Below, in pieces: positions 1 to 64,000 of a stretch of 64,000 nt of DNA (position 1 is its first letter; each line of letters begins with the position of its first letter). The notes beneath the pieces were generated by a model. That model was not told the origin of the DNA. It did no database searches and was given only the letters and a program-made list of their open reading frames with translations. Both the position numbers and the translations under genes were made by a program. Source of the stretch: Rhodomicrobium sp. R_RK_3 (GTDB taxonomy: Bacteria > Pseudomonadota > Alphaproteobacteria > Rhizobiales > Rhodomicrobiaceae); contig NZ_MWLK01000029.1 of assembly GCF_002198715.1 (NCBI RefSeq), positions 1-64,000 on the forward strand. Reading direction: 5' to 3'.

Positions 1-1
1 G

Positions 2-295
2 GTCTACGAGGCCGAGAAACAGGCGCAGATGCCGGGCGCAGGGCAGGCCGAAAGGGCCACGGTGGAAGAAGCCGTAAGGCGCGTGCGGGACGCGATGCAA
101 AGCGAGGATTCCGCCCGCATCCTGCAGGCTGTCGAAGCCTTAAGCGCGGCGGTCGCCGCGCTCAGCGCCGCCTCCATGCAGAATGCAGCTTCTGGCCAGT
201 CCGCCAATGGCGCCTCCGGCGACCAGCAGAGTCGCGAGCAGGAGGAGAACGTGGTCGATGCGGAATTCAGCGACGTGGATGAGGGCCGGCCATGA
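2..295 (+). CDS. dnaK: Molecular chaperone DnaK (Hsp70), C-terminal part only
   Basis: The open frame enters from the left edge and gives about 97 residues of the C-terminal helical lid and tail of an Hsp70. What is visible is a lid-like helix rich in Ala, Glu and Arg, a Gln/Ser/Gly-rich linker, and the typical end ENVVDAEFSDVDEG, close to the EEVD-like tail of bacterial DnaK. The ATPase and substrate domains lie outside the window. The stop overlaps the grpE start (ATGA at 292-295), so the two are translationally coupled. With the Hsp20, CbpA and ClpB genes nearby, this is probably an extra, island-borne DnaK rather than the housekeeping copy, but that is inference. Confidence 0.85.
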   Translation, partial: VYEAEKQAQMPGAGQAERATVEEAVRRVRDAMQSEDSARILQAVEALSAAVAALSAASMQNAASGQSANGASGDQQSREQEENVVDAEFSDVDEGRP

Positions 296-891
296 AAAAC
301 CGCCTCAAAACCGAGATGAATGGCCTGCGGACGGGCGAGGAGCCGCAATCCACGGCAGACGGGCCCGATGACCGCTCCATCCCGCCCGAGGCGGCCGATG
401 CGGGCGAGGCGAGCCCACCCGACGCCGCGCCGGAGGCCGAAGAGCAGCCCGATGTCGGGGATCTTGAGGATCGCCTCATGCGCGCCCTCGCGGAGCAGGA
501 AAACATTCGCGCGCGCGGCCGGCGAGAGATGGAACGCGCCGTCCAGTTCGCCGGCTCGCAACTGAGCGCGGATCTGCTGGACACCGCCGACAATCTCCAG
601 CGCGCCATCGGCAGCATCCCTGAATCGGCATTGGCCGATACCACGATCCGACAGCTTTTCGAAGGACTTCTGGCCACCGAACGGGCCCTCCTTGCGGCAT
701 TCGCAAGGCATGGCATCGTGTCAATAGACGCTTTAGGGAAGCCTTACGATCCGGCGCTCCATGAGGCGGTGCAAATCGTTCCCGACGAAGGCCAGGGGCC
801 CGGGGTGGTTTCCGCCGTCTTGAAACCGGGATACATGCATCATGACAGGCTGCTCCGGCCGGCCGCCGTCCATGTGACGACGGGCGTTTGA
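292..891 (+). CDS. grpE: Nucleotide exchange factor GrpE
   Basis: 199 residues, the usual GrpE length. An acidic, Pro/Ala-rich N-terminus (to about residue 60) precedes a long helix. The C-terminal beta domain holds the family signature around residues 150-190 (YDPALHEAV, followed by VLKPGYMHHDRLLRPAAVHV). GrpE opens the nucleotide pocket of DnaK and acts as a dimer in the cytoplasm. The start overlaps the dnaK stop by ATGA. The standard alphaproteobacterial grpE is usually apart from dnaK, so a dnaK-grpE couple here fits a second, stress-dedicated chaperone set. The next gene is convergent. Confidence 0.93.
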   Translation: MKNRLKTEMNGLRTGEEPQSTADGPDDRSIPPEAADAGEASPPDAAPEAEEQPDVGDLEDRLMRALAEQENIRARGRREMERAVQFAGSQLSADLLDTADNLQRAIGSIPESALADTTIRQLFEGLLATERALLAAFARHGIVSIDALGKPYDPALHEAVQIVPDEGQGPGVVSAVLKPGYMHHDRLLRPAAVHVTTGV

Positions 892-978
892 CGGCGCGGG
901 AAGCCCCTGTGACCGCCGCAATTGCCTGAGCCCTTCTCCGCCCGGGTACCCTTCCTTTTTCAGCGCCTCCGAAGCGTC

Positions 979-2678
979 CTATATGCCGACAACGGCTTCC
1001 AGCTTCGGGTTGAGCTCGGCGCGCAACCTGCGAATGACGTCCGCAGCCTCGTCCTGGGTGAACCCGGCCAGCAGCAGCGTCTGATCCGCGAGCGCCAGAC
1101 CTGCGGCAAGATCCTCCTGGAACACAGCCGTCGCGCCGGCCTTTGCCAGCTCCTCCGTGCCACGCGCGTCATCCGCGCTGACAAGGATCGCGGCTGCGGG
1201 GTTTTGCTGCCGGATAGAGGCGAGGAGCCCGCCGACATGCGGGCGGCGGTCGAAGGTCACGACGGCCAACCTCGCTCGCTCGATGCTCGCGGCACGAAGG
1301 ATTTCCGGGCGGCTGGCATCCCCGAACAAGACGCAATATCCGGCGTCCTTGGCCTCGGCAAAGCGCCGCCCATTATTTTCGATACAGAGATAGGGGAGGT
1401 TGGCGGCATCGGCGGCCAGCACCACGAGACGGCCGACCCGCCCGTAACCACAGATCACCACATGATCTTTCAGCGTCGGCGGAGGTTCGGCGCGGGTGGC
1501 TTCGCCGGGTCGCAGCACCCAGCTTGGCAGCATCTGCAACAGGTGCGTCTTGTTTCGGATCAGGACCGGCGCCAGAGCCATGCTGATGATGAGGGCCAAC
1601 AGCGCAGGCTGCCCGATCTGCCGGTCGATCAGCCCCGACAATGTTGCCGTGCTGAGCAGCAGGAGCCCGAACTCGCCGCCATGCGCGAGCACGATCGCGA
1701 CCCGCAGGCTGATCTCCCGCGACCATCCCATCATGCGCCCGACGAGCATCGTGATGGCCGCTTTGCCGAGCGTGAACACCAGGAGCCAGGCGAACACCGC
1801 GAGGGGGTGCTCGATCAGCACGGAGGGGTTCACCTGCATACCGATGGTGATGAAGAACAGTCCCAGCAGCACATCGCGCAGCGAGCGCAGCTCGGCCTCG
1901 ACCTGATGGCGGAAGTCGCTTTCGCCGATCGCCATTCCGGCGAGGAACGCTCCGATGGGAGCGGACAGGCCGGCGAGGCTTGCGGCGGCGGCGGTGCCGA
2001 GGGCGATGAGGAGGACACAGAGCAGGAACAGCTCCTCCGAGCCCACGCGCGAGATGCGTGCGAGGATGATGCGGAAGGCTGGCCGGCCGATGAAGGAGAT
2101 GCCGGCGAGGACATGGCCGCTATGATGACCCCGCGCAGGATCTCCGCGCCGGGGTCGCCGGCGGACTGACTGGTGCCGAGGAGCACCAGGAAGGCGATTG
2201 CGGCCAGGTCCTGGAACAACAGGACGCTGATCGCCCGCCGCCCATGCGGCGAGGCGAGGTCGCCCTGGTCGGCGAGCTGCTTGGCGCTCAATGCCGTCGA
2301 AGACATCGCGACCGCGCCGGCGAGGATCAGCGCGCCCTGCCAGCTCATGCCGAACGCCATGCCGAAGGCGCCGACGACAACGGTCGTGATGCCGACCTGA
2401 AGTCCGCCGCCGCCGAGAACATCGCGGAGCGCGTCCTTCACCGCCGAGAATGAAATATCGAGGCCCGTCATCAGCATGAGCAGGACGATCCCCAGTTCGG
2501 CCAGGAACAGGATCTCCCCGTCGGCCGAGAGCAGCCCCAGGCCGTAAGGCCCGATGAGAATGCCCGCGACGATGTAGCCGATCGCCCCCGGCAAGCGCAG
2601 TGCGCTGACGAGCCCGACGAGGCCGGTCGCGGCAGCGAGCACGAGGACGCTTTGCGTGAGATGCTCGCCGACCATCAT
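979..2678 (-). pseudogene. kefB: KefB/KefC-type monovalent cation:proton antiporter, interrupted by one frameshift
   Basis: Two overlapping frames together make one antiporter. The N-terminal frame (from ATG 2678) gives the Na+/H+-exchanger membrane half up to ILRGVIIAAM near 2115. The downstream frame then resumes with LAGISFIGRPAFRIILARIS, further membrane helices, and a TrkA-N domain with the NAD-binding motif GYGRVG at about residue 410. Adding one base near 2110-2125 restores a continuous protein of about 566 residues, normal for KefB/KefC. A single deletion (or sequencing error) is the simplest explanation. The start overlaps the stop of the upstream small gene (TGATG), so it belongs to the cbpA operon. 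KefB homologues are a regular part of transmissible heat-resistance loci. Confidence 0.85.
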
Positions 2679-2869
2679 CAGCCTCCCTGCTTTCGCAGCC
2701 GCCAGCGTGTCTCTTCGTTCTTATGCACGCCGTCGGCCACCACCTCGCCAGGAGGCGGCGCCACCGGAGGCCGAGCCAGGATTCCCGTCCAGCCCGGCGG
2801 ATCGCTGGCGGGAAACGACTCGTTGCTCGCGCGTTCGACGCAATCGTCCTTGTCTTCATCTTCGGGCAT
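2678..2869 (-). CDS. Small acidic protein with an [12 protein letters not shown] motif
   Basis: 63 residues if started at ATG 2869, which has a good Shine-Dalgarno (AGGGAG, six bases before the start). A GTG at 2908 would give 76 residues and overlap the cbpA stop. The N-terminus is strongly acidic (PEDEDKDD). The centre has [16 protein letters not shown], a motif that I recall from many small uncharacterised proteobacterial proteins. No signal peptide or membrane segment is seen. It sits between cbpA and kefB and overlaps the kefB start, so it is surely co-transcribed. Function unknown; an accessory role to the antiporter or chaperone is only a guess from position. Confidence 0.75.
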
Positions 2870-2904
2870 GGTCGCTCCCTGTTCCTGTGCCGGCGCTATC
2901 CGGA

Positions 2905-3852
2905 TCACCCGGTCATTGTTCGCCAGGGATGATGGGACTTCCCCGCGGGCCAGGCGGCGACGAAGGCCTCGAGATCGGGATCAGGTCTTTCCGGGAGCAT
3001 GATCCGCAGCTTCACATATTCGTCGCCGCGGCTGCCGTCAGCGCGGCGTACGCCCTTGCCTTTGAGACGCAGGGTCGATCCGGTATTCGACCATTTCGGC
3101 ACCCGCACAGTCGCCGAGCCGGTCGGCGTCGGCACCTTGATGCGCCCGCCGAGCACGGCCTCGGACAGCGAGATTGCCACCTCGACATGAATATTCTCGC
3201 CGCGCCGGGTGAGAGAGGGATGCGGCCGGACTTCGATCTCGATCAGCATATCGCCACGGCGCCCGTCCGGACCTGGGTCGCCCCTGCCGCGCAGGCGCAG
3301 GATCTGGCCGTCGCGCGTGCCGGGCGGGATGTTGACCTCGATCGTATCGCCACCCGGCAGAGACAGGCGCTGCGCCGCCCCGTTCACGGCGTCGAGAAAA
3401 TCGACATCGAGGCGGTAGCGGACATCCCGGCCGCGGGACGGGAAAGGCGCGCTGCCGGTGCGTCCGAAGAAATCCGAGAAAAAGTCTTCGGCGTCGAAAT
3501 TGGCAAATCCGGAGCCTGATCCGTCGTCGGCAAAACCTCGATTGTGGCCAGCAAAGCCGTTGGCATTTCGCCTCGCCCCGGCCCCGGCACGCTGATGGCG
3601 CTGGCGCGGCCGCTCGGCGCCGGATGCGTCGATCTCGCCCCTGTCGAAGCGGGCCCGCCGCTCTTCGTCGCTCAGGAGCTGGTAGGCCGACGAGACATCC
3701 TTGAAGCGCTGCTCGGCCGCCGCATCGCCTGGGTTGACGTCCGGGTGCACCTCCTTGGCGAGGCGGCGATACGCCTTGCGCAGGTCCTCGGCCGAGGCAC
3801 CGCGCTGCACGCCTAGCGTCCTATAGGGGTCCGCGCCGCTCACCTCGGTCAT
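2905..3852 (-). CDS. cbpA: CbpA-type DnaJ co-chaperone (class B J-protein)
   Basis: 315 residues from ATG 3852, chosen because AAGGAG lies seven bases upstream; a longer frame to 3906 lacks such a site. The N-terminal J domain (residues 5-70) has YRTLGV and the HPD motif that stimulates Hsp70 ATPase. A Gly/Phe-rich linker follows (to about 140, with FFSDFFGR), then two C-terminal beta domains. There is no Cys-rich zinc finger, which makes it CbpA-like rather than DnaJ proper. It begins a minus-strand operon with the small acidic gene and kefB, and is divergent from the hsp20 genes across a 158-bp spacer holding the 3919 palindrome. Likely partner: the DnaK/GrpE at the left edge. Confidence 0.92.
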
Positions 3853-3918
3853 CGCTCCTTGAAACTGCTGCCCGTTGACTGTCCCACACAGCATGACGGC
3901 GCGCATCCTCAGTGGCGC

Positions 3919-3930
3919 TGACGCGCGTCA
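3919..3930. promoter_or_regulatory. Palindrome TGAC-N4-GTCA between cbpA and hsp20 operons
   Basis: The core TGACGCGCGTCA extends to a perfect 14-bp palindrome (3918-3931). It lies 67-78 bp before the cbpA ATG and 81-92 bp before the first hsp20 ATG, so one site could serve both divergent operons. The same TGAC-N4-GTCA pattern recurs in intergenic DNA at 9258, 10684 and 14205. The half-site spacing is that of CRP/FNR-family operators (for example TTGAT-N4-ATCAA). The binding protein is not in the window. Confidence 0.5.
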
Positions 3931-4010
3931 GTGGCCCTCGCCAGGTGTCCTGGCATGCTGCTGCAATCGGTGGCTTCCCAGTGAGGCCACCCCGCAACAA
4001 GGAGTGCAAC

Positions 4011-4457
4011 ATGCTGTCCGAATATGCAGCCCCCGCCGCCCGGTGGCCGGACCTGTTCCGCGATCTCAGGCGCAGACAGGACGACTTTGGCAGGCCTTTC
4101 GGGGGCTTGAGGCTCACCCAGGCGGTGGACTTCCCACCGGTCAACATCTGGACCTCTCCCGATGGAGCGCTGGTCACTGCGCAACTGCCGGGGGTGAGCA
4201 TGGATCAGATCGACGTCACTGTTCACAAGAACACTTGTTCGATCCGCGGCAGACGCCCGCTGGAAGTCGTCGAGGAGGGCACGGTGGTTCATCGCCAGGA
4301 GCGGCCGCATGGCGAGTTCGGGCGCGTGATCGTGCTGCCGTTCCGTGTTGATGCCGACAAGGTCTCGGCAAGGTTCGACCGTGGCGTGCTTCGGCTGGAG
4401 CTGCCGCGGCCCGACGAGGATCGGCCGCGCAAAGTCCGCATCGCCCACGACTCATAG
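4011..4457 (+). CDS. Small heat shock protein, Hsp20 family (first of three)
   Basis: 148 residues from ATG 4011, preceded by AAGGAG. The alpha-crystallin domain covers about residues 40-140: NIWTSPDGALVTAQLPG, the strand region HRQERPHGEFGRVIVLP, and the closing GVLRLELPRP that carries the IxI-like hydrophobic pattern. The family holds unfolding proteins in large oligomers, without ATP, for DnaK/ClpB to refold. First gene of a tight operon: the next start is 11 bp downstream. The N-terminal arm is short and Arg-rich (RDLRRRQDDFGR), unlike the two following paralogues. Confidence 0.93.
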   Translation: MLSEYAAPAARWPDLFRDLRRRQDDFGRPFGGLRLTQAVDFPPVNIWTSPDGALVTAQLPGVSMDQIDVTVHKNTCSIRGRRPLEVVEEGTVVHRQERPHGEFGRVIVLPFRVDADKVSARFDRGVLRLELPRPDEDRPRKVRIAHDS

Positions 4458-4468
4458 GAGGTCATCCG

Positions 4469-4903
4469 ATGACTGTTCAACAGCAGACAGCCTCCAGAAA
4501 CGGCGCGGCGGCCGATCAAGGCAGTGACGCGGCGAGTGGAAACGGGCGCAGCGTCGAGCAGACCGTCCCGATGCCCAGCTTCGCGCCTCCCTCGGACATT
4601 TACGAGACGAAGGAGGACGTACAGCTCTATCTCGACATGCCCGGCGCCGATCCCTCCTCGCTCGATGTCACCCTCGACCGGCGCATCCTGGCGGTATCGG
4701 CGCGGTGCCAGCCCTGGCGGCCGCAGGGATATACGCTCATCGCCGCCGAATATCAGGACGGGAACTATGAACGGTCCTTCGTTCTGTCCGATCAGCTCGA
4801 TGGCGAGAAGATCGAGGCAAACTTCAAGGATGGCGTGCTGTGCATCCGCGTGCCGAAAGCCCCGCCCTCGCAAGCCAAGAAGATCCCCGTCAATGCAGCT
4901 TAA
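4469..4903 (+). CDS. Small heat shock protein, Hsp20 family (second of three)
   Basis: 144 residues; the start at 4469 has AGGAGG seven bases upstream. A Gln/Gly/Ala-rich flexible N-terminus (about 35 residues) precedes the alpha-crystallin domain (SDIYETKEDVQLYLDMPG, then YQDGNYERSFVLSDQLD and GVLCIRVPKAP). The sequence is clearly diverged from its two neighbours, which suggests separate client or oligomer roles. ATP-independent holdase, cytoplasmic. The stop is ten bases before the third hsp20 start, so all three are one transcript. Confidence 0.93.
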   Translation: MTVQQQTASRNGAAADQGSDAASGNGRSVEQTVPMPSFAPPSDIYETKEDVQLYLDMPGADPSSLDVTLDRRILAVSARCQPWRPQGYTLIAAEYQDGNYERSFVLSDQLDGEKIEANFKDGVLCIRVPKAPPSQAKKIPVNAA

Positions 4904-4913
4904 GGAGAGAGAC

Positions 4914-5483
4914 ATGGCACAGACACAATCGCAGACGCCAGCCACCCAACAATCGCGCAACGGCGGCAGCAACGCGCCGGCGACGACCGCCGGACAGAGC
5001 GGCAGTGGCGGCCGCGGCATGCAGACCAGGAGCGGCGGCCGCGACCCGGTCACGATGCTCAGGTCCGACATCGACCGTGTATTGGACAGCTTCTGGCGCG
5101 GCTTCGACCTGCCCATGATGGGCCTGGTCAACTCCGCGCTGTTGAGCGGCGACACGATGCCCATCAACATGCGCGAGACCGACAAAGAGGTCGAAATCAC
5201 CGCCGAGCTGCCCGGCTTCGAGCCGGACGAAATCGACGTCATGGTAACGGATGGGGCCGTAACCATCCGCGCCGAAGGTGAAACCTCTCAGGATGTGAGC
5301 GACAACGGCTACATTATCCATGAGCGGCGAGTGGCGCGCTTCGAGCGCACGCTACCCCTTCCCGACAATGTCGACCCCGAAGCCATACAGGCAAGCTATC
5401 GCAACGGGGTGCTGACTCTCAGCATTCCCAAGACGAGCGATAGCGACAACGGATCGCGGCGCATTGCCGTGCAGTCGAGCTGA
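4914..5483 (+). CDS. Small heat shock protein, Hsp20 family (third of three)
   Basis: 189 residues from ATG 4914, with AAGGAG upstream; a longer open frame to 4524 only overlaps the preceding gene. A long low-complexity N-terminus rich in Gln, Ser and Gly (to about residue 43) is followed by a helical segment (RSDIDRVLDSFWRGFD) and a canonical alpha-crystallin domain: INMRETDKEVEITAELPGFE, the strand-exchange region ERRVARFERTLPLP, and GVLTLSIPK. This is the most typical bacterial Hsp20 of the trio. A hairpin terminator follows within 20 bp, closing the operon. Confidence 0.94.
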   Translation: MAQTQSQTPATQQSRNGGSNAPATTAGQSGSGGRGMQTRSGGRDPVTMLRSDIDRVLDSFWRGFDLPMMGLVNSALLSGDTMPINMRETDKEVEITAELPGFEPDEIDVMVTDGAVTIRAEGETSQDVSDNGYIIHERRVARFERTLPLPDNVDPEAIQASYRNGVLTLSIPKTSDSDNGSRRIAVQSS

Positions 5484-5499
5484 TTCACGCGGGCGAAAG

Positions 5500-5540
5500 G
5501 GCGCCTGGGAACCGCAGTCACTCCCAGGCGCCGAATTTTT
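5500..5540 (+). terminator. Rho-independent terminator after the hsp20 operon
   Basis: Perfect 11-bp stem GGCGCCTGGGA / TCCCAGGCGCC with an 11-base loop, followed by GAATTTTT. It begins 16 bases after the stop of the third hsp20 and ends ten bases before the next start. The BON gene may therefore need read-through or its own promoter. Confidence 0.85.
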
Positions 5541-5550
5541 GAGGTCGACC

Positions 5551-6204
5551 ATGCGATCCGACGAGGAAATCAGGCGCGATGTCGAGGATGAGTTGAAGTG
5601 GACCCCGACCGTCGGCGACGCCGATATCGCCGTCTCGGTGAAGAACGGCATTGTGATGCTGACCGGCTTCGTGCCGGACTTTACCAGCCGCTTCGAGGCC
5701 GAGGCCGCCGCAAAGCGGGTCGCCGGGGTGATCGGCATCGCCAACGACATCGAGGTCCGACTGCCTGCCATCGACGAGCGCCCTGATCCGGCCATAGCCC
5801 GCGACGCGGTCGCGGCGCTGGCGTTGCAACTGCCTTCCTCCTGGGAACAGATCAAAGTGGTCGTGAAGAGCGGGGTGGTCACGCTCGACGGCGAGGTGGA
5901 GTGGGATTTCCAGCGCAAGATCGCTGAAGAGACGGTCGGACGCATTCGCGGGGTGCGCGAAATCCGCAATCTGATCCGGGTCAATCCACGCGTCAGCCCC
6001 GAAGCGATCAAGCAGAAAATCAAGCAAGCCTTCCTGCGCAGCGCCGAACTCGACGCCGAAAATATCAGGGTCGAAGTGGAAGGCCATCGCGTCGTTCTCG
6101 AAGGCACGGTGCGGTCCTGGGCAGAGCGCGAGGCGGCCGAGCGAACCGCATGGGCCGGTCCCGGCATCGCCCTTGTCGAGAACCACATCGCCGTCAAGGT
6201 CTGA
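5551..6204 (+). CDS. Protein with three BON domains
   Basis: 217 residues from ATG 5551. Three BON repeats are seen at about residues 1-70, 75-145 and 148-217, each with the pattern of a helix, then VxxGxVxLxGxV, then a helix ending near a Val-rich strand (IVMLTGFVPD; VVTLDGEVEW; VVLEGTVRSW). No signal peptide is present, so a cytoplasmic site is likely, unlike OsmY. BON domains are thought to bind membranes or stabilise envelope and stress complexes. It is downstream of the hsp20 terminator and 56 bp before the peroxiredoxin gene, on the same strand. Confidence 0.85.
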   Translation: MRSDEEIRRDVEDELKWTPTVGDADIAVSVKNGIVMLTGFVPDFTSRFEAEAAAKRVAGVIGIANDIEVRLPAIDERPDPAIARDAVAALALQLPSSWEQIKVVVKSGVVTLDGEVEWDFQRKIAEETVGRIRGVREIRNLIRVNPRVSPEAIKQKIKQAFLRSAELDAENIRVEVEGHRVVLEGTVRSWAEREAAERTAWAGPGIALVENHIAVKV

Positions 6205-6260
6205 CGTCAGGCCGCGGACACCCGCTCTGCCAAGGGCGCAAAATCGCCAACGAGTCAAAG

Positions 6261-6767
6261 ATGAAACATAACACATCGTCTGCGCCGAACTCGCCTCTGC
6301 CGGAGGGACAGCCGGCGCCTGACTTTACCCTGCATACGACGCCCGACCAGACGGTCGCGTTGCGGGACTTCCGCGGCCAGCCGGTCATTCTCGCATTCTA
6401 TCCGGCCGATTGGAGCCCGGTCTGCGGCGACCAGATGGTGCTCTATAACGAGATCTTGCCGGAGTTTCGCAGACACAATGCGGCGCTGATCGGCATCTCG
6501 GTCGATGGCGTCTGGTGCCACCTGGCCTTCGCCCGCGACCGCAAGCTGCAATTCCCACTGGTGTCCGATTTCGAGCCCAAGGGCCGGATCGCCAAGACCT
6601 ACGGCGTCTACCGCCATGGCGATGGCGTTTGCGAGCGCGCCCTGTTCGTCCTCAATTCCGAGGGGGTCATTCACTGGCGGCACGTCTCCCCGATCGGGGT
6701 CAATCCCGGTGCGGACGGCATCCTCACCGCGCTCGAAAGTCTTGAGATGGAAGGAGCTACCTCATGA
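6261..6767 (+). CDS. Peroxiredoxin of the AhpC/TSA (Bcp/AhpE-like) type
   Basis: 168 residues from ATG 6261. Thioredoxin fold with the peroxidatic cysteine in PADWSPVCGDQM at about residue 55; the surrounding Pro and Ser occupy the places of the P-xxx-T/S-xx-C motif. Further Cys are at WCHLAFA and GVCERALFV, the latter a possible resolving Cys. Peroxiredoxins reduce hydroperoxides using thioredoxin-like donors. The stop overlaps the start of the DsbA-like gene (ATGA at 6764), so that protein is a likely redox partner. The same pairing is common in rhizobial stress clusters, but the electron donor is inferred. Confidence 0.88.
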   Translation: MKHNTSSAPNSPLPEGQPAPDFTLHTTPDQTVALRDFRGQPVILAFYPADWSPVCGDQMVLYNEILPEFRRHNAALIGISVDGVWCHLAFARDRKLQFPLVSDFEPKGRIAKTYGVYRHGDGVCERALFVLNSEGVIHWRHVSPIGVNPGADGILTALESLEMEGATS

Positions 6768-7315
6768 AGAATGCACCTACGGTACTGACGCTGCCCGTCG
6801 GGCCGCGTGATCATATTATCGGGAACCCGGATCCGCTGGTCACCCTGGTCGAGTATGGGGACTATCAATGCCCCTTCTGCGGCCAGGCCCACGTCGTGGT
6901 CTCCGAGCTGATCCGGCAGTTCGGCCCCGAACTGCGCTATGTCTTTCGGCATTTCCCGATCACGACCATCCATCCCCATGCCGGGCTTGCTGCCGAGGCC
7001 GCCGAAGCCGCCGGCGCGCAAGGCAAGTTCTGGGAGATGCACAATATGCTCTACACCCATCAAGAAGCGCTCGACCCGCCAAGCCTCACGCGCTATGCGG
7101 GCCTGCTCGGGCTGGATCTGCCCCGGTTCACGAGTGAGCTGGCTCAGCACGTGCATGCTCCGCGCGTGCGAGAGGATTTTATCAGCGGTGTTCGCAGCGG
7201 CGTGAACGGCACGCCGTGTTTCTTCATCAACGGTGTTCGCCACGACGGGGCCTGGGATTTCGAGACTCTGGCTGTTGCGATCGCGGCGGCTAGCGCGCCG
7301 GTTCCCGCCGCCTGA
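6764..7315 (+). CDS. DsbA-family thioredoxin-fold protein
   Basis: 183 residues. The active site CPFC is at about residue 35 in VEYGDYQCPFCGQAH, followed by the helical insertion and the cis-Pro loop GVNGTPCFFINGV, where a further Cys follows the conserved cis-proline. No signal peptide is seen, so it probably works in the cytoplasm, unlike DsbA itself. Translationally coupled to the peroxiredoxin gene. The 3' end overlaps the convergent psiE gene by 26 bp. Confidence 0.88.
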   Translation: MKNAPTVLTLPVGPRDHIIGNPDPLVTLVEYGDYQCPFCGQAHVVVSELIRQFGPELRYVFRHFPITTIHPHAGLAAEAAEAAGAQGKFWEMHNMLYTHQEALDPPSLTRYAGLLGLDLPRFTSELAQHVHAPRVREDFISGVRSGVNGTPCFFINGVRHDGAWDFETLAVAIAAASAPVPAA

Positions 7316-7781
7316 CGGCGGCGACCCGGCGATCCTGGTCACGCACCAGCCAGTAGACGACGCCAAGCGACAGCATGGCCGCGCTCAGGGCAAAGATCTT
7401 GCCCGCCTCCGCGCTGCTCAAGTCCAGAATGATCAGTTTCCTGAGGATCGCCAGCATGGCGAGCAGCACCACCGTACGCACCTGCACAATGCTGTCCCGG
7501 CGTTCGGCGATCACCAGGAGCGAACGCTTGAACTCCAGGCCGATGATCACGGTGAAGATCATCCCGAACAGCGCCTGGAACACGCTGTTGTCGCCGGGAT
7601 CGCGCGGCCCACTGAAGATCAGGACAAAGAGGATATTCAGCGCCAAATTCCAGACGGCGGCCACCACGATGATCGCGATGAGGGCGGTCAAGATCAGGAC
7701 GACCGCCTGCTCGAACTTCTCGTAGAAGGTCAGCGCCTGCCACTGCTCCTTGGCGGCCCTGATTTCGCTTCGAACCGTCAT
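7290..7781 (-). CDS. PsiE-family phosphate-starvation/stress membrane protein
   Basis: 163 residues from ATG 7781, with GGAGGGG seven bases upstream. About four membrane helices follow a short amphipathic N-terminus (WQALTFYEKFEQ). The family signature DNSVFQALFGMIFTVIIGLEF and IVQVRTVVLLAMLAILRKLIILD is clear. PsiE proteins are induced by phosphate starvation in E. coli and are part of transmissible heat-resistance loci; their biochemical activity is unknown. Convergent with the DsbA-like gene, sharing 26 bp. The PRC-barrel gene lies upstream on the same strand, 219 bp away. Confidence 0.88.
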   Translation of the reverse strand: MTVRSEIRAAKEQWQALTFYEKFEQAVVLILTALIAIIVVAAVWNLALNILFVLIFSGPRDPGDNSVFQALFGMIFTVIIGLEFKRSLLVIAERRDSIVQVRTVVLLAMLAILRKLIILDLSSAEAGKIFALSAAMLSLGVVYWLVRDQDRRVAAVRRREPAR

Positions 7782-8000
7782 GTGCCCCTCCAGACCTGCG
7801 CCTGTCGGCAGGCCGTTGATCGCTAAAGCTTGGGGGACATGCGAGCCGGACCGCCCCCAATGCACGTCATCATCCTGTTTGCCCCGGCCGAGATCGTGCG
7901 GGCCGGGGGGCGTTACCACTGCCGCGCTATCGTGTGCGCGCGGGCAACGAGAAGGCGCGAGGATAGGATCCTCGCCCCGCGGCCGCGTTCAGCCCAATAA

Positions 8001-8462
8001 TCAACTGGTCTGGTATCTGAACTCGTCGAGTTTCTCGAGCTGCTCCTTAGAGGCTCCGGGCAGGGTGATCTTGTTACCCAGATCGTCGATCTGAAGCTGG
8101 TCGTAGCCGACGGCGACGAGCCGGCCGCCGACGCCGAGGAAGCCGCCGACCTGGATAATGGCGAAGAGCACCTGCTTTTTATCGATGATAATCTCGTCGA
8201 GCGAGCCGATCTTCTCATTCTTATCGTTCCTGACCTCCTTGCCGATCAGGCTGCTGGCGCGATAGCCCTTGGCTATGACCTTCACGTCCAACTGCAGGAG
8301 TTGCACGCCCTGGGCACTCGCCGGGTGGGGCTGTGTGGTCAGCACGCCGCTGCACATCGCCGCGACGATCAGCGCCGCACCGACACGAAGCCTTGCGCCG
8401 GCGAATGGGCGGAAGCTACCGAGAGCGGTGGCGGCAGCCTGCGAATTGCTAAGTCTGGTCAC
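8001..8462 (-). CDS. Exported PRC-barrel domain protein
   Basis: 153 residues from GTG 8462, selected because AAGGAG lies six bases upstream and a clean signal peptide follows (ending PASAQG, cleavage near residue 48). The PRC-barrel occupies about residues 60-140: YRASSLIGKEVRNDKNEKIG, SLDEIIIDKK, VAVGYDQLQI. PRC-barrels are small beta-barrels that bind protein or RNA partners; secreted versions are common in alphaproteobacterial stress loci with no known reaction. It is 55 bp downstream of hdeD on the same strand, so the two are likely co-transcribed. Confidence 0.82.
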   Translation of the reverse strand: MTRLSNSQAAATALGSFRPFAGARLRVGAALIVAAMCSGVLTTQPHPASAQGVQLLQLDVKVIAKGYRASSLIGKEVRNDKNEKIGSLDEIIIDKKQVLFAIIQVGGFLGVGGRLVAVGYDQLQIDDLGNKITLPGASKEQLEKLDEFRYQTS

Positions 8463-8494
8463 AATAATCTCCTTCTGTGAGTGAGGTTGAGGGG

Positions 8495-8506
8495 TTACGG
8501 TCGTCA
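8495..8506. promoter_or_regulatory. Degenerate TGAC-N4-GTCA-like site before the PRC-barrel gene
   Basis: Read on the minus strand it is TGACGACCGTAA, one mismatch from TGAC-N4-GTCA, 33-44 bp upstream of the GTG start. It may be a weak member of the operator set described at 3919, or chance. Confidence 0.25.
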
Positions 8507-8517
8507 CGCATCGTGCT

Positions 8518-9171
8518 TCATGCGCTCTGTGCGGCGGCCGCCACGTCTTGCGGGGTCTCATGGCGCCGCGAGCGCAGGCGGAAGGCCAGGATGAGCATGG
8601 CGACGTTAAAGGCCGCGACATAGATGCCCAGCCACCAGGTGAGCACGATGGCTCCGACGGGCGGTGCCGCCATGAGAAGAATGCCGAACACGACGGAAAG
8701 GAAGCCGCTAAGCCCCATCCATCCCCGGCCATAGCGCCGGTTCAGCCGCAATGCCGTCGCAATCATCAGCGCGCCCGAAACGATCGACCAGACAGCGATG
8801 ATCAGTACGAAGGCGAGGATCGTGATGCCGGGCCACAAGAGAGCGAGAGCGGCGACGCCGATCCGCAACAACCCTTCGACGACGAGCAGCGCCCAGCGCT
8901 GTCCTTGTCTGGCCTCCCGCACCGCCGAGATGATAGCCAGCACACCATCGACCAGCATGTACGCGGCAAACAGCATCACGAGCGCGAGCAGCGTGATCTG
9001 CGGCATGACGATAGCGATGACGCCGAAGAGGATGCCAAGCACACCGCGTAGGGCGATGAGCCACCAATTCTGCGCCAGCACCGTGCTTTTGACATCGTTT
9101 AGCCAGTCGTCCGAGACGCTGGCTTGGCGTTTGCGGCGAACATTCACTTCCGCCGTTCCGGTGTCACTCAT
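8518..9171 (-). CDS. hdeD: HdeD-family membrane protein (DUF308)
   Basis: 217 residues from ATG 9171, with AAGGAG eight bases upstream. Six membrane helices in three pairs match the DUF308 repeat pattern: WWLIALRGVLGILFGVIAIVMP, then WALLVVEGLLRIGVAALALLWPG, then GWMGLSGFLSVVFGILLMAAPP. The soluble N-terminus (about 40 residues) is Arg/Lys-rich. E. coli HdeD supports acid resistance at high cell density; homologues are fixed members of transmissible heat-resistance loci. The molecular activity is not known. A TGAC-N4-GTCA palindrome is 87-98 bp upstream. Confidence 0.9.
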   Translation of the reverse strand: MSDTGTAEVNVRRKRQASVSDDWLNDVKSTVLAQNWWLIALRGVLGILFGVIAIVMPQITLLALVMLFAAYMLVDGVLAIISAVREARQGQRWALLVVEGLLRIGVAALALLWPGITILAFVLIIAVWSIVSGALMIATALRLNRRYGRGWMGLSGFLSVVFGILLMAAPPVGAIVLTWWLGIYVAAFNVAMLILAFRLRSRRHETPQDVAAAAQSA

Positions 9172-9492
9172 GATCAAACTCCTTGAGGGCATCGCAGGGC
9201 CAGCATGACGGAGCGATCCCTCAAATGCATAAGAACCTGGAGCGGTGCGGAGCACGATGACGGCTGTCAGCTTGGCCGCTCCGCGCATCAACCGAGGCGG
9301 GGTTTCGGTCTCCCAGGTGAAGCGGCAGGGCGGGGTTCGAGCTTGATGGGGGCCGGCCCCTGCTCGGCGGCATGGTGGGTCGGCGCGGCCATTTGTGCGA
9401 GGAGCGCACAAGCGCCGCCGGGCTCAGCGGAACGTCACGAGGGGCGCCGCTTGCATCCGGGATGAGGAAGGCGGGTTCGCGATGAGCGGACT
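9172..9492. other. Intergenic region between hdeD and the OYE gene
   Basis: 321 bp without a convincing gene. It holds the hdeD Shine-Dalgarno, the palindrome at 9258-9269, and the 3' flank of the OYE reductase. Short open frames here lack ribosome sites and have no recognisable sequence. Confidence 0.6.
9258..9269. promoter_or_regulatory. Palindrome TGAC-N4-GTCA upstream of hdeD
   Basis: TGACGGCTGTCA, 87-98 bp before the hdeD ATG. Read on the minus strand, GCTGACAGCCGTCATCG matches the site at 14205 (reverse complement GCTGACAGGCGTCATCG) at 16 of 17 positions, well beyond the palindromic core. Confidence 0.5.
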
Positions 9493-10614
9493 TCAGCCCC
9501 AGGACGCATCTTCATGATCGTGGCCGGCGCGCTGCCGAAGCGTGTAAAGGATCGGATAGTCGGTATAGCCCTCTTCGGCGCCGCCATACATGGTCGACGG
9601 ATCGACTTCGAGGAGCGGCGCGTCAAGCAGGAACCGTACGACCAAATCCGGATTGGCAATGAAGGGTTTGCCAAACGCCACCATATCGACGCGTCCCTCC
9701 GCGATCGCCGCGTTGGCCCGCTCCTTGTCGAAATGGTAGTTTGCGATGTACAGGCCGCCAAATGCTCGTCTGAGCGTTGCATAATCAAACTCCGCCACCG
9801 GCTTGCCCGTGGTGTCTCCCTCGATGACATGCATATAGACGAGGCCGCGCCGGCCCAGCTCGCCGGCCACGTAATTGAACAAAGCTTGCGGATTGCTGTC
9901 GCGGATGTCGTTGGCGGTCACCTGGGGAGAGATGCGCACGCCCGTGCGCTCCGGCTGCGCGACGCGCGCCACGGCGTCCACGATCTCCAGGAGGAAGCGG
10001 GCGCGGTTCTCGATACTTCCGCCATAGTCGTCGGTGCGCTCGTTGGTGCCATCGCGCAGGAACTGGTCGATCAGATAGCCGTTGGCGCCGTGGATCTCGA
10101 CGCCGTCGAAGTCCGCTGCAAGTGCATTCCGTGCCGCCGTCGCGTATGCCTCAACGATGCTTGGGATTTCATCCCGGCTGAGCGCCCGAGGCGTGGGATG
10201 CGGCTGAAATCCGTCCTTCGTAAAGGCCTGCCCTTCGGCGCGGATCGCGGAGGGCGCAACAGGGGCCACCCCGCCGGGTTGAAAGCTCGAATGGGAGATC
10301 CGGCCCACGTGCCAGAGCTGCAGGAAAATGCGGCCGCCCGCAACGTGCACGGCCCGCGTCACCATCCGCCATGCCTCGATCTGCTCGGCCGAGTGGATGC
10401 CCGGCGTCGAAATATAGCCTTGCCCCTCTGGCACGATCTGCGTCGCTTCGGCAATAATCAAACCCGCGCTTGCCCGCTGGGCATAGTAAAGCGCGTTCAG
10501 CTTGCTGGGGACATTGCTTTCTTGCGCCCGGCTGCGCGTGAGCGGCGCCATGACAGCGCGGTTCTGACGTTCGTAGGGACCGATGACGATCGGCGTGAAG
10601 AGGTCGACGCTCAT
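9493..10614 (-). CDS. Old Yellow Enzyme family alkene reductase (NemA-like)
   Basis: 373 residues, full length for the family. FMN-dependent TIM barrel: N-terminal LFTPIVIGPYERQNRAVMAPLTRSRA, substrate/FMN motif HGANGYLIDQFLRDGTNERTDDYGG around residue 180, and FGKPFIANPDLVVRF near the phosphate site. The catalytic pair is His-Gly-Ala-Asn. Such enzymes use NAD(P)H to reduce electrophilic alkenes, nitro-esters and N-ethylmaleimide, so a role in reactive-electrophile stress fits this island. Close in sequence type to NemA and XenA/B; the exact substrate cannot be told. A TGAC-N4-GTCA palindrome is 70-81 bp upstream. Confidence 0.92.
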   Translation of the reverse strand: MSVDLFTPIVIGPYERQNRAVMAPLTRSRAQESNVPSKLNALYYAQRASAGLIIAEATQIVPEGQGYISTPGIHSAEQIEAWRMVTRAVHVAGGRIFLQLWHVGRISHSSFQPGGVAPVAPSAIRAEGQAFTKDGFQPHPTPRALSRDEIPSIVEAYATAARNALAADFDGVEIHGANGYLIDQFLRDGTNERTDDYGGSIENRARFLLEIVDAVARVAQPERTGVRISPQVTANDIRDSNPQALFNYVAGELGRRGLVYMHVIEGDTTGKPVAEFDYATLRRAFGGLYIANYHFDKERANAAIAEGRVDMVAFGKPFIANPDLVVRFLLDAPLLEVDPSTMYGGAEEGYTDYPILYTLRQRAGHDHEDASWG

Positions 10615-10666
10615 AACTATCCCGCCTTGTTGCTGGGTGAAGATCGCTGCCGAAAGACAATCAGAG

Positions 10667-10684
10667 ACGGCGGCGCACCGCCGT
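10667..10684. other. GC-rich hairpin between the OYE gene and the baeRF-like gene
   Basis: Seven-base stem ACGGCGG / CCGCCGT with a four-base loop, starting 53 bp upstream of the OYE start and just after the baeRF-like stop. There is no T-run, so it is not a clear terminator; it may reduce read-through. Confidence 0.4.
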
Positions 10685-10695
10685 GACGGGCGTCA
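10684..10695. promoter_or_regulatory. Palindrome TGAC-N4-GTCA upstream of the OYE gene
   Basis: TGACGGGCGTCA, 70-81 bp before the OYE ATG and overlapping the stop codon of the upstream gene. On the minus strand it reads TTGACGCCCGTCAC, so one half-site is the extended TTGAC form seen in FNR-type operators. Confidence 0.45.
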
Positions 10696-11406
10696 ATTTT
10701 TGCTTAAGCTGGCCGCCTTCAAATGCCGCTCGGCGATCTCGCGAAGGGCGGCTTCGGTCAGCGCCCGGAGCTCGGTGTCGACGAACGCGGTGATCCGGCC
10801 CAGCAATGAGGGCTGATGCCGCTCGATGAAGGCGCGCAGCACACTCATGGCACTGCTACTGCCTTTGGCGTCACCGACGACAAGCACCTCGGGCTCATCC
10901 TGCAGCGCCTTGATGATGGATTTATAATAGCCGGGGTCTTCCGGCGCGCGCTGGCCCCGATAGTCGTCGGAGTGCTTCAGGCGCAGATTGTCCCGGTGAT
11001 GTTGCGGATCATGCGGATGGAAGCGTTTCACGCGGGCAAGCGGCCCGCCGGGGTGCTCCTGTCTCCAAAGCGCTGCCTCGTGGTGGTCGATGGTCAGGAC
11101 AACGCCGGGCAGCGGCTCGGGGGGCGGTGCCGGAGCTGGCTCGGGGTGGTCGGGGGTTATGCCGGCGGCCCGGAAGAATTTGCGGACCTTGACCACCTCG
11201 TCCTTGTCCAGCGTCTGCTCGCGCGGCAGCAGGAATTTGAGCTGCCGATCCCCGATCGAGAACACGATGTGGCCGTTCTTCAGCTCCTCGACCTCGCCAT
11301 AATGGCGCACAAGCGCGAACACCTCCCGCCATTCCAGATTGGCCGGCTCCGGATGGCCGAAAAGCTCGTCCAAGGTCTTGCGCAATTTCCCGCTGAGATG
11401 CGGCAT
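10693..11406 (-). CDS. Two-domain protein: HicA/dsRBD-like N-terminus and baeRF (eRF1-like) C-terminus
   Basis: 237 residues. Residues 1-85 (LSGKLRKTLDELFGHPEPANLEW, DRQLKFLLPREQTLDKDEVVKVRKFFRAAGI) resemble small HicA-like RNA-binding folds. A Pro-rich linker (residues 88-100) leads to a C-terminal region with ltIDHHEAALWR, a His-rich patch (RFHPHDPQHHRDN) and VLVVGDAKGSSSAM, the pattern of bacterial-archaeal eRF1-like proteins that are proposed to act on ribosomes. I infer a role at stalled ribosomes or with RNA during stress. There is no catalytic GGQ-type motif that I can see. It lies between the OYE gene and clpB on the same strand, 88 bp after clpB. Domain assignment is by pattern only. 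Confidence 0.6.
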   Translation of the reverse strand: MPHLSGKLRKTLDELFGHPEPANLEWREVFALVRHYGEVEELKNGHIVFSIGDRQLKFLLPREQTLDKDEVVKVRKFFRAAGITPDHPEPAPAPPPEPLPGVVLTIDHHEAALWRQEHPGGPLARVKRFHPHDPQHHRDNLRLKHSDDYRGQRAPEDPGYYKSIIKALQDEPEVLVVGDAKGSSSAMSVLRAFIERHQPSLLGRITAFVDTELRALTEAALREIAERHLKAASLSKN

Positions 11407-11494
11407 CTGACGGCTCCTGCTTTAGAGGATCGCTCACGGCGACATGGAATGACGAGCGTTGGACTAAGTGCCGCCGTGGCACTGACGGCGTCGC

Positions 11495-14080
11495 CTACGC
11501 TGCTTGGGAGAGTTGCTGCCCGTTGATGGCGAGGCGGCCGTTCACGACCGACACCCTAATCGTGTCGCCGTCTTTGGCCGTGCCGGAGAGCAGCATCATC
11601 GCCAGCGGGTTCTGCAACTCGCGCTGAATCACGCGCTTGAGCGGCCGGGCTCCATAGACCGGATCATAGCCCGCAGCCGCGAGCCATGCCTTGGCCGCCT
11701 CGTCGATTTCGAGAGTCAGCTTGCGCTCGAGCAGCAGCTTCTGCAGGTTCCTCAGTTGGATGTCGACAATGCGCGTCATCTCCTTCCGCCCGAGCCGGTT
11801 GAAGAGGATGATCTCGTCCAGCCGGTTGAGGAACTCCGGACGGAAGGCGCGCTGCACCACTTCCATGACCTGCCCGCGGGCGGCCTCGGCGGGCTGATCT
11901 TCGAGCAGCGCCGCGAGATATTCGGCGCCCAGGTTCGACGTCAGCACGATGATGGTGTTGCGGAAATCGACGGTGCGGCCCTGTCCGTCGGTCAGCCTGC
12001 CATCGTCGAGGACCTGGAGGAGGATGTTGAAGACGTCGCTATGCGCCTTCTCCACCTCGTCGAACAGGATGACCTGGTAGGGACGCCGGCGCACGGCTTC
12101 GGTCAGCGATCCGCCTTCCTCATAGCCGACATAGCCCGGCGGCGCGCCGATCAGCCGGGCAACGGAGTGCTTCTCCATATACTCGGACATGTCGATGCGC
12201 TGCATGGCGCGCTCGTCGTCGAACAGGAACTCGGCGAGCGCCTTGCACAGTTCGGTCTTGCCGACACCGGTCGGCCCCAGGAAGAGGAAGGAGCCGATCG
12301 GCCGGTTCGGGTCGTGCAAACCGGCGCGGGCACGGCGGACGGCGTCGGAGACGGCGCGGATGGCGGCCTCCTGCCCGACGACCCGCTCGGTCAGCTTTTC
12401 CTCCATGTGGATGAGCTTCTCGCGCTCCCCTTCGAGCATCCGGTCGACGGGGATGCCGGTCCAGCGCGACACGACCTCCGCGATCTCGACGTCGGTCACC
12501 TCCGGCTTGAGGAGCTGCCCCTTGATGCTGGAGGCTTCCTCCAGCTTGCGCTCCAACTCCGGGATGATGGCGTACCGCAGCTCCCCTGCGCGGGTCAGAT
12601 CGCCGCGGAGCTGGGCGGCCTCCAGCTCGTTCCTCGCGCGGTCGAGCTGCTCCTGGAGCTGCTTGACGGCGGCGAGATTTTCCTTTTCCGCCCGCCACTG
12701 AGCGGTGAGCTCGGCCGCCTGGCGTTCCAGCTCGGCGATCTCCTGTTCCACCTTCTCGAGCCGTTCCCTCGAGGCCTGGTCCTTCTCCTTCTTCAGTGCC
12801 TCGCGCTCGATCTTGAGCTGGATGATCCGGCGGTCCAGCTCGTCGAGTTTTTCCGGCTTGGATTCCGCCTCGATGTGCAATCGGCTCGCCGCCTCGTCGA
12901 TCAGGTCGATTGCCTTGTCGGGAAGGAAGCGGTCGGCGATGTAGCGGTGCGAGAGCGTCGCCGACGCGATGATGGCGCTGTCCGCAATGCGCACGCCGTG
13001 GTGGATCTCGTATTTCTCCTTGAGCCCCCGAAGGATGGAGATGGTCTCCTCCACCGACGGCTCGCCGACGAAGACCGGCTGGAACCGCCTGGCAAGCGCG
13101 GCATCCTTTTCGATGTTCTTGCGATACTCCTCGAGCGTGGTGGCGCCGATGCAATGCAGCTCTCCGCGCGCCAGCGCCGGCTTGAGCATGTTCGACGCGT
13201 CCATCGCCCCTTCCGTCTTGCCGGCGCCGACGAGCGTATGCAGCTCGTCGATGAAGAGGATGACGTCGCCGGCTGAGGTCACCTCCTGCAGCACGGCTTT
13301 GAGCCGCTCCTCGAACTCGCCCCGATATTTGGCGCCGGCGAGCAGCAGGCCGAGATCGAGCGAAAGCAGCCGCCGGTCCCTTAGCGTGTCGGGGATGTCG
13401 CCCTTGACGATGCGCTGGGCCAGCCCTTCGACGATGGCGGTCTTGCCGACGCCGGCTTCGCCGATCAGCACGGGGTTGTTCTTCGTCCGGCGCGCCAGCA
13501 CCTGGATCGTGCGCCGGATTTCCTCGTCGCGCCCGATCACCGGATCGAGCTTATTCCGGCGCGCCTCCTCGGTGAGGTCGCGCGTGTATTTGCGCAGGGC
13601 GTCATAGGCCTGCTCGGCGGAGGCGCTATCCGCGGTGCGCCCCTTGCGCAGCTCGGCGATTGCGGCATTGAGGGCCTGCGGCGTGACGCCCGCCCGCTTG
13701 AGAATATCGGCGATCGCGGAGCCGGCGGCCATGGCCAGCGCCAGCAGCGCATATTCGCTCGTGACGAAGCTGTCACCCGCCTTGAGGGCCATCTGCTCGG
13801 CTTGATCGAACAGCCGCGCGGCTTCCGGGCTCATATAGATCTGACCGCTGCCGCCCTCCACTTTCGGCAGTTTTGCCAGCTCGCGCTCGATCTCCTGCTT
13901 CACCTGTTCGGGGCGGCCGCCGGCCGCGGCGATGAGATTGGCGGCAAGGCCATTCGGGTCGTCGAGCAGCGCCTTGGCAACATGGAGCGGCGTGAACTGC
14001 TGGTGTGAACTGCGTAGGGCGAGGCTCTCTGCGGCCTGCACAATGGCTTTGAGGCTGTCGGTGTATTTCTCAATCTGCAT
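11495..14080 (-). CDS. clpB: ATP-dependent disaggregase ClpB
   Basis: 861 residues, the normal ClpB length. The double N-domain (1-145) is followed by NBD1 with Walker A GEAGVGKT near residue 205 and Walker [10 protein letters not shown], a coiled-coil M domain (about 400-520), and NBD2 with GPTGVGKT near residue 605 and [11 protein letters not shown]. The pore motif [10 protein letters not shown] is present in NBD1 and GYVGYEEGG in NBD2. No ClpP-binding loop or ClpK/ClpG-type N-terminal extension is seen. ClpB threads aggregated proteins through its ring together with DnaK. In tLST islands the disaggregase is ClpK/ClpG; here a plain ClpB fills that place. Divergent from the trxR-like gene. 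Confidence 0.96.
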
Positions 14081-14204
14081 GGCGTTCCCTCATCGCTGTC
14101 GGAGCATTGGGCGTGCCTTCGGTCGAAGGCTGCCGATCCACAGCATCGTCCGAGAGCGCTGACCGCGGCCCTTTTATTCCGGGGAAACGCCGAGGAGGGC
14201 GCGA

Positions 14205-14216
14205 TGACGCCTGTCA
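14205..14216. promoter_or_regulatory. Palindrome TGAC-N4-GTCA between clpB and the trxR-like gene
   Basis: TGACGCCTGTCA, 54-65 bp upstream of the flavoprotein ATG and 125-136 bp upstream of the clpB ATG. Flanks are shared with the hdeD site (9258). A start at 14204 for the flavoprotein would place this site inside the gene, another reason to prefer 14270. Confidence 0.5.
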
Positions 14217-14269
14217 GCGACGAATGCGAATCTTTGCTGCACGCAGAAAACCAACCGAGGAGCCCATCC

Positions 14270-15946
14270 ATGTCGACGACCGATAGCCGCCACGATGAAA
14301 TGTTCCCTAAGCTCGACCTCGGTGAGATCGACCGGCTCCGCCGGTTCGGCACCGTTCGGCGCTACCGGCCCGGCGAGGCGCTCTTCATTACGGGAGAGGT
14401 CGCTCCAGGCATGGCCGTACTGATCCGCGGCTCGGTGCGGGTCGTACGGCGCGATCCGCTCGGGCATAGCGCTCCCATCGTCGAGCAGGGGCAGGGCGAG
14501 TTCGTCGCCGAGGTCGGGCAATTGTCGGGCCAGCCGGCCCTGATCGACGTCGACGCCATCGAGGAGGTGGAAGCCCTTGTAATCCCGCCTAAGAACCTGC
14601 AGGCGCTGATGATCGAGGAGGCCGAACTCGGAGAGCGGATCATACGGGCCTTGATTTTGCGGCGCGTCGCGCTGATCGAGGCTGGAGCCGGCGGCCCCGT
14701 GCTGATCGGCCCTGAATCCAGTCCGGACGTCATCCGGCTGCAGGGGTTTCTCGCCCGCAATGGCTATCCGCATCAACTGCTCGATCCGGCGCAGGACCGC
14801 GATGCGGCGGAACTGGTGAGACGTTATTCCCCTGATTCTTCGGATCTGCCGCTTGCGGTGTGCCCCAAGGGAACGATTTTGAAAAATCCAAGTGAGGCGG
14901 AGCTGGCGAAGGCCCTCGGAATGGTGCCGATCGAGGAATGCGATCGCACCTACGACGTCGCGGTCGTCGGCGCCGGACCCGCCGGTCTCTCGGCCGCCGT
15001 CTACGCTGCCTCCGAGGGGCTCTCGGTGATCGTGCTCGATGCGCGGGCCTTTGGCGGCCAGGCGGGAGCGAGCACGCGGATCGAGAACTTTCTGGGCTTT
15101 CCGGCCGGAATTTCCGGACAGGCACTCATGGCGCGCGCTCATGTTCAGGCGCAGAAATTCGGTGCCGTCATGGCGATCCCTAGCGAAGTCACTCGCCTCG
15201 ATCTGGCCGAAACACCGAAAACGCTGCACTTAGGGGACGACCGCTCTGTCGAGGCATCGATGGTGGTGATCGCGACCGGCGCACGCTACCGGCGTCTCGA
15301 CGTGCCGAATTTCGACGACTTTGAGGGGCGTGGCATCTGGTACTGGACGTCCCCCGTCGAAGCTCGCCTGTGCCGCAACGAGGAGATCGTACTCGTGGGC
15401 GGCGGTAATTCCGCGGGCCAGGCCGCCGTTTTCCTGCGGAGCTTCGCCAAGAAAATTTGGATGCTGGTGCGCGGCCCTAGCCTTGCCGAAAGCATGTCGC
15501 GCTACCTCATCGACCGGATCCGGGCGACCGAGAATATCGAGGTCCTTACCAACACGGAAATCGTAGGGCTTTACGGGAGCGCGGAGAGACAATTGGAGCG
15601 CGTGCGCTGGCGCAACAACGTCACCGGCGAGGAAACGGAGAAACCGATCCGCCATGTGTTCCTGTTCATCGGCGCCGAACCGGCGACGGCCTGGCTGAAG
15701 GACAGCCGCATAGCGCTCGATTCAAGAAACTTCATTCTGACGGGCTCGGACGTCTGGCCATCAAAGGACGGTTCGTCCGAGGGGAGCGATGGCCGCCCCC
15801 TGCCGCTGGAGACGAGTGTGAAACGCGTCTTCGCCATCGGCGACGTACGCTCTGGATCGGTAAAGCGGGTCGGCGCCGCCATGGGTGAGGGCGCCACTGG
15901 CGTAGCCGAACTGCATGCCAGTATGGCCAAAGGCACCCACCGATAA
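14270..15946 (+). CDS. cNMP-binding domain fused to a thioredoxin-reductase-like flavoprotein
   Basis: 558 residues from ATG 14270 (GAGGAG upstream). Residues 10-130 form a cyclic-nucleotide-binding-like beta-roll (RRYRPGEALFITGEVAPGMAV, EFVAEVGQLSGQPALIDVDA). Residues 135-225 are a linker with a thioredoxin-like look, and 225-558 a thioredoxin-reductase fold: FAD motif VVGAGPAGLSAAVYAASEG, NADPH motif VGGGNSAGQAA, and C-terminal AIGDVRSGSVKRVGAA. The redox CxxC of true thioredoxin reductase is missing: the region reads GIWYWTSPVEARLC. It therefore probably passes electrons to another acceptor. Possible regulation by a small molecule through the cNMP domain. Divergent from clpB. Confidence 0.88.
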   Translation: MSTTDSRHDEMFPKLDLGEIDRLRRFGTVRRYRPGEALFITGEVAPGMAVLIRGSVRVVRRDPLGHSAPIVEQGQGEFVAEVGQLSGQPALIDVDAIEEVEALVIPPKNLQALMIEEAELGERIIRALILRRVALIEAGAGGPVLIGPESSPDVIRLQGFLARNGYPHQLLDPAQDRDAAELVRRYSPDSSDLPLAVCPKGTILKNPSEAELAKALGMVPIEECDRTYDVAVVGAGPAGLSAAVYAASEGLSVIVLDARAFGGQAGASTRIENFLGFPAGISGQALMARAHVQAQKFGAVMAIPSEVTRLDLAETPKTLHLGDDRSVEASMVVIATGARYRRLDVPNFDDFEGRGIWYWTSPVEARLCRNEEIVLVGGGNSAGQAAVFLRSFAKKIWMLVRGPSLAESMSRYLIDRIRATENIEVLTNTEIVGLYGSAERQLERVRWRNNVTGEETEKPIRHVFLFIGAEPATAWLKDSRIALDSRNFILTGSDVWPSKDGSSEGSDGRPLPLETSVKRVFAIGDVRSGSVKRVGAAMGEGATGVAELHASMAKGTHR

Positions 15947-16206
15947 GCTCGGAGAGGCGCAGACTCGCGGCCGCCGCGCTTTCACTCACACGCATCAAGG
16001 CTTGCGCGCATATATGACGTCGACCGTCGTGGTTTCCTTGACGTCACCCGTGATTTTCGTCGGTGACTTCGTAAGTCCAGCGATCGCCGGGCAGAACGCC
16101 CGCGACATCGGCCGTCTGCGCTGTCGCCGACGGCCGGGTGGCCCGTAGAGCGGGACGATGGGCGACATCCGCCGCCTATCATCGTCCCGCTCCGAGTCTC
16201 ACGCGT

Positions 16207-17382
16207 TCAGTTCCGCTGTGTCTGCCACCATTTTGAGAAGTCTTTGAACATTTTTTCGCGCTCGGTTTCGGTGCGGGGCCCGAGCGAGGTCTTGACCGCG
16301 TAGTCGCGCATGAAGGCTTCGAAGGCGACGCGCAGGTCCGTCGTGTCATTGGACGTGGCTTGAACATTTTGATCGAGCCATTCCTGGGCGGGCTTGAAGC
16401 GCTGCCAGCCGATGACCTTCGCCGCCAGATTCACGCTGGTCCATTTCGGATGCCTCGCCGGATTGCGGAATTCCGCGATATTGGAGAAGAATCGCTGGAC
16501 GAATTTCTCGAGCTTCAAATAGCGCTCGGATTTCTCCGGCCAGTTATACACCGCGAGAACGATGATCGTCGCCAGGGTCGGCACGGTCTTTCCGGCCGGA
16601 ATCAATTGCGGATATTGTTTGCTGGTCAATTCGGACGGCAAATAGATCGAGGTCAGCTTCGCATGCTGCGCATCGGTCAGCGTCGCGGTGTCGAGCGGCA
16701 ACAGGTGGAAGCCATCTTCGGGCTTCACCGTGCTGTAATCATTGTGAGGCGCACCGCTCATCCGCGCGACGGCATCGATCTCGCCGCTGCGCATTTTTTC
16801 GATCGCGGCGGCATCGTCCAGATAGACCGGCACCACTTCGACGCCCAGCACCTTGAAGATGTTTTCGGCGGCCAACGATGTGATGCTCTCCTGCTTCCAG
16901 AAGCTCACCTTCTTGCCCCGCAAATCCGCGTAGGATTTTATGCCCTGGTGCGTCAGCAGGTGAAACTCGGCGTTCATGAGGTTGCAGATGTAATTGATTC
17001 GGCTCTCTAAATTCCCGTAGAGAATCGGGTCTTGCTCTTTGTAATATTGCAGATAGGCGGCATCGGTGATGCCCATGTCGATGCCTTTCAGGAAAAGCAT
17101 GTCATGGATGTTCTGACCGCCGCCGCTGCCCAGCAGCGGCAGCACGCGCAAGCCGCCCAGGCTGCGGTCGTCCAGCACGTCCTGCATGTCCTGGGCAAAG
17201 CGGGTATAGGTACTGGATGCAGATGAGGCGATGATGGTCACGCTTGAAGCGTTCGCCTGCTCTTTCGCGGCTTGGTATTTCGACTGAGGCGTGTTGGCGT
17301 TTTGAGCGGCGGCGCCGCCGCAAATCGACAATTGGCATAGACACAGGCTAGCGCCCAATAGGGCGGCACGAACAAGACCCAT
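16207..17382 (-). CDS. TAXI-family TRAP transporter solute-binding protein
   Basis: 391 residues with a signal peptide (cleavage near GGAAAQ, residue 26). The TAXI pattern is seen: SSVTIIASSASSTYTRFAQDMQDVLDD, GLRVLPLLGSGGGQNIHDMLFLKGIDMGI, and DLRGKKVSFWKQESITSLAAENIF. The C-terminal third (from about 300) is longer than in typical TAXI proteins and Trp/Lys-rich. No TRAP membrane subunits are encoded within the window on either side, so the partner permease is elsewhere or the protein has another role such as sensing. Ligand unknown; characterised TAXI proteins bind glutamate or 2-oxoglutarate-like compounds. Confidence 0.85.
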   Translation of the reverse strand: MGLVRAALLGASLCLCQLSICGGAAAQNANTPQSKYQAAKEQANASSVTIIASSASSTYTRFAQDMQDVLDDRSLGGLRVLPLLGSGGGQNIHDMLFLKGIDMGITDAAYLQYYKEQDPILYGNLESRINYICNLMNAEFHLLTHQGIKSYADLRGKKVSFWKQESITSLAAENIFKVLGVEVVPVYLDDAAAIEKMRSGEIDAVARMSGAPHNDYSTVKPEDGFHLLPLDTATLTDAQHAKLTSIYLPSELTSKQYPQLIPAGKTVPTLATIIVLAVYNWPEKSERYLKLEKFVQRFFSNIAEFRNPARHPKWTSVNLAAKVIGWQRFKPAQEWLDQNVQATSNDTTDLRVAFEAFMRDYAVKTSLGPRTETEREKMFKDFSKWWQTQRN

Positions 17383-17723
17383 TCCCGTTGCTCCCTCACA
17401 TTTTTATTTGCCACGACCCGGCTTCCTATTGGATATTCGTGGGACGTGGAATTTCCCCCTATTATGAGTAGCTTGCGGGATAAGCATTCGTCAAGTTATT
17501 GAATGCAGTTTGCGGTCGATTCATCTGCTGAACCGTCGTCGCCCAAGATTTTGAGCAATCGAGCGAAGTTGCGGTGCGATCGTGCCGTCGGCGTTGTTGC
17601 CGTGTGCTTGAGCGATATTTCACGTTGACTGAATCAACTTTGGCCGCCACGTGGATTTTGGGCACGCCGCCAGCGTGATTGGCGAGGCAAGGCACCGCGC
17701 CACGCTGCCGCCGGCCGAGGGCA
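17383..17723. other. Intergenic region without a recognised gene
   Basis: 341 bp between the TAXI gene and the AlgX-like gene. Local base composition is more AT-rich at 17395-17530. No ribosome-site-preceded open frame, hairpin terminator or repeat stands out. Confidence 0.5.
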
Positions 17724-19346
17724 TCACTGATATGGAAGCGCGGAGGTGAAGGCCGCTGCCGGATATTCGAGCTGTTCGACGCCGCTGTCATAGCCGAACG
17801 CGATGTCATCGATGACGAAGCGGCGGATACCTATGACCGGATCGATGCGAATCTTTCGCACCACGAGATCGTCCGGCAACACGAGCTTGATGTGGTTTTC
17901 CCCCGCTGCCAGCGGGATGGGCAGGACGCGCCCCGCCTCGAACATGTCCGCCGCTATCCGCCCTTTTCGCGGGGGGAGAAAGATTTCAAGCCGAGTCGGT
18001 GCTTTGACGGTCACCGAGAGGCGCAGGCAGGGCGAACCGCTGCCCCCTTCGGGCAGGTCCAGAACGACCCATGGGTCGACGCCGCTGGAGACGAATTTGC
18101 GGCCGCTGCGGCTCAACTCATGCATCTGCTCATCGGCGAGCGCATCGGCCATGTTCTCCTTGCCGAAGATGCAGCGATTGGCGGCCTTGCGGTTGTTGGC
18201 GATGATCGCTTGTCCCAGCGCCCCGTTCACGCCGTAGGGCCCATCTCCGAAGCGGAGGGGAAGGCTGCGCTCGACCGATTCGACGATCAGCAGGCTGGGA
18301 TTGCGGAGCACGACATTGTCCAAGCCCTCCACCTTGCGCATGTGGAAGCGGTTGGTGCCCTTGAACACCGCTTCGATCAACGGCGCGACGTAGAAATAGA
18401 AGGAATCGTGGATGATGGCGGTGGTGCGCGCGTCGATGGCGGCCCGCGCCACGAAGCGCGTGTCATCGGCATTGTTGGGCAATGGGCTGAGATCGGTGCC
18501 GGCGAGCTTCAGCATGCGCCGCATGTCGCTGGGATGACGGTAGGCTTCCGGCAGGGGGACCGCTTCGGGGAGTTCCCGTGACGGGATTTCCAGTGTCGCG
18601 GCGGCGAGTTGGCGGATGGCGACGGCGCCGCCATAGAGGTTCCAATGGGTATCCGTCTGGAAGTACAGCGGCACGCCTGCCGCCTTCACCGCGTCCAGCG
18701 CGGTTTTGTGATCGATGAGGCCGGGCGCCCGTTCCGCCGCGAGCGCGCGCCACCTGGCGCTGTTCTGCGCCTTGCACTTCCAATAGATCGCCGAGCGCGG
18801 GTCAAGCTGCTCGGGGTAGAGGGCGGATTTGTCCGGCGCGACGGTGAAGAACAGCCGCATCCCGGTCGGCTTGGCGATGCCGGTCAGGAGGTCCATTTCA
18901 TTGAGCAGCGTCGTCCAGACCCGGTCCTCCAGGCACCGCCCGCCCCAGAATTCCTCCTTGTAGAAAAGCCAGCCGTCGCGGCCGGAGACGACCAGCGGCG
19001 TGTCGACATAGCCGGCCACATTATAGGCCAGCCAGCTTCGAACGCCGATCAGCGTTTCGCGGAGTTGCGAGCGCTCCAGAATTTCGGCCGCGAGGCCCTT
19101 TTGCGGGTCCGTTGCGCTCCGCGGCGCCAGGCGCGGCTTCAGCAAATCCATCATGAGCGGGTTGCCCTGGCTGGACGGGGCCACCCCGAAGGCGTAGATC
19201 GCCAGGACCGGCGCGAAGATCAGGCTTAGGAAAACCGCGCAGGTTGCCAGATGCAGCGCGCCCGGCGTGACTCGGCGGGGCAGGGCCGCCCTGCCTGCCG
19301 CCAGCAGGGCGAAAATGCGAGCGGCGGGGGCAAGGGAAGCGGACAC
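17724..19346 (-). CDS. AlgX/AlgJ-like SGNH acetyltransferase protein
   Basis: 540 residues. One N-terminal membrane helix (LHLATCAVFLSLIFAPVLAIYAFG) anchors a periplasmic domain. SGNH-type features of AlgX/AlgJ are present: DGWLFYKEE, the Asp-x-His motif QTDTHWNLYGG around residue 230, and the nucleophile block IIHDSFYFYVAPL near 315. The C-terminal 100 residues form a beta-rich domain, possibly sugar-binding. With the AlgI-like protein it would transfer acetyl groups to an exported polysaccharide. No alginate or other polymer synthase lies nearby, so the target is unknown. 69 bp after the AlgI-like gene. Confidence 0.85.
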   Translation of the reverse strand: MSASLAPAARIFALLAAGRAALPRRVTPGALHLATCAVFLSLIFAPVLAIYAFGVAPSSQGNPLMMDLLKPRLAPRSATDPQKGLAAEILERSQLRETLIGVRSWLAYNVAGYVDTPLVVSGRDGWLFYKEEFWGGRCLEDRVWTTLLNEMDLLTGIAKPTGMRLFFTVAPDKSALYPEQLDPRSAIYWKCKAQNSARWRALAAERAPGLIDHKTALDAVKAAGVPLYFQTDTHWNLYGGAVAIRQLAAATLEIPSRELPEAVPLPEAYRHPSDMRRMLKLAGTDLSPLPNNADDTRFVARAAIDARTTAIIHDSFYFYVAPLIEAVFKGTNRFHMRKVEGLDNVVLRNPSLLIVESVERSLPLRFGDGPYGVNGALGQAIIANNRKAANRCIFGKENMADALADEQMHELSRSGRKFVSSGVDPWVVLDLPEGGSGSPCLRLSVTVKAPTRLEIFLPPRKGRIAADMFEAGRVLPIPLAAGENHIKLVLPDDLVVRKIRIDPVIGIRRFVIDDIAFGYDSGVEQLEYPAAAFTSALPYQ

Positions 19347-19415
19347 TGCAAAATCCTCAGCTTTCTTGAATGTGAATGGTTCGGCCTGGGGGAAGATCTC
19401 GGCGGGCGAAGGGGG

Positions 19416-20834
19416 TTAAAACCTCCAATACAGAAACGGGCTGTAGGATTGGGAGAATGCGATCGTCGCCGCGACCGTGAAGCAGGCCGACATATAGGCC
19501 ATGCGCGTCGCCGCCATCAGCGGGCGGTCGGTCGACCGGAACAGCCAGGCGGCATGCGAGGGCGCGCGCGGCATGACGAAGATCGCCATGGCCCCGAGAA
19601 AAATCACCAGAACCTGCGGTGACATCGCGGCCCGGACGGCGGGGAGGACATCGAAGCTGTTGGCGGCGAAGGGAGAGGCCATGGCGGCGAGAAAGGCGCC
19701 GGCCTGCCCAAGATCGGCGGCGCGGAACAGGATCCAGCCCACCAGGACCACCGGCAGCGCGTAGACATAGCGCAGCCAGCCTTGCGGCATCGCCTTTGCC
19801 TTCTCGCCGAGCGCGAGCCGTTCGAGAATGAGGAACAGCCCGTGATAGAGGCCCCAGAGCAGGAAGGTCCAGGCCGCGCCGTGCCAGAGGCCCGTCAGCA
19901 GGAACACGATCAGCAGATTGCAATAGGTGAGGACCGGGCCGCGCCGGTTGCCGCCCAGCGGCTTGTAGACATAGTCGCGAAACCAGCTCGACAGCGAGAT
20001 GTGCCAGCGCCGCCAGAATTCGGTGATGGTGGCGCTGGAGTATGGTCGCGCGAAATTCTCCGGGAAGCGCACGCCGAGCATCATGGCGAGGCCGATCGCC
20101 ATGTCGGAATAGCCCGAGAAGTCGAAATAGATCTGGAGGGCGAACGCCACCGAACCAACCACCGCCGTCAGGCAGTTGAGCTCGGCGTTGGGGACCGAGA
20201 AGGCGGCGTCCGCGAGCCCCGCGACGCCGTCCGCGATCAGCAGCTTCTTGATCAGGCCGTGGGAGAAGCGCGCCGCGCCGGCGCTGAAAAGGTCGAGTGA
20301 CCGTTGCGGGGACAGCAGGTCCGCCGCGACGTCCGTGTACCGGACGATCGGCCCGGCGATCAGTTGCGGAAAGAAGCTCTTATAGGCGCCGTAGCGCACG
20401 AAATCATGCTCCGCCGGAACCGAGCCCCGGTAGACGTCGATCAGATAGGAAATGCCCTGGAAGCAGAAAAAGGAGATGCCGAGCGGCAGGACCAGATCGT
20501 GGAACCAGCCGCCGAGGCCGCCGGCCACCGGGACGCCGAGCTGCGTCAGCAGAAAACCGATATATTTGTAGAAGACCAAGAGGCCGACATTGCCGGCAAT
20601 CAGAAGGGTGAGCTTGGCCCGCGATGGCTCTCGCTCGAGGCTGAGCGCGCCCGCATAGTTGAAACCGATGCTGAGCAGCAAGACCAGGACATGGTAGCCG
20701 GACGACCAGAAATAGAAGAACAGGCTGCTGGCAAAGAGAAATCCGAGAAAATGGCGCGTCCCGGCAAGCGGCAATCCCAACAGCAGAACGACGGGCAAAA
20801 AGACAAACAGAAACGATTGGTCCGAAAACGGCAT
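19416..20834 (-). CDS. MBOAT-family O-acetyltransferase, AlgI-like
   Basis: 472 residues from ATG 20834. Polytopic membrane protein with the MBOAT/AlgI signatures: LPLGISFFCFQGISYLIDVYRG around residue 115, FWRRWHISLSSWFRDYVYKPLGG near 285, and the catalytic His in LTGLWHGAAWTFLLWGLYHG near 325. AlgI-type proteins carry acyl groups across the inner membrane and hand them to an SGNH partner, here the AlgX-like product of the next gene. The pair makes a complete acetyl-transfer module, without the polymerase. Confidence 0.93.
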   Translation of the reverse strand: MPFSDQSFLFVFLPVVLLLGLPLAGTRHFLGFLFASSLFFYFWSSGYHVLVLLLSIGFNYAGALSLEREPSRAKLTLLIAGNVGLLVFYKYIGFLLTQLGVPVAGGLGGWFHDLVLPLGISFFCFQGISYLIDVYRGSVPAEHDFVRYGAYKSFFPQLIAGPIVRYTDVAADLLSPQRSLDLFSAGAARFSHGLIKKLLIADGVAGLADAAFSVPNAELNCLTAVVGSVAFALQIYFDFSGYSDMAIGLAMMLGVRFPENFARPYSSATITEFWRRWHISLSSWFRDYVYKPLGGNRRGPVLTYCNLLIVFLLTGLWHGAAWTFLLWGLYHGLFLILERLALGEKAKAMPQGWLRYVYALPVVLVGWILFRAADLGQAGAFLAAMASPFAANSFDVLPAVRAAMSPQVLVIFLGAMAIFVMPRAPSHAAWLFRSTDRPLMAATRMAYMSACFTVAATIAFSQSYSPFLYWRF

Positions 20835-21075
20835 GGTCGGCGCGTCCGTCCGTGAGGAAGTCGAAGCGGGCTCGAGAGGGCGCGTTCCCAAGAAAAACGG
20901 GAACAGTGAATCTGAAACAAGCGGATTTTAACGAAGCAACTGATGAAGAACCGAAATGGCTGCGCCACCTTAAGTTGCGCAGCCATTGTGTTCAGTCAAG
21001 CTGGTATCGCGGTCCGTTCACAGATATTCTGCATGCGATAAAAGCGGAGCGGCGGCCCAACGGCCAAATTGCCGA

Positions 21076-23988
21076 TCAGCGAGGATGCAGCTCAGGACGC
21101 CGCGCCGCGCCATGGCGGATATCGTCCAGCAGCAGGCGGGCGGTCCGCAGGTCGAGCGTGCCGAAACCCTCCTCAAACTGGTCATAGACCGACGAGAGCG
21201 CCATGAACGCCTCCTCGGTCCTGCCGGCTCTGTGCCAGAGGCCGGCAAGGCTGGTGGCGGCGCGCAGCTCCCAGGATAAGGCGCGTTGCTGGCGCGCCGC
21301 CTCGCGTGCTTGCAGAAAATGCGACTCGGCGGCGGCGAGCGCCGCGGGCGTCGCCAGCAAGCGGTACACCTTGCCTTTGATGCGCAGCAATTCCGGCAGG
21401 ACCCAGAGTTCTTCGGTGCGTTCGGCCCAGTTCAGGGCTTCGTCGATGGCGGCACGCGCCTCGGTGGTCTGACCGTTCGCCGCCAGACCATAGGCCAGCA
21501 CGCCGAGAAAGGCCGGGTAGCGCAGGCCGTATTTGGCGTCCCGGATTTCGTCGATCGCGATTCGCAGATGCGGCAGGCCGGAGAAATCGCCGCGCTTGAT
21601 ATCCAGCAGGCCGCGAAGGCACACGCCCACCTGTCTGCTCACCGGCAAAGCGTGTTTCGCCAATTGCTCCGAGAGCATCGTCAGCGCGCGCTCCGCCCGG
21701 GGCAAGTCGCCGACATAGAGCGCGATCGGGCAAGCCGCGTGGACCAGCACGCTGCAAAGGCTGAGCACATGATCCGAGGCGAGGGCAGCCTCCAGGGAGC
21801 GATCCGCCGCGCGCAGGGCCTGATCCGGAAAGCCCTGCAGCCAGAGGATGTTGGCCATCGTGCTCTGGGTCACCGCGCGCTGATCGAGCTGGAAGCGGGT
21901 GATCTGCGGGCGCTGCGCCGGTGCGGCGCTGCGGCTCAGCATCGCATCGAGGCGGAGGCGCGCATTGGGCTGGTCGCCCAGATAATGCAGCGCAGTGGCG
22001 ATCAGCCGGCCGGCACTGAGCAGGGCGGCGCGGTCGTCGTTCTCCTCGGCGATGCCATGGAAGCGCTCGGCCAGAGTAAGCGCCGCCCGGTAGTCGCCGA
22101 TATAGATGCGGTAGATGGTCAGGCCGCAAAGCACGCGGAGCTGATATTCGACATCGCCGATGTCCTCGGCCATCCGGAGGGCGGCGGTCCAGGCGGCGTC
22201 GGTCTCGGGCAGCGGACCGTGCGCATAGAGCAGCGCCGCGCCAAGGGCGGCGTAAAGCTTCATCCTGTCGCGGTCGCCGGAGGGCTTGGCCACGGCCTCG
22301 CTCGCAAGCGCCCGCTCGACGCAGATCCGGCATTCGTCGAGCAGCGATAAATGCATCCATAAGGGGATCGCCGCGACCGTCAGCGCGACGCCGATGGCGG
22401 GGTCGCCGCCTTCGGAAAACGCCCAGCTCAGCGCATTGCGGACATCGTCGATCCGGCGGCCGTAATCCGCCAGCCAGTCCGCCGCGGGACGCGCCTCCCA
22501 ATCGGCGGCGGCCCGCGCGAACAGATCGCGGTGGTGCTCGGCATGGCGGCGCATCGAGGCGTCGAGCTCGCCGTCCTCGGCAAGCTTTTGCAGGGCATAG
22601 GCGCGCGTGGTGCCGAGCAGCCGGTATTGCACCACCGCGTCGCTGATATCGGCGGAGATCAGCGATTTGGCGACCAGATTGGCCACGCAGTCGATGACCT
22701 CGGGAACGGAAAGTTCGGCCCCGGCGGCGACGGCGCCCGCCGATTGCAGCGAAAACGCGCCCGCGAAGACGGACAGCCGGCGCAGGGTCGTGCGCTCGTC
22801 CGCCGAGAGCAGGTCGTAGCTCCAGTCGAGCGCGGCGGCGAGGCTGCGATGGCGCGGGCAGAGCGCGCCGCGGCGATGCTGGCTCAGCAGGCGGAAGCGG
22901 TCGTCCAGCAACGCCGAGAGCTCGCGCACCCCGAAGGCGTCGATGCGGGTGGCGGCCAGTTCGATGGCAAGGGCGATGCCCTCGAGCTTGCGGCAGATAT
23001 CGGCGACGGCGGGCGCGTCGGCGTCGCCGAATTCGAAGCCGTCGAGGCACTCCGCGGCGCGTGCGACGAAAAGCTGGACCGCGGGATAGGTGAGGGCTTC
23101 GGCGGCGGTCAGCCCGGATGACAGCGGAGGGCTTTCCAGCGGCGACAGCCGGTGCACGCGCTCGCCCTTGGCCCGCAGCGGCTCGCGGCTGGTGGCGAGC
23201 ACATGCACGCCGGGCGCGCCGCTGATGATCTGCTCGGCAGTCGATGCCGCGGCCTCGATGACATGCTCGCAGCTATTCAGCACGAGCAGCATCTGCTTGT
23301 CACGGAGATAGGCCGTCAGGGCGGTGGCGGCATTGTCGGATGGGATGGTCAGGCCGAGCGCCGAGGCGAGCGCGCTGGCGACGAATTGCGGATCGCGCAG
23401 CGGAGCGAAATCGACGAGCCAGACGCCATGCGCGTAGGCGCCGATGGAGGCTTCGGCGACGGCGTGCGCCACCGTCGTCTTGCCGATGCCGCTGGCGCCG
23501 ACAATGGTGACGAACTGGCCCTGCGGCAATTGCTTGCGCAGAGCATCGATCGTCTGGGCGCGGCCGATGGCGCGCGTCCAGGACGCCGGCAGATTATGGC
23601 TGTGCTCGGCGCTGCGTGGCTTGGGGGTGGGGACGCCCGGTCCTGAATATTCCACGTGGGCGACGAAGCGGTAGCCTCGCCCGGGCACGGTGGCGACATA
23701 GCGGCGGCCCGGCTTGCTCTCGCCGAGGGCGCGCCGCAGCGCGGCGACATTGACCTTGAGATTGCTGTCTTCGACGACCGTGTCCGGCCAGACGCGGGCC
23801 ATCAGCTCGTCCTTGGTGACCAGCGTGCCCGGGCGCTCGACCAGACCGGCGAGAATCTCCAACGCGCGGCTGCCGACCCGGACGGGCGCCTCCCCGTCCA
23901 GCAAAAGCTGTTGTGCCGGAATGAAACGGAAAGGGCCGAACGAGAATACACGCTCAGCCAAGCCAGTCGACCAGACGGCCACGCCCAT
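21076..23988 (-). CDS. Large regulator: OmpR-type winged helix plus NB-ARC/AAA ATPase and TPR-like repeats
   Basis: 970 residues. Residues 12-110 form an OmpR/PhoB winged helix (FGPFRFIPAQQLLLDG, RALEILAGLVERPGTLVTKDELMARVWP, RYVATVPGRGYRFVAHV). The ATPase has Walker A GASGIGKTT near residue 163, Walker B-like MLLVLNSCEHV, and ATSREPLRAKGE. From about 500 onward a long helical repeat region resembles TPRs. Such one-component STAND regulators switch by nucleotide exchange after the repeats bind a signal. There is no receiver domain or kinase. Neighbouring targets cannot be read from the sequence; the cytochrome P460/ohr group lies upstream on the same strand. Confidence 0.88.
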   Translation of the reverse strand: MGVAVWSTGLAERVFSFGPFRFIPAQQLLLDGEAPVRVGSRALEILAGLVERPGTLVTKDELMARVWPDTVVEDSNLKVNVAALRRALGESKPGRRYVATVPGRGYRFVAHVEYSGPGVPTPKPRSAEHSHNLPASWTRAIGRAQTIDALRKQLPQGQFVTIVGASGIGKTTVAHAVAEASIGAYAHGVWLVDFAPLRDPQFVASALASALGLTIPSDNAATALTAYLRDKQMLLVLNSCEHVIEAAASTAEQIISGAPGVHVLATSREPLRAKGERVHRLSPLESPPLSSGLTAAEALTYPAVQLFVARAAECLDGFEFGDADAPAVADICRKLEGIALAIELAATRIDAFGVRELSALLDDRFRLLSQHRRGALCPRHRSLAAALDWSYDLLSADERTTLRRLSVFAGAFSLQSAGAVAAGAELSVPEVIDCVANLVAKSLISADISDAVVQYRLLGTTRAYALQKLAEDGELDASMRRHAEHHRDLFARAAADWEARPAADWLADYGRRIDDVRNALSWAFSEGGDPAIGVALTVAAIPLWMHLSLLDECRICVERALASEAVAKPSGDRDRMKLYAALGAALLYAHGPLPETDAAWTAALRMAEDIGDVEYQLRVLCGLTIYRIYIGDYRAALTLAERFHGIAEENDDRAALLSAGRLIATALHYLGDQPNARLRLDAMLSRSAAPAQRPQITRFQLDQRAVTQSTMANILWLQGFPDQALRAADRSLEAALASDHVLSLCSVLVHAACPIALYVGDLPRAERALTMLSEQLAKHALPVSRQVGVCLRGLLDIKRGDFSGLPHLRIAIDEIRDAKYGLRYPAFLGVLAYGLAANGQTTEARAAIDEALNWAERTEELWVLPELLRIKGKVYRLLATPAALAAAESHFLQAREAARQQRALSWELRAATSLAGLWHRAGRTEEAFMALSSVYDQFEEGFGTLDLRTARLLLDDIRHGAARRPELHPR

Positions 23989-24322
23989 ATTTACCTCTCG
24001 TTTAACTTCTTCGAAAAGTAAGCGTTCATCGATTCTATTAAAGTTGTGTCAAAAGAAAATGCCTCTAACTGATTGTTTATGCCGAATAATACTATGGAAG
24101 CGATTTGGTTTTGTCCAGCCCCGGCGTCTCTCGCGAGGGAACAGGCATGGTGATCGCCGATGTGGCGGAGCGGCGCCGGTCGGAGCGGCGTCGGCCGGAA
24201 ACGGCTTGGTGGCTTAGTGTTTTGGGGAAGGTTGGTTGCGGGCGCATGGCGCCGCGACGCCGGCTCGAGGCTTCGGAGAGCGAAGCCCAGGTTGGGGCAA
24301 GCGGAGCCGGCGGCTTTCCGCG
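23989..24322. other. Intergenic region, composition-biased
   Basis: 334 bp between the large regulator and the cytochrome P460 gene. 23995-24120 is AT-rich and may hold the regulator promoter. 24150-24330 has imperfect repeats of GGAGCGGCG and related GC-rich words. No gene is seen. Confidence 0.5.
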
Positions 24323-24832
24323 TCAGCGGGCCAAGCGCGTGAATACGAAATCGTGGTCTTTCACCAGAGACTGATGGCAGGCCCAGCAGGTCTGGTGCTG
24401 CGCCTCATCGACGGGCTTGCCATCGATGAAGCGGCCGAAACCCCAGCCGCCGCTATCGGGATATTTCCGGGCGTCCTTGACCATGACCTGAACCGTCGTC
24501 GCGGCGCCGGGGACCGAGGCTGCCTCGAACTCCGGAGAGGGCACGTGCTTCCAGGCCAGCTTGACGAGAATGGTGCCGTCCGGGAAGGGCAGGGTGCCCT
24601 CGCGATAGGCTTTGAGCGCGATGGGGTTGCCCAGGATGCCGCGCAATTCGTTCAGCGGCTCGGCTTCCTGCGCGACGCCGACCAGCTCCCATTGCCGGTA
24701 GCCTTCCGGGATGGTCACGCCGTAGACCGGCGAGGCTTCGCCCGCCGCGCCGGGGGCGCCAAGTGACATGGCGGCAAAGCCGGACGCCGCCGCCATGGCC
24801 GCCGCGAACATTCCGAGATGGGTCAATTTCAT
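24323..24832 (-). CDS. Cytochrome P460-family c-type cytochrome
   Basis: 169 residues from ATG 24832. A signal peptide (about residues 1-26) is followed by YGVTIPEGYRQWELVGVAQE, a beta-rich core, and a C-terminal haem c motif CWACHQSLVKDHDFVFTR near residue 153. Cytochrome P460 and cytochrome c'-beta proteins act in the periplasm on hydroxylamine or bind NO. Which activity applies here is not decidable without the Lys-haem crosslink site. Last gene of a run with two exported hydrolases and ohr, 64 bp after the epoxide-hydrolase-like gene. Confidence 0.88.
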   Translation of the reverse strand: MKLTHLGMFAAAMAAASGFAAMSLGAPGAAGEASPVYGVTIPEGYRQWELVGVAQEAEPLNELRGILGNPIALKAYREGTLPFPDGTILVKLAWKHVPSPEFEAASVPGAATTVQVMVKDARKYPDSGGWGFGRFIDGKPVDEAQHQTCWACHQSLVKDHDFVFTRLAR

Positions 24833-24896
24833 GAGCGTGTTCCTGTAGCGCCAGTCGTAACGGGCGGCCGGGGTCGTTCCGGCCGCCCCGGCGCGA

Positions 24897-25949
24897 TCAA
24901 TAGCCGTCGACCTCGACGACCGCTTCGGCGAAGGCTTGCGGCGCTTCCTGCGGCAGATTGTGGCCGATGCCGCCATCCAGCGTGCGGTGCGAATATTTGC
25001 CGGAGAATTTCGCGCGGTAGGCTGCGGGCTCCGGGTGCGGCGCCCCGTTGGCGTCGCCTTCGAGCGTGATGGCGGGCACGGTGATGACCGGGGCCTTGGC
25101 GAGCCGCGCTTCCAGCGCGTCATATTTCGCCTCGCCCTCGGCGAGGCCGAGCCGCCAGCGGTAATTGTGGATGACGATCTCGACTTGATCCGGGTTGACG
25201 AGCGACGCGGCGCTGCGGTCGAACGTGGCGTCGTCGAACGCCCATTTCGGCGACGCGAGCTGCCAGATCAGCTTGGCGAAATCGTGCCGGTTCTTGTCGT
25301 AGCCGAGCCGGCCGCGTTCGGTGGCGAAATAGAATTGATACCACCATTGCAGCTCGGCCTTGGGCGGCAGCGGCATCTTGCCCGCCTCCTGATTGCCGAT
25401 CAGGTAGCCGCTCACCGAAACCAGCCCCTTGCAGCGTTCGGGCCAGAGCGCCGCGATGATGCAGGCCGTGCGCGCGCCCCAGTCGAAACCGGCGATCAGC
25501 GGCTTCTCGATCTTCAGCGCATCCATCAGCGCGACGATATCGACGGCGACCACCGATTGCTGGCCGTTCCTCGGCGTGTCGGCTGCGAGGAAGCGGGTCG
25601 TGCCGTAGCCGCGCAGATGGGGGACGATCACCCGGTAGCCCGCCGACGCCAGGGCAGGCGCGACATCGGCGAAGGCATGAATGTCATAGGGCCAGCCGTG
25701 TAGCAGAATGACCGGAGGGCCGCCGGCGGGACCGGCTTCCGCATAGCCGATATTGAGCACGCCGGCGTCGATCTGCTTCAGCGGCCCGAAACTGGTATGA
25801 GCGCCCGGCTCGATCGCGGGCAGGGCGGCGGGTTTTGGCGTGCCGCCTTGCGCATTGGCGGCGCCGATCAAGCCGAGCTGGGCGGCTGCGATGGTCAGGG
25901 CCGTATTGCCGAAAAACCGGCGGCGGCTGAGGTCGGTAAGGTCGGACAT
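24897..25949 (-). CDS. Tat-exported alpha/beta hydrolase, epoxide hydrolase/dehalogenase type
   Basis: 350 residues from ATG 25949 (AAGGA upstream; a start 15 bases earlier is possible). A twin-arginine signal (SRRRFFGNTALTIAAAQLGL) ends near residue 34. Hydrolase motifs: oxyanion HGWPYD, nucleophile elbow GFDWGARTA with Asp as nucleophile, and a C-terminal His in DGGIGHNLPQEAP. The Asp nucleophile and HGWP point to epoxide hydrolase or haloalkane dehalogenase chemistry in the periplasm. The substrate is unknown. In line with cytochrome P460 downstream and ohr upstream. Confidence 0.88.
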   Translation of the reverse strand: MSDLTDLSRRRFFGNTALTIAAAQLGLIGAANAQGGTPKPAALPAIEPGAHTSFGPLKQIDAGVLNIGYAEAGPAGGPPVILLHGWPYDIHAFADVAPALASAGYRVIVPHLRGYGTTRFLAADTPRNGQQSVVAVDIVALMDALKIEKPLIAGFDWGARTACIIAALWPERCKGLVSVSGYLIGNQEAGKMPLPPKAELQWWYQFYFATERGRLGYDKNRHDFAKLIWQLASPKWAFDDATFDRSAASLVNPDQVEIVIHNYRWRLGLAEGEAKYDALEARLAKAPVITVPAITLEGDANGAPHPEPAAYRAKFSGKYSHRTLDGGIGHNLPQEAPQAFAEAVVEVDGY

Positions 25950-26114
25950 TCGTTTTCCTTGCAAGGGTTTCCGAAATTGTGAGAGCGCGCCGCCGCGCCG
26001 GAAAGCATCGGCCGTTTGTCCTAGCCGAAGGTGAACAGATCGCGGGCGCCGCCGCTATAGAGGCGCCCGCGCCGAGGTCGGCGTTTCAGCCCGTTTCCTT
26101 TGCGGGACCGGCGG

Positions 26115-26894
26115 CTATTTCGCTGCCGCCGCCGCCGCGCTCTCGATCAGCTTCGCGACCGGCTCCGGGTGCGAGATCATCACCACATGCGAGGCGCCCT
26201 TCACCGCGACGGTCTGCTTGGACTGCGCCCGCTCGGCCATGAAAGCGAGGGCCTGGGGCGGGATGTTCAGGTCTTTGTCGCCATAGACGAACCATGAGGG
26301 GATGGCCTTCCATGCGGGGGCGTTCGAGGGCTCGTTCAGCGCCGCTTCGGTGATCGGCCGCTGCCCGGCCGCCATCAGCACCGCTTCGGCCTTCGGCACA
26401 TCGGCCGCGAACTGCGCGCCGAACTTGTCCTGCTGGATGTAGAGATCCTTGCCGCCGCCCGTCAGCGCGACGGGAGGAGCAAGCGTCGGCCCGAGCGTGC
26501 TGCCGGGGAACTTGCCCGACAGGCCGGCGGCGGTTTCGCCCGCGTCCGGCGCGAAGGCCGCGACATAGACCAGCGCCTTGACATTGGCATTGCCGTTGGC
26601 GGCTTCGCTGATCACCGACCCGCCATAGGAATGGCCGACCAGCACGACCGGGCTTTTGATCCCGGCCAGCAGGCTGGCGACGTAATCGGCATCGCCCTTG
26701 ACGCTGCGCAGCGGATTGGCGGCGGCGACGACCGGATAGCCGTCCTTCGCCAGGATTTTGATGACGCCGTTCCAGCTCGATGCATCGGCGAATGCGCCAT
26801 GCACCAGGACGATGGTGGGCTTTTCGGACTGCGCCAATGCCGGGCTTGCGAATAAGGCTCCGGCGAGGGCCAGTCCTGCGGCGAGCTTTTTCAT
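26115..26894 (-). CDS. Exported alpha/beta hydrolase (serine nucleophile)
   Basis: 259 residues with a signal peptide (AGALFASPALAQ, cleavage near 21). VLVHGAFADASSW at the oxyanion site, nucleophile elbow GHSYGG near residue 97, and a C-terminal His in GASHVVMISHPEPV. It is typical of a widespread group of small salicylate-esterase-like hydrolases found near ohr and other stress genes. Lies 41 bp downstream of ohr, so probably in its transcript. No sequence feature tells the natural substrate. Confidence 0.85.
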   Translation of the reverse strand: MKKLAAGLALAGALFASPALAQSEKPTIVLVHGAFADASSWNGVIKILAKDGYPVVAAANPLRSVKGDADYVASLLAGIKSPVVLVGHSYGGSVISEAANGNANVKALVYVAAFAPDAGETAAGLSGKFPGSTLGPTLAPPVALTGGGKDLYIQQDKFGAQFAADVPKAEAVLMAAGQRPITEAALNEPSNAPAWKAIPSWFVYGDKDLNIPPQALAFMAERAQSKQTVAVKGASHVVMISHPEPVAKLIESAAAAAAK

Positions 26895-26935
26895 CCGAGG
26901 TTTCCTTCGTGCGTTTCGTTCAAGACGGCTTCGGC

Positions 26936-27355
26936 TCAGACCAGTGTGATGGTCACGTCGATATTGCCGCGGGTGGCCTTGGAATAGGGGCAGATCTGAT
27001 CCGCAGCATCGATGATCGCCTGGGCGACGTCGCGCTCCACCCCGGGCACGCTGATATTGAGGCGCGCCCGGAGCTGGAAGCCGCCCTCCTCGGTCGCGCC
27101 GAGATCGACTTCGGCGTCGATGGCCACATCGGCGGGAAGTGAAACGTTGAGCTTGCGGGCGGCGACGCCCATAGCGCCTTCGAAGCAGGCCGACCAGCCG
27201 GCGGCGAAAAGCTGCTCCGGATTGGTGCCGTCGCCAGGGGCGCCCGGGCGGGACAGCTTGATGTCGAGATGCCCGTCGGAGCTGCGCGAGGCGCCTTCGC
27301 GGCCGCCGGTGGTGTGGGTCTTGGCGGTGTAGAGAACTTTTTCGATCTTGGTCAT
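26936..27355 (-). CDS. ohr: Organic hydroperoxide reductase Ohr
   Basis: 139 residues, standard length. The two catalytic cysteines are in AAGWSACFEGAMGV (about residue 57) and ICPYSKATRGN (about 122), and the conserved Arg is in GGREGASRSSDG. Ohr reduces alkyl and fatty-acid hydroperoxides as a dimer, using lipoylated proteins as donors. The divergent MarR-type ohrR is 358 bp away. A CGATTAAAT motif lies 40-48 bp upstream and is a likely OhrR contact. Downstream exported hydrolases may share the transcript. Confidence 0.95.
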   Translation of the reverse strand: MTKIEKVLYTAKTHTTGGREGASRSSDGHLDIKLSRPGAPGDGTNPEQLFAAGWSACFEGAMGVAARKLNVSLPADVAIDAEVDLGATEEGGFQLRARLNISVPGVERDVAQAIIDAADQICPYSKATRGNIDVTITLV

Positions 27356-27394
27356 GGCCTTGCTTCCTTGTGATGAATTGAACTGCTTATGACA

Positions 27395-27403
27395 CGATTA
27401 AAT
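27395..27403. promoter_or_regulatory. Candidate OhrR half-operator upstream of ohr
   Basis: CGATTAAAT, 39 bases before the ohr ATG. The same nine bases occur inside the palindrome at 27585-27597, at nearly the same distance (40 bases) from the start of the small ORF. AT-rich inverted sites next to ohr are usual for OhrR. Confidence 0.45.
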
Positions 27404-27434
27404 GGGATGCGATGTTAATGAAGTCTTTCGAATA

Positions 27435-27545
27435 TCAAACCGCTTCGAAAGGCCCGAGATGCGCCGCGTAGGTTTCCGCCCCACATGACAGCGCGATGGC
27501 GGCGCCCAGCGCCACGATTATAAGAAACCTCGTATATTCGAGCAT
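27435..27545 (-). CDS. Small membrane protein, 36 residues
   Basis: ATG 27545 to TGA 27435, preceded by a strong AGGAGG six bases upstream. The product has a short charged start (MLEYTRF), one hydrophobic helix (LIIVALGAAIALSCGA) and a tail ETYAAHLGPFEAV. Too short for similarity to be judged, but the ribosome site, the clean membrane helix and an operator-like palindrome placed exactly as before ohr argue that it is expressed. It is 79 bp upstream of ohr on the same strand. It could be a peroxide-induced small membrane protein. Confidence 0.5.
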   Translation of the reverse strand: MLEYTRFLIIVALGAAIALSCGAETYAAHLGPFEAV

Positions 27546-27584
27546 TTCTGCCTCCTCTTTGGTGCTGCGTCGCCTGTCGATAGC

Positions 27585-27597
27585 GCGATTAAATCGC
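27585..27597. promoter_or_regulatory. Palindromic candidate OhrR operator
   Basis: GCGATTAAATCGC, a perfect inverted repeat of six bases around one A. It lies 40 bases before the small ORF (minus strand) and 117 bases before ohrR (plus strand), so it could control both directions. Shares CGATTAAAT with the site before ohr. Confidence 0.5.
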
Positions 27598-27713
27598 TCG
27601 CAAACTATTCGCTCGATATGTGGCGCGGGTCAAGCGCTTGCTATTCCATCGCGCATCAACTATTTGTGGGGACGGCGTTATCGATGGTTCGGATGCCGTG
27701 AGGAGCGTTCTCT

Positions 27714-28187
27714 ATGGCCAAGGAAAAGCTTCACGCCGTTGCGGACGGGGTCCCACAGCTCGACGACTTCCTGTGTTTCGCTGTCTACTCGGCCAATCTT
27801 GCCTTCAACCGGCTCTACAAGCCGCTGCTGGAAGACCTCAACCTGACCTATCCGCAATATCTCGTGCTGGTGGCGCTGGCGGATGAGGACAATCAGACCG
27901 TGGGCGGGCTGGGCAGCAAGCTGTTCCTGGATTCCAGCACGCTGACGCCGCTGCTGAAGCGCATGGAGGGCGTCGGCTATCTGACGCGGCAGCGTGATCC
28001 CGAGGACGAGCGGCAGGTCAGAATCCGGCTGACGCCCGAGGGGCGGCGCATCCGCGAGGCCGCGCTCTGCTTTCGCGGCGGTCTGCTGATGGCCACCGGG
28101 CTCACGCCGGCCGCCTTCGCCAAGCTGCGAGAGGATCTGGTGACGCTGCGGGACAATCTGACCGATGCCGCCCGCGTAAAGCCTTAG
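27714..28187 (+). CDS. ohrR: MarR-family organic peroxide sensor OhrR
   Basis: 157 residues. The peroxide-sensing Cys21 is in LDDFLCFAVYSAN, the OhrR signature. A winged helix follows (LTYPQYLVLVALADEDNQTVGGLG, LDSSTLTPLLKRMEGVGYLTR, DPEDERQVRIRLT). A second Cys at 119 (REAALCFRG) suggests the two-Cys class, which forms a disulfide on oxidation, like Xanthomonas OhrR. It represses ohr until oxidised. Divergent from ohr and the 36-residue ORF across the spacer that holds the CGATTAAAT sites. Confidence 0.93.
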   Translation: MAKEKLHAVADGVPQLDDFLCFAVYSANLAFNRLYKPLLEDLNLTYPQYLVLVALADEDNQTVGGLGSKLFLDSSTLTPLLKRMEGVGYLTRQRDPEDERQVRIRLTPEGRRIREAALCFRGGLLMATGLTPAAFAKLREDLVTLRDNLTDAARVKP

Positions 28188-28199
28188 GCGCCATAGCCG

Positions 28200-28805
28200 C
28201 TAGAAATGATATTTATAGCCGAGTTCCAGCCCGGTATAGCTCGGCCTGCCGTCCGAATAATCCCGCTCCAGCTTGATCGAGACGGTATTGCCCTCATCGA
28301 TCTTGTAGGTGAAGCCGGTGCCGATTTCCGGCGTGTTGTAGTCGTTCTTGCCGTCGAAGGCGTCGCGATAGCGCAGGGTGAACATGTTCCAGGTGGTGCG
28401 GTCGGTCAGCGGGATGTCGCCGGCCAGCCTGAAGACATAATACGGGAAGTCGTCGCTATCGCCTTCGATGAAGACGCGCTCTCCGACTCCGCCGGTGCCG
28501 CTCAGATTGAAGCGCTTGTTGAAGAAGGAATGGGTGTAGCCGACGACGCCTTCGGTATTGAGCGTCTGCTGGTCGATACTGGTGGTGTCGTAATATTTCA
28601 TATAGCCGCCGACGATGATGCCATTGTCGAAGACATGCGCGCCGTTCAGCTCGACATCGGTGCCCCGATTGTCGCTGAAATCATCCGGCTGGCGCTCCAA
28701 GGTCACCGCGATGCCGACCGTGCTGCTCTCCGCATGGGCGGCAGGGACCGCCGTCACGGCAAGGCAGCCGGCCAATGCGCGCAAAACCAACTGTTGCGAA
28801 ATCAT
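28200..28805 (-). CDS. Outer-membrane beta-barrel-like protein of unknown function
   Basis: 201 residues with a signal peptide (LAVTAVPAAHA, cleavage near residue 25). The mature part alternates short beta strands with Asp/Gly-rich turns (QPDDFSDNRGTD, FDGKNDYNTPEIG) and ends in ...LELGYKYHF, the C-terminal Phe needed for barrel assembly. Length suggests an 8- or 10-strand barrel. No porin family name can be given. Convergent with ohrR, 12 bp apart. Confidence 0.7.
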   Translation of the reverse strand: MISQQLVLRALAGCLAVTAVPAAHAESSTVGIAVTLERQPDDFSDNRGTDVELNGAHVFDNGIIVGGYMKYYDTTSIDQQTLNTEGVVGYTHSFFNKRFNLSGTGGVGERVFIEGDSDDFPYYVFRLAGDIPLTDRTTWNMFTLRYRDAFDGKNDYNTPEIGTGFTYKIDEGNTVSIKLERDYSDGRPSYTGLELGYKYHF

Positions 28806-29090
28806 CTTCAGTTCCCCGGTAAGTCGATGTCGTCACCCTCAGGAACGCAAAACCGCGATCGGTAATCGATTACGCAACGTTTGCCGCTGCCCTTTGCCAG
28901 CCGAAGCCGGCTAAGGGTTGTGGAGCGAATCAAGTTCTACTTTTGCGATCATAGCGGCTCGGATTGCGCGGCGCTGGACGTTCTTCCGCTCGTCCTCAAC
29001 ATGTCCCGCGCCGTCTGGAGGTGGACAAAGCCCGCCCGTCTTTTATGATGTTGGTCAGCAGATATTCGGCGCGTCAGGGGAGGACCGCCA

Positions 29091-30284
29091 ATGGCCCCAA
29101 ATGGAGCCGGAGCGCTTGGCCGCTTCACCCTGATCGATCTGACTCGTGTCCGGTCGGGACCGGCCTGCGTCCGCCAGCTCGCCGATTTCGGCGCCAATGT
29201 CATCAAGGTCGAGATGCCGCCCGCAGCGGATGCCGGCAGCGAGCCGCTGGGCGGTCCGCGCGAGGGCTCCGATTTCCAGAACCTGCAGCGCAACAAGCGC
29301 AGTCTCACTCTCGATCTGAAGCAGCCCGATGGCCGCGCCATCCTCGACCGCATCGTCTCCGAATCCGATGTGCTGGTCGAGAATTTCCGGCCCGACGTGA
29401 AGGACCGGCTCGGCATCGGCTATGAGCATATGCGCCGGGTCAATCCGCGCCTCGTCTATGCCAGCATTTCCGGCTTCGGCCAGGACGGCCCCTATCGCGA
29501 CCGGCCTGGCTTCGACCAGATCGCGCAGGGCATGGGCGGGCTGATGTCGATCACCGGCATACCCGGCCAGGGGCCGGTGCGCGCGGGGCTCCCGGTCGCC
29601 GATCTCAGCGCCGGCCTGTTCGCCGCGCTCGGCATCCTCACCGCGCTGCTCGAGCGCGAGGTCTCCGGCGAGGGGCAATGGGTGACGACCTCGCTGCTGG
29701 AATCGCAGATCTTCATGCTGGATTTCCAGGCCGCGCGCTTCCTCGCCGATGGCGTCGTGCCCAAGCAGGCCGGCAACGACCACCCGACCAGCATCCCGAC
29801 CGGCGTCTTCGAGACCTCGGACGGGCTCATCAATATCGCGACGACCGGCTCGGCGATCTGGAAGCGCTTTTGCGAGGCCGTCGAGGCGACCGAATTGCTG
29901 GGCCGCGCCGAATACCGCACCGCCCGCGACCGCTCCGCCAACCGCGCCGCCCTCAATGCCGAGATCGCCGCGATCCTGCGCCAGCGGCCGACCGATGACT
30001 GGCTCGGCCGGCTGAACGCGGCGGGCGTGCCCTGCGGTCCCATCTATGCCATCGACGAAGTCTTCGCCGACCCGCAAGTGCGCCATCTCGGCATCGCCCA
30101 GAGCGTACAGAGGCCGGACGGCACCAGTGCGACCATGCTCGGCCAGCCGGTGACGCTCGCCCGCACGCCCGCTATGCTGCACCATTCGGCGCCCGGGATC
30201 GGCGAGCATACCGACGAAATCCTGGCCGAATTCGGCTACGACGCCGACGAGATCGCGGCGTTCCGCGCGCGCAAACTGATCTGA
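29091..30284 (+). CDS. CaiB/BaiF (class III) CoA-transferase
   Basis: 397 residues, full length, with GGAGG upstream of ATG 29091. Family marks: IDLTRVRSGPACVRQLADFGANVIKVE at the N-terminus, LVENFRPDVKDRLGIGY near residue 100, and GPYRDRPGFDQIAQGMGGLMSITG near 140. These enzymes move CoA between acids through an Asp-bound thioester. The following crotonase gene is 17 bp away, so the pair probably handles one acyl-CoA. The substrate cannot be read from sequence; the ABC importer downstream may feed it or be unrelated. Confidence 0.92.
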   Translation: MAPNGAGALGRFTLIDLTRVRSGPACVRQLADFGANVIKVEMPPAADAGSEPLGGPREGSDFQNLQRNKRSLTLDLKQPDGRAILDRIVSESDVLVENFRPDVKDRLGIGYEHMRRVNPRLVYASISGFGQDGPYRDRPGFDQIAQGMGGLMSITGIPGQGPVRAGLPVADLSAGLFAALGILTALLEREVSGEGQWVTTSLLESQIFMLDFQAARFLADGVVPKQAGNDHPTSIPTGVFETSDGLINIATTGSAIWKRFCEAVEATELLGRAEYRTARDRSANRAALNAEIAAILRQRPTDDWLGRLNAAGVPCGPIYAIDEVFADPQVRHLGIAQSVQRPDGTSATMLGQPVTLARTPAMLHHSAPGIGEHTDEILAEFGYDADEIAAFRARKLI

Positions 30285-30301
30285 CATCCGGAGGACGGGC
30301 C

Positions 30302-31093
30302 TTGACCATGACAGACAAGATGCTGGCCGCGAGACAAGGCCGCGTCGGCATCATGACCTTCAACAATCCGGAGAAGCGCAACGCCGTCTCCTATGAGATG
30401 TGGGAAGCCGCCGAGGTCATTTTGGAGGATTTCGCGGCCGACCCGGAGGTGCGCGTCATCGTGCTGACCGGCGCGGGCGGCAAGGCTTTCGTCTCCGGCG
30501 CCGACATCTCCAAATTCGAGAGCGAGCGCGCGACGCTGGAGGCCCAGCAGCGCTACAACACTCTCATCGAGCGGCTTTACGACCGTATCTACACCATCGA
30601 CAAGCCGACCATCGCCATGATCCGCGGCTATTGCATCGGCGGCGGCCTCAACCTCGCCGTCTGCTGCGACATGCGCTATGCGACGCCGGACTCGCGCTTC
30701 GCCTTGCCCGCCGCCAAGCTTGGCCTCGGCTACGGCTATGCGGGTCTGCGCCGCTATATCGAGACGCTGGGACCGGCGGTGACCAAGGAGATTTTCTTCA
30801 CCGCGAAGCAGGTCGGCGCCGAGGAAGCGTTTCGCTGGGGCCTCATCAACCAGATCGTCGCCGACGAGGCGCTGGAGCAGGTGGTCATGGAGACCGCCAA
30901 CACCATCGCCGACAACGCGCCGCTGACCATCAGGGGCATCAAGCTCTCGATCGTTGAGGCGCTGCGCGATCCGGAGGCGCGCGACCTCGACCGGGCCGCC
31001 GAAGCGGTCGCAGCCTGCTTCTCTTCGCAGGATTACATCGAGGGGCGGCAGGCTTTCATGGAGAAGCGCAAACCGAACTTCACCGGGCGCTGA
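30302..31093 (+). CDS. Crotonase-superfamily enzyme (enoyl-CoA hydratase-like), one catalytic Glu missing
   Basis: 263 residues from TTG 30302, which has GGAGG at good spacing; ATG 30308 is the alternative. The oxyanion-hole motifs are KAFVSGADISKFE and YCIGGGLNLAVCCDMRYA. The position of the first catalytic Glu of enoyl-CoA hydratase reads FALPAAKLGLGYGYAG, i.e. Ala in place of Glu, while the second region keeps Glu (AVTKEIFFTAKQ). It may therefore be a different crotonase, such as an isomerase, decarboxylase or hydrolase, rather than a hydratase. Likely co-transcribed with the CoA-transferase and the ABC genes. Confidence 0.88.
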   Translation: MTMTDKMLAARQGRVGIMTFNNPEKRNAVSYEMWEAAEVILEDFAADPEVRVIVLTGAGGKAFVSGADISKFESERATLEAQQRYNTLIERLYDRIYTIDKPTIAMIRGYCIGGGLNLAVCCDMRYATPDSRFALPAAKLGLGYGYAGLRRYIETLGPAVTKEIFFTAKQVGAEEAFRWGLINQIVADEALEQVVMETANTIADNAPLTIRGIKLSIVEALRDPEARDLDRAAEAVAACFSSQDYIEGRQAFMEKRKPNFTGR

Positions 31094-31100
31094 GGGCGGC

Positions 31101-32180
31101 ATGGCGGAGGTCGCGCTCGTCCGGCTGTCGAAGCTTTATGCGGGCCGCCCCGTCGTCGATGCCGTCGACATTTCGGTGCGCGACGGCGAATTGCTCTGCG
31201 TCATCGGCCCGTCCGGCTGCGGCAAGAGCACGACCTTGCGGCTGGTCGCGGGCTTCATCACGCCGAGCGCGGGTGAAATTCTGGTCGGCGGCAGGAAACT
31301 ATCCTGGCCGGATGGCTGCCTGCCGCCCGAGCGCCGCAACATGTCGATGATCTTCCAGAGCTATGCGCTGTGGCCGCATATGACGATTGCGGAGAATGTC
31401 GGCTACGGCCTGACGCTGCGCCGCCTGCCGCGCGCCGAGATCGCCGCGCGGACCCGGACGATGCTGGATGTGGTGAAGCTCGGCAGCCTCGCCGACCGCT
31501 ATCCCTCGGAACTCTCCGGCGGCCAGCAGCAGCGGGCGGCATTGGCGCGGGCGCTCGTCATCGAACCGGAGACGCTGCTGCTCGACGAACCGCTCTCCAA
31601 TCTCGACGCCTCGCTGCGCGAGGAGATGCGCTTCGAGCTGCGCCGCTTGCATGACGAGTATCGCTACACCACCATCTACGTTACCCACGACCAGTCCGAG
31701 GCGATGACCGCCGCCGACCGCATCGTCGTCATGAATGAAGGCCGCGTCGAGCAGATCGGCCGCCCGCAGGAGATTTACGAGAAGCCGCGCACCGAATTCG
31801 TCGCGCGCTTCTTCGGGGGCGCGAATATTCTCAGCGGCACCGCCGTGGACCCGTCCGCGCTGTCAGTGGATGGGGTGACGATCAATGCCGCCGAAAAGCT
31901 GTTCGAGGCGGGACGGCCCGGCGCGCTATCGATCCGCTTCCATGATGTGAGAGTGCATGCCGCGCGCCCATCAGGTGCGAGCGGCATGCAGGGTCTGCCG
32001 ATGCGTGTCGCGCGCCGGACATTTCTGGGGCCGACCGTCGATCTGGCGCTCGAACATGCCGGCGGGACGGCATTCCGAGCCTCCACTTCGCCCGATCTCG
32101 CCATCCCCGCCGATGGAGAGGTTTTCGTCGAACTGCCCGCCGAGAAATGCCGCCCCTTGCAGGTGCGGGCGGAGGGTTAA
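31101..32180 (+). CDS. ABC transporter ATP-binding protein (FbpC/PotA-like)
   Basis: 359 residues from ATG 31101. Walker A GPSGCGKST at about residue 38, Q-loop MIFQSYALWPHMT, signature LSGGQQQRAALARAL, Walker B LLLDEPLSNLDASLREEM, and switch His in VTHDQSEAMTAADR. A C-terminal TOBE-like domain starts near 270. With the binding protein and the two-domain permease downstream it makes a complete importer of the iron(III)/polyamine type. A 258-bp spacer with an inverted-repeat element separates it from the binding-protein gene. Confidence 0.92.
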   Translation: MAEVALVRLSKLYAGRPVVDAVDISVRDGELLCVIGPSGCGKSTTLRLVAGFITPSAGEILVGGRKLSWPDGCLPPERRNMSMIFQSYALWPHMTIAENVGYGLTLRRLPRAEIAARTRTMLDVVKLGSLADRYPSELSGGQQQRAALARALVIEPETLLLDEPLSNLDASLREEMRFELRRLHDEYRYTTIYVTHDQSEAMTAADRIVVMNEGRVEQIGRPQEIYEKPRTEFVARFFGGANILSGTAVDPSALSVDGVTINAAEKLFEAGRPGALSIRFHDVRVHAARPSGASGMQGLPMRVARRTFLGPTVDLALEHAGGTAFRASTSPDLAIPADGEVFVELPAEKCRPLQVRAEG

Positions 32181-32210
32181 AGGCATGATCCCCAAACCAC
32201 ACGCCCCTTT

Positions 32211-32321
32211 TTGTCATCCCCGCCAAGGCGGGGATCCAGTAACCCCGGTGCTTGTGGCGGCACTCTGCCTGGAAATTCGGCGCTGCGGAGTACTGGATCC
32301 CCGCTTTCGCGGGGATGACAA
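32211..32321. repeat. Palindromic intergenic element with 31-bp inverted ends
   Basis: The left end (32211-32241) begins TTGTCATCCCCGC and the right end (32291-32321) ends GCGGGGATGACAA; each end is itself a hairpin with a 4-5-base loop. Together they form a 111-bp element with a central 49-bp spacer. The GTCATCCCCGC...GCGGGGATCCAGTA word is a dispersed intergenic repeat in many Proteobacteria, as far as I recall. In this position it may act as a transcript hairpin between the ATPase and binding-protein genes. Confidence 0.8.
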
Positions 32322-32438
32322 TTGTGGATGCGGCTGCCTCGCGAGAAAATCCGCCGCAAGCTGCAGATGAACGACAAACAGAGGCCGAACGGCCCGTCTT
32401 GCGCAGAAGAGGAAACGCAGACATCCAGGGAGGAAACC

Positions 32439-33482
32439 ATGCGGATTCCATTAGGACTGGCGGGCGTCATCAGCGCTTTCGCCATCAGTGGCGCGCTCGC
32501 CGCGCCGCCCGAGCCGGTGTCGATCACACCGGCCCTGATCGAGGCAGCGAAGAAGGAAGGCGTCGTCGCCTATTACACCGCCGTCGACGTGAAGGTGGCC
32601 GAAAAGGTCGCCCAGGCTTTCAAGGAAAAATTCCCCGGCATCGAGGTCCAGGTCGAGCGCACCGGCGCGGAACGTCTCTTCCAGCGCATCGGCCAGGAAC
32701 TCGAAAGCGGCATCAACAATGCCGACGTCATCAACACCTCGGACGCCTCCCACGCGCTCTATTGGAAGCGCAAGGGCTGGCTCGCGCCGGTGCTGCCCGA
32801 TGAGGTCGCCAAGAAATTCGATAAGGCCTATTACGATGCCGAGGACGGCACCTATGCGGTCTGGCGCGCCACGCTCAGCCCTATCGGCTACAACACCACG
32901 CTGGTGAAACCCGAGGCCGCGCCGAAAAGCTTCGCCGATCTGCTCGACCCGAGATGGAAGGGCAAGATCGTCAAGGCGCATCCCGGCTATAGCGGCACCG
33001 TCCTGACCGCCACGCACCAGATCGCCCGCGACCTCGGCTGGGACTATCTCGACAAGCTCGGCAAGCAGGAGGTGATGCAGGTGCAATCCGCCACCGACCC
33101 GTCGAAGAAGATCGTTAGCGGCGAGCGCGCCATTGCCGCCGATGGCACCGAGTACAATCTCATCCTCGCCAAGCGCTCCGGCGCGCCGATCGAGATCGTC
33201 TACGCCGCGGAAGGGACGCCCTTCGTGCCGGGACCGTCCGCCGTGCTGGCCAAGGCCCCGCACCCAAATGCGGCGCGGCTGTTCTATATCTGGTCGTTCA
33301 GCCTCGAAGGCCAGCAGCTCATGCATGATGTCGGCGGCCTGCGCTCGGTGCATCCGGATGTGAAGGAGCTGGAAGGCGTCAAATCGCTCAGCGAAATCAA
33401 GCTGATGAAGGACGACGCCGACGATGCCGAGAAGCACGCCGAAGACCTGAAGGCGCGCTACGCCAAAGCCTTCGGCACCTGA
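32439..33482 (+). CDS. ABC transporter substrate-binding protein, FutA/FbpA-like
   Basis: 347 residues from ATG 32439 (GGGAGGAAA upstream), with a signal peptide ending ISGALAAPPEP (cleavage near 22). Typical of class-D periplasmic binding proteins: EAAKKEGVVAYYTAVDVKVAEKVAQAFKEKFPGIEVQVERTG, ADVINTSDASHALYWKRKGWLAPV, AYYDAEDGTYAVWRATLSPIGYN. Iron(III)-binding homologues use Tyr pairs; YY near residue 133 is present, but the metal site cannot be confirmed. Ligand could be iron or an organic acid, given the CoA-linked genes upstream. Confidence 0.87.
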   Translation: MRIPLGLAGVISAFAISGALAAPPEPVSITPALIEAAKKEGVVAYYTAVDVKVAEKVAQAFKEKFPGIEVQVERTGAERLFQRIGQELESGINNADVINTSDASHALYWKRKGWLAPVLPDEVAKKFDKAYYDAEDGTYAVWRATLSPIGYNTTLVKPEAAPKSFADLLDPRWKGKIVKAHPGYSGTVLTATHQIARDLGWDYLDKLGKQEVMQVQSATDPSKKIVSGERAIAADGTEYNLILAKRSGAPIEIVYAAEGTPFVPGPSAVLAKAPHPNAARLFYIWSFSLEGQQLMHDVGGLRSVHPDVKELEGVKSLSEIKLMKDDADDAEKHAEDLKARYAKAFGT

Positions 33483-33491
33483 GAGCCGACC

Positions 33492-33518
33492 GGGCAGCGG
33501 GCCCTCGGCCGGCTGCCC
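33492..33518 (+). promoter_or_regulatory. Stem-loop between binding-protein and permease genes
   Basis: Stem GGGCAGC / GCTGCCC around a 13-base GC-rich loop, ten bases after the binding-protein stop and 22 bases before the permease start. Such loops often protect or truncate transcripts so that the binding protein exceeds the permease. Confidence 0.45.
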
Positions 33519-33540
33519 AAAATCCTTTGAGGTGCAGGGC

Positions 33541-35268
33541 ATGGTCTCGACAGGGACACTCGAGGGCGTCGGCGGCCGCGCGGAGGGCTGGCGTTTGCGC
33601 GTGGATGGCGGCGCGGCGCTGATGGCGGCGGCATCGGGGCTGCTGGCGCTCTTGGTCATCCTGCCTTTCGGCTGGCTGGCTTATTTCGCCTTCACCTCGC
33701 CGGACGGCGCGTTAACGCTGGCCAATTTCACCGCGCTCGTCACCGACCCTTCGCTCGCCGCCCCGATCCGCACGACGGCGATCCTGGCCACCTCCGTCGC
33801 GCTGGCAAGCATGGCCGTCGCCATGCCGCTCGCCTGGCTCGTCGCGCGCACCGACATCCCAGCCCGCCGCACCATCCGCATCCTGATGACGGCCTCTTTC
33901 GTGACGCCGCCCTTTCTCGGCGCCATCGCCTGGGAAATCCTCGCCGCGCCGAATAGCGGCATCCTCAACCGCCTCTGGCGCGATCTCTCCGGTGCGGAAG
34001 TGCCGCTGTTCAACATCTATTCGCTCTCCGGCCTGATCTTCGTCATCGCCTGCTACACGACGCCTTTCGTCTTCGTGCTGCTCGCCAATGCGCTCGACCG
34101 CATCCCCGCCGAACTCGAAGACGCCGCCGGCATCCTCGGCGCGCGGCCCTTGCGTATTCTGCGCGACGTGACGCTGCCGCTGGTGCTGCCGGCGATCCTC
34201 GCCGGCGCGCTGATCGCCTTCCTGCAGGCCATGGTGCTGTTCGGCTCGCCCGCGATCCTGGCGCTGCCCGCCGGCTTCCACACGATCACCACCAAGATCT
34301 TCATGCTGTTCCAATTCCCGCCCAAACCGCATGTCGCGGCGGCGGCGGCTCTGCCCTTGCTGGCGGTGACGGTGCTGCTGCTCTGGGGACAGCGGCGGCT
34401 GATGGGGCGGCGGCAATTCACCGTCATCGGCGGCAAGGGCGGCACCACGCGCCGCGTCGCGCTGGGACGCTGGCGCTATGCGGCGCTTGCCTTCGCGCTC
34501 GGCGTGCTGGCCTTCCCGGTGTTCCTGCCTTACGCCGCGCTGCTCAAGGCCGCCGCCACCCGCGTCGCCTCCGATCCGCTCTCCTGGTCGACGCTGACAT
34601 GGTTCAACGTCCATTTCGTCTTCTACGAATTCTCCCAGACCATCCCCGCGATCTGGAACACGCTGATCCTCGCCGCCTCCGCCGCGACGCTCGGCGCGCT
34701 GCTTGCCTTCGCCATCGCCTGGCTGGTGAGCCGCAGCACCCATCCGGGACGGCATGTCGTCGAATTCCTGGTGACGGCGCCGGTCGCCATCCCCGGCATC
34801 GTGCTCGGCGTCGGGCTGTTCCTCGCCTATGCGCGGCCGCCGCTGATGCTCTACGGAACGCTCTGGATCCTGTTCCTCGCCTATCTCACCATCGAATTGC
34901 CGCCCGCCTTCCAGCAGATGCGCAGCGCCTTTCGCGCCGTCCATCCGGAACTCGAAGAGGCGAGCCGCATCCTCGGCGGCACAAGGCTGACGACGCTCTG
35001 GCGCATTTCGGAGCCGCTGGTGCGCCCGGCCCTGGTGAGCGCCTGGTGCTTCATCTTCATCGGCGTGGTGCGGGAATTATCGGCCGCGATCATGCTGTTC
35101 ACCGCGCGCACGAAAGTCTTGTCGGTGGTGATCTATGACCTCAATGAGAGCGGCGATCTCGGCGCGATCGCCGTGCTCGGCATCACCATGCTGGTCGGCA
35201 CACTCGCAATCGTCGCCTTCGCGAGCCGGCTGGCCGCCGCGCCCAATCTGGTGCAGCGGGCAGGCTAG
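33541..35268 (+). CDS. ABC transporter permease with two fused membrane domains (FbpB-like)
   Basis: 575 residues from ATG 33541 (GAGG eight bases upstream). About 12 membrane helices in two homologous halves, each with the EAA-type loop that contacts the ATPase: ELEDAAGILGARPLRILRDV near residue 190 and ELEEASRILGGTRLTTLWRI near residue 475. This fused layout is typical of Fe(III) importers of the Fbp/Sfu type. Completes the system begun by the ATPase at 31101. Confidence 0.92.
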   Translation: MVSTGTLEGVGGRAEGWRLRVDGGAALMAAASGLLALLVILPFGWLAYFAFTSPDGALTLANFTALVTDPSLAAPIRTTAILATSVALASMAVAMPLAWLVARTDIPARRTIRILMTASFVTPPFLGAIAWEILAAPNSGILNRLWRDLSGAEVPLFNIYSLSGLIFVIACYTTPFVFVLLANALDRIPAELEDAAGILGARPLRILRDVTLPLVLPAILAGALIAFLQAMVLFGSPAILALPAGFHTITTKIFMLFQFPPKPHVAAAAALPLLAVTVLLLWGQRRLMGRRQFTVIGGKGGTTRRVALGRWRYAALAFALGVLAFPVFLPYAALLKAAATRVASDPLSWSTLTWFNVHFVFYEFSQTIPAIWNTLILAASAATLGALLAFAIAWLVSRSTHPGRHVVEFLVTAPVAIPGIVLGVGLFLAYARPPLMLYGTLWILFLAYLTIELPPAFQQMRSAFRAVHPELEEASRILGGTRLTTLWRISEPLVRPALVSAWCFIFIGVVRELSAAIMLFTARTKVLSVVIYDLNESGDLGAIAVLGITMLVGTLAIVAFASRLAAAPNLVQRAG

Positions 35269-35313
35269 GGCAGAGCCCGGCGAGCCCGCGCATCACGCGC
35301 GCGCCAGACGCTG

Positions 35314-35967
35314 CTACCGCCGCTCCAGCTTGGCCTGGATCGCGTAGCCGCCGAACAGGCGCGCCGTCGTCGCGCGCAGGCCGAGTTGCGCGGCGTGGGC
35401 GGTGATCTTGCTCTCGAAGGCGGCGATCGGGCGGACGGAGAAGCGGCCGAGCCAGGCGTGCTGGGCGCGGCGCATCAGCGCCGGATATTGGGCGAAATCG
35501 CCGAAATCGACGATCTGGATGGCGCCGCCCGGCGCCACATGGCTGGCGGCGGCGCGGACCACCTCCCGCCAGGACGGCACCATCGACAGCACATAGGAGA
35601 TGAAGATGCGGTCGAAGCGCTCGGCGCCGAACAAAGCCGTAGCGTCGAAATCGGTGGCGTCGCCGGCGGTCATCGTGATGCGCCGCTCAAGCCCCGCCCG
35701 CTCCACCGAGCCGCGGGCCGTCCGCAGCATTTCCTCCGACACGTCCAGCCCGTAGAGCCGCGCGGAGGGATAGCGCCGCGCCGCCAGCACCAGATTGCGC
35801 GCCGTGCCGCAGCCGATCTCCAGCACCGTGCCGCCCTCGGGCACGTCGAGATCGGCGATCACCCGGTTGCGGCCGAGCAGGTAATAGCGCCGCGTGGCGT
35901 CGTAGATGAAGCGCTGGCGGCGGTAGATGCCGTCCATATGGTCGGCGGCGGAAGCGATGTGCGACAT
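35314..35967 (-). CDS. btaB: BtaB-like S-adenosylmethionine N-methyltransferase
   Basis: 217 residues. SAM-binding motif I is VLEIGCGTARNLVLAARR near residue 48, followed by LYGLDVSEEMLRTARGSV and ISYVLSMVPSWREVVRAA. MDGIYRRQRFIYDATRRYYLLGR at the N-terminus is the usual start of BtaB. BtaB trimethylates diacylglyceryl-homoserine to give the betaine lipid DGTS. It starts five bases downstream of the btaA stop, in the operon plcP-btaA-btaB. Confidence 0.9.
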   Translation of the reverse strand: MSHIASAADHMDGIYRRQRFIYDATRRYYLLGRNRVIADLDVPEGGTVLEIGCGTARNLVLAARRYPSARLYGLDVSEEMLRTARGSVERAGLERRITMTAGDATDFDATALFGAERFDRIFISYVLSMVPSWREVVRAAASHVAPGGAIQIVDFGDFAQYPALMRRAQHAWLGRFSVRPIAAFESKITAHAAQLGLRATTARLFGGYAIQAKLERR

Positions 35968-35971
35968 GGGC

Positions 35972-37219
35972 TCAAGCCTTCAAGAGATAGAGGTGGAAGC
36001 CGCCATAGATCGCCGAGCGGTCCCTGGCCGTCAGCGCGCGGGAGAGGTCGGCCGCATAGTCCCAGCGGCCGAGAATGTCGGCCGGCACGCGGCCCGGCAG
36101 GATGCTCGCCTCGCCGGCGGTGCGGAAGATGACGCGGGCGCCGGGGCGGGCGGTGCGGGTGATCTCGCGCCAGAGCCGGGTGAGATCGGCGTCGCCCATC
36201 CAGTCCTGCGCGTCGAGCAGCACATAGCGGTCCATGCTCTGTGCGGGCGCGGCGGCCAGATGCTCGGTCAGCGAGACGTGATGCACCGAGACGCGCGAGG
36301 CGTTCTTGCGCAGCGCGTCGAAATTGGCGCGGTCGAGATAGGGCGGCAGGGTGCCGCGTCCCGAACTGGCATAGCGGCGGCCAAAGGCCTGCCAGGCAAA
36401 GTAATTTTCCTCGAGCGGGAAGCCGCAGGCCAGCCGTTCGAGGCGCTGGCGCAGCACCTCCGCCATGCCGCCCTCCACCTCGCCGACCAGCGCGCGATAT
36501 TGCGCCGGCGGAATGCCGAGGCCGTAGAGCGAGGCCGGGCGGTTGACCAGCCAGCGCACGGTGCGGCGGCGGAAGAGCGGCGCCAGTTCGCGGTCGAAGA
36601 TCCGGCGCTGCTCTTCCAGCGTCCCCGCTTTCAGCAGCGTGCGCGGATTGACGCCGTGCAGCCGCGCGACCAGATGGCTCGCGCCGATGAAATTGCCCAG
36701 GATGCCGGCGCGGTAGAAATTGCTGGCGAAGCGTCCGATCCGCCGGCCGCGGCGGACGCCGTGGCGGCCATACCAATAGGCGGCGGTACGGGCGTCCAGG
36801 TGCGGCAGGATATACCGCTTGAAGGCGGCGATATTGTCCCGCGTGTCGGCCGCGCCGAAGAAGCGGTAGAAGGCGTCGTAATCCGGCAGATGGCTGGCGG
36901 CGGCCAGTTTCAGCCGGTTCAGCGCGATATGGGCGGCATTGATGTCGACGGCGGTGACATGGGCCGGGCCGGCGGTGAGGTAGCTCAGCACGTTGCAGCC
37001 GCCCGAGGCGATGGTGATGATGCGGCTGTTTTCATCGAGCGCCAGCGCTTCCAGATCGACGGCCGGGTCTTCCCAGATCTGCGGATAGACAAGGTTGGAG
37101 AACACCATCGCGAACAGCCGCTCGCGCAGGCCCTCGGCCGAGAACAGCCGGTTCCGCGCCACCGCCGCGCCGATCATCGCGCCGCTTCTGGGTCTCGTCG
37201 CTTCTGTCCTGTCCAGCAA
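35972..37219 (-). CDS. btaA: BtaA, S-adenosylmethionine:diacylglycerol 3-amino-3-carboxypropyltransferase (DUF3419)
   Basis: 415 residues, the normal BtaA length. The DUF3419 pattern is clear: FSNLVYPQIWEDPAVDLEALAL, IITIASGGCNVLSYLTAGPAHVTAVDINAAHIAL (SAM-binding), YRFFGAADTRDNIAAF, and DAQDWMGDADLTRLWREITRTARPGARVIFRTA. BtaA moves the aminocarboxypropyl group of SAM to diacylglycerol, the first step of DGTS synthesis. The diacylglycerol is probably supplied by the PlcP-like enzyme 33 bp upstream in the same operon. Confidence 0.93.
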   Translation of the reverse strand: MLDRTEATRPRSGAMIGAAVARNRLFSAEGLRERLFAMVFSNLVYPQIWEDPAVDLEALALDENSRIITIASGGCNVLSYLTAGPAHVTAVDINAAHIALNRLKLAAASHLPDYDAFYRFFGAADTRDNIAAFKRYILPHLDARTAAYWYGRHGVRRGRRIGRFASNFYRAGILGNFIGASHLVARLHGVNPRTLLKAGTLEEQRRIFDRELAPLFRRRTVRWLVNRPASLYGLGIPPAQYRALVGEVEGGMAEVLRQRLERLACGFPLEENYFAWQAFGRRYASSGRGTLPPYLDRANFDALRKNASRVSVHHVSLTEHLAAAPAQSMDRYVLLDAQDWMGDADLTRLWREITRTARPGARVIFRTAGEASILPGRVPADILGRWDYAADLSRALTARDRSAIYGGFHLYLLKA

Positions 37220-37252
37220 TCCTGCCTCCTGGTTTGCGTTTCGATTCGGGGA

Positions 37253-38179
37253 TTAGACGCGGGTCTCGACCGCATGCTCCGCCTCGAGCGGGGGGAGCGG
37301 CAGGGCGCCGTCGGCCTCGAGCGGCGCCGCCTCGGCCTCGATCAACGCGATCGGCGCCGCCGCCGCGATCATCGCCGGAGCCGCATATTTCGCGGCCTCC
37401 TCGTGCCAGCGGATCAGCCGGATCTGGCCGTCATGATCTTCGGCGAGCGCCGTGCAGCTTTCGACCCAGTCGCCGCAATTGATGTAGCGGATGCCGTGGA
37501 TCATGCGGTCGGCGGCATGATGGATATGGCCGCAGATCACGCCATCGGCCTCGCGGCGCTTGGCCTCGTCGGCGATGGCGGTCTCGAACTCGCCGATGAA
37601 ATTCACCGCGCTCTTGACCCGCTGCTTCAGATAGGCCGAGAGCGACCAATAGCCGAAGCCCAGCCGCCGCCGCACCCAGTTCAGCGGATTGTTGCACCAG
37701 AGCGCGATCTCATAGGAGCGGTCGCCGAGGAAGGCCAGCCATTTGGCGTAGCGCACGACGATGTCGAACTCATCGCCATGCATGACGAGGATACGGCGGC
37801 CATCGGCGGTCTGATGCACGAAATCATGGTGGATCTCGATGCCGCCGAAGCTCATGCCACAATAGTCGCGCAGTGCTTCGTCATGATTGCCGGGGATGAA
37901 GATGATGCGGGCGCCCTTGCGGACTTTGCGTAGCAATTTCTGCAGCACGTCATTATGCGATTGCGGCCAGACCGGCCCGCGCTTGACGCGCCAGAAATCG
38001 ATGATGTCGCCGACGAGATAGATGGTTTCGGCGTCGTTGAGCCGTAGAAATTCCAAGATGGCATCCGCCTGACAGGATCTCGTGCCGAGATGAGTGTCGG
38101 AGATGAAGAGAGTCCGGAAGCTCCGACCGTCCCGATCGCGGTCTTCCTGGTGGCCGTGGGGGTCGTATACGCTCAGCAT
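37253..38179 (-). CDS. plcP: PlcP-like metallophosphoesterase (phospholipase C for lipid remodelling)
   Basis: 308 residues from ATG 38179 (AGGA seven bases upstream; a TTG one codon earlier is less likely). All calcineurin-type metal motifs are present: SDTHLG, VGDIIDFW, PGNHDEALR, MHGDEFD and GHIHHA. It resembles LpxH but its place before btaA-btaB matches PlcP of Sinorhizobium, which splits membrane phospholipids to diacylglycerol under phosphate starvation. The C-terminal 50 residues are Ala/Glu-rich. A candidate PHO box is 42-59 bp upstream. LpxH-like function is the alternative. Confidence 0.85.
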   Translation of the reverse strand: MLSVYDPHGHQEDRDRDGRSFRTLFISDTHLGTRSCQADAILEFLRLNDAETIYLVGDIIDFWRVKRGPVWPQSHNDVLQKLLRKVRKGARIIFIPGNHDEALRDYCGMSFGGIEIHHDFVHQTADGRRILVMHGDEFDIVVRYAKWLAFLGDRSYEIALWCNNPLNWVRRRLGFGYWSLSAYLKQRVKSAVNFIGEFETAIADEAKRREADGVICGHIHHAADRMIHGIRYINCGDWVESCTALAEDHDGQIRLIRWHEEAAKYAAPAMIAAAAPIALIEAEAAPLEADGALPLPPLEAEHAVETRV

Positions 38180-38220
38180 CAAAGCGTCCTGTTTCTCTCA
38201 TGCAAAGGAAACCGATTTAC

Positions 38221-38238
38221 ATATCAAGCGTGTGACAA
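38221..38238 (-). promoter_or_regulatory. Candidate PHO box upstream of plcP
   Basis: Read on the minus strand: TTGTCAC-ACGC-TTGATAT, against the PhoB consensus CTGTCAT-N4-CTGTCAT (5 of 7 and 4 of 7 matches, correct 11-base phasing). It lies 42-59 bp before the plcP start. Confidence 0.45.
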
Positions 38239-38396
38239 GGGACCGATTGGGGCGGCGCGGTGTTAGACTGATGATCGCAAAGCGTCCGGATGTCGCGGGG
38301 TGGAACGAAAATCTTGCAATCTCGGCGTGCTTTGGCAAAGGTTGCGCCGCAAACGGAGTATCGGGAGCCGCATTCGGCGGCCATATCGGGAGATTT

Positions 38397-39242
38397 GTGA
38401 TCGTAAGCGTTCATCTTTGTACGCACCGATTCGCGCGGCTTGGCCTCGCGGCGGTGTTCCTCCTGGCGGTGCCGTCTTTGGCATTGGCCACAAACGAAGA
38501 CGAGGCCATCAAGCCGGCGGCGATCGAAGCCGGAGCAACCAAGCCTGCCGAGACTGAAACCGGCGCCGCCAAGCCGGCGGAGGGCGATGCCGAAGCCGCC
38601 AAGCCCGAGCCTGTCGTGGGCGAAGCGCTGAAGCCGGTGGAGAATGAGCAGCTCTTTCTCGACCGCCTGTCGCAAGCCGAATCGGGCGGGCGGCAATATG
38701 CCAAAAACCCCCGCTCGAGCGCGCTCGGGCCGTTCCAGTTCATCCACGCCACCTTCTTCGACGTGGTGACGCGAAACTTCCCCGAGATCGCCGAAGGCAA
38801 ATCGCGGGCGGAGATTTCCAAGCTGCGGGTCGACCCGCATGTCGCCCGCAACGCCGCGCGCGCCTATACCCGCGAAAATGCCGCTTTTCTCGAAGCCAAC
38901 GGCCTGACGCCGGACGCAGGCGCCCTGCGGCTGGCCTTTCTGGTCGGTCCGAACGCGGCCGTCGATCTGCTGTCCGCCGAACCGTCGGCCTCCGTCGCCA
39001 GCGTGCTCGGCAAGGCCGCCGTCGGCGCCAACCCGTTCATGGCGCGCATGACCGCCGAGCAGCTCATCGAGCGCGCCAAGCGCGAGGCCGAAGGCATCCG
39101 CCCCCTGCGGGGACGCGGTGCGCGCAAAGGCGCCGCGGCGCTCCCCGCCGTCAAATATCGTTGTGCGATCAGCCGGCCGAGCTGCCAGAAATGGGTGGCC
39201 CTGGCCAAGCAGCGCGCGACAAGGAAAGTCGCCGGCGACTGA
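38397..39242 (+). CDS. Exported SLT-type (lytic transglycosylase-like) protein
   Basis: 281 residues from GTG 38397, chosen because a signal peptide follows directly (LGLAAVFLLAVPSLALA, cleavage near 30). Residues 35-80 are a repetitive Ala/Glu/Lys/Pro linker (AGATKPAETETGAAKPAEGD) that may span the cell wall. The SLT domain begins near 85: FLDRLSQAESGGRQYAKNP with the catalytic Glu, then SSALGPFQFIHATFFDVV. Cleaves peptidoglycan glycan strands, or may be a wall-binding protein. Its C-terminus has two Cys (YRCAISRPSCQKW). Stands alone, divergent from plcP. Confidence 0.82.
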   Translation: MIVSVHLCTHRFARLGLAAVFLLAVPSLALATNEDEAIKPAAIEAGATKPAETETGAAKPAEGDAEAAKPEPVVGEALKPVENEQLFLDRLSQAESGGRQYAKNPRSSALGPFQFIHATFFDVVTRNFPEIAEGKSRAEISKLRVDPHVARNAARAYTRENAAFLEANGLTPDAGALRLAFLVGPNAAVDLLSAEPSASVASVLGKAAVGANPFMARMTAEQLIERAKREAEGIRPLRGRGARKGAAALPAVKYRCAISRPSCQKWVALAKQRATRKVAGD

Positions 39243-39395
39243 GGCGGCAACGGCTCGCCCAGAATTCATGCATTCGGAATCATCCCCCCGCGACGGCACG
39301 GGGCATCTTGCGCATCGGCGGAAGAGGTCAGGCGGAAGCCAAAGATCCGAGTTTGTGAATCCTGGCGCCCTCGCGTTTCTCGCGGCGGGGGCCAC

Positions 39396-39429
39396 AAAAA
39401 AAACGCGGTGCAGGGCTGCACCGCGTTTT
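39396..39429 (-). terminator. Terminator downstream of the first tandem barrel gene
   Basis: 13-bp perfect stem AAAACGCGGTGCA / TGCACCGCGTTTT with a four-base loop; on the minus strand it is followed by a run of eight T. It could also stop transcripts from the plus-strand SLT gene. Confidence 0.88.
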
Positions 39430-39459
39430 CGAGACAGAGATTAGGGAGAGTTCGTCTTC

Positions 39460-40101
39460 TTATTTCAGGGCGTCCTGATAGGCATCGCCGCCCAGATGAT
39501 AGGTCAGGCGGGCGCGCACGGACCAGAAATCCTGGTCTTCGTCGCTGAAATCCTGCTCGCCGAAATTGTAGTAGAGGCCTTCGAGACCGACGCTGACATT
39601 CTGCGCGATCTTGTGGTCGACGCCGAGGCCGACGACGAAGCCGTCCAGCGTGTCGTCATCGCCGAAATTGTCGTCCTGGCCGAGGAAGGCCCAGCCGCCG
39701 GTGGCATAGAACAGCGTTGCGCCTTCGGCATAGCCGAGGCGGGCGCGGACGCTGCCGAGATAGTCGATGTCGTCACCGAAGCTGACATCGCCCTCGACGC
39801 CGAGCACGAGGCCATTCGAACGCTGCCAGTTGTAGCCGAGATGGACGCCGCCGAGGAAGATGGTGTCGTCGCCATCATTGTCGCCGAAGTCGCGCACATC
39901 CGAGAAGCGGCGATCATTGTCGTCGTCGTCATTGAAGGCTGCGCCGGCATTCACGCCGAAATAGAGGCCGCTCCAGGTGATCGCCGGCAGATATTCGCCC
40001 GGCGCATCCTTGTAGCTGCCACGGCCGAGATCGGCCGCGCTGGCCGAAGCCGCCGCGCCGACGAGCAAGGCCGCCCCGAGTAATGCTGTCTTCATGGTCA
40101 A
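39460..40101 (-). CDS. Outer-membrane beta-barrel protein, Omp25/31-like (tandem paralogue 1)
   Basis: 213 residues. Start is TTG 40101 (GGGGGA six bases upstream) or ATG 40095; both precede the same signal peptide (ALLVGAAASASAADLGRG). The barrel has GLYFGVNAGAAF, GGVHLGYNWQRSNGLVLGVEGDVSFGD, LGSVRARLGYAEGATLFYATGGWAFLG and VSVGLEGLYYNFG. Loops are very acidic (DDDDNDRRFSDVRDFGDNDGDD). The last strand ends ARLTYHL, then a nine-residue tail ending LK. Shares layout with the next three genes. Surface exposure and porin or adhesin activity are inferred from the Omp25/31 family. Confidence 0.87.
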   Translation of the reverse strand: MTMKTALLGAALLVGAAASASAADLGRGSYKDAPGEYLPAITWSGLYFGVNAGAAFNDDDDNDRRFSDVRDFGDNDGDDTIFLGGVHLGYNWQRSNGLVLGVEGDVSFGDDIDYLGSVRARLGYAEGATLFYATGGWAFLGQDDNFGDDDTLDGFVVGLGVDHKIAQNVSVGLEGLYYNFGEQDFSDEDQDFWSVRARLTYHLGGDAYQDALK

Positions 40102-40429
40102 GTTGTGTCCCCCAATTCAGGATGGTTGTGCTTAGCGCATGGGCTGAAGGTAGGAAGCGAGCCGGGGGAGAAAACCAACCCAAGATGGATTTTGCCTTTA
40201 TCGAACAACTTTGAGTTGTGGTGCATTTTGCGATTGGAAAAAATCGTTTAAAATCAACCGCTTGATAACAAATTTGGCTGTGTCCCAAGGGCAACAGGCT
40301 GGAGCATTCGGGCCAGATGCGTAAAGTCCGTGCAGGCGGCGGTAAAGGCTTGCAGGTGTTATGAAAAAGAAAACGGCGCGTGAATCACCACGCGCCGTGC
40401 AGTCTGTCGTTGAAATGAAGCCGAAAGGC
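40102..40429. other. Spacer between tandem barrel genes 1 and 2
   Basis: 328 bp holding the promoter region of paralogue 1 (AT-rich at 40180-40290) and, at 40362-40396, the terminator of paralogue 2. No gene seen. Confidence 0.6.
40362..40396 (-). terminator. Terminator downstream of tandem paralogue 2
   Basis: Eight-base stem GGCGCGTG / CACGCGCC with a six-base loop; on the minus strand followed by GTTTTCTTTTTC. Confidence 0.8.
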
Positions 40430-41107
40430 TTACTTCAGCGGGCTTTCGTAGCCGGAATTGAAGTGGTAGTTCAGGCGGGCCTGGACCGTGAAGAAGTCGC
40501 GGTCAATGTCAACGCCCTCTTCGACGGAATCGGACGAGAAGTTGTAATAGAGGCCTTCGACGCCGAAGCTCACATTGTCGGTGAGCTTGTAATCCCAGCC
40601 GCCGCCTACAACGAAGCCGACTGCCAGATCGTCATCGAACGCTGCCGAGACATCGTCAGCGTACTGCAGGAAGGCAACGCCGGCGGTGCCGTAAACCAGC
40701 GACTTGTCAAAGGCATAGCCCAGACGGCCGCGGATGCTTGCCAGATAGTCGGTCTGATCGAAGCCAGCTTCGGTTTCGTCGTTCACCAAGCCGATCGAGC
40801 CTTCGAGGCCATACACGACGTTGCCCTGCTGCCAGTTGTAGCCGAGCTGAACGCCGCCGACAAAAGCATTGTCGATGTCGAAGTCGCCTTCGCCGTCGAT
40901 TTCAACGGTGTCACCGAAGGTCGAGCCGGCATGGACGCCAGCATAGAAGCCGGTCCAGGTGATGGCCGGGAGGTAAGCGGACCCCTCGTCCTTGTAGCTG
41001 CCGCCATGGCCGCGGCCCAGATCGGCTGCGGAGGCTGCTGCGGTGGCTGCGATCAGAAAGCTTGCGCCAAGAAGCGCGGTCTTAAATGCGTTCACGTTGT
41101 CCCTCAT
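40430..41107 (-). CDS. Outer-membrane beta-barrel protein, Omp25/31-like (tandem paralogue 2)
   Basis: 225 residues from ATG 41107 (AGGA eight bases upstream). The signal peptide starts MRDNVNAFKTALLGA and ends AASAADLGRG, nearly the same as in paralogue 3. Barrel strands: GFYAGVHAGSTFGD, GGVQLGYNWQQGNVVYGLEGSIG, LASIRGRLGYAFDKSLVYGTAGVAFL, VSFGVEGLYYNFSSDSVEEGVDIDRDFFTVQARLNYHF. After the terminal aromatic residue there is a tail NSGYESPLK. Most similar to paralogue 3, including the 5' leader with a TCCCG-tgg-CGGGA hairpin at 41125-41137. Confidence 0.88.
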   Translation of the reverse strand: MRDNVNAFKTALLGASFLIAATAAASAADLGRGHGGSYKDEGSAYLPAITWTGFYAGVHAGSTFGDTVEIDGEGDFDIDNAFVGGVQLGYNWQQGNVVYGLEGSIGLVNDETEAGFDQTDYLASIRGRLGYAFDKSLVYGTAGVAFLQYADDVSAAFDDDLAVGFVVGGGWDYKLTDNVSFGVEGLYYNFSSDSVEEGVDIDRDFFTVQARLNYHFNSGYESPLK

Positions 41108-41327
41108 TTTATGGGTCCTGATGTTCCCGTGGCGGGACAATAAGTGCGACTCAGGGGAGGGTGAACCAACCGGAAGGTGAGCGCATTCCGAACCAATCGC
41201 TCTGCGTGTTGGTGAAAATGCGTATATAATGCATTTTTGAAAAAGCATTCTAAAACAATGATTTAGGCGACTTTCGGCTCTGTTGCATTGCAGCAACGCC
41301 CGTTGCTGATTTCACCTGAATGCATAA

Positions 41328-41359
41328 TTCGCGGGCGAAGTGGTTACTCCGCCCGCGAA
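41328..41359 (-). terminator. Hairpin downstream of tandem paralogue 3
   Basis: Ten-base stem TTCGCGGGCG / CGCCCGCGAA, 12-base loop, six bases after the paralogue 3 stop. The T-run is poor, so termination may be partial. Confidence 0.55.
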
Positions 41360-41364
41360 ATTGC

Positions 41365-42048
41365 TTATTTCAGCGGATTTTCGAAGCTGTTGCCGAACTG
41401 GAAGTTCAGGCGAGCCTGCACCGTGAAGAAGTCACGGTCGATATCAACGCCGTTCTCAGCCGAATCGGACGAGAAGTTGTAGTAGAGGCTTTCGACGCCG
41501 AAGCTGAGATTCTCGGTGATCTTGCGCTCGATGCCGCCACCGACCACGAAGCCGATGGAGGTGTCATCATCGAGAAGGTCAGCGGCTTCGTCAGAAGCGC
41601 CGAGGAAGGCAACGCCAGCCGTGCCATAGACGAGGTTCTTGTCGATAGCGTAGCCGAGACGGCCGCGAACGCTGGCCAGGTAATCCGAAAGGTCCTCACC
41701 GTTCAGCTCGTCATCGATCAGGCCGATCTGACCTTCGATACCGTAGACGACGTTGCCCTGCTGCCAGTTGTAACCGATCTGGCCGCCGCCGGTGAAGGAC
41801 TCGTCGATGTCGACACCTGAATGGAAGTCGCCTTCCGACGCGTCGAATCGGTCGCCAAGAGTCGCGCCGGCATAGACGCCGGCATAGAAGCCGGCCCAGG
41901 TGATGGCGGGGTAGTAGGACTGATCGTCCTTATAGCCGCCTTCACCATGGCCGCGGCCCAGATCGGCTGCGGAGGCTGCGGCAGAAGCGGAGATCAGAAG
42001 GCTTGCGCCAAGAAGCGCGGTCTTGAATGCGTTCACTGTATCCCTCAT
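41365..42048 (-). CDS. Outer-membrane beta-barrel protein, Omp25/31-like (tandem paralogue 3)
   Basis: 227 residues from ATG 42048. Signal peptide MRDTVNAFKTALLGASLLIS...AADLGRG. The barrel strands run in parallel with paralogue 2: GFYAGVYAGATLGD, GGGQIGYNWQQGNVVYGIEGQIG, LASVRGRLGYAIDKNLVYGTAGVAFLG, and VDIDRDFFTVQARLNFQFG, with tail NSFENPLK. Variation is concentrated in acidic loops (DASEGDFHSGVDIDES). The pattern of conserved strands and changed loops is what surface-selected paralogues show. Confidence 0.88.
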   Translation of the reverse strand: MRDTVNAFKTALLGASLLISASAAASAADLGRGHGEGGYKDDQSYYPAITWAGFYAGVYAGATLGDRFDASEGDFHSGVDIDESFTGGGQIGYNWQQGNVVYGIEGQIGLIDDELNGEDLSDYLASVRGRLGYAIDKNLVYGTAGVAFLGASDEAADLLDDDTSIGFVVGGGIERKITENLSFGVESLYYNFSSDSAENGVDIDRDFFTVQARLNFQFGNSFENPLK

Positions 42049-42286
42049 GTGGTGGATCCCGATGTTCCCGGATGACGGGACCATATGTGAGCCGCCGAGG
42101 GCCGGTGAACCGACCGGAGGTTGAGTGAGGCTGGAGCTAGCCGCACTGCGTGTAGGCGAAACTGCGTATATTGTGCAATCGCGAAAAATGCTTGCAGATC
42201 AAAGGCTTAATGTGTTTTTGCGGTAGTGGCTTGCGGGCAACAGCGCCTAACCAATTGATTTGAATACGTAATTCGCCGGCAGAATC

Positions 42287-42314
42287 CGCGGGCGGAACGG
42301 CTGTCCCGCCCGCG
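42287..42314 (-). terminator. Hairpin downstream of tandem paralogue 4
   Basis: Nine-base stem CGCGGGCGG / CCGCCCGCG with a ten-base loop, seven bases after the paralogue 4 stop. No long T-run; likely a weak terminator or transcript-stabilising loop. Confidence 0.5.
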
Positions 42315-42321
42315 AATCAGC

Positions 42322-42930
42322 TTACTTCAGGCCGTAGCCGCCACCGAGATGGTAGGTCAGGCGGGCGCGGGCGACGAAGAAATTGGCATCTTCATCATTG
42401 TCTTCGCCTTCGAAGCCGTAATAGAGGCCTTCGACGCCGACGCTGACATTGTCGCGCAGCTTGTGCTCGAGACCGAGGCCGGCGACCCAGCCCGTATCCG
42501 AATCATCGCCGAAATTGTTCTCGTCGAAGCCGATGAAGGCCGCGCCGCCCGTGGCGTAAGCCAGGGTCGGGCCGAACGCGTAGCCGAGACGGCCACGGAT
42601 CGTTGCCAGATAGTCGATATTGTCGGCAAAGGTCACGTCGCCTTCAATACCGTAGACGACATTGGTCGGCCCCTGCCAATTGTAGCCGACATGACCGCCG
42701 CCGACGAAATTGTCGTCGACGATTTCGACGTCGTCCGTATCATCGAAGCCGACGCCGGCATTGAGACCGATATAGAAGCCTGTCCAGCCGATCGGCGGCG
42801 AATAGTCCACCGGTCCGGCGTCCTTGTAGCTTCTCTCGCGGCCGATATCGGCAGCTTGTGCGCTCCCCGCGATGGCGGTGAGAGCCAGGGCGCCGAGCAC
42901 CCCGAAGCCAACGGATTTCAACGATGTCAT
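42322..42930 (-). CDS. Outer-membrane beta-barrel protein, Omp25/31-like (tandem paralogue 4)
   Basis: 202 residues from ATG 42930. The signal peptide is different (SVGFGVLGALALTAIAGSAQA) but the mature start keeps ADIGRERSYKDAG, matching the ADLGRG...YKD of the others. Strands: GFYIGLNAGVGFDD, GGGHVGYNWQGPTNVVYGIEGDVTF, LATIRGRLGYAFGPTLAYATGG, VSVGVEGLYYGFEGEDND. The tail after ARLTYHL is GGGYGLK. The most diverged of the four and probably the oldest member or founder. Confidence 0.87.
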   Translation of the reverse strand: MTSLKSVGFGVLGALALTAIAGSAQAADIGRERSYKDAGPVDYSPPIGWTGFYIGLNAGVGFDDTDDVEIVDDNFVGGGHVGYNWQGPTNVVYGIEGDVTFADNIDYLATIRGRLGYAFGPTLAYATGGAAFIGFDENNFGDDSDTGWVAGLGLEHKLRDNVSVGVEGLYYGFEGEDNDEDANFFVARARLTYHLGGGYGLK

Positions 42931-43310
42931 AGTAGTCCCCCGTCTGATTTGGAACGCTTCACGATCGCGGCGCACGATTGCACCAGCGGATGCTAAAGTG
43001 TTAAGCCCTGCATTGGGCGGGGGTATGGCGAGGAGGAGGTACAATCGTGGCGTGTGCTATATGTCACGGTCGAAATGCAACTCATTAAAATTGAAAAAGA
43101 TTTTTTTGCATTATGTACAAGGCGCGCCATAAGCAAAAATCCGGCCTGTGAATCCCGGTCGCCTTTTGGTTGAATTAAGGCAGAACGACACTCGGTTCGT
43201 GGCCAAGCGCGCATCCGCCTTTGCTGTTTGAGTCGCTGCGTTCCCGCGTGCCGCGCCGTCCGCTTTCGGCTATGGTTCGGCAATTTCGCATGTCAGCCGC
43301 AAGGGGTCGA
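42931..43310. other. Intergenic region between paralogue 4 and the PhzF gene
   Basis: 380 bp with divergent promoters. An AT-rich patch is at 43075-43125. No gene with a ribosome site was seen on either strand. Confidence 0.5.
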
Positions 43311-44222
43311 ATGGAACGCCGCTATACGCTATTGCACGTGTTCACCAAGCAGCCCGACGGCGGCAACCCGCTGGCGGTAATGTCCGAAGTAGACGGTCTC
43401 GACGATGCCGCGATGCAGGCGATCGCGCATCGCATCGGCCTTTCGGAGACGGTGTTCGTGTTTCCGCCGAAGAACCCGGCGCATCTGGCCTCGATCCGCA
43501 TCTTCACCCCGGCGAGCGAATTGCCCTTTGCCGGCCATCCGACCGTCGGCACGGCGATCTGCCTCACCCAGGAGCGGATCTGGCGCGACAAGGGCACCGA
43601 ATTCGACGCGCTCGCGGTGCTCGAATGCAAGGGCGGCATTCTGCGCGTCGCCGTGCGGCCCGGTAGCGGCACCGCCTTCGCCGAGTTCGACGCGCCGACC
43701 CTGCCGTATGAGAGCGGCGAGGCCGCCCCGAGCGACCGGCTGGCCGCCGCGCTGGGGCTCGCCCCGTCCGAGATCGGCTTCGAAAATTTCCGGCCGCGCC
43801 GCTTCACCGCCGGCAACGCCTTCACCTTCGTGCCGGTCGCGGGGCTGACCGCCATGGGCCGCGCCCATGTCGTCCCCGCCTTCTGGGACCAGGCATTCGG
43901 CGGCGACAGCCATCCGGCCGCCTATCTCTATTGCCGCGAGACCTTGCAGCACAAAGCCGGCTTCCATGCCCGCGCCTTCGTGCCCGGCATGGGCGTGCCG
44001 GAGGACCCCGCGACCGGCTCGGCGGCGGCGGCTTTCGCCGGCATCATCAACCTCTTCGACGGCCCGCCCGAAGGCGTCTACCGCACCGTCATCGAGCAGG
44101 GCATCGAGATGGGCCGTCCGAGCGAGATCTTTCTGGAATTCGAAGTCAAGGGCAGGGCCATTCGCGGCGTCCGCATCGGCGGCTATGCCATGATCGTCGG
44201 ACAGGAGACGGTGGCGGTTTAA
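43311..44222 (+). CDS. PhzF-family isomerase/epimerase-like protein
   Basis: 303 residues from ATG 43311 (AAGGGG upstream; ATG 43290 is an alternative). Duplicated diaminopimelate-epimerase-like fold with the PhzF marks: VFTKQPDGGNPLAVM, catalytic Glu in GLSETVFVFPP near residue 46, FAGHPTVGTA, and PEDPATGSAAAAFAG near 225. No phenazine genes are near, so a housekeeping isomerase role is more likely than phenazine synthesis. Its substrate is unknown. Confidence 0.9.
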   Translation: MERRYTLLHVFTKQPDGGNPLAVMSEVDGLDDAAMQAIAHRIGLSETVFVFPPKNPAHLASIRIFTPASELPFAGHPTVGTAICLTQERIWRDKGTEFDALAVLECKGGILRVAVRPGSGTAFAEFDAPTLPYESGEAAPSDRLAAALGLAPSEIGFENFRPRRFTAGNAFTFVPVAGLTAMGRAHVVPAFWDQAFGGDSHPAAYLYCRETLQHKAGFHARAFVPGMGVPEDPATGSAAAAFAGIINLFDGPPEGVYRTVIEQGIEMGRPSEIFLEFEVKGRAIRGVRIGGYAMIVGQETVAV

Positions 44223-44313
44223 GCGGCAGGAGTCTGTGGAGCGTATCCGCGGCGGCTTGCGACTCAGGGTTGCGAATGGGATGCCTGTCCGGCGGCCGGA
44301 GGGCGCCCAGACC

Positions 44314-45147
44314 ATGACCCTGCTATTGCGAGCAACGCTTCTTGTCGCCGTGCTGCTGCTGGCCGCTTGGCCGCCGCGACCGGCCTACGCTCAACTGAAC
44401 GTCCAGTCGCCCGGGGTCACGAAGGGCGAGTGGGAGGTCGAAACGCACAGCACGTTTCAGACCGGCCTTCCGCGAACGGACGCGGATGATGGGCCTCCGG
44501 TGCGGCAGGGGCACGAACTAGAGATCGGTTACGGCGTCACCGATTTCTGGCAGTTCGAACTCGGCATGACCGCGCAGAGGCCGGTGGATGGGAGCTTCGA
44601 GGCCTCCGGCATCGAATTCGAGAACACTTTCGAACTCGGCACCATTCCGCGCTGGAGCGCCACCTTCGCCCTGTTCGCCACGCTCGCGCTCGGCGTCGGC
44701 GGCGCGGACGATCCGGACGCGGCCGAACTCGGCCCCATCGTCCAGTTCGGCGACGACAAGAGCGGCAGCCTGATCCTCAACGGCTTCTTCGAAAAAACTT
44801 TCGGCGAGAATCGCGACAAGGGTTTGGGCTTCGAATATGCCGCCCAGCTCCGCCTGCCGCTGGCCGGCAAATTCGCCCTCGGCGCCGAGCTGTTCGGCGA
44901 GATCGAGGATATCGACAACGCCCCATCCTTCGAGGATACCGAGCTGCGCGCCGGTCCCATGCTCTACCTCTCCTTCGGCGATGATGACGACAAGGCGAAG
45001 GGCAAGCCCGGCGACGACGACAAGGACAAGAGCCTCAAGTCCGGCGGCAAGGATCCTGAGATCGAGATCGGCGCTGGCGTCCTCCTAGGCGCGACCGATG
45101 CCACGCCCGACTACACCTTCAAATGCGATTTTGAGATTACGTTCTAG
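44314..45147 (+). CDS. Exported envelope protein, probable beta-barrel
   Basis: 277 residues from ATG 44314. Signal peptide LLVAVLLLAAWPPRPAYAQ (cleavage near 27). The mature part has amphipathic strands typical of transporter-like barrels (GYGVTDFWQFELGMTAQRP, FALGAELFGEIEDI, LRAGPMLYLSFGDD) and ends with CDFEITF. An odd charged insert, DDDDKAKGKPGDDDKDKSLKSGGKDPE, sits near residue 225 and may form an exposed loop. Same strand as the PhzF gene, 91 bp apart. No function known. Confidence 0.7.
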   Translation: MTLLLRATLLVAVLLLAAWPPRPAYAQLNVQSPGVTKGEWEVETHSTFQTGLPRTDADDGPPVRQGHELEIGYGVTDFWQFELGMTAQRPVDGSFEASGIEFENTFELGTIPRWSATFALFATLALGVGGADDPDAAELGPIVQFGDDKSGSLILNGFFEKTFGENRDKGLGFEYAAQLRLPLAGKFALGAELFGEIEDIDNAPSFEDTELRAGPMLYLSFGDDDDKAKGKPGDDDKDKSLKSGGKDPEIEIGAGVLLGATDATPDYTFKCDFEITF

Positions 45148-45185
45148 GCGCGCGGCCGAGTCGCCGCGCCGGGATGCGGCGCATT

Positions 45186-45252
45186 CCCGGCTGGCGCGTC
45201 CTCCCGGCTGGCGCGTCCTCCCGGCTGGCGCGTCCTCCCGGCTGGCGCGTCC
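45186..45252. repeat. Tandem repeat, four 17-bp units
   Basis: Unit CCCGGCTGGCGCGTCCT repeated at 45186, 45203, 45220 and 45237 (the last lacks its final T). The units are identical, so the array is young or maintained; copy number may vary among strains. Confidence 0.9.
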
Positions 45253-45255
45253 GTC

Positions 45256-45287
45256 GTCCCGGACACCGCGTAGCGGTGAGCCGGGAC
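45256..45287. repeat. REP-like hairpin
   Basis: GTCCCGG ... CCGGGAC arms enclose an inner CACCGC-gta-GCGGTG hairpin. The form GTCCCGGAC...GCCGGGAC resembles dispersed palindromic elements of Hyphomicrobiales. Lies directly after the 17-bp tandem repeats, in the spacer before the convergent mntH. Confidence 0.7.
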
Positions 45288-45434
45288 CCAATCCCGCATC
45301 CGCGAGCCCTGCGGCAAGAGGAGAGGCGAGTAGGCCCCGGCTCTGACGGCCGGGGCGACGGGAGTGAACGTTGCGCAGTTTTGCAGGGGTTCCCAAGGGG
45401 CCGACTCCGCAGCCGCGCGCCGAAGCGCGCCCGC

Positions 45435-46775
45435 CTATCCGCCGAAGAAGTCGAACAGCAATTTGACATTCAGTACGGCGATGACGAGGGCGATGACGGC
45501 GGCGAAGACGATCAGCCAGCGCGGCGCGACCAGCTCGCCCATCTTCATCTTGTCGGCCGTGAACATCACCAGCGGGAAGACCGCGAAGGACAATTGAAGG
45601 CTCAGCACGACCTGCGTCAGGATCAGAAGCTGTGCCGTCCCCGCGTCGCCATACCAGATCGTCACGATCGAGGCCGGAATGATGGCGATGCCGCGCGTGA
45701 TCATGCGGCGCAGCCAGGGCGCCAGCCGGATGTTGAGAAAACCCTCCATCACGATCTGGCCGGCAAGCGTCGCCGTCACCGTCGAGTTGATGCCGCAGCA
45801 GAGCAGTGCGATGCCGAACAGCGTCGGCGCGATGGCGAGGCCGAGCAGCGGGGCGAGCAGCGTGTGCGCCTCGCCGAGTTCGGCGACGTCGAGCCGTCCG
45901 GTCTTGTGGAAGGTCGCCGCCGCCAGGATCAGGATCGAGGCGTTGATCAGCAGCGCAAACATCAGTGCGACGGTCGAGTCGATGGTGGCGTATTTCAGCG
46001 CCTGCCGCTTTTCCGGGATGGTCTCGCCATAGGCCCGTGTCTGCACGATGCCGGAATGCAGATAGAGATTATGCGGCATCACCGTCGCGCCAAGAATGCC
46101 GAGCGCCAAATAGAGCATTTCAGGGTTGGTGACGATGTCGGTGGTCGGCGCGAAGCCTTTGATGACCGCGCCCCAATCCGGATCGGCCAGCGCGATCTGG
46201 ATGGCGAAGCAGACGGCGATGACGCCGAGCAGCGTAATGATCAGCGCTTCGATCCAGCGGAAGCCGAGCCGCTGCAGATAGAGAATGAGGAACACGTCGA
46301 GCGCGGTGATGACGACGCCGATTTCGAGCGGAATGCCGAAGATCAGGTTGAGGCCGATGGCCGTGCCGATCACCTCGGCGATGTCGGTGGCGATGATGGC
46401 GATCTCGGCGAGCGCCCACAGGCCGAGGGCGACGGGTTTTGGAAAGGCGTCGCGGCAGGCCTGGGCGAGGTCGCGGCCGGAGGCGATGGCAAGGCGCGCG
46501 CACAGCGATTGCAGCACGATCGCCATAATGTTGGAGACGAGCGCGACGACCAGCAGCGTGTAGCCGAATTTGGAGCCGCCCGCGAGCGAGGTCGCCCAGT
46601 TGCCGGGGTCCATATAGCCGACCGCGACGAGATAGCCGGGGCCGATGAACGCCGCCGCCCGCCGCCAGGACGGCCCGGTGCTGCGAACTGCGATGCTGCG
46701 ATGAACGTCTGAAAGCGAAGCCTCGCCACGATCCCGGCGCCAACCCTTTGCGTAGCCATAAGCAGGCGCGTCCAT
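45435..46775 (-). CDS. mntH: Manganese transporter MntH (Nramp family)
   Basis: 446 residues with about 11 membrane helices. The metal-site motifs are [11 protein letters not shown] in helix 1 (near residue 55) and [14 protein letters not shown] in helix 6 (near residue 230). Proton-coupled Mn2+ (and Fe2+) uptake across the inner membrane. ATG 46775 is followed by a 40-residue Arg-rich cytoplasmic tail. A 19-bp MUR-like palindrome 19-37 bp upstream predicts repression by manganese. Confidence 0.95.
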
Positions 46776-46793
46776 CCGAAACCCCTAATCGCA

Positions 46794-46812
46794 ATTGCAA
46801 ATCATTTGCAAT
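46794..46812. promoter_or_regulatory. MUR/Fur-type operator upstream of mntH
   Basis: Perfect inverted repeat ATTGCAAAT-C-ATTTGCAAT, 19-37 bp before the mntH ATG. TGCAAAT-type palindromes are the manganese-responsive MUR sites of rhizobia and Brucella. Confidence 0.75.
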
Positions 46813-46984
46813 AAAACATCGATGGCGCGTTTTGGCAAGTGATTTGGCTACGGATGGCGGCGCTTGGTCGCATATAGGGGCACCATCCGTCAGTGCTCCC
46901 GCTGCCAGCGACGGAGGTCGTCGACCCAATCTGAAACAATCCTGATTGACTCTCGACTCCGCACCTGCAACATGGCTATCGTGA

Positions 46985-46996
46985 ATGAACGTTCGT
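46985..46996. promoter_or_regulatory. Candidate TetR operator before the efflux operon
   Basis: ATGAAC-GTTCGT, five of six bases symmetric, within TGAATGAACGTTCGTTTTTA. It sits immediately before the tetR-type start and resembles AATGAACGTTCATT-like autoregulatory sites of RND-linked TetR proteins. Confidence 0.55.
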
Positions 46997-47000
46997 TTTT

Positions 47001-47657
47001 ATGCAAACCGCGATCCCGATGCCCAAGCTCGACGCCACCACTCAGCGCGCCAGGCGCGAAAACATTCTCGACGCGGCCGAGCGCTGCTTCGCGCGCCAGG
47101 GTTTTCACCACACCTCCATGCAGGATATTTGCCGTGAGGCCGGCGTAAGCCCCGGGGCGCTTTATCTGTATTTCAACTCCAAGGAAGATCTCATTGCCGG
47201 GATCTGCGAGCGGGAGAAGACCGTGCTCGCCACGGCGCTGGCCTCGATCGCCGAGGCGCCGGATTTCATGGCGGCGCTCGGGCAGCTCGCCCAGACTTAT
47301 TGCGTCGAGGAGCCGCCGGAAAAGCTCCGGCTGCACGTAGAAATCAATGCCGAGGCGCTGCGCAATCCGGCGGTCGGAGACTTCATCCGGTCGATCGATG
47401 CGTTCGTCATCGCAAGTTTCGAGCGGCTGATCGCAGGCGCCCGGGACAGGGGGCGGATCGACCCGGCTTATGAGCCGGGGCAGATCGCCGCCATGATTTC
47501 GATCATCGGGGATGGGATTTATCTGCGCAGGGCGATGGATCCCGACTTTAACGTCAAAGCCATAATGCCGGTCATTCTTTCGCTCGTGTCTTCGCTGATA
47601 AGGCCGGTGGATGAAGCCAAGATTGAAGCGCGCGACAGGAGCGAAATTGCACGATGA
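47001..47657 (+). CDS. TetR/AcrR-family regulator of the efflux operon
   Basis: 218 residues from ATG 47001 (an ATG at 47019 is possible; neither has a strong ribosome site). The helix-turn-helix is at residues 25-65: ILDAAERCFARQGFHHTSMQDICREAGVSPGALYLYFNSKEDL. The C-terminal ligand domain is helical with a Cys near 100. The stop overlaps the adaptor start (ATGA at 47654), so regulator, adaptor and pump form one operon, probably autoregulated through the 46985 site. Confidence 0.9.
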   Translation: MQTAIPMPKLDATTQRARRENILDAAERCFARQGFHHTSMQDICREAGVSPGALYLYFNSKEDLIAGICEREKTVLATALASIAEAPDFMAALGQLAQTYCVEEPPEKLRLHVEINAEALRNPAVGDFIRSIDAFVIASFERLIAGARDRGRIDPAYEPGQIAAMISIIGDGIYLRRAMDPDFNVKAIMPVILSLVSSLIRPVDEAKIEARDRSEIAR

Positions 47658-48868
47658 TACGGTCGAAGCAGCATTCGGCACGGCGCGGACCGGTCTGCGC
47701 CCTCATGGCTCTTCTGTCGCTGACTGTGCCGGCGGCGCCGCTTTACGCGGCCGACGCGGCGACGGGTGGCAAGGAGGATGGCGGCCCCACCGTCAGCGCC
47801 GCGCGCGCCGAGCGGACCGCCTTCACCGAGACCATTCTGGTCACCGGCTCGCTGGTCGCGCGCACGGAGATCATGGTCGCGCCGCAGATCGACGGGTTTC
47901 GCCTCAGTGAAATCCTCGCCGAGGAGGGCGACCGGGTGAAATCCGGGCAGGTGCTCGCCCGGCTCGCCGATGAGATGCTGAAGGTTCAGCTCGCGCAGCT
48001 CGAGGCGAGCCTCGTCAAGGCCGAGGCCTCCATCGCCCAGGCGCGCAGCCGCATCGCCGAGGCCGAGGCCAATCAGAAGCAGGCCGATGCCGCCTTCGGG
48101 CGGGCGCAGGATCTCGTGAAATCCGGCTCGACCAGCCGCTCCGTCTATGACGAGCGCGAAGCCGCCTCGCGCACCTCCGCCGCGGCCGTCGCCCTGTCGC
48201 GCGACGGGCTGCTGGTCGCGCAGGCCGAGAAGACACAGATCGAGGCGCAGATCCGCGAATCCCGGCTCCGGCTCGGCTATACCGAGATCAAGGCGACCGA
48301 GGACGGGCTGATCAGCCGGCGCAAGGCGCGGGTTGGGGCGCTCGTCTCCAATTCGTCGGAGCCGTTGTTCCGCATGGTCGCCAAGGGCGAGATCGAACTC
48401 GACGCCGAAGTGCCCGAAATCTACCTGCCGCGCATCACCGTCGGCCTGCCCGCGCGCATCGATGCCGCCGGGCTGAAGCCGCGCGAGGGCAAGGTGCGGC
48501 TGATCTCGCCGGAAATCGATCCCGCCACGCGGCTCGGCCGGGTGCGCATCCTGATCGGCGACGATCCGGCCCTGCGCGTCGGCAGCTTTGCCCGCGGCAC
48601 CATCGACACCGCCAAGAGCAGCGGCCTCGGCGTGCCGTCGACGGCAGTGCTCAACCGCGATAGCGGCGCCATGGTGCAGGTGGTGAAGGATGGCCGCGTC
48701 GAGAGCCGCCGGGTGGCGACCGGCATGGTCAGCAACGGCATGGTGGAAATTCTCGACGGCCTGCGCGACGGCGAAATCGTCGTGCTCCGCTCGGGCACGC
48801 TTTTGCGCGATGGCGACGCGGTGCGCGCGGTCATCGCCGGCACGACCACAGTGAGCGAGGCCAAGTAA
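47654..48868 (+). CDS. RND efflux periplasmic adaptor subunit (MFP)
   Basis: 404 residues. Signal peptide (LMALLSLTVPAAPLYAAD), then barrel-sandwich hybrid (ILAEEGDRVKSGQVLARLADE), coiled-coil hairpin (about residues 110-200, Ala/Glu/Gln-rich), the second lipoyl half (LGYTEIKATEDGLISRRKARVGALVS), and beta-barrel domain. Bridges the RND pump to an outer-membrane channel. No outer-membrane factor gene follows, so the pump must borrow a TolC-like protein. No lipobox Cys seen. Confidence 0.92.
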   Translation: MIRSKQHSARRGPVCALMALLSLTVPAAPLYAADAATGGKEDGGPTVSAARAERTAFTETILVTGSLVARTEIMVAPQIDGFRLSEILAEEGDRVKSGQVLARLADEMLKVQLAQLEASLVKAEASIAQARSRIAEAEANQKQADAAFGRAQDLVKSGSTSRSVYDEREAASRTSAAAVALSRDGLLVAQAEKTQIEAQIRESRLRLGYTEIKATEDGLISRRKARVGALVSNSSEPLFRMVAKGEIELDAEVPEIYLPRITVGLPARIDAAGLKPREGKVRLISPEIDPATRLGRVRILIGDDPALRVGSFARGTIDTAKSSGLGVPSTAVLNRDSGAMVQVVKDGRVESRRVATGMVSNGMVEILDGLRDGEIVVLRSGTLLRDGDAVRAVIAGTTTVSEAK

Positions 48869-51800
48869 ATGCGGCTGAATATATCGGCGTGGTCGATCCG
48901 CACCCCGATTCCGTCGGTGGTGATGTTCATCGTCCTCATCATTTTGGGCATTCTCTCGTTCCGCGCGCTGCCGATCGAGCGCTTCCCCAATATCGACATC
49001 CCGCTGGTGTCGATCGCCATCACCCAGGCCGGCGCCTCGCCCTCGGAGCTGGAAAACCAGGTCACGCGGCGCGTGGAGAACGCGGTCTCGGCGCTGACCG
49101 GCGTCAAGCACGTCACCTCGGCGATCACCGACGGCTCGTCGGTGACGACCATCGAATTCGTGCTCGGCACCAATACCGACCGCGCCCTGAACGATGCCAA
49201 GGACGCCATCGCCCGCATCCGCGCCGAGCTGCCGCGCACCATCGACGAACCGATCTCCCAGCGCATCGACGTGGCCGGGCTGCCGATCCTGACCTACGCC
49301 GCTTCCGCGCATGGCATGGACATCAAGGAACTCTCCTGGTTCATCGACGACACGCTGGCCCGCGAATTGCAGACCGTGCGCGGCGTCGCCGAAGTCCGGC
49401 GCGTCGGCGGCGTCGACCGCGAGATCCGCGTCTCGCTCGATCCGGACCGGCTGCTGGCGCTCGGCATCACCGCCGGCGATGTCAGCAACCAGCTCCGCGC
49501 GACCAATGTCGACGTGGCCGGCGGCAAGAGCGAGATCGGCGGCAGCGAGCAGACCATCCGGGCGCTTGCCAGCGCCGACACCGTCGAGCGCCTCGGCTCG
49601 ACCACAGTCAAGCTGCCGGGCGGGCGCAAGGTCCGGCTCGATGAGCTCGGCACGGTGCGCGACAGTTTCGAAGAGCCCAAATTCTTCGCCCGGTTCAACG
49701 GCGAGGAGGTGGTCGGCTTCAATATTTCGCGCTCCAAGGGCGAGAGCGATGTCGGCGTCGCCGAGCGCGTGGACGCCAAGATCGCCGAGCTTTTGAAGCG
49801 TTACCAGGGCGTCGAATTGCGCAAGGTCGACAGCACCGTCACCTATACCGAGGGCAATTACGACTCGACCATGCACACGCTGCTGGAAGGCGCGCTGCTC
49901 GCCGTGCTCGTGGTGCTGATCTTCCTGCGCGACCTGCGCGCGACCGTCATCGCCGCCGTGGCGCTGCCGCTCTCGATCATGCCGACCTTCTGGGCGATGG
50001 AGGCGATGGGCTTTTCGCTCAACCTCGTCACGCTGCTCGCCTTGACCCTGGTGACCGGCATCCTGGTCGACGACGCCATCGTCGAGATCGAGAACATCGT
50101 CCGGCATATGCGGATGGGCAAATCGCCCTATCGCGCCGCGCTGGAGGCGGCCGATGAAATCGGCCTCGCCGTCATCGCCATCACCTTCACCATCGTCGCC
50201 GTCTTTATTCCCGTCAGCTTCATGAGCGGCATTGCCGGGCAATATTTCCGCCAGTTCGGCATCACCGTCGCGGCGGCGGTCTTATTCTCCTTGCTGGTCG
50301 CGCGATTGATAACGCCGATGATGGCGGCCTATTTCATGCGCGACCATGGTGAGCCGGAGGCCAAGGACGGCTGGCTGCTGCGCCAATATACGCGGCTGAT
50401 CGGCTGGTCGGTGCGGCACCGTCTGGCGACCGTCGCGCTCGGCTTCCTGATCTTCCTCGGCTCGATCTTCTCCATGATGCTGCTGCCGCAAGGTTTCGTG
50501 CCGGCGGAGGACGCCGCCCGCATCCTGATCGCCGCCGAGCTGCCGCCCGGCTCACGGCTGCAGGACATGAAGGCAGAAAGCGACCGCATCACCAAGCTCA
50601 TTCGCGAGCGGCCGGAAGTGCAGGACGTGTTCGTCGATGGCGGCCGGATTCTGGGCTTCGCCGGTGGCGGCCAGGAGGTGCGCAAGGCGACCTTCACGAT
50701 CAATCTCGTCAATAAGGATGACCGTGAGTTGGACCAGCGCACGCTGGAGCAGATCTTTACCGACGAGCTGAGCAAGCTGCCCGACGTGCGCGCCTGGGTC
50801 ATCAACGAGAACGGCCAGCGGGCTTTGTCGCTGATCGTCTCCGGCTCGGACGGACCGGCGGTGGCGGAAACCGCCCCGCGGATCGTCAGCGCCATGCGGC
50901 GCGTGCCCGAGCTGAGCAATGTCGTCTCCAATTCGGCGCTCGACCGGCCGGAAGTGCGCTTCCGCCCGCGTCCGGAAGTGGCGGCGGAGCTTGGCGTTTC
51001 GACGGAAGCGCTGTCCGAGGTCATCCGCATCGCCACCATCGGCGACATCGACGCCAATCTGGCCAAGTTCAACGCCGGCGACCGGCAGATCCCGATCCGG
51101 GTGCAGCTCGACGAGGACGCCCGTTCGAACAGCCAGATCCTGGAATCGCTGAAAATCCGTACCGGCGCGGGCGCGGCGGTGCCGCTGGTCTCGGTCGCCT
51201 CCATCGAGAGCGGGCAGGGGCCGTCTTCCATCGACCGCTATGACCGCCAACGCCGCGTCGTCATCGGCGCCGATCTGGTCGGCACGGACGCGCTCGGCGC
51301 CGCGCTGGAAAAAGTCTACCAGCTCCCCGAGGTGAAGGCGCTCGAGAACAATCCCGGCGTCCAGCTCAAGCAGACCGGCGATGCCGAGATCATGGGCGAG
51401 GTGTTCTCCAGCTTCGGCTATGCCATCGGCGCCGGCATCATGATGGTCTATAGCGTGCTGATCCTGCTATTCGGCAGTTTCCTGCAGCCGATCACCATCC
51501 TGTTCTCGCTGCCTCTGTCCATCGGCGGCGCGATTTTCGCGCTGCTGCTCACCGACCGGCCCTTCAGCTTCCCGGTGGTCATCGGCATCCTGATGCTGAT
51601 GGGCATCGTGACTAAGAATGCCATCATGCTCGTCGATTTCGCCATCGAGGAGATCGCGCGGGGCGTGAAGCGCTACGACGCCATCGTCGATGCCGGCCGC
51701 AAGCGCGCCCGCCCGATCGTCATGACCACCATCGCCATGGCCGGCGGCATGTTGCCGAGCGCGCTGGCGCTGGGCGCGGGCGGCGAATTCCGCTCGCCGA

Positions 51801-52021
51801 TGGCGATTGCGGTGATCGGCGGCCTGTTGCTGTCGACGCTCTTGTCGCTGATCTTCGTGCCGGCGGTGTTCATCCTGATGGACGATATCGGCAGCCTGAT
51901 CTGGCGCCTGTTCGGCCGCTTCGTCGGCCCGGTCGATGAGCCGGGCGCCGAGCCGCTGCGGATCGAGGCCAAGCCCGCAGGGGAACAAGCCGCGCTTGCA
52001 AGGCCGAGAGCGGCGGAATAG
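48869..52021 (+). CDS. RND-family multidrug efflux transporter (inner membrane pump)
   Basis: 1050 residues, full length, starting two bases after the adaptor stop codon. 12 membrane helices and two large periplasmic loops. Conserved RND features: IERFPNIDIPLVSIAITQAGASPSELENQV, the helix 4 proton-relay region TLVTGILVDDAIVEIENIVRHM (two Asp), and GIVTKNAIMLVDFAIE in helix 10. Of the AcrB/MexB (HAE1) type with two acidic relay residues. It exports organic compounds; drugs or metabolites cannot be distinguished. Confidence 0.95.
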   Translation: MRLNISAWSIRTPIPSVVMFIVLIILGILSFRALPIERFPNIDIPLVSIAITQAGASPSELENQVTRRVENAVSALTGVKHVTSAITDGSSVTTIEFVLGTNTDRALNDAKDAIARIRAELPRTIDEPISQRIDVAGLPILTYAASAHGMDIKELSWFIDDTLARELQTVRGVAEVRRVGGVDREIRVSLDPDRLLALGITAGDVSNQLRATNVDVAGGKSEIGGSEQTIRALASADTVERLGSTTVKLPGGRKVRLDELGTVRDSFEEPKFFARFNGEEVVGFNISRSKGESDVGVAERVDAKIAELLKRYQGVELRKVDSTVTYTEGNYDSTMHTLLEGALLAVLVVLIFLRDLRATVIAAVALPLSIMPTFWAMEAMGFSLNLVTLLALTLVTGILVDDAIVEIENIVRHMRMGKSPYRAALEAADEIGLAVIAITFTIVAVFIPVSFMSGIAGQYFRQFGITVAAAVLFSLLVARLITPMMAAYFMRDHGEPEAKDGWLLRQYTRLIGWSVRHRLATVALGFLIFLGSIFSMMLLPQGFVPAEDAARILIAAELPPGSRLQDMKAESDRITKLIRERPEVQDVFVDGGRILGFAGGGQEVRKATFTINLVNKDDRELDQRTLEQIFTDELSKLPDVRAWVINENGQRALSLIVSGSDGPAVAETAPRIVSAMRRVPELSNVVSNSALDRPEVRFRPRPEVAAELGVSTEALSEVIRIATIGDIDANLAKFNAGDRQIPIRVQLDEDARSNSQILESLKIRTGAGAAVPLVSVASIESGQGPSSIDRYDRQRRVVIGADLVGTDALGAALEKVYQLPEVKALENNPGVQLKQTGDAEIMGEVFSSFGYAIGAGIMMVYSVLILLFGSFLQPITILFSLPLSIGGAIFALLLTDRPFSFPVVIGILMLMGIVTKNAIMLVDFAIEEIARGVKRYDAIVDAGRKRARPIVMTTIAMAGGMLPSALALGAGGEFRSPMAIAVIGGLLLSTLLSLIFVPAVFILMDDIGSLIWRLFGRFVGPVDEPGAEPLRIEAKPAGEQAALARPRAAE

Positions 52022-52034
52022 GGCGGGTGAGGAT

Positions 52035-52937
52035 TCAGGCTGCGGCGCGCGTTGCGCTGGTGTGAGCTTGGATTCTCTCCAGCAGAATTTCGCTCAGCCG
52101 GGCGACGGCCAGGCTCGGCCTGTCCTCGGCGCGATGCAAAGCCAGCGGGATCGATGGCAGCGGCGGCAGCCCCATTTCGGCGGCGTCGAAGGCGGAGAGT
52201 GTCGCCGGCATTCCGGCCGTCGTGCGCAGCGTGATGCCGAGCCCGGCTTCGGCGGCGGCCCACAGGCCGGAGAGGCTGGGGCTGCTGAATGTCAGCCGCC
52301 AGGGAATGCCCGCAAGATCCAGCGCCGCGATGCCCGCCGCGCGAAAGCGGCATGGCAGCGGAAAGGCGAGGAGCGGCATCGGCTCGGCCCCGAGGCTCTT
52401 CGCGCCCGGCCAGCCGGGACGGCCGATCCAGCGGATTGGGAATTCCGCGACCTGCGAGGCGTGGCCGCCATCGCTGCCATCCCCCCAGCACAACGCCATG
52501 TCGAGTTCGCCCGTCACGGTCTTCTCGATCAGATGCGCGCTGACATCGACCTGCACTTCGACCCGCACCTTCGGATGCGCCCTGGCGAAACGCCCGAGCA
52601 CCGCCGGCAGCCAGCTTTCGGCGAAATCCTGCGGCAAGCCGAGCCGGACCCAGCCTTCGACGCCGGCGCCCCGGACGATGTCCACCGCCTCGTCGTTCAA
52701 TTCGAGGATGCGCCTAGCATAGGAGAACAGGCTCTCACCCGCGACGGTCAAGGCGAGGCCGCGCCCGGATTTCTGTACCAGCGGCTGGCCGACCTGCTCC
52801 TCCAATTTGCGAAGCTGCGTGCTGATCGCGGATTGCGAGCGGCCGAGCCGGTCGGCGGCGCGCGCGAAACTACCCAGCTCGAAGCCGGTGACGAAGCTGC
52901 GCAGCACGTCCATGTCGAGATTGGTTCGATGGGTCAT
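52035..52937 (-). CDS. LysR-family transcriptional regulator
   Basis: 300 residues. N-terminal winged helix: MDVLRSFVTGFELGSFARAADRLGRSQSAISTQLRKLEEQVGQPLVQKS. The effector domain covers 90-295. Divergent from the tautomerase gene with 102 bp between starts, the usual layout for LysR regulators and their targets. Convergent with the RND pump, 13 bp apart. Inducer unknown. Confidence 0.92.
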   Translation of the reverse strand: MTHRTNLDMDVLRSFVTGFELGSFARAADRLGRSQSAISTQLRKLEEQVGQPLVQKSGRGLALTVAGESLFSYARRILELNDEAVDIVRGAGVEGWVRLGLPQDFAESWLPAVLGRFARAHPKVRVEVQVDVSAHLIEKTVTGELDMALCWGDGSDGGHASQVAEFPIRWIGRPGWPGAKSLGAEPMPLLAFPLPCRFRAAGIAALDLAGIPWRLTFSSPSLSGLWAAAEAGLGITLRTTAGMPATLSAFDAAEMGLPPLPSIPLALHRAEDRPSLAVARLSEILLERIQAHTSATRAAA

Positions 52938-53039
52938 CGTTCGATTCTGCCGAAGTGTGGCATCTAAAGTTTCAAATTTTCCAAAGCATCATCCGCCTCT
53001 ATTCTGCACTGGTCAAGCCTCTCGCTCAGGAGACCAACC

Positions 53040-53438
53040 ATGCCACTCGTTCGAATCTCGCTGCTCAAGGGCAAGTCCAAGGCGCATATTCGCGCCATCG
53101 CCGACGGCGTTCACAAGGCGCTGGTCGAAGCCTATGACGTGCCGGCGGACGACCGCTTCCAGCTCATCCAGCAGCATGAGCCGGAAGAGTTCATCTATGA
53201 TGCCGACTATCTCGGCATCCACCGCACCGACGATCTGGTCATCATCCAGGTGACGGCCGGGAATTGGCGCGAGACCGCGACGAAACAGGCCTTCTACAAG
53301 GCCGTCGCCGACAATCTGTCCGAGAATCCCGGCCTGCGGACCGAGGACGTCTTCATCAGCCTCCTGTCGGTCCAGCGCGACGATTGGTCCTTCGGCAAGG
53401 GCGTGGCGTCTTACGTCAAGGAACCCGCGCCGGTTTGA
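53040..53438 (+). CDS. Tautomerase-family (4-oxalocrotonate tautomerase-like) protein
   Basis: 132 residues from ATG 53040 (GGAGA upstream), with the catalytic N-terminal proline after Met: PLVRISLLKGKSKAHIRAIADGVHKALVEAYDVP. About twice the length of 4-OT, like the MSAD/fused group, with ISLLSVQRDDWSFGKG near the C-terminus. Acts on keto-enol or halogenated acids. Probably controlled by the divergent LysR protein. Its end overlaps the convergent 53416-54048 gene by 23 bp. Confidence 0.9.
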   Translation: MPLVRISLLKGKSKAHIRAIADGVHKALVEAYDVPADDRFQLIQQHEPEEFIYDADYLGIHRTDDLVIIQVTAGNWRETATKQAFYKAVADNLSENPGLRTEDVFISLLSVQRDDWSFGKGVASYVKEPAPV

Positions 53439-54048
53439 GCGCGGGGGAAGCGGCGGGCTGCTTGTCCGACTCGCGCAAATGAGCCAGCACCACCTCGCCG
53501 CGCGGCGAGAGCCGGTAGCCGATATCGAGGCTCTCGGTCAGGCCAAGCTCCTTCAGGCGGCGAATATCGCGTTTGAAGCTCGGCTTGTCGCGGCCCATCT
53601 GGGCGCCGAGTTTTTCGGCGAGCTTTGCCGGATGCGCGGCGATCAGTTCGAGCGAGCGGCGCGTCCATGGCCCAAAACCGCTGCGCTCGTCCATTTTCGC
53701 CAGCCTCTCGGCAATGGCGGCGATTTCGGCGGGCGCGAGATCGGCGTCCTGCCGGAGCGCCGCGCGCCGGTCCGGCCCCGCATAGTGGAAGTCGATGCGG
53801 TAGACCTCGCCCTCGGAGCGCGAGGTCAGCCATCCCCGCAAATCCTCAAGGCTCGGCGAACCGGCCGCCCGCGCATCGTCCTCGGTGATCGCGCCGACCT
53901 CGATCGCCTCGACCCGGTCGATACCGATCTCCCCTGCCGGCGTGCGCAGCCGTCCGCCCGTCTTGACGGTTGGACGCCGCCAGCGGCGATAGGCGCGCGT
54001 GACCTCGCCGCTTGGGATGCGCTTCAGGATGTCGTCGCGAAACAGCAT
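53416..54048 (-). CDS. Uncharacterised protein with ASCH-like N-terminus and winged-helix-like C-terminus
   Basis: 210 residues from ATG 54048. The start MLFRDDILKRIPSGEVTRAYRRWRRPTVKTGGRLRTPAGE looks like an ASCH/PUA-type fold (RNA-binding candidates). Residues 130-200 (LAEKLGAQMGRDKPSFKRDIRRLKELGLTESLDIGYRLSPRGEVVL) look like a winged helix. No name can be given. A stand-alone gene whose 3' end overlaps the tautomerase gene. Confidence 0.6.
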   Translation of the reverse strand: MLFRDDILKRIPSGEVTRAYRRWRRPTVKTGGRLRTPAGEIGIDRVEAIEVGAITEDDARAAGSPSLEDLRGWLTSRSEGEVYRIDFHYAGPDRRAALRQDADLAPAEIAAIAERLAKMDERSGFGPWTRRSLELIAAHPAKLAEKLGAQMGRDKPSFKRDIRRLKELGLTESLDIGYRLSPRGEVVLAHLRESDKQPAASPALKPARVP

Positions 54049-54224
54049 GGGCCTCACCTCCGGCCGGTACACTACGCCTGCTGCCTGATGCAACGCCGGG
54101 CCCCCACCGCTTGATCCCCAGGGACATGGAACCGTCCCGCACTTGCGCGTTCCCCGGCACCCTATAGACTTGGCGCGGGAGAAAAATCGGCCGCCGCTCG
54201 AACGGGGGCCGCGCGGGGGGACGG

Positions 54225-55883
54225 ATGGCCGAGGACAGTGCGGATGCGATCGTGGTAGGCGCGGGGCTGTCCGGCCTCGTCGCGGCGACGGAACTGGCGG
54301 ATGCGGGCAAGCGCGTACTTGTCATCGATCAGGAACCGGAGCAATCACTCGGGGGGCAGGCTTTCTGGTCCCTCGGCGGCCTGCTTTTCGTCAACTCGCC
54401 CGAGCAGCGCCGCATGGGCATCCGGGATTCGCGCGATCTCGCCATGCAGGATTGGCTGGGCTCGGCGGGTTTCGACCGCCCGGAGGACGCCTGGCCGCGC
54501 AAATGGGCGGAGGCCTATATCGATTTCGCGGCGGGCGAGAAGCGCCAATGGCTGCACGGCCAGGGCATGCGGTTCTTCCCGCTGGTCGGCTGGGCTGAAC
54601 GCGGCGGCTACACCGCGACCGAGCACGGCAATTCCGTGCCGCGCTTCCACCTCACCTGGGGCACCGGGCCGGGCGTGCTCGAACCCTTCATCCGCCGCGC
54701 CCGCGAAGCCGAGCGCCGGGGCCTCATCAGCTTCCGCTTCCGCCACCGCGTCAACGAGCTGACGAAAAGCGGCGGCGCGGTCGATGGCGTCTCGGGCGAG
54801 ATATTGGAGCCGAGCGATGTCGAGCGCGGCGCGCCTTCCTCGCGCTTGGCGGAACGGGACTTCGCGCTGAAGGCGCAGGCGGTGCTGATCACCTCGGGGG
54901 GCATCGGCGGCAATCACGAGATGGTCCGCCGCAACTGGCCGGAACGGCTCGGCCGGGCGCCCAGCTTCATGCTGTCCGGCGTCCCCGATTACGTCGACGG
55001 CCGCATGCTGCCGATCGCCGAGGACGCCGGCGCCAGCATCATCAACCGCGACCGCATGTGGCATTACACCGAAGGCGTCAAGAACCACGCGCCGATCTGG
55101 ACCCGCCACGGCATCCGCATCATTCCCGGTCCGACCTCGCTCTGGTTCGACGCCGCCGGCAACCGCCTGCCCGCGCCGCTCTTCCCCGGTTTCGACACGC
55201 TCGGCACCCTGAAGCACCTGATGGAAACCGGCCATGATTATTCCTGGTTCATCCTCAACCAGCGCATCATCGGCAAGGAGTTCGGCCTCTCCGGCTCGGA
55301 GCAGAACCCGGATCTGACCGGCAAAAGCATCCGGCAGGTCTTGCAGCGCGGCCGCAAGGCCGCCGTGACGCCCGTCGCCGCCTTCCAGCGGAATGGCGAG
55401 GATTTCGTCACCGCGCCCGATCTCGGCGAACTGGTGAAGCGCATGAACGCGCTGACCGGCAATGCGCTGATCGACGAGGAGAAGCTGCGCTACCAGATCG
55501 AGGCGCGCGACCGGGAAGTCGCCAACACCTATACCAAGGACGCCCAGCTCACCGCCATTCGCGGCGCGCGCCACTATCTCGGCGACCGGCTGCTGCGGGT
55601 GGCGAAGCCGCACAAGATCCTCGACCCGGCGGCGGGACCGCTGATCGCGGTGCGGCTGTGGATCCTGACCCGCAAGTCGCTCGGCGGATTGCAGACGGAC
55701 CTGTCCGGCCGCGTGTTGCAGCCCAATGGCGAGCCGCTGGCCAATGTCTACGCCGCGGGTGAGGCGTCCGGCTTCGGCGGCGGCGGCGTGCATGGCTACC
55801 GGGCGCTGGAGGGCACGTTTCTCGGCGGTTGCCTGTTCTCGGGCCGGATCGCCGGACGGGCCGCCGCCAAGGCCGTCGGGTGA
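54225..55883 (+). CDS. FAD-binding dehydrogenase (fumarate reductase/ketosteroid dehydrogenase-like)
   Basis: 552 residues. FAD-binding Rossmann motif AIVVGAGLSGLVAATELADAG at residues 8-28, the GG-doublet LGGQAFWSLGG near 43, and C-terminal flavin motif VYAAGEASGFGGGGVHGYRALEGTFLGG. Length and layout match a group usually annotated as FAD-binding dehydrogenase, related to 3-ketosteroid-1-dehydrogenase. Substrate not known. The stop overlaps the next start (TGATG), so it is coupled to the ketopantoate-type reductase. Confidence 0.88.
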   Translation: MAEDSADAIVVGAGLSGLVAATELADAGKRVLVIDQEPEQSLGGQAFWSLGGLLFVNSPEQRRMGIRDSRDLAMQDWLGSAGFDRPEDAWPRKWAEAYIDFAAGEKRQWLHGQGMRFFPLVGWAERGGYTATEHGNSVPRFHLTWGTGPGVLEPFIRRAREAERRGLISFRFRHRVNELTKSGGAVDGVSGEILEPSDVERGAPSSRLAERDFALKAQAVLITSGGIGGNHEMVRRNWPERLGRAPSFMLSGVPDYVDGRMLPIAEDAGASIINRDRMWHYTEGVKNHAPIWTRHGIRIIPGPTSLWFDAAGNRLPAPLFPGFDTLGTLKHLMETGHDYSWFILNQRIIGKEFGLSGSEQNPDLTGKSIRQVLQRGRKAAVTPVAAFQRNGEDFVTAPDLGELVKRMNALTGNALIDEEKLRYQIEARDREVANTYTKDAQLTAIRGARHYLGDRLLRVAKPHKILDPAAGPLIAVRLWILTRKSLGGLQTDLSGRVLQPNGEPLANVYAAGEASGFGGGGVHGYRALEGTFLGGCLFSGRIAGRAAAKAVG

Positions 55884-56890
55884 TGCCCGGCCCGGACGCA
55901 CGGATCACGGTGGCCGGGGCCGGCAGCATCGGCTGCTTCATCGGCGGCGCGCTGGCGCGGGCGGGCCGCAAGGTGACGCTGCTGGCGCGGCCGCGCATGG
56001 TCGAGGAATTGCAGTCCTGCGGGCTTCACCTCACGGACCTGTCCGGGTTCGACGAACGGATTCCCGCCGCGCGCCTCAGCGTCACCGCCGATCCGGCCGC
56101 GCTGAAAGCAGCCAGCCTCGTGCTGGTGACGGTGAAGAGCGCGGCGACAAAGGGCATGGCCGGTGAGATCGCGGCCCAGCGCACGCCGGGCGCGGTCGTG
56201 CTGAGCCTGCAGAACGGCGTCGACAATCTGCCCGCGCTGCGGAGCCTGCTCGGCGAGACCAATGTGCTCGGCGGTGTGGTCGGCTTCAATGTCGTGCATA
56301 TGGGCGAGGGCCGGTTTCATCGCGGCACCTCGGGTCAGGTGGTGATCGAGGCGGGGCGGGCGGAGCTGCGCGCGCTGCTCGCGGTGCCGGGGCTCGACCT
56401 CGCGGTGACGGCCGATATTGCCGGCGTGCAATGGGGCAAGCTGCTGCTCAACCTCAACAATGCGCTGAACGCCCTTTCCGGCCTGCCATTGCGCGAGCAA
56501 TTGCAGGACCGCGCCTGGCGCCGCCTGATGGCCGCCCAGATCGAGGAGGCGCTGGCCGTCTACGCGGCGGCGGGCATCGTGCCGGTTCCGGGGACGCCGA
56601 TCGCCGCGCGTTTCCTGCCGCGCATCCTGCGGCTCCCGACCGCCATCTTCCGCGCCGTGGCCGCGCCGATGCTGCAGATCGACCCGGAAGCGCGTTCCTC
56701 GATGTGGGAGGACCTCGTCCGCCGCCGCCCGACCGAGATCGATTTCCTGCAAGGCGCGATCCTGCGTCTGGCTAGGCGCCATGGCGTTGCGGCGCCGCTC
56801 TGCGAGCGGGTGGCCGCCCTCGTCAAACGGGCGGAAGCCGCCGCGGCCGGCCCGCCCGGGCTGACGCCGGACGCGGTGTCAGCCCCGTAG
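55883..56890 (+). CDS. 2-dehydropantoate 2-reductase family protein
   Basis: 335 residues from ATG 55883, overlapping the preceding stop. Rossmann motif ITVAGAGSIGCFIGGALARAG at the N-terminus, LVLVTVKSAATKGMA with the catalytic-region Lys, SLQNGVDNLPAL, and a helical C-terminal domain with KLLLNLNNALNALSG. Ketopantoate reductase of pantothenate synthesis (panE) or a paralogue acting on another 2-oxo acid. Its coupling to a flavin dehydrogenase favours a catabolic paralogue over pantothenate synthesis. Confidence 0.88.
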   Translation: MPGPDARITVAGAGSIGCFIGGALARAGRKVTLLARPRMVEELQSCGLHLTDLSGFDERIPAARLSVTADPAALKAASLVLVTVKSAATKGMAGEIAAQRTPGAVVLSLQNGVDNLPALRSLLGETNVLGGVVGFNVVHMGEGRFHRGTSGQVVIEAGRAELRALLAVPGLDLAVTADIAGVQWGKLLLNLNNALNALSGLPLREQLQDRAWRRLMAAQIEEALAVYAAAGIVPVPGTPIAARFLPRILRLPTAIFRAVAAPMLQIDPEARSSMWEDLVRRRPTEIDFLQGAILRLARRHGVAAPLCERVAALVKRAEAAAAGPPGLTPDAVSAP

Positions 56891-56951
56891 TTGCTGTCAC
56901 CCCAAACGGCACTCCGGGGTTCAGGCGGACTATTGGCTTCCGCCTCCTGAC

Positions 56952-57599
56952 CTAGCGCTGCGCCATAAATCTTTCGCCCGGCATCAGCTCGTAAGGTCCG
57001 ACCCAGCCGGGCAGCGCCTTGATGCGCTCGCTCCAGGCAAAAATATTCGGGTGGGTTTCCTTGAAATCATATCCCAGCTCCTCCGGCGGGTAGAACACAT
57101 AGCCGGAAAGCGAAATGTCGGCGATGGTCGGTCGCGCGCCCGCGATGAAAGGCTGCGTCCCCAAATGCGCCTCGACCACCGCAAAGGCCGGGTCGATGCG
57201 GCCGCGCAGGAATTTCAGCACGTCCGGGTTGGGCGTCTGCGGCATCAGCGCGATCTGGAAGCGGTAGGTGGCGAGATAGCTCGTGAACTTGTGGTTGTCG
57301 AACAGGATCCAGCGCAGGATCTCCAGTTCCTCCTCCTCGCTCTCCGGTCCGAACTTGCCTGTGCGCCGGGCCAGATAGCTGAGGATGACGCCCGATTGTG
57401 ACAGCCGCCTGCCGCCATGTTCCAGCACCGGCGCCTCGCCCATGGCGTTTACCGCCTGCCGCCAGTCCGGCTGGCGCGTCTCGCCGTTGAAATAATCGAT
57501 CGGCACCGCCTGCCAGTCCGCGCCCGACAACGCCAGCATCAGCGCCGCCTTATAGGCATTCCCCGATTGCGCGAAGCAATGCAGCTTGTACTCGGCCAT
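56952..57599 (-). CDS. Glutathione S-transferase family protein
   Basis: 215 residues. Thioredoxin-fold N-domain (YKLHCFAQSGNAYKAALMLALSG, EAPVLEHGGRRLSQSGVILSYLAR, with the Ser that holds the gamma-glutamyl group) and a helical C-domain (TIADISLSGYVFY). Ser/Tyr-type cytosolic GST, of unknown substrate. Stand-alone. Confidence 0.92.
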   Translation of the reverse strand: MAEYKLHCFAQSGNAYKAALMLALSGADWQAVPIDYFNGETRQPDWRQAVNAMGEAPVLEHGGRRLSQSGVILSYLARRTGKFGPESEEEELEILRWILFDNHKFTSYLATYRFQIALMPQTPNPDVLKFLRGRIDPAFAVVEAHLGTQPFIAGARPTIADISLSGYVFYPPEELGYDFKETHPNIFAWSERIKALPGWVGPYELMPGERFMAQR

Positions 57600-57779
57600 C
57601 CCAACCTCCCCATGGCTTTTCGACCGGCAAAGGCTAACATCAAGGCGGAACGAGGACCAAGCCGCGCTTGCGGCGGACAGGAATTTTGCGCGGGCAAAGG
57701 ATGGGGCGCGTGCCGTAGACTATCGTGGGCGCAGTCGGGCGGGGGCGCCGCCCTCCGCCATTCAGGAAGGGAGAATGTG

Positions 57780-58376
57780 ATGATTGCATTGCAGCCGCCA
57801 TTCCGACGCGCGGAGCTGAAGGACGCCGGGGCGCTCGCCGAGCTGGTGAATTTCGCCGGCGAGGGCCTGCCGCTCTATCTGTGGGACAAGATGAGGGAGC
57901 CGGGCGAAACCGCCTGGGCGCTCGGCCGCCGCCGGGCCGCGCGCGAAGAGGGCAGTTTCTCCTACCGCAATGCCGTGGTCGCCGAGATCGGCGGCGCCTG
58001 CGCCGCCTGCCTGATCGGCTATCCCCAGCCCAGCGAGCCCGAGCCGATCGATTACGCCGCCATGCCGCCGATGTTCGTGCCGCTGCAGGAGCTGGAGAAT
58101 CTGGCGCCCGCCACCTGGTATGTGAATGTCCTTGCCGCTTTCCCGGACTATCGCGGCCAGGGCCTGGGGACGCGGCTGCTTGCCCTCGCCGAGCAGCTCG
58201 CCCGCGCCGCCCGCAGGCGCGGCCTCAGCGTCATCGTCTCCGACGCCAATGACGGCGCCCGCCGGCTCTATCTGCGCTGCGACTATGTCGAGGCGGGCGA
58301 GCGGCCGATGGTCAAGGAGGGCTGGCGGAACGAGGGGCGCAATTGGGTACTGCTGACCAAGCGGCTTCCGGCCTGA
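57780..58376 (+). CDS. GNAT-family N-acetyltransferase
   Basis: 198 residues from ATG 57780 (AGGGAG upstream). Acetyl-CoA motif A is seen in WYVNVLAAFPDYRGQGLGTRLLALAEQLA near residue 120 (RGQGLG pyrophosphate loop), followed by LSVIVSDANDGARRLYLRCDYVEAG. Acetylates an amine; target unknown. The thioesterase gene follows 41 bp downstream on the same strand. Confidence 0.9.
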   Translation: MIALQPPFRRAELKDAGALAELVNFAGEGLPLYLWDKMREPGETAWALGRRRAAREEGSFSYRNAVVAEIGGACAACLIGYPQPSEPEPIDYAAMPPMFVPLQELENLAPATWYVNVLAAFPDYRGQGLGTRLLALAEQLARAARRRGLSVIVSDANDGARRLYLRCDYVEAGERPMVKEGWRNEGRNWVLLTKRLPA

Positions 58377-58417
58377 GCATCGCCCGGACGCCTTAATGCG
58401 TGCTGGAGGGAGAGAGC

Positions 58418-58864
58418 ATGACCGACGCCGATTTCGCCCCTATCGACGCGGCCATCCGCAAGGCGCTGGCCGCCCAGGGCTTCATGCAACTGGTCGGGGC
58501 GCGGCTCGACCTGCTGGCGCCCGGCCGCGCCGTGATGAGCCTCGAGCGCCGCAGCGATCTGCTGCAGCAGCACGGCCTGATCCATGGCGGCGCCATCGCC
58601 TTCCTGATCGACAATACCGCGACCGTCGCCGCCGCCACGCTGATCGACCGCGCCAGCCAAAGCTGCCTGACCGCCGAGTACAAGCTGAACTTCGTCTCGC
58701 CCGCCAATGGCGCCCGCCTCGTCTGCGAGGCGAGCGTGCTCAAGCCGGGTCGGCGGCTTTCCGTCGTCGAGGCGAAGGTGACGAGCCATGCGGATGGCGG
58801 CGCGAAACTCTGCGCGGTCGCGCTGGCGACCATCGCCGTGATCGAGCCGGTGGCCGCCGCCTAA
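58418..58864 (+). CDS. PaaI-family hotdog thioesterase
   Basis: 148 residues from ATG 58418 (GGAGG upstream). Hotdog fold with the family motif QQHGLIHGGAIAFLIDNTATVAA near residue 50 (HGG and Asp), and TAEYKLNFVSPANGARLVCEA. Hydrolyses acyl- or aryl-CoA thioesters. Partner pathway not evident from neighbours. Confidence 0.92.
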   Translation: MTDADFAPIDAAIRKALAAQGFMQLVGARLDLLAPGRAVMSLERRSDLLQQHGLIHGGAIAFLIDNTATVAAATLIDRASQSCLTAEYKLNFVSPANGARLVCEASVLKPGRRLSVVEAKVTSHADGGAKLCAVALATIAVIEPVAAA

Positions 58865-59005
58865 GGGTGCGGCACGCACATGGTTTTGACTTGCGTTCGG
58901 CCGGGAAAAGGGTGAGAACGGTAGCATTATCGGGGCGAAGTCGCCGGATCATCCTCCGGCGCCGGCCCGCCGCGTTCTCCCTCGGGGAGCGCACATCTCA
59001 CGGAT

Positions 59006-59082
<77 letters not shown>

Positions 59083-59185
59083 ATGAAATCAATAAGTTAG
59101 TCGTCTGCCCAGGAAACGCCGCCCAGGAAACGTGATTTTGGCCGGCCATCTGCGTGATTGTCCTTGACGGGGGGAGCATCCAGAT

Positions 59186-59739
59186 GGCCTCGCTTTCGTC
59201 GGCGAACAGGAGAACGATATCGCCGGCCTTAGCCTGGGCTTTGCGCAGCTTGGGCCGCAGCCCCACATGATTGATCTCGTTCGCGATCTGGCGCCCCTTA
59301 AAGGTGTGTCGCGGTCGCCGGAAGCGAAATCCCCTTTTGCGCAGGACCTTGGAGAGCCGCGAGCGCGAAATATTTATGCCCTCTTTGGCCGCGATCTCGT
59401 CGGAGAGGCTAGCCAGCGTCCAGTTGGTCCGGTCTGCGACCGGTTGCAACAGGAGAGGCCCGGCGATCCTGAGCGCCGCCGCGGCCTTCGGTGGCGCTGG
59501 TCCAGGAGCAACGCTCGCCCTCTGCGCATCAATCCCATCGCGCATAAACTCGCTGCGCCAGAACCGAACCGTATCCTCGCGAACCCCGAATGCCTCTGCA
59601 ATCCGTGCGCTGGTCCAGCCATCCAGCGTTAACAGGACAGCTCGCGCCCGATCCGCCTCAGCGCGATCCACACCGCTCGCCAAAGTCTTCAGCGACGTTT
59701 TTTGCTATCCGTCGCCGCTTCCGGAGATCTGCTAGCCAT
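59186..59739 (-). pseudogene. IS630-family transposase remnant
   Basis: The N-terminal helix-turn-helix part is well preserved (ARAVLLTLDGWTSARIAEAFGVREDTVRFWRSEF; LSKVLRKRGFRFRRPRHTF) and runs to the first catalytic Asp region LLFADESEA, then departs from the family. The likely ATG (59739) is in another frame: a six-A run at 59698-59703 separates them, needing one extra base (or -1 slippage) to join. The catalytic second half is absent. The end lies about 100 bp from tRNA-Pro. Confidence 0.75.
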
Positions 59740-60303
59740 GCCTTGCCCTCGCGGTCCACAGCAGCGGCGACATCGGGTCGCCTCGCGTGGAGGCTTCGGG
59801 CAGAGATTGGAGATCATCCAGAAGTGCGGAGCTTCCTGGGTCTTGGCCGGCGGCCGTGAGCACCGATCGATTTGACCATAAGATTGACCGAAATATCTAA
59901 ACCAGCGCGGCTGCAGCGCCTCGAGGTGATCACCGATGTTGAACGCCGTCGGGCATGGACGCGAGAGGAGACGCGCGCCATTCCTAGCAGAGTTTCCAGG
60001 ACGGTGTTGTAAGCTCAGACACCCGGCGGACGTCAGGCCCACGCATCGCCGAGGACGTCGACAATGCGCTCAAACACGTTGATGCGGCGACTGGCGCGGG
60101 CGGAAAAAGCAGTAATTTTCTTAATACTTACGACGCAACTGCGAATCTGATCGCGACAAGGTCACAAGCAGCAGGCGCGACTGCCCGTCCTTCCTGCGCC
60201 GAAGGCGACTGATCGGTGCTGAAGGCCGGCGACCTCGTCATCATGGGTAATCTGCGCAGGCATAAGAGCAGAGGCACGCCTTCCCTCCATAGAGTGCCTC
60301 CGC
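59740..60303. other. Non-coding decayed stretch beside the IS630 remnant
   Basis: 564 bp without an intact gene. Only the 60216-60281 transposase fragment is recognised. Base composition is less GC-rich than the core regions, as in old mobile DNA. Confidence 0.5.
60216..60281 (+). pseudogene. Second IS630-type transposase fragment, opposite strand
   Basis: About 22 codons read VLKAGDLVIMGNLRRHKSRG, which matches the IS630 segment around the second catalytic Asp (usual form GDxVxMDNLxxHK). Here the Asp is Gly. Upstream is closed by a stop, downstream by frame loss. Opposite orientation to the 59186-59739 remnant, so either a second element or an inverted piece. Confidence 0.55.
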
Positions 60304-60927
60304 TCACATAGACAGACGCGCATGCCGGATGTCGAGCCATTCTTGTTGCCCGGTTACGAGGCCTGGCGGGGGGGTTAGCGGAACCCACTCGACCTGAAAC
60401 AGGTGCCCATCCGCCACTCTTGTCCAGGATTGACGGTGATCGGCAGCGGCAACAAGGTGATAATGATAGCGCTCCAGGATCTGCGCGACCTGCGTTTGCG
60501 GCACCCAACCAGAAACCTCGTGAAGGACTACCTCTGGCTTAACGTTGAAGTCGTAGATGCGATGGCTGATATTTACCCAAGCACCGCGGCGGTCTCTCAA
60601 GCAGACTTTGTAGCCGCGGGGCAGGAGCCCCGAGACGGGTGCGCTATCGTCAGGGTCGGATCGCACGCCCAGCGGCGTGGACAAGTAGCCTGATCCATAT
60701 GTATGCACTGTCTCGACATCGATCAGGGCGATCTCCTCGATATCGCTCACGCCGGTCTCTTCCCAGACTTCGCGCTTGGCGCTTTCTATTGGCTCCTCGC
60801 CTTCTTCGACAGAGCCCGCAGGCAGTTGGCGTCCGCCAAGCGGATGAACAAAGGTCAAAAGCTGCCGATGCGGTTCGACGCCGCGTGTGACGAAGGCAGT
60901 CACTTTCCGAAAGGTGGTATCGGTCAT
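60304..60927 (-). CDS. Nudix hydrolase
   Basis: 207 residues. The Nudix box is complete near residues 38-60: GSVEEGEEPIESAKREVWEETGV (G-x5-E-x7-REUxEExGU). N-terminal FRKVTAFVTRGVEPHRQLLTFVHP and a long C-terminal extension (from about 110) rich in aromatic residues. Hydrolyses a nucleoside-diphosphate derivative; substrate unknown. Lies between mobile-element remnants and the copper genes, with a less GC-rich codon use than the core genes. Confidence 0.9.
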   Translation of the reverse strand: MTDTTFRKVTAFVTRGVEPHRQLLTFVHPLGGRQLPAGSVEEGEEPIESAKREVWEETGVSDIEEIALIDVETVHTYGSGYLSTPLGVRSDPDDSAPVSGLLPRGYKVCLRDRRGAWVNISHRIYDFNVKPEVVLHEVSGWVPQTQVAQILERYHYHLVAAADHRQSWTRVADGHLFQVEWVPLTPPPGLVTGQQEWLDIRHARLSM

Positions 60928-61027
60928 TCAAAATAAGCTCATTCAATAGGGCCGGTCTGCATGGAAGTCAGAACATACCTCCTTTAATGGCTGGAATGTC
61001 TCCAAGCGTTAGCGGCAATGTTCATGC

Positions 61028-61211
61028 TCAGAGTCTTTCTTTTGCCAGGCGGCGCAGCTTGGCGACCCGTGTTTCAAACGGCTCGTGCATGTCGAGCGTG
61101 CCGCGAAACTGTCCGTCCGCACCCATGAGGTACCCATGGCAATGTCTCCGACGGAGTTTGAGTTCATACTGGGCGCAGATGACTATGCAGGCGCGTGACC
61201 GCACCAGAGGC
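61028..61211 (-). pseudogene. Possible 3' remnant of a SCO-type (copper chaperone/thioredoxin-like) gene
   Basis: Directly after the copA stop an open frame of about 58 codons ends HGYLMGADGQFRGTLDMHE, then FETRVAKLRRLAKERL and stop at 61028. This looks like the C-terminal strand-helix part of a SCO/SenC protein (YLMGPDGxF...). The upstream catalytic CxxxC region is missing. A GTG at 61204 is the only start, without a good ribosome site. Either a truncated gene left by a deletion or a short unrelated ORF. Confidence 0.4.
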
Positions 61212-63440
61212 CTACGCCAAATGCTTTGTCTTGATCATGAGGCTATTCCCAACCACGCACACGCTGGATAACGCCATGGCGCCGGCCGCAATCACCGGGT
61301 CGAGCAGTCCGAGCGCTGCCAGCGGTATGGCGCCCACGTTGTAGAAGAAGGCCCAGAACAGATTTTGCTTGATGGTCCGGAAGGTCAGCCGCGAGAGCGC
61401 GAGCGCTTCCACGACTTTCAGCGGATGGCCTTTTACCAGCACGATGTTGCCGGCCTCGATCGCGATGTCGGTGCCGGTGCCGATGGCAATGCCGAGGTCT
61501 GCCTGGGCCAACGCGGGCGCATCATTGATGCCGTCACCGACGAAGGCCACTCGCAGGCCGTCTCGTTGCAACGCCTTCACCTGGTCGGCCTTATCCTGCG
61601 GCAGGACCTCTGAAAGCACCCGGTCGATCCCGGCCTGGCTGGCGATGGCCTCCGCGGCCCTGCGATTGTCGCCGGTGATCATTACCGTTTGCATGCCGTT
61701 CGCCTGGAGACGTTCGACCGCAATCCTCGCGCCGCCCTTCAGCGTGTCGGAAATGGCGACGATGCCGATCAGCTCATGGTTGCGGGCGACGGCGACGACC
61801 GTTTGCGCGGCGGCTTCGCGCTCTTCGATCGCGGCGGCGAGGCCGGCAATCGAAACACCCGACTCGCGCAACAGGCGTGGACTGCCCACCAGCACCACGT
61901 CGCCCCGGATCGTGCCACGCACGCCCTTGCCGGCGACGTTCTGGAAGTCTTGTGCTTGGTCGAGCGGCAGGTCTTTGGCCCGGGCAGCGGCGACGATGGC
62001 CCGAGCCAGGGGGTGCTCCGAGAGTTGTTCGATGCTCGCCGCGAGGCGCAGGATCTGAGCGTCGCCGATGGCGTCCCCGGCTGAAACGATGTCCGTCACC
62101 TTGGGACGGCCTTCGGTAAGCGTGCCAGTCTTGTCGAACATGACGAAGTCGATCTTTTCGCCACGCTCGAGTGCGTCGCCGCTCTTGATCAAAATTCCGC
62201 GCCGCGCGCCAAGACCGGTCCCGACCATGATGGCGGTCGGGGTTGCCAACCCCAGCGAGCAGGGGCAGGCGATAACCAGCACCGCCACCGCCGTGATGAT
62301 GCTCTGCTGAAGGTCGCCGGTGGCGAGGAACCATCCGCCGGCCGTCAGCATCGCGATGCCGAGCACAATGGGTACGAAGATGCCGGAAATCCTGTCGGCC
62401 AGCTTCTGGATCGGCGCCTTATTGCCCTGCGCATCGGCCACCAGCTTGACGATCTGGGCGAGGGTGGTGTCCTGCCCGACCTTCGTCGCCCGCATCTGAA
62501 ACGCGCCGCTTAGATTTATGGTGGCGCCGAACACCTCCTCGCCTACGGCCTTGGTCACCGGCATGCTTTCGCCTGTAAGCATCGCCTCGTCGACGCTGGA
62601 GCCGCCCTGCAGGATTGTGCCGTCCACCGGCACCTTTTCGCCGGGTCTGACCAGCAGGATGTCGCCGACCTGGACCTCATCGATGGAGATTTCCCGCTCG
62701 CCATCCTCGCGCACCAGATGCGCGGTCTTCGCCCCGAGATCGACCAGCTTCTCAATAGCCGCGCTGGCCTGGCCGCGGCTTGCAGCCTCGAAATAGCGCC
62801 CGAGCAGGATGAAGGCCGCGATGACCGCGCCGGTCTCGAAATAGAGATGCTGGCCTCCGGCGTAGAGCGCCCATGCGCTGGCGAAGAGCGCGGCCAGCGT
62901 GCCGATCGAAATCAGCGTGTCCATGTTGGCGGCGCCGCGCAGCGCTTGGCGCAGCATGCCGCGATGGAAGTCCCTGCCAAGCCCGAGAATGACCATGGTG
63001 GCGAGGGCCGCCTGCAGCACGAGGCTGGCGTTGCGACCGAACAGCGTCCAGGGCAGCTCGACCTCCAGCATGGCCAGCAGGACGACCGGCACGGCCAGGA
63101 TCAGCGCCAGAGCGGCACGCCATCTGGCCCGCGAAAGCTCCTCCCGAGCGTGCTGTCGGTTGTCCCGCGCGAATTCGCTGGTCAGCACCTGGAAGCCGTT
63201 GCCGATCACGGCCTGATGCAAATCTCGCTCGGAGACCGCGCTTGCGTCGAATTCGACGCGCGCATTGCGCATGCCGAAATTGACGGCTGCTTCCCTCACG
63301 CCGTGCAGTTTTTTGAGCGCGCGTTCATTGCGGTTCGCGCATGCGGCGCAATGCATGCCGCCGATGCTGAAGCTGGCGACTCTGAGGGCAGGCGCCTGGG
63401 CACGATTGCTGGTGCCTTGCTCCGCTAGGGGCAGCGTCAT
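61212..63440 (-). CDS. copA: Copper-exporting P1B-type ATPase CopA
   Basis: 742 residues. One heavy-metal-associated domain with GGMHCAAC near residue 28, then membrane helices, actuator motif LTGES, ion-binding CPC in [11 protein letters not shown], phosphorylation site [14 protein letters not shown] in the nucleotide domain and [13 protein letters not shown] together with the C-terminal YN and MxxSS motifs ([27 protein letters not shown]) fits Cu(I) specificity. Overlaps the upstream TauE-cupredoxin gene by ATGA, so the two are co-transcribed. Exports Cu(I) from the cytoplasm. Confidence 0.95.
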
Positions 63441-64000
63441 CCCTTGTCCCTCGGCAGCACGGTGATTTTGGAGCCGGGCGTCATCATCCCCATCCCGCAG
63501 TTGAAGGCATAGTCCCCGGGCTGCGGCGGAATGAACGTGATCAGCGTTGTGCCGTTGGCGGAGAGGAGTTTCTCAATGCCAAGCTGTGGCGCCAGCAAGA
63601 CGCGGCCGCAGCCATCGGCCTCGCTGCCGTCGATCCACCAATGCACTGGCACGCCCTGTTTGACCGTGAACTGGTTCGGCTGATAGTCGAGCCCGACCAC
63701 CTTCATGCTAATTCGCTGCAGTTCGCCGGTTGCTGTTTGCTGGAGCGCCGCTGAAGCCTGCGGACGCTGCGCCGGATTGCCGCCGATGCCGGTCAGGACG
63801 AGTCCCGACTGGATGTTGATCACGCCGAGCAGGATAACGGCCGCACCGGCAAATTTGAGAAAATGGCTCTGCAAAGCGCCTTTGGCAAAACTCGATACCG
63901 CTGATAGCGACAGCAGCGCCGGCAGCGTGCCGATGGCGAATGCAAGCATCGTCAACGCGCCGGTCAGCACCTCGCCCTTCGCAAGCACGTAGAGCTGGAG
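63437..64000 (-). CDS. TauE/SafE-like membrane domain fused to a cupredoxin domain (partial, runs off the window)
   Basis: The 187 residues seen are the C-terminal end. Membrane helices ([48 protein letters not shown]) resemble the urease-accessory/SafE-type domain. After a Gln/Ala linker comes a beta-sandwich cupredoxin: [18 protein letters not shown] and closing [16 protein letters not shown], with Cys and Met residues able to bind copper. No His follows the Cys as in classic cupredoxins. Probably hands periplasmic copper on or matures a copper/cytochrome protein. Coupled to copA. Confidence 0.82.

Follow-up and report, generated by a model that had tools for sequence, protein, structure and literature searches.

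Stress-tolerance islands are usually read as devices against heat or chlorine, and the transmissible locus for stress tolerance (tLST) raises tolerance of both lethal heat and chlorine; its periplasmic chaperones PscA and PscB are YfdX proteins. One description gives the tLST core as dna-hsp20-clpG (PMC8290217). The other described systems of relevance are the FixLJ-FixK and FnrN microoxic regulons of rhizobia. According to two reports, a Rhizobium Hsp20 is FnrN-dependent, induced microaerobically and associated with a TTGA-N6-TCAA box (PMC11784457), and in Bradyrhizobium the Hsp20 blr7961 and the Usp proteins blr2761 and bll6069 are induced by microoxia and marked as direct FixK2 targets (PMC6515984).

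The locus described here lies at the left end of the window, the whole 64,000-nt stretch of Rhodomicrobium sp. R_RK_3 DNA that was analysed. A sequence-only reading had proposed an alphaproteobacterial version of the tLST, with ClpB instead of ClpK/ClpG and additional redox genes. Its gene set (GrpE, KefB, CbpA, three Hsp20, PsiE, HdeD, BON, PRC, Prx/DsbA, OYE and ClpB) agrees with Pfam and NCBIfam, which bear out an additional proteostasis island that carries redox genes and has kin in alphaproteobacteria (Table 1). The disaggregase is indeed a ClpB: it scores 1379.5 bits against TIGR03346 (cut-off 1232.1) and just 796 and 790 bits against the NCBIfam ClpG and ClpK models, and carries two Walker A motifs, at 207 and 602. 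The other full-length Clp match of the genome is ClpA. In kefB the N half is read in 1830-2678 and the C half in 979-2046, with the frame break placed by eye at about 2.1 kb. C55 and C86 of the peroxiredoxin are unchanged across 15 aligned sequences, and Rv2238c, known as AhpE, is among its PDB profile matches. The gene for the DsbA-like protein, in which no evident signal peptide was seen by eye, is present in 80/80 loci and adjoins Prx in 78 of them. OYE reaches 381.9 bits with the N-ethylmaleimide reductase model, under the cut-off of 403.

Table 1 Features of the island (window positions unless a contig is named; palindromes are the FNR/FixK-type promoter sites)
Feature	Position	Strand	Evidence or remark
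dnaK second copy, 3' end only	2..295	+	final 97 codons inside window
grpE second copy	292..891	+	PF01025 130.9 bits
kefB-type K+/H+ antiporter, frame-split	979..2678	-	PF00999, PF02254
cbpA-type DnaJ co-chaperone	2905..3852	-	PF00226, PF01556; NCBIfam
palindrome CTGACGCGCGTCAG	3918..3931	.	divergent cbpA/hsp20a promoter; 66 and 80 nt from starts
hsp20a	4011..4457	+	PF00011
hsp20b	4469..4903	+	PF00011
hsp20c	5019..5483	+	PF00011 (5169-5474); start from gene caller
triple-BON-domain protein	5551..6204	+	PF04972 160 bits, 3 stretches
AhpE-like peroxiredoxin (Prx, AhpC/TSA)	6261..6767	+	PF00578
DsbA-like CPFC thiol protein	6764..7315	+	PF13462/PF01323
psiE	7290..7781	-	PF06146
PRC-barrel protein	8001..8357	-	PF05239
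hdeD (DUF308)	8518..9171	-	PF03729
palindrome ATGACGGCTGTCAG	9257..9270	.	86 nt upstream of hdeD
Old Yellow Enzyme-family reductase (OYE)	9493..10614	-	PF00724
palindrome GTGACGGGCGTCAA	10683..10696	.	69 nt upstream of OYE
237-aa protein, no known family	10693..11406	-	ORF
clpB second copy, standard ClpB	11495..14080	-	TIGR03346
palindrome ATGACGCCTGTCAG	14204..14217	.	clpB (124 nt)/flavoprotein (53 nt) intergenic
cNMP-binding and TrxR-fold (pyridine-nucleotide) flavoprotein without CxxC	14270..15946	+	Pfam/NCBIfam
Crp/Fnr gene	C19:168483-169163		PF13545, PF00325; recognition helix ETVCR

Base 1 of the window is the first base of contig C22. By elimination we infer that the island extends leftward past this edge and that C19 joins C22, in which case the left part on C19 would add usp, the Crp/Fnr gene and a FixJ-like regulator. 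A dnaK start is present at the end of C19, positions 1-182 of the window are identical to the dnaK of C29 and diverge thereafter, and the body of the second gene is absent from the assembly, having probably been collapsed into C29 during assembly. That dnaK, grpE and clpB might be sole copies of ordinary vertical descent had been named as the case against an extra island; each has another copy in the genome (grpE at C19:54712), and a comparison with the housekeeping copies, which the same reading had called for, places ClpB and DnaK outside the housekeeping groups in both trees. In the ClpB tree, which leaves out G054 (a wrong-frame row) and two ClpK rows, the island copy pairs with ClpB of the Pseudolabrys island (100/100) and then with Azospirillum (93/91), and the AU test rejects its pairing with the housekeeping ClpB of the genome (p = 2.5e-8). 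Prx and a second ClpB are both absent from the seven other sampled genomes of the same family, two of which are just 82% and 88% complete. Neither a transposase nor an integrase turned up among the ten classified genes flanking the island or among the window genes classified next to it.

The search for co-occurrence suggested by the earlier reading shows that most island families recur in several other genomes, largely in the same order, and so exceed a chance assortment. The closest kin are found in Sinorhizobium fredii NGR234, Bradyrhizobium jicamae, a Pseudolabrys MAG, Azospirillum, Phenylobacterium, Sphingomonas and four further genomes; gene order is common to S. fredii pNGR234b, G350 and G365, and less fully to G145, G172, B. 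jicamae and Pseudolabrys. The pNGR234b island shares crp, dnaK-grpE, cbpA/hsp20a-b-c, BON, kefB, hdeD, Prx, DsbA, PRC, psiE and usp, with sites at the corresponding promoters, but its kefB is unbroken, it has additional BON copies, and the block is without ClpB, OYE and the cNMP-flavoprotein. The islands of B. jicamae (L206/L240-L242) and the Pseudolabrys MAG (L184/L245) share fixJ-crp-Prx-DsbA, BON, hsp20, dnaK, grpE, cbpA and the sites; the former also has OYE and a flavoprotein relative of 77% identity and the latter a ClpB of 79%. Unlike the present island, both carry Lon and CbpM.

What is new in this island family is a common palindrome of FNR/FixK type, NTGAY-N4-RTCAN, in its promoters; no published description of the family or of the common site was found among the matches listed from one open-access library. 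The pattern was derived by comparing the upstream regions of both dnaK copies, which gave CTGA half-sites, and was fixed on this genome before the other loci were scanned. Besides the four sites in the window, C19 carries palindromes at 170596 (dnaK-grpE) and at 168167 (65 nt from usp, 303 nt from crp), and S. fredii, G350 and G365 also have a site at the corresponding cbpA/hsp20a position. Under a mechanical rule, in which a unit start is divergent or follows a gap of >80 nt and the site lies within 300 nt, 5/9 unit starts of the window and 1/2 on C19 have a site. When co-directional neighbours are grouped by our own judgement, every operon group of the window has one: 3918 serves cbpA-kefB and hsp20abc-BON-Prx-DsbA, 9257 hdeD-PRC-psiE, 10683 OYE, and 14204 both clpB and the flavoprotein. 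Half-sites in this genome are mainly CTGA or ATGA. The exact CTGAY-N4-RTCAG form occurs 38 times genome-wide, 26 of these in coding sequence, which is chance-like; the consensus TTGAY-N4-RTCAA with one mismatch was dropped, being at chance level in the window, and a repeat search across the island returned families at chance level.

Ten loci outside this genome were counted as well. In stretches whose bounds were placed around gene hits after the sites there had been seen (268 kb, 26% intergenic), 85 sites are intergenic and 14 coding (n = 99, p = 1.8e-35); 70 of the 85 lie ≤400 nt upstream of a start, with a median of 99 nt. The 18 control loci have a site at 16/350 unit starts; in the ten loci the figure is 69/158 (odds ratio 16, p = 6e-26). 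The enrichment stands when the loci are left uncut, which adds two intergenic and eight coding sites (87 intergenic and 22 coding, n = 109, 387 kb, 23% intergenic, p = 7.6e-36), with 74/211 unit starts bearing a site (odds ratio 11, p = 5e-21 versus the controls). Scrambled palindromes are rare. Aligned sites carry information over about 20 bp and none in the flat flanks on either side; the site is therefore not a copied repeat. A Methylorubrum plasmid has ClpB, DnaK, GrpE and CbpA together, yet 0 intergenic sites. A Crp/Fnr gene lies inside or beside eight of the ten outside loci, as it does beside the present island on C19.

Altogether, we put at roughly 60% the probability that the island belongs to an alphaproteobacterial family of proteostasis-redox islands forming one FNR/FixK-type regulon. 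Judged from its sequence, it is most likely a repair island under low-oxygen/redox control. Sites of the low-oxygen-regulator type in its promoters suggest that it may be induced by a shortage of oxygen and not by heat. Falling oxygen or an altered redox state of the cell would be the trigger, upon which the FixJ-like response regulator and the island Crp/Fnr protein would jointly turn on all units. The predicted output is a second and complete disaggregation machinery, made up of the three Hsp20 holdases together with DnaK-CbpA-GrpE and ClpB; the Prx-DsbA pair would give thiol-peroxide defence, OYE may deal with electrophiles, and the antiporter and membrane-stress proteins would be supplied alongside. 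On this view protein repair would depend on oxygen/redox state and not solely on heat and sigma-32. We consider it an even bet that such islands in general are widespread, horizontally spread units in which a second Hsp70-Hsp100 disaggregase and a thiol-peroxide set are wired to an island-encoded FNR/FixK-type regulator and, separately from the heat-shock system, serve repair on entering or leaving oxygen limitation.

The likeness to the FixLJ-FixK and FnrN regulons (PMC6515984, PMC11784457) lies in the TTGA-N6-TCAA kind of palindrome, in the Crp/Fnr and FixJ-type regulators and in Hsp20 and Usp as targets. In contrast to them, the sites of this island belong to a second Hsp70/Hsp100 machine and a set of redox genes, half-sites mostly depart from TTGA as described above, and no FixL-like kinase was found among the classified genes beside the island. 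FNR proteins have an N-terminal cysteine cluster, and such a cluster is absent from the island Crp, whose cysteines are at 38, 134, 194 and 196; sensing would therefore have to come from elsewhere. Recognition helices and site letters show no clean match, with both ETVCR and ETVSR found, and covariation of the helix with the first site letter was rejected on counter-examples such as ETLCR with TTGA sites in Phenylobacterium.

The first alternative, that the island is a tLST, appears unlikely, and as a version of that locus it is not supported. Resemblances to the Agrobacterium and Paracoccus plasmid loci are the Hsp20 triplet in a-b-c order, PsiE, HdeD, KefB and the fact that the largest chaperone gene encodes a disaggregase, and the KefB N half is slightly nearer the tLST than the S. 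fredii copy (45 versus 44%). Moreover, beside the S. fredii island on pNGR234b, separated by a serine recombinase, is a tLST-like block with rhomboid, a ClpP-like protease and a ClpK-like gene that an IS21-type element interrupts; islands of both kinds thus do come together. However, Hsp20a, b, c, HdeD and the KefB C half resemble their S. fredii island counterparts more than those of the tLST, with PsiE nearly tied. ClpB with DnaK-GrpE-CbpA partners stands here instead of a stand-alone ClpK/ClpG; the tLST proteins of Agrobacterium and Paracoccus match ClpK best, at 1588 and 1610 bits, themselves below its cut-off of 1900. The single genome match to PF10938 (YfdX) has 21.1 bits, under the cut-off of 26.6. 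As neither ClpK/ClpG nor YfdX was found, the island is by gene content not a tLST. FtsH, TrxC and DegP were not identified in the part of the island that lies in the window. Unlike the tLST, the island adds Prx-DsbA, BON, PRC, OYE and the cNMP-flavoprotein, and has FNR-type sites with Crp/Fnr and FixJ-like regulators; intergenic sites number 1 and 0 in the tLST loci, where 0/39 unit starts have a site. Gene names alone are thus unsafe ground for annotating such loci as tLST.

Still less probable is a conventional heat-shock cluster, in which additional chaperones are under sigma-32 and the FNR-type sites are incidental. The chaperones are classic heat-shock genes, and a sigma-32 gene lies within the island stretch of Phenylobacterium, but the very strong site enrichment outside this genome speaks against this reading, as do the absence of CIRCE within three mismatches and of sigma-32-like sites in five promoter stretches (four island, one sister set), the latter in a weak scan that detected one of two housekeeping controls. 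No ROSE-type RNA was found either. Least credible is that stress genes were gained separately and lie together by chance, without common control or joint function: the right arm (ClpB, the 237-aa protein, OYE and the flavoprotein) is not a block in S. fredii-type islands and the 237-aa protein is nearly unique to this genome, but several genomes keep the core order, the B. jicamae stretch also has OYE and the flavoprotein, the Pseudolabrys island also has ClpB, and core and right arm bear the same kind of site.

For the preferred reading of a repair island under low-oxygen/redox control, the consequence is that protein disaggregation and oxygen/redox state may be coupled, since a family with the look of stress-tolerance islands carries sites of the low-oxygen-regulator kind. 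This coupling can be tested simply in culturable hosts, namely S. fredii NGR234, Bradyrhizobium and Azospirillum.

The flavoprotein deserves separate comment. Of the earlier label 'cNMP-TrxR', the cNMP-binding and pyridine-nucleotide flavoprotein domains stood, while thioredoxin reductase did not: CxxC is missing from it and from 6/6 readable homologues (one cut at 408 aa; the count leaves out a mis-framed seventh row), and it shows YWTS where E. coli TrxR has CATC, so 'TrxR' denotes the fold only. An electron chain from NADPH through 'TrxR' and DsbA to Prx was consequently dropped; the flavoprotein is near Prx-DsbA in just 2/80 named loci. Its ORF has a further ATG upstream, at 14204.

The 237-aa protein, labelled 'baeRF-like' in the earlier reading and here a putative member at most, has no family match in Pfam or NCBIfam and no match below E 0.49 among solved structures, and its AlphaFold model from the single sequence (pLDDT 48.9) is too poor for comparison. 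At E 1e-15 none of the other 397 genomes in the phylum sample has it, and it has no match in the B. jicamae or Pseudolabrys islands. Weak relatives (25% and 32%) are on Nostoc and Granulicella plasmids, and these two likewise match no baeRF family in Pfam. Finally, Rfam gave an L31-leader-like match at 7295-7334 (31.9 bits, gathering score 35) and an sR30 match, likewise below its gathering score.

The island in the first 15.9 kb of the window (bases 1-64000 of Rhodomicrobium contig C22; 111,395 bases, from a genome of 5.79 Mb in 39 contigs) belongs to a family of alphaproteobacterial islands, here connected through a shared FNR/FixK-type control site. The extra proteostasis island with redox genes suggested by the sequence-only reading is real, and its history is apart from that of the housekeeping genes. 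To its right follow genes for an NMT1-type binding protein, AlgX, MBOAT and a large regulator, then P460, hydrolases, OsmC and MarR, which look unrelated to the island; no transposase or integrase was found among the classified flanking genes. The adjacent AlgX-like and MBOAT genes (window 17724-20834) are perhaps an alginate-type O-acetylation pair. The kefB gene (979-2678) occupies two reading frames with a break at ~2.1 kb by eye, whereas S. fredii kefB is a single 535-codon frame; the split reflects either a draft error or decay. Where the dsbA and psiE ends face each other, a sub-threshold Rfam L31-leader-like hairpin (7295-7334) is perhaps a terminator.

Island genes, putatively neighbouring genes on contig C19 and intergenic freed-edge palindromes (NTGAY-N4-RTCAN)
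Feature	Position	Strand
dnaK 3' end, grpE	first in island order	+
kefB, cbpA	after grpE	-
hsp20a-b-c, BON, peroxiredoxin, DsbA-like	after cbpA	+
psiE, PRC, hdeD, OYE, 237-aa protein, clpB	after DsbA-like gene	-
cNMP-binding flavoprotein	last island gene	+
usp	C19:167275-168102	
Crp/Fnr gene	C19:168483-169163	
FixJ-like response regulator	C19:169175-169786	
Palindromes, window	3918, 9257, 10683, 14204	
Palindromes, C19	C19:168167, C19:170596	

The first base of C22 falls within dnaK. Starts of dnaK stand at three other contig ends: C19 and C34 stop just past one, and C29 ends with one in the opposite reading. The ends of C34 and C29 overlap by 94 bases, including bases upstream of dnaK, C19 and C29 have 96 bases in common from the dnaK ATG onward only, and window 1-182 is identical to the C29 dnaK and diverges beyond; C34 would therefore join C29. 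By elimination, we infer that C19 joins C22 and that the body of the island dnaK was collapsed into C29. A sister set on C34 comprises PRC, Crp/Fnr (67% identical), FixJ-like and dnaK genes. The two dnaK copies (stretches L002, L004, L007 and window 1-182) are identical wherever both are visible, over 96 bases from the start and 182 near the end, which is enough to break the assembly; the identity may stem from a recent duplication, or from gene conversion, the two loci each having FixJ-like and Crp genes.

The genome also carries a second ClpB on C30 (69% identical to island ClpB), a second GrpE and, on C35, a dnaK adjoining dnaJ. Among 81 genomes (Rhodomicrobium and 80 relatives), it alone has two ClpB at E 1e-200. 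In the DnaK tree, where the C29 copy was used in place of the island dnaK, the C35 copy fell within the family's housekeeping DnaKs (100/98), and the C29 copy fell outside, grouped with island DnaKs of Azospirillum, Phenylobacterium, Pseudolabrys and Bradyrhizobium (96/91); a Methylorubrum plasmid DnaK lay among housekeeping rows. Island ClpB paired with that of a Pseudolabrys island (100/100), then with Azospirillum (93/91), and five island rows split with moderate support (90/88) from 24 others, which include the Methylorubrum plasmid and B. jicamae copies. AU tests rejected two constraints, island ClpB as partner of the genome's housekeeping copy (p 2.5e-8) and island ClpB in one clade with five rows of the family (p 4.7e-5); these groups were chosen after the first ClpB tree had been viewed. 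The island dnaK, grpE and clpB are thus not sole copies of vertical descent: further copies exist, and DnaK and ClpB lie outside the housekeeping groups.

Searches of plasmids by tblastn found PsiE, HdeD, KefB and ClpB matches co-located on alphaproteobacterial plasmids. S. fredii pNGR234b has a gene order close to that of the window (PRC-DsbA-Prx-HdeD-BON-kefB-BON-hsp20c-b-a / cbpA, grpE-dnaK, crp, psiE, usp). Next to it (L096:31429-42097) a serine recombinase is followed by rhomboid, ClpP-like SDH protease and ClpK-like genes, the last broken by an IS21-type element; the block past the recombinase is tLST-like and a neighbour to the island. Looser, ClpB-containing versions occur on plasmids of Azospirillum, Phenylobacterium and Sphingomonas; near the Azospirillum one (L094:3895-6643) lie a family 2A encapsulin and its cysteine desulfurase cargo. 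At E 1e-45 the peroxiredoxin occurs in 10 genomes, Rhodomicrobium included, among 397 of the order: two (G350, G365) have the full island core, G145 has no hsp20 or crp match on a stretch that stops at a contig end, G172 has no hsp20, BON, kefB or PRC match, and five others have the Prx-DsbA pair without chaperones. Among the best 80 of 573 confirmed peroxiredoxin loci, two are islands: that of a Pseudolabrys MAG, with a full-length ClpB 79% identical to the window's, and that of Bradyrhizobium jicamae, whose 60 kb stretch encodes an OYE and a flavoprotein 77% identical to the window's. All right-arm genes except that of the 237-aa protein therefore recur in some island; among the islands compared, all were seen together in the window only.

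The island had been proposed as a version of the transmissible locus for stress tolerance (tLST). Published work defines tLST by dna-hsp20-clpG and reports alphaproteobacterial clusters centred on clpG (PMC8290217), with core genes including ClpK, Hsp20s, PscA/B, KefB and DegP (PMC8407380). Neither ClpK/ClpG nor YfdX was found in a search of the genome, and the island disaggregase is ClpB; by disaggregase it is no tLST. The likeness lies in the homologous Hsp20 triplet, PsiE, HdeD and KefB, which hints that the two kinds of island have exchanged modules. Compared with the S. fredii island and with two tLST loci, the window copies had identities of 55 vs 38-39% (Hsp20b), 48 vs 38-40% (Hsp20a), 40 vs 33-34% (Hsp20c), 49 vs 44% (KefB C half), 44 vs 45% (KefB N half), 44 vs 36-37% (HdeD) and 60 vs 54-59% (PsiE). 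In Agrobacterium pusense and Paracoccus yeei, the plasmid-borne tLST (L099, L100) encode a ClpK-like ATPase together with FtsH, TrxC, ClpP and a rhomboid protease.

Both dnaK upstream regions share CTGA-N6-TCAG. Genome-wide, CTGAY-N4-RTCAG occurs 38 times, versus 3 for a reversed control pattern; all four copies near the island and sister loci are intergenic, and the remaining 34 are coding (26) or intergenic or at a gene edge (8). Edge letters were freed before other loci were scanned. With co-directional neighbours grouped as operons, every island group has a site; under a mechanical rule (unit start divergent or after a gap >80 nt, site <=300 nt) this held for 5/9 unit starts in the window, 1/2 on C19 and 3/5 in the C34 sister set. 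The 48 kb to the right of the island hold 1 intergenic and 4 coding sites. Ten island loci outside the Rhodomicrobium genome (268 kb, 26% intergenic) have 85 intergenic and 14 coding sites (p 1.8e-35), or, uncut (387 kb, 23% intergenic), 87 and 22 (p 7.6e-36); 70 of the 85 precede a start by no more than 400 nt (median 99 nt). Sites accompany 69/158 unit starts there (uncut 74/211) versus 16/350 in 18 control loci, which include the five genomes with Prx-DsbA but no chaperones and two tLST loci from plasmids, the latter with 1 and 0 intergenic sites. Conserved letters span ~20 bp with flat flanks and a consensus near TTGACGNNCGTCAA. No intergenic site was found on the Methylorubrum plasmid with ClpB, DnaK, GrpE, CbpA, ClpK-like and YfdX genes, so some chaperone clusters fall outside this island family. 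The B. jicamae stretch (L240-L242, 60 kb), with 30 intergenic versus 3 coding sites, has the look of a very large stress regulon.

Such palindromes are FNR/FixK-type boxes as known from rhizobia (TTGA-N6-TCAA). An Hsp20 of R. leguminosarum with a box of this type is reported to be induced ~50-fold under microaerobic conditions, dependent on FnrN (PMC11784457). In Bradyrhizobium diazoefficiens, microoxia induces Hsp20 blr7961 and the Usp proteins blr2761 and bll6069, all three of which stand in the list of direct FixK2 targets; ClpB blr1404 is induced, yet is no FixK2 target (PMC6515984). From the palindrome and the Hsp20/Usp precedents, we take the island to be a repair set that would be triggered by low oxygen or redox, with stimulus, sensing step and sign of regulation inferred. 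The island Crp sequence contains no FNR-type cysteine cluster; the signal may be carried by the FixJ-like regulator adjoining the Crp gene.

The 'cNMP-TrxR' is indeed a cNMP-binding flavoprotein; CxxC is absent from the window protein and from 6/6 readable homologues (one row cut at 408 aa, one mis-framed row left out), so it is no classical thioredoxin reductase. The 237-aa protein, called baeRF-like, gave no family match; at E 1e-15 it occurred in the Rhodomicrobium genome only, of 398 in a phylum sample, with a weak partial match in one other of 397 genomes of the order sample.

A second Prx-DsbA pair in the genome (L113/L114, G000:C4:38752-39237; 79% and 66% identical) stands apart from other island genes, with no intergenic sites in 38 kb. 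Among the best 80 of 573 confirmed peroxiredoxin loci, a DsbA match was present in 80/80, <=400 nt from Prx on the same strand in 78/80 and with CxxC kept in 79/80. The AhpE-like peroxiredoxin and DsbA-like protein would form a cross-phylum thiol-peroxidase pair; within the same best 80 (L133-L212), such neighbours also occur in Gemmatimonadetes, Verrucomicrobia, Acidobacteria and archaea.
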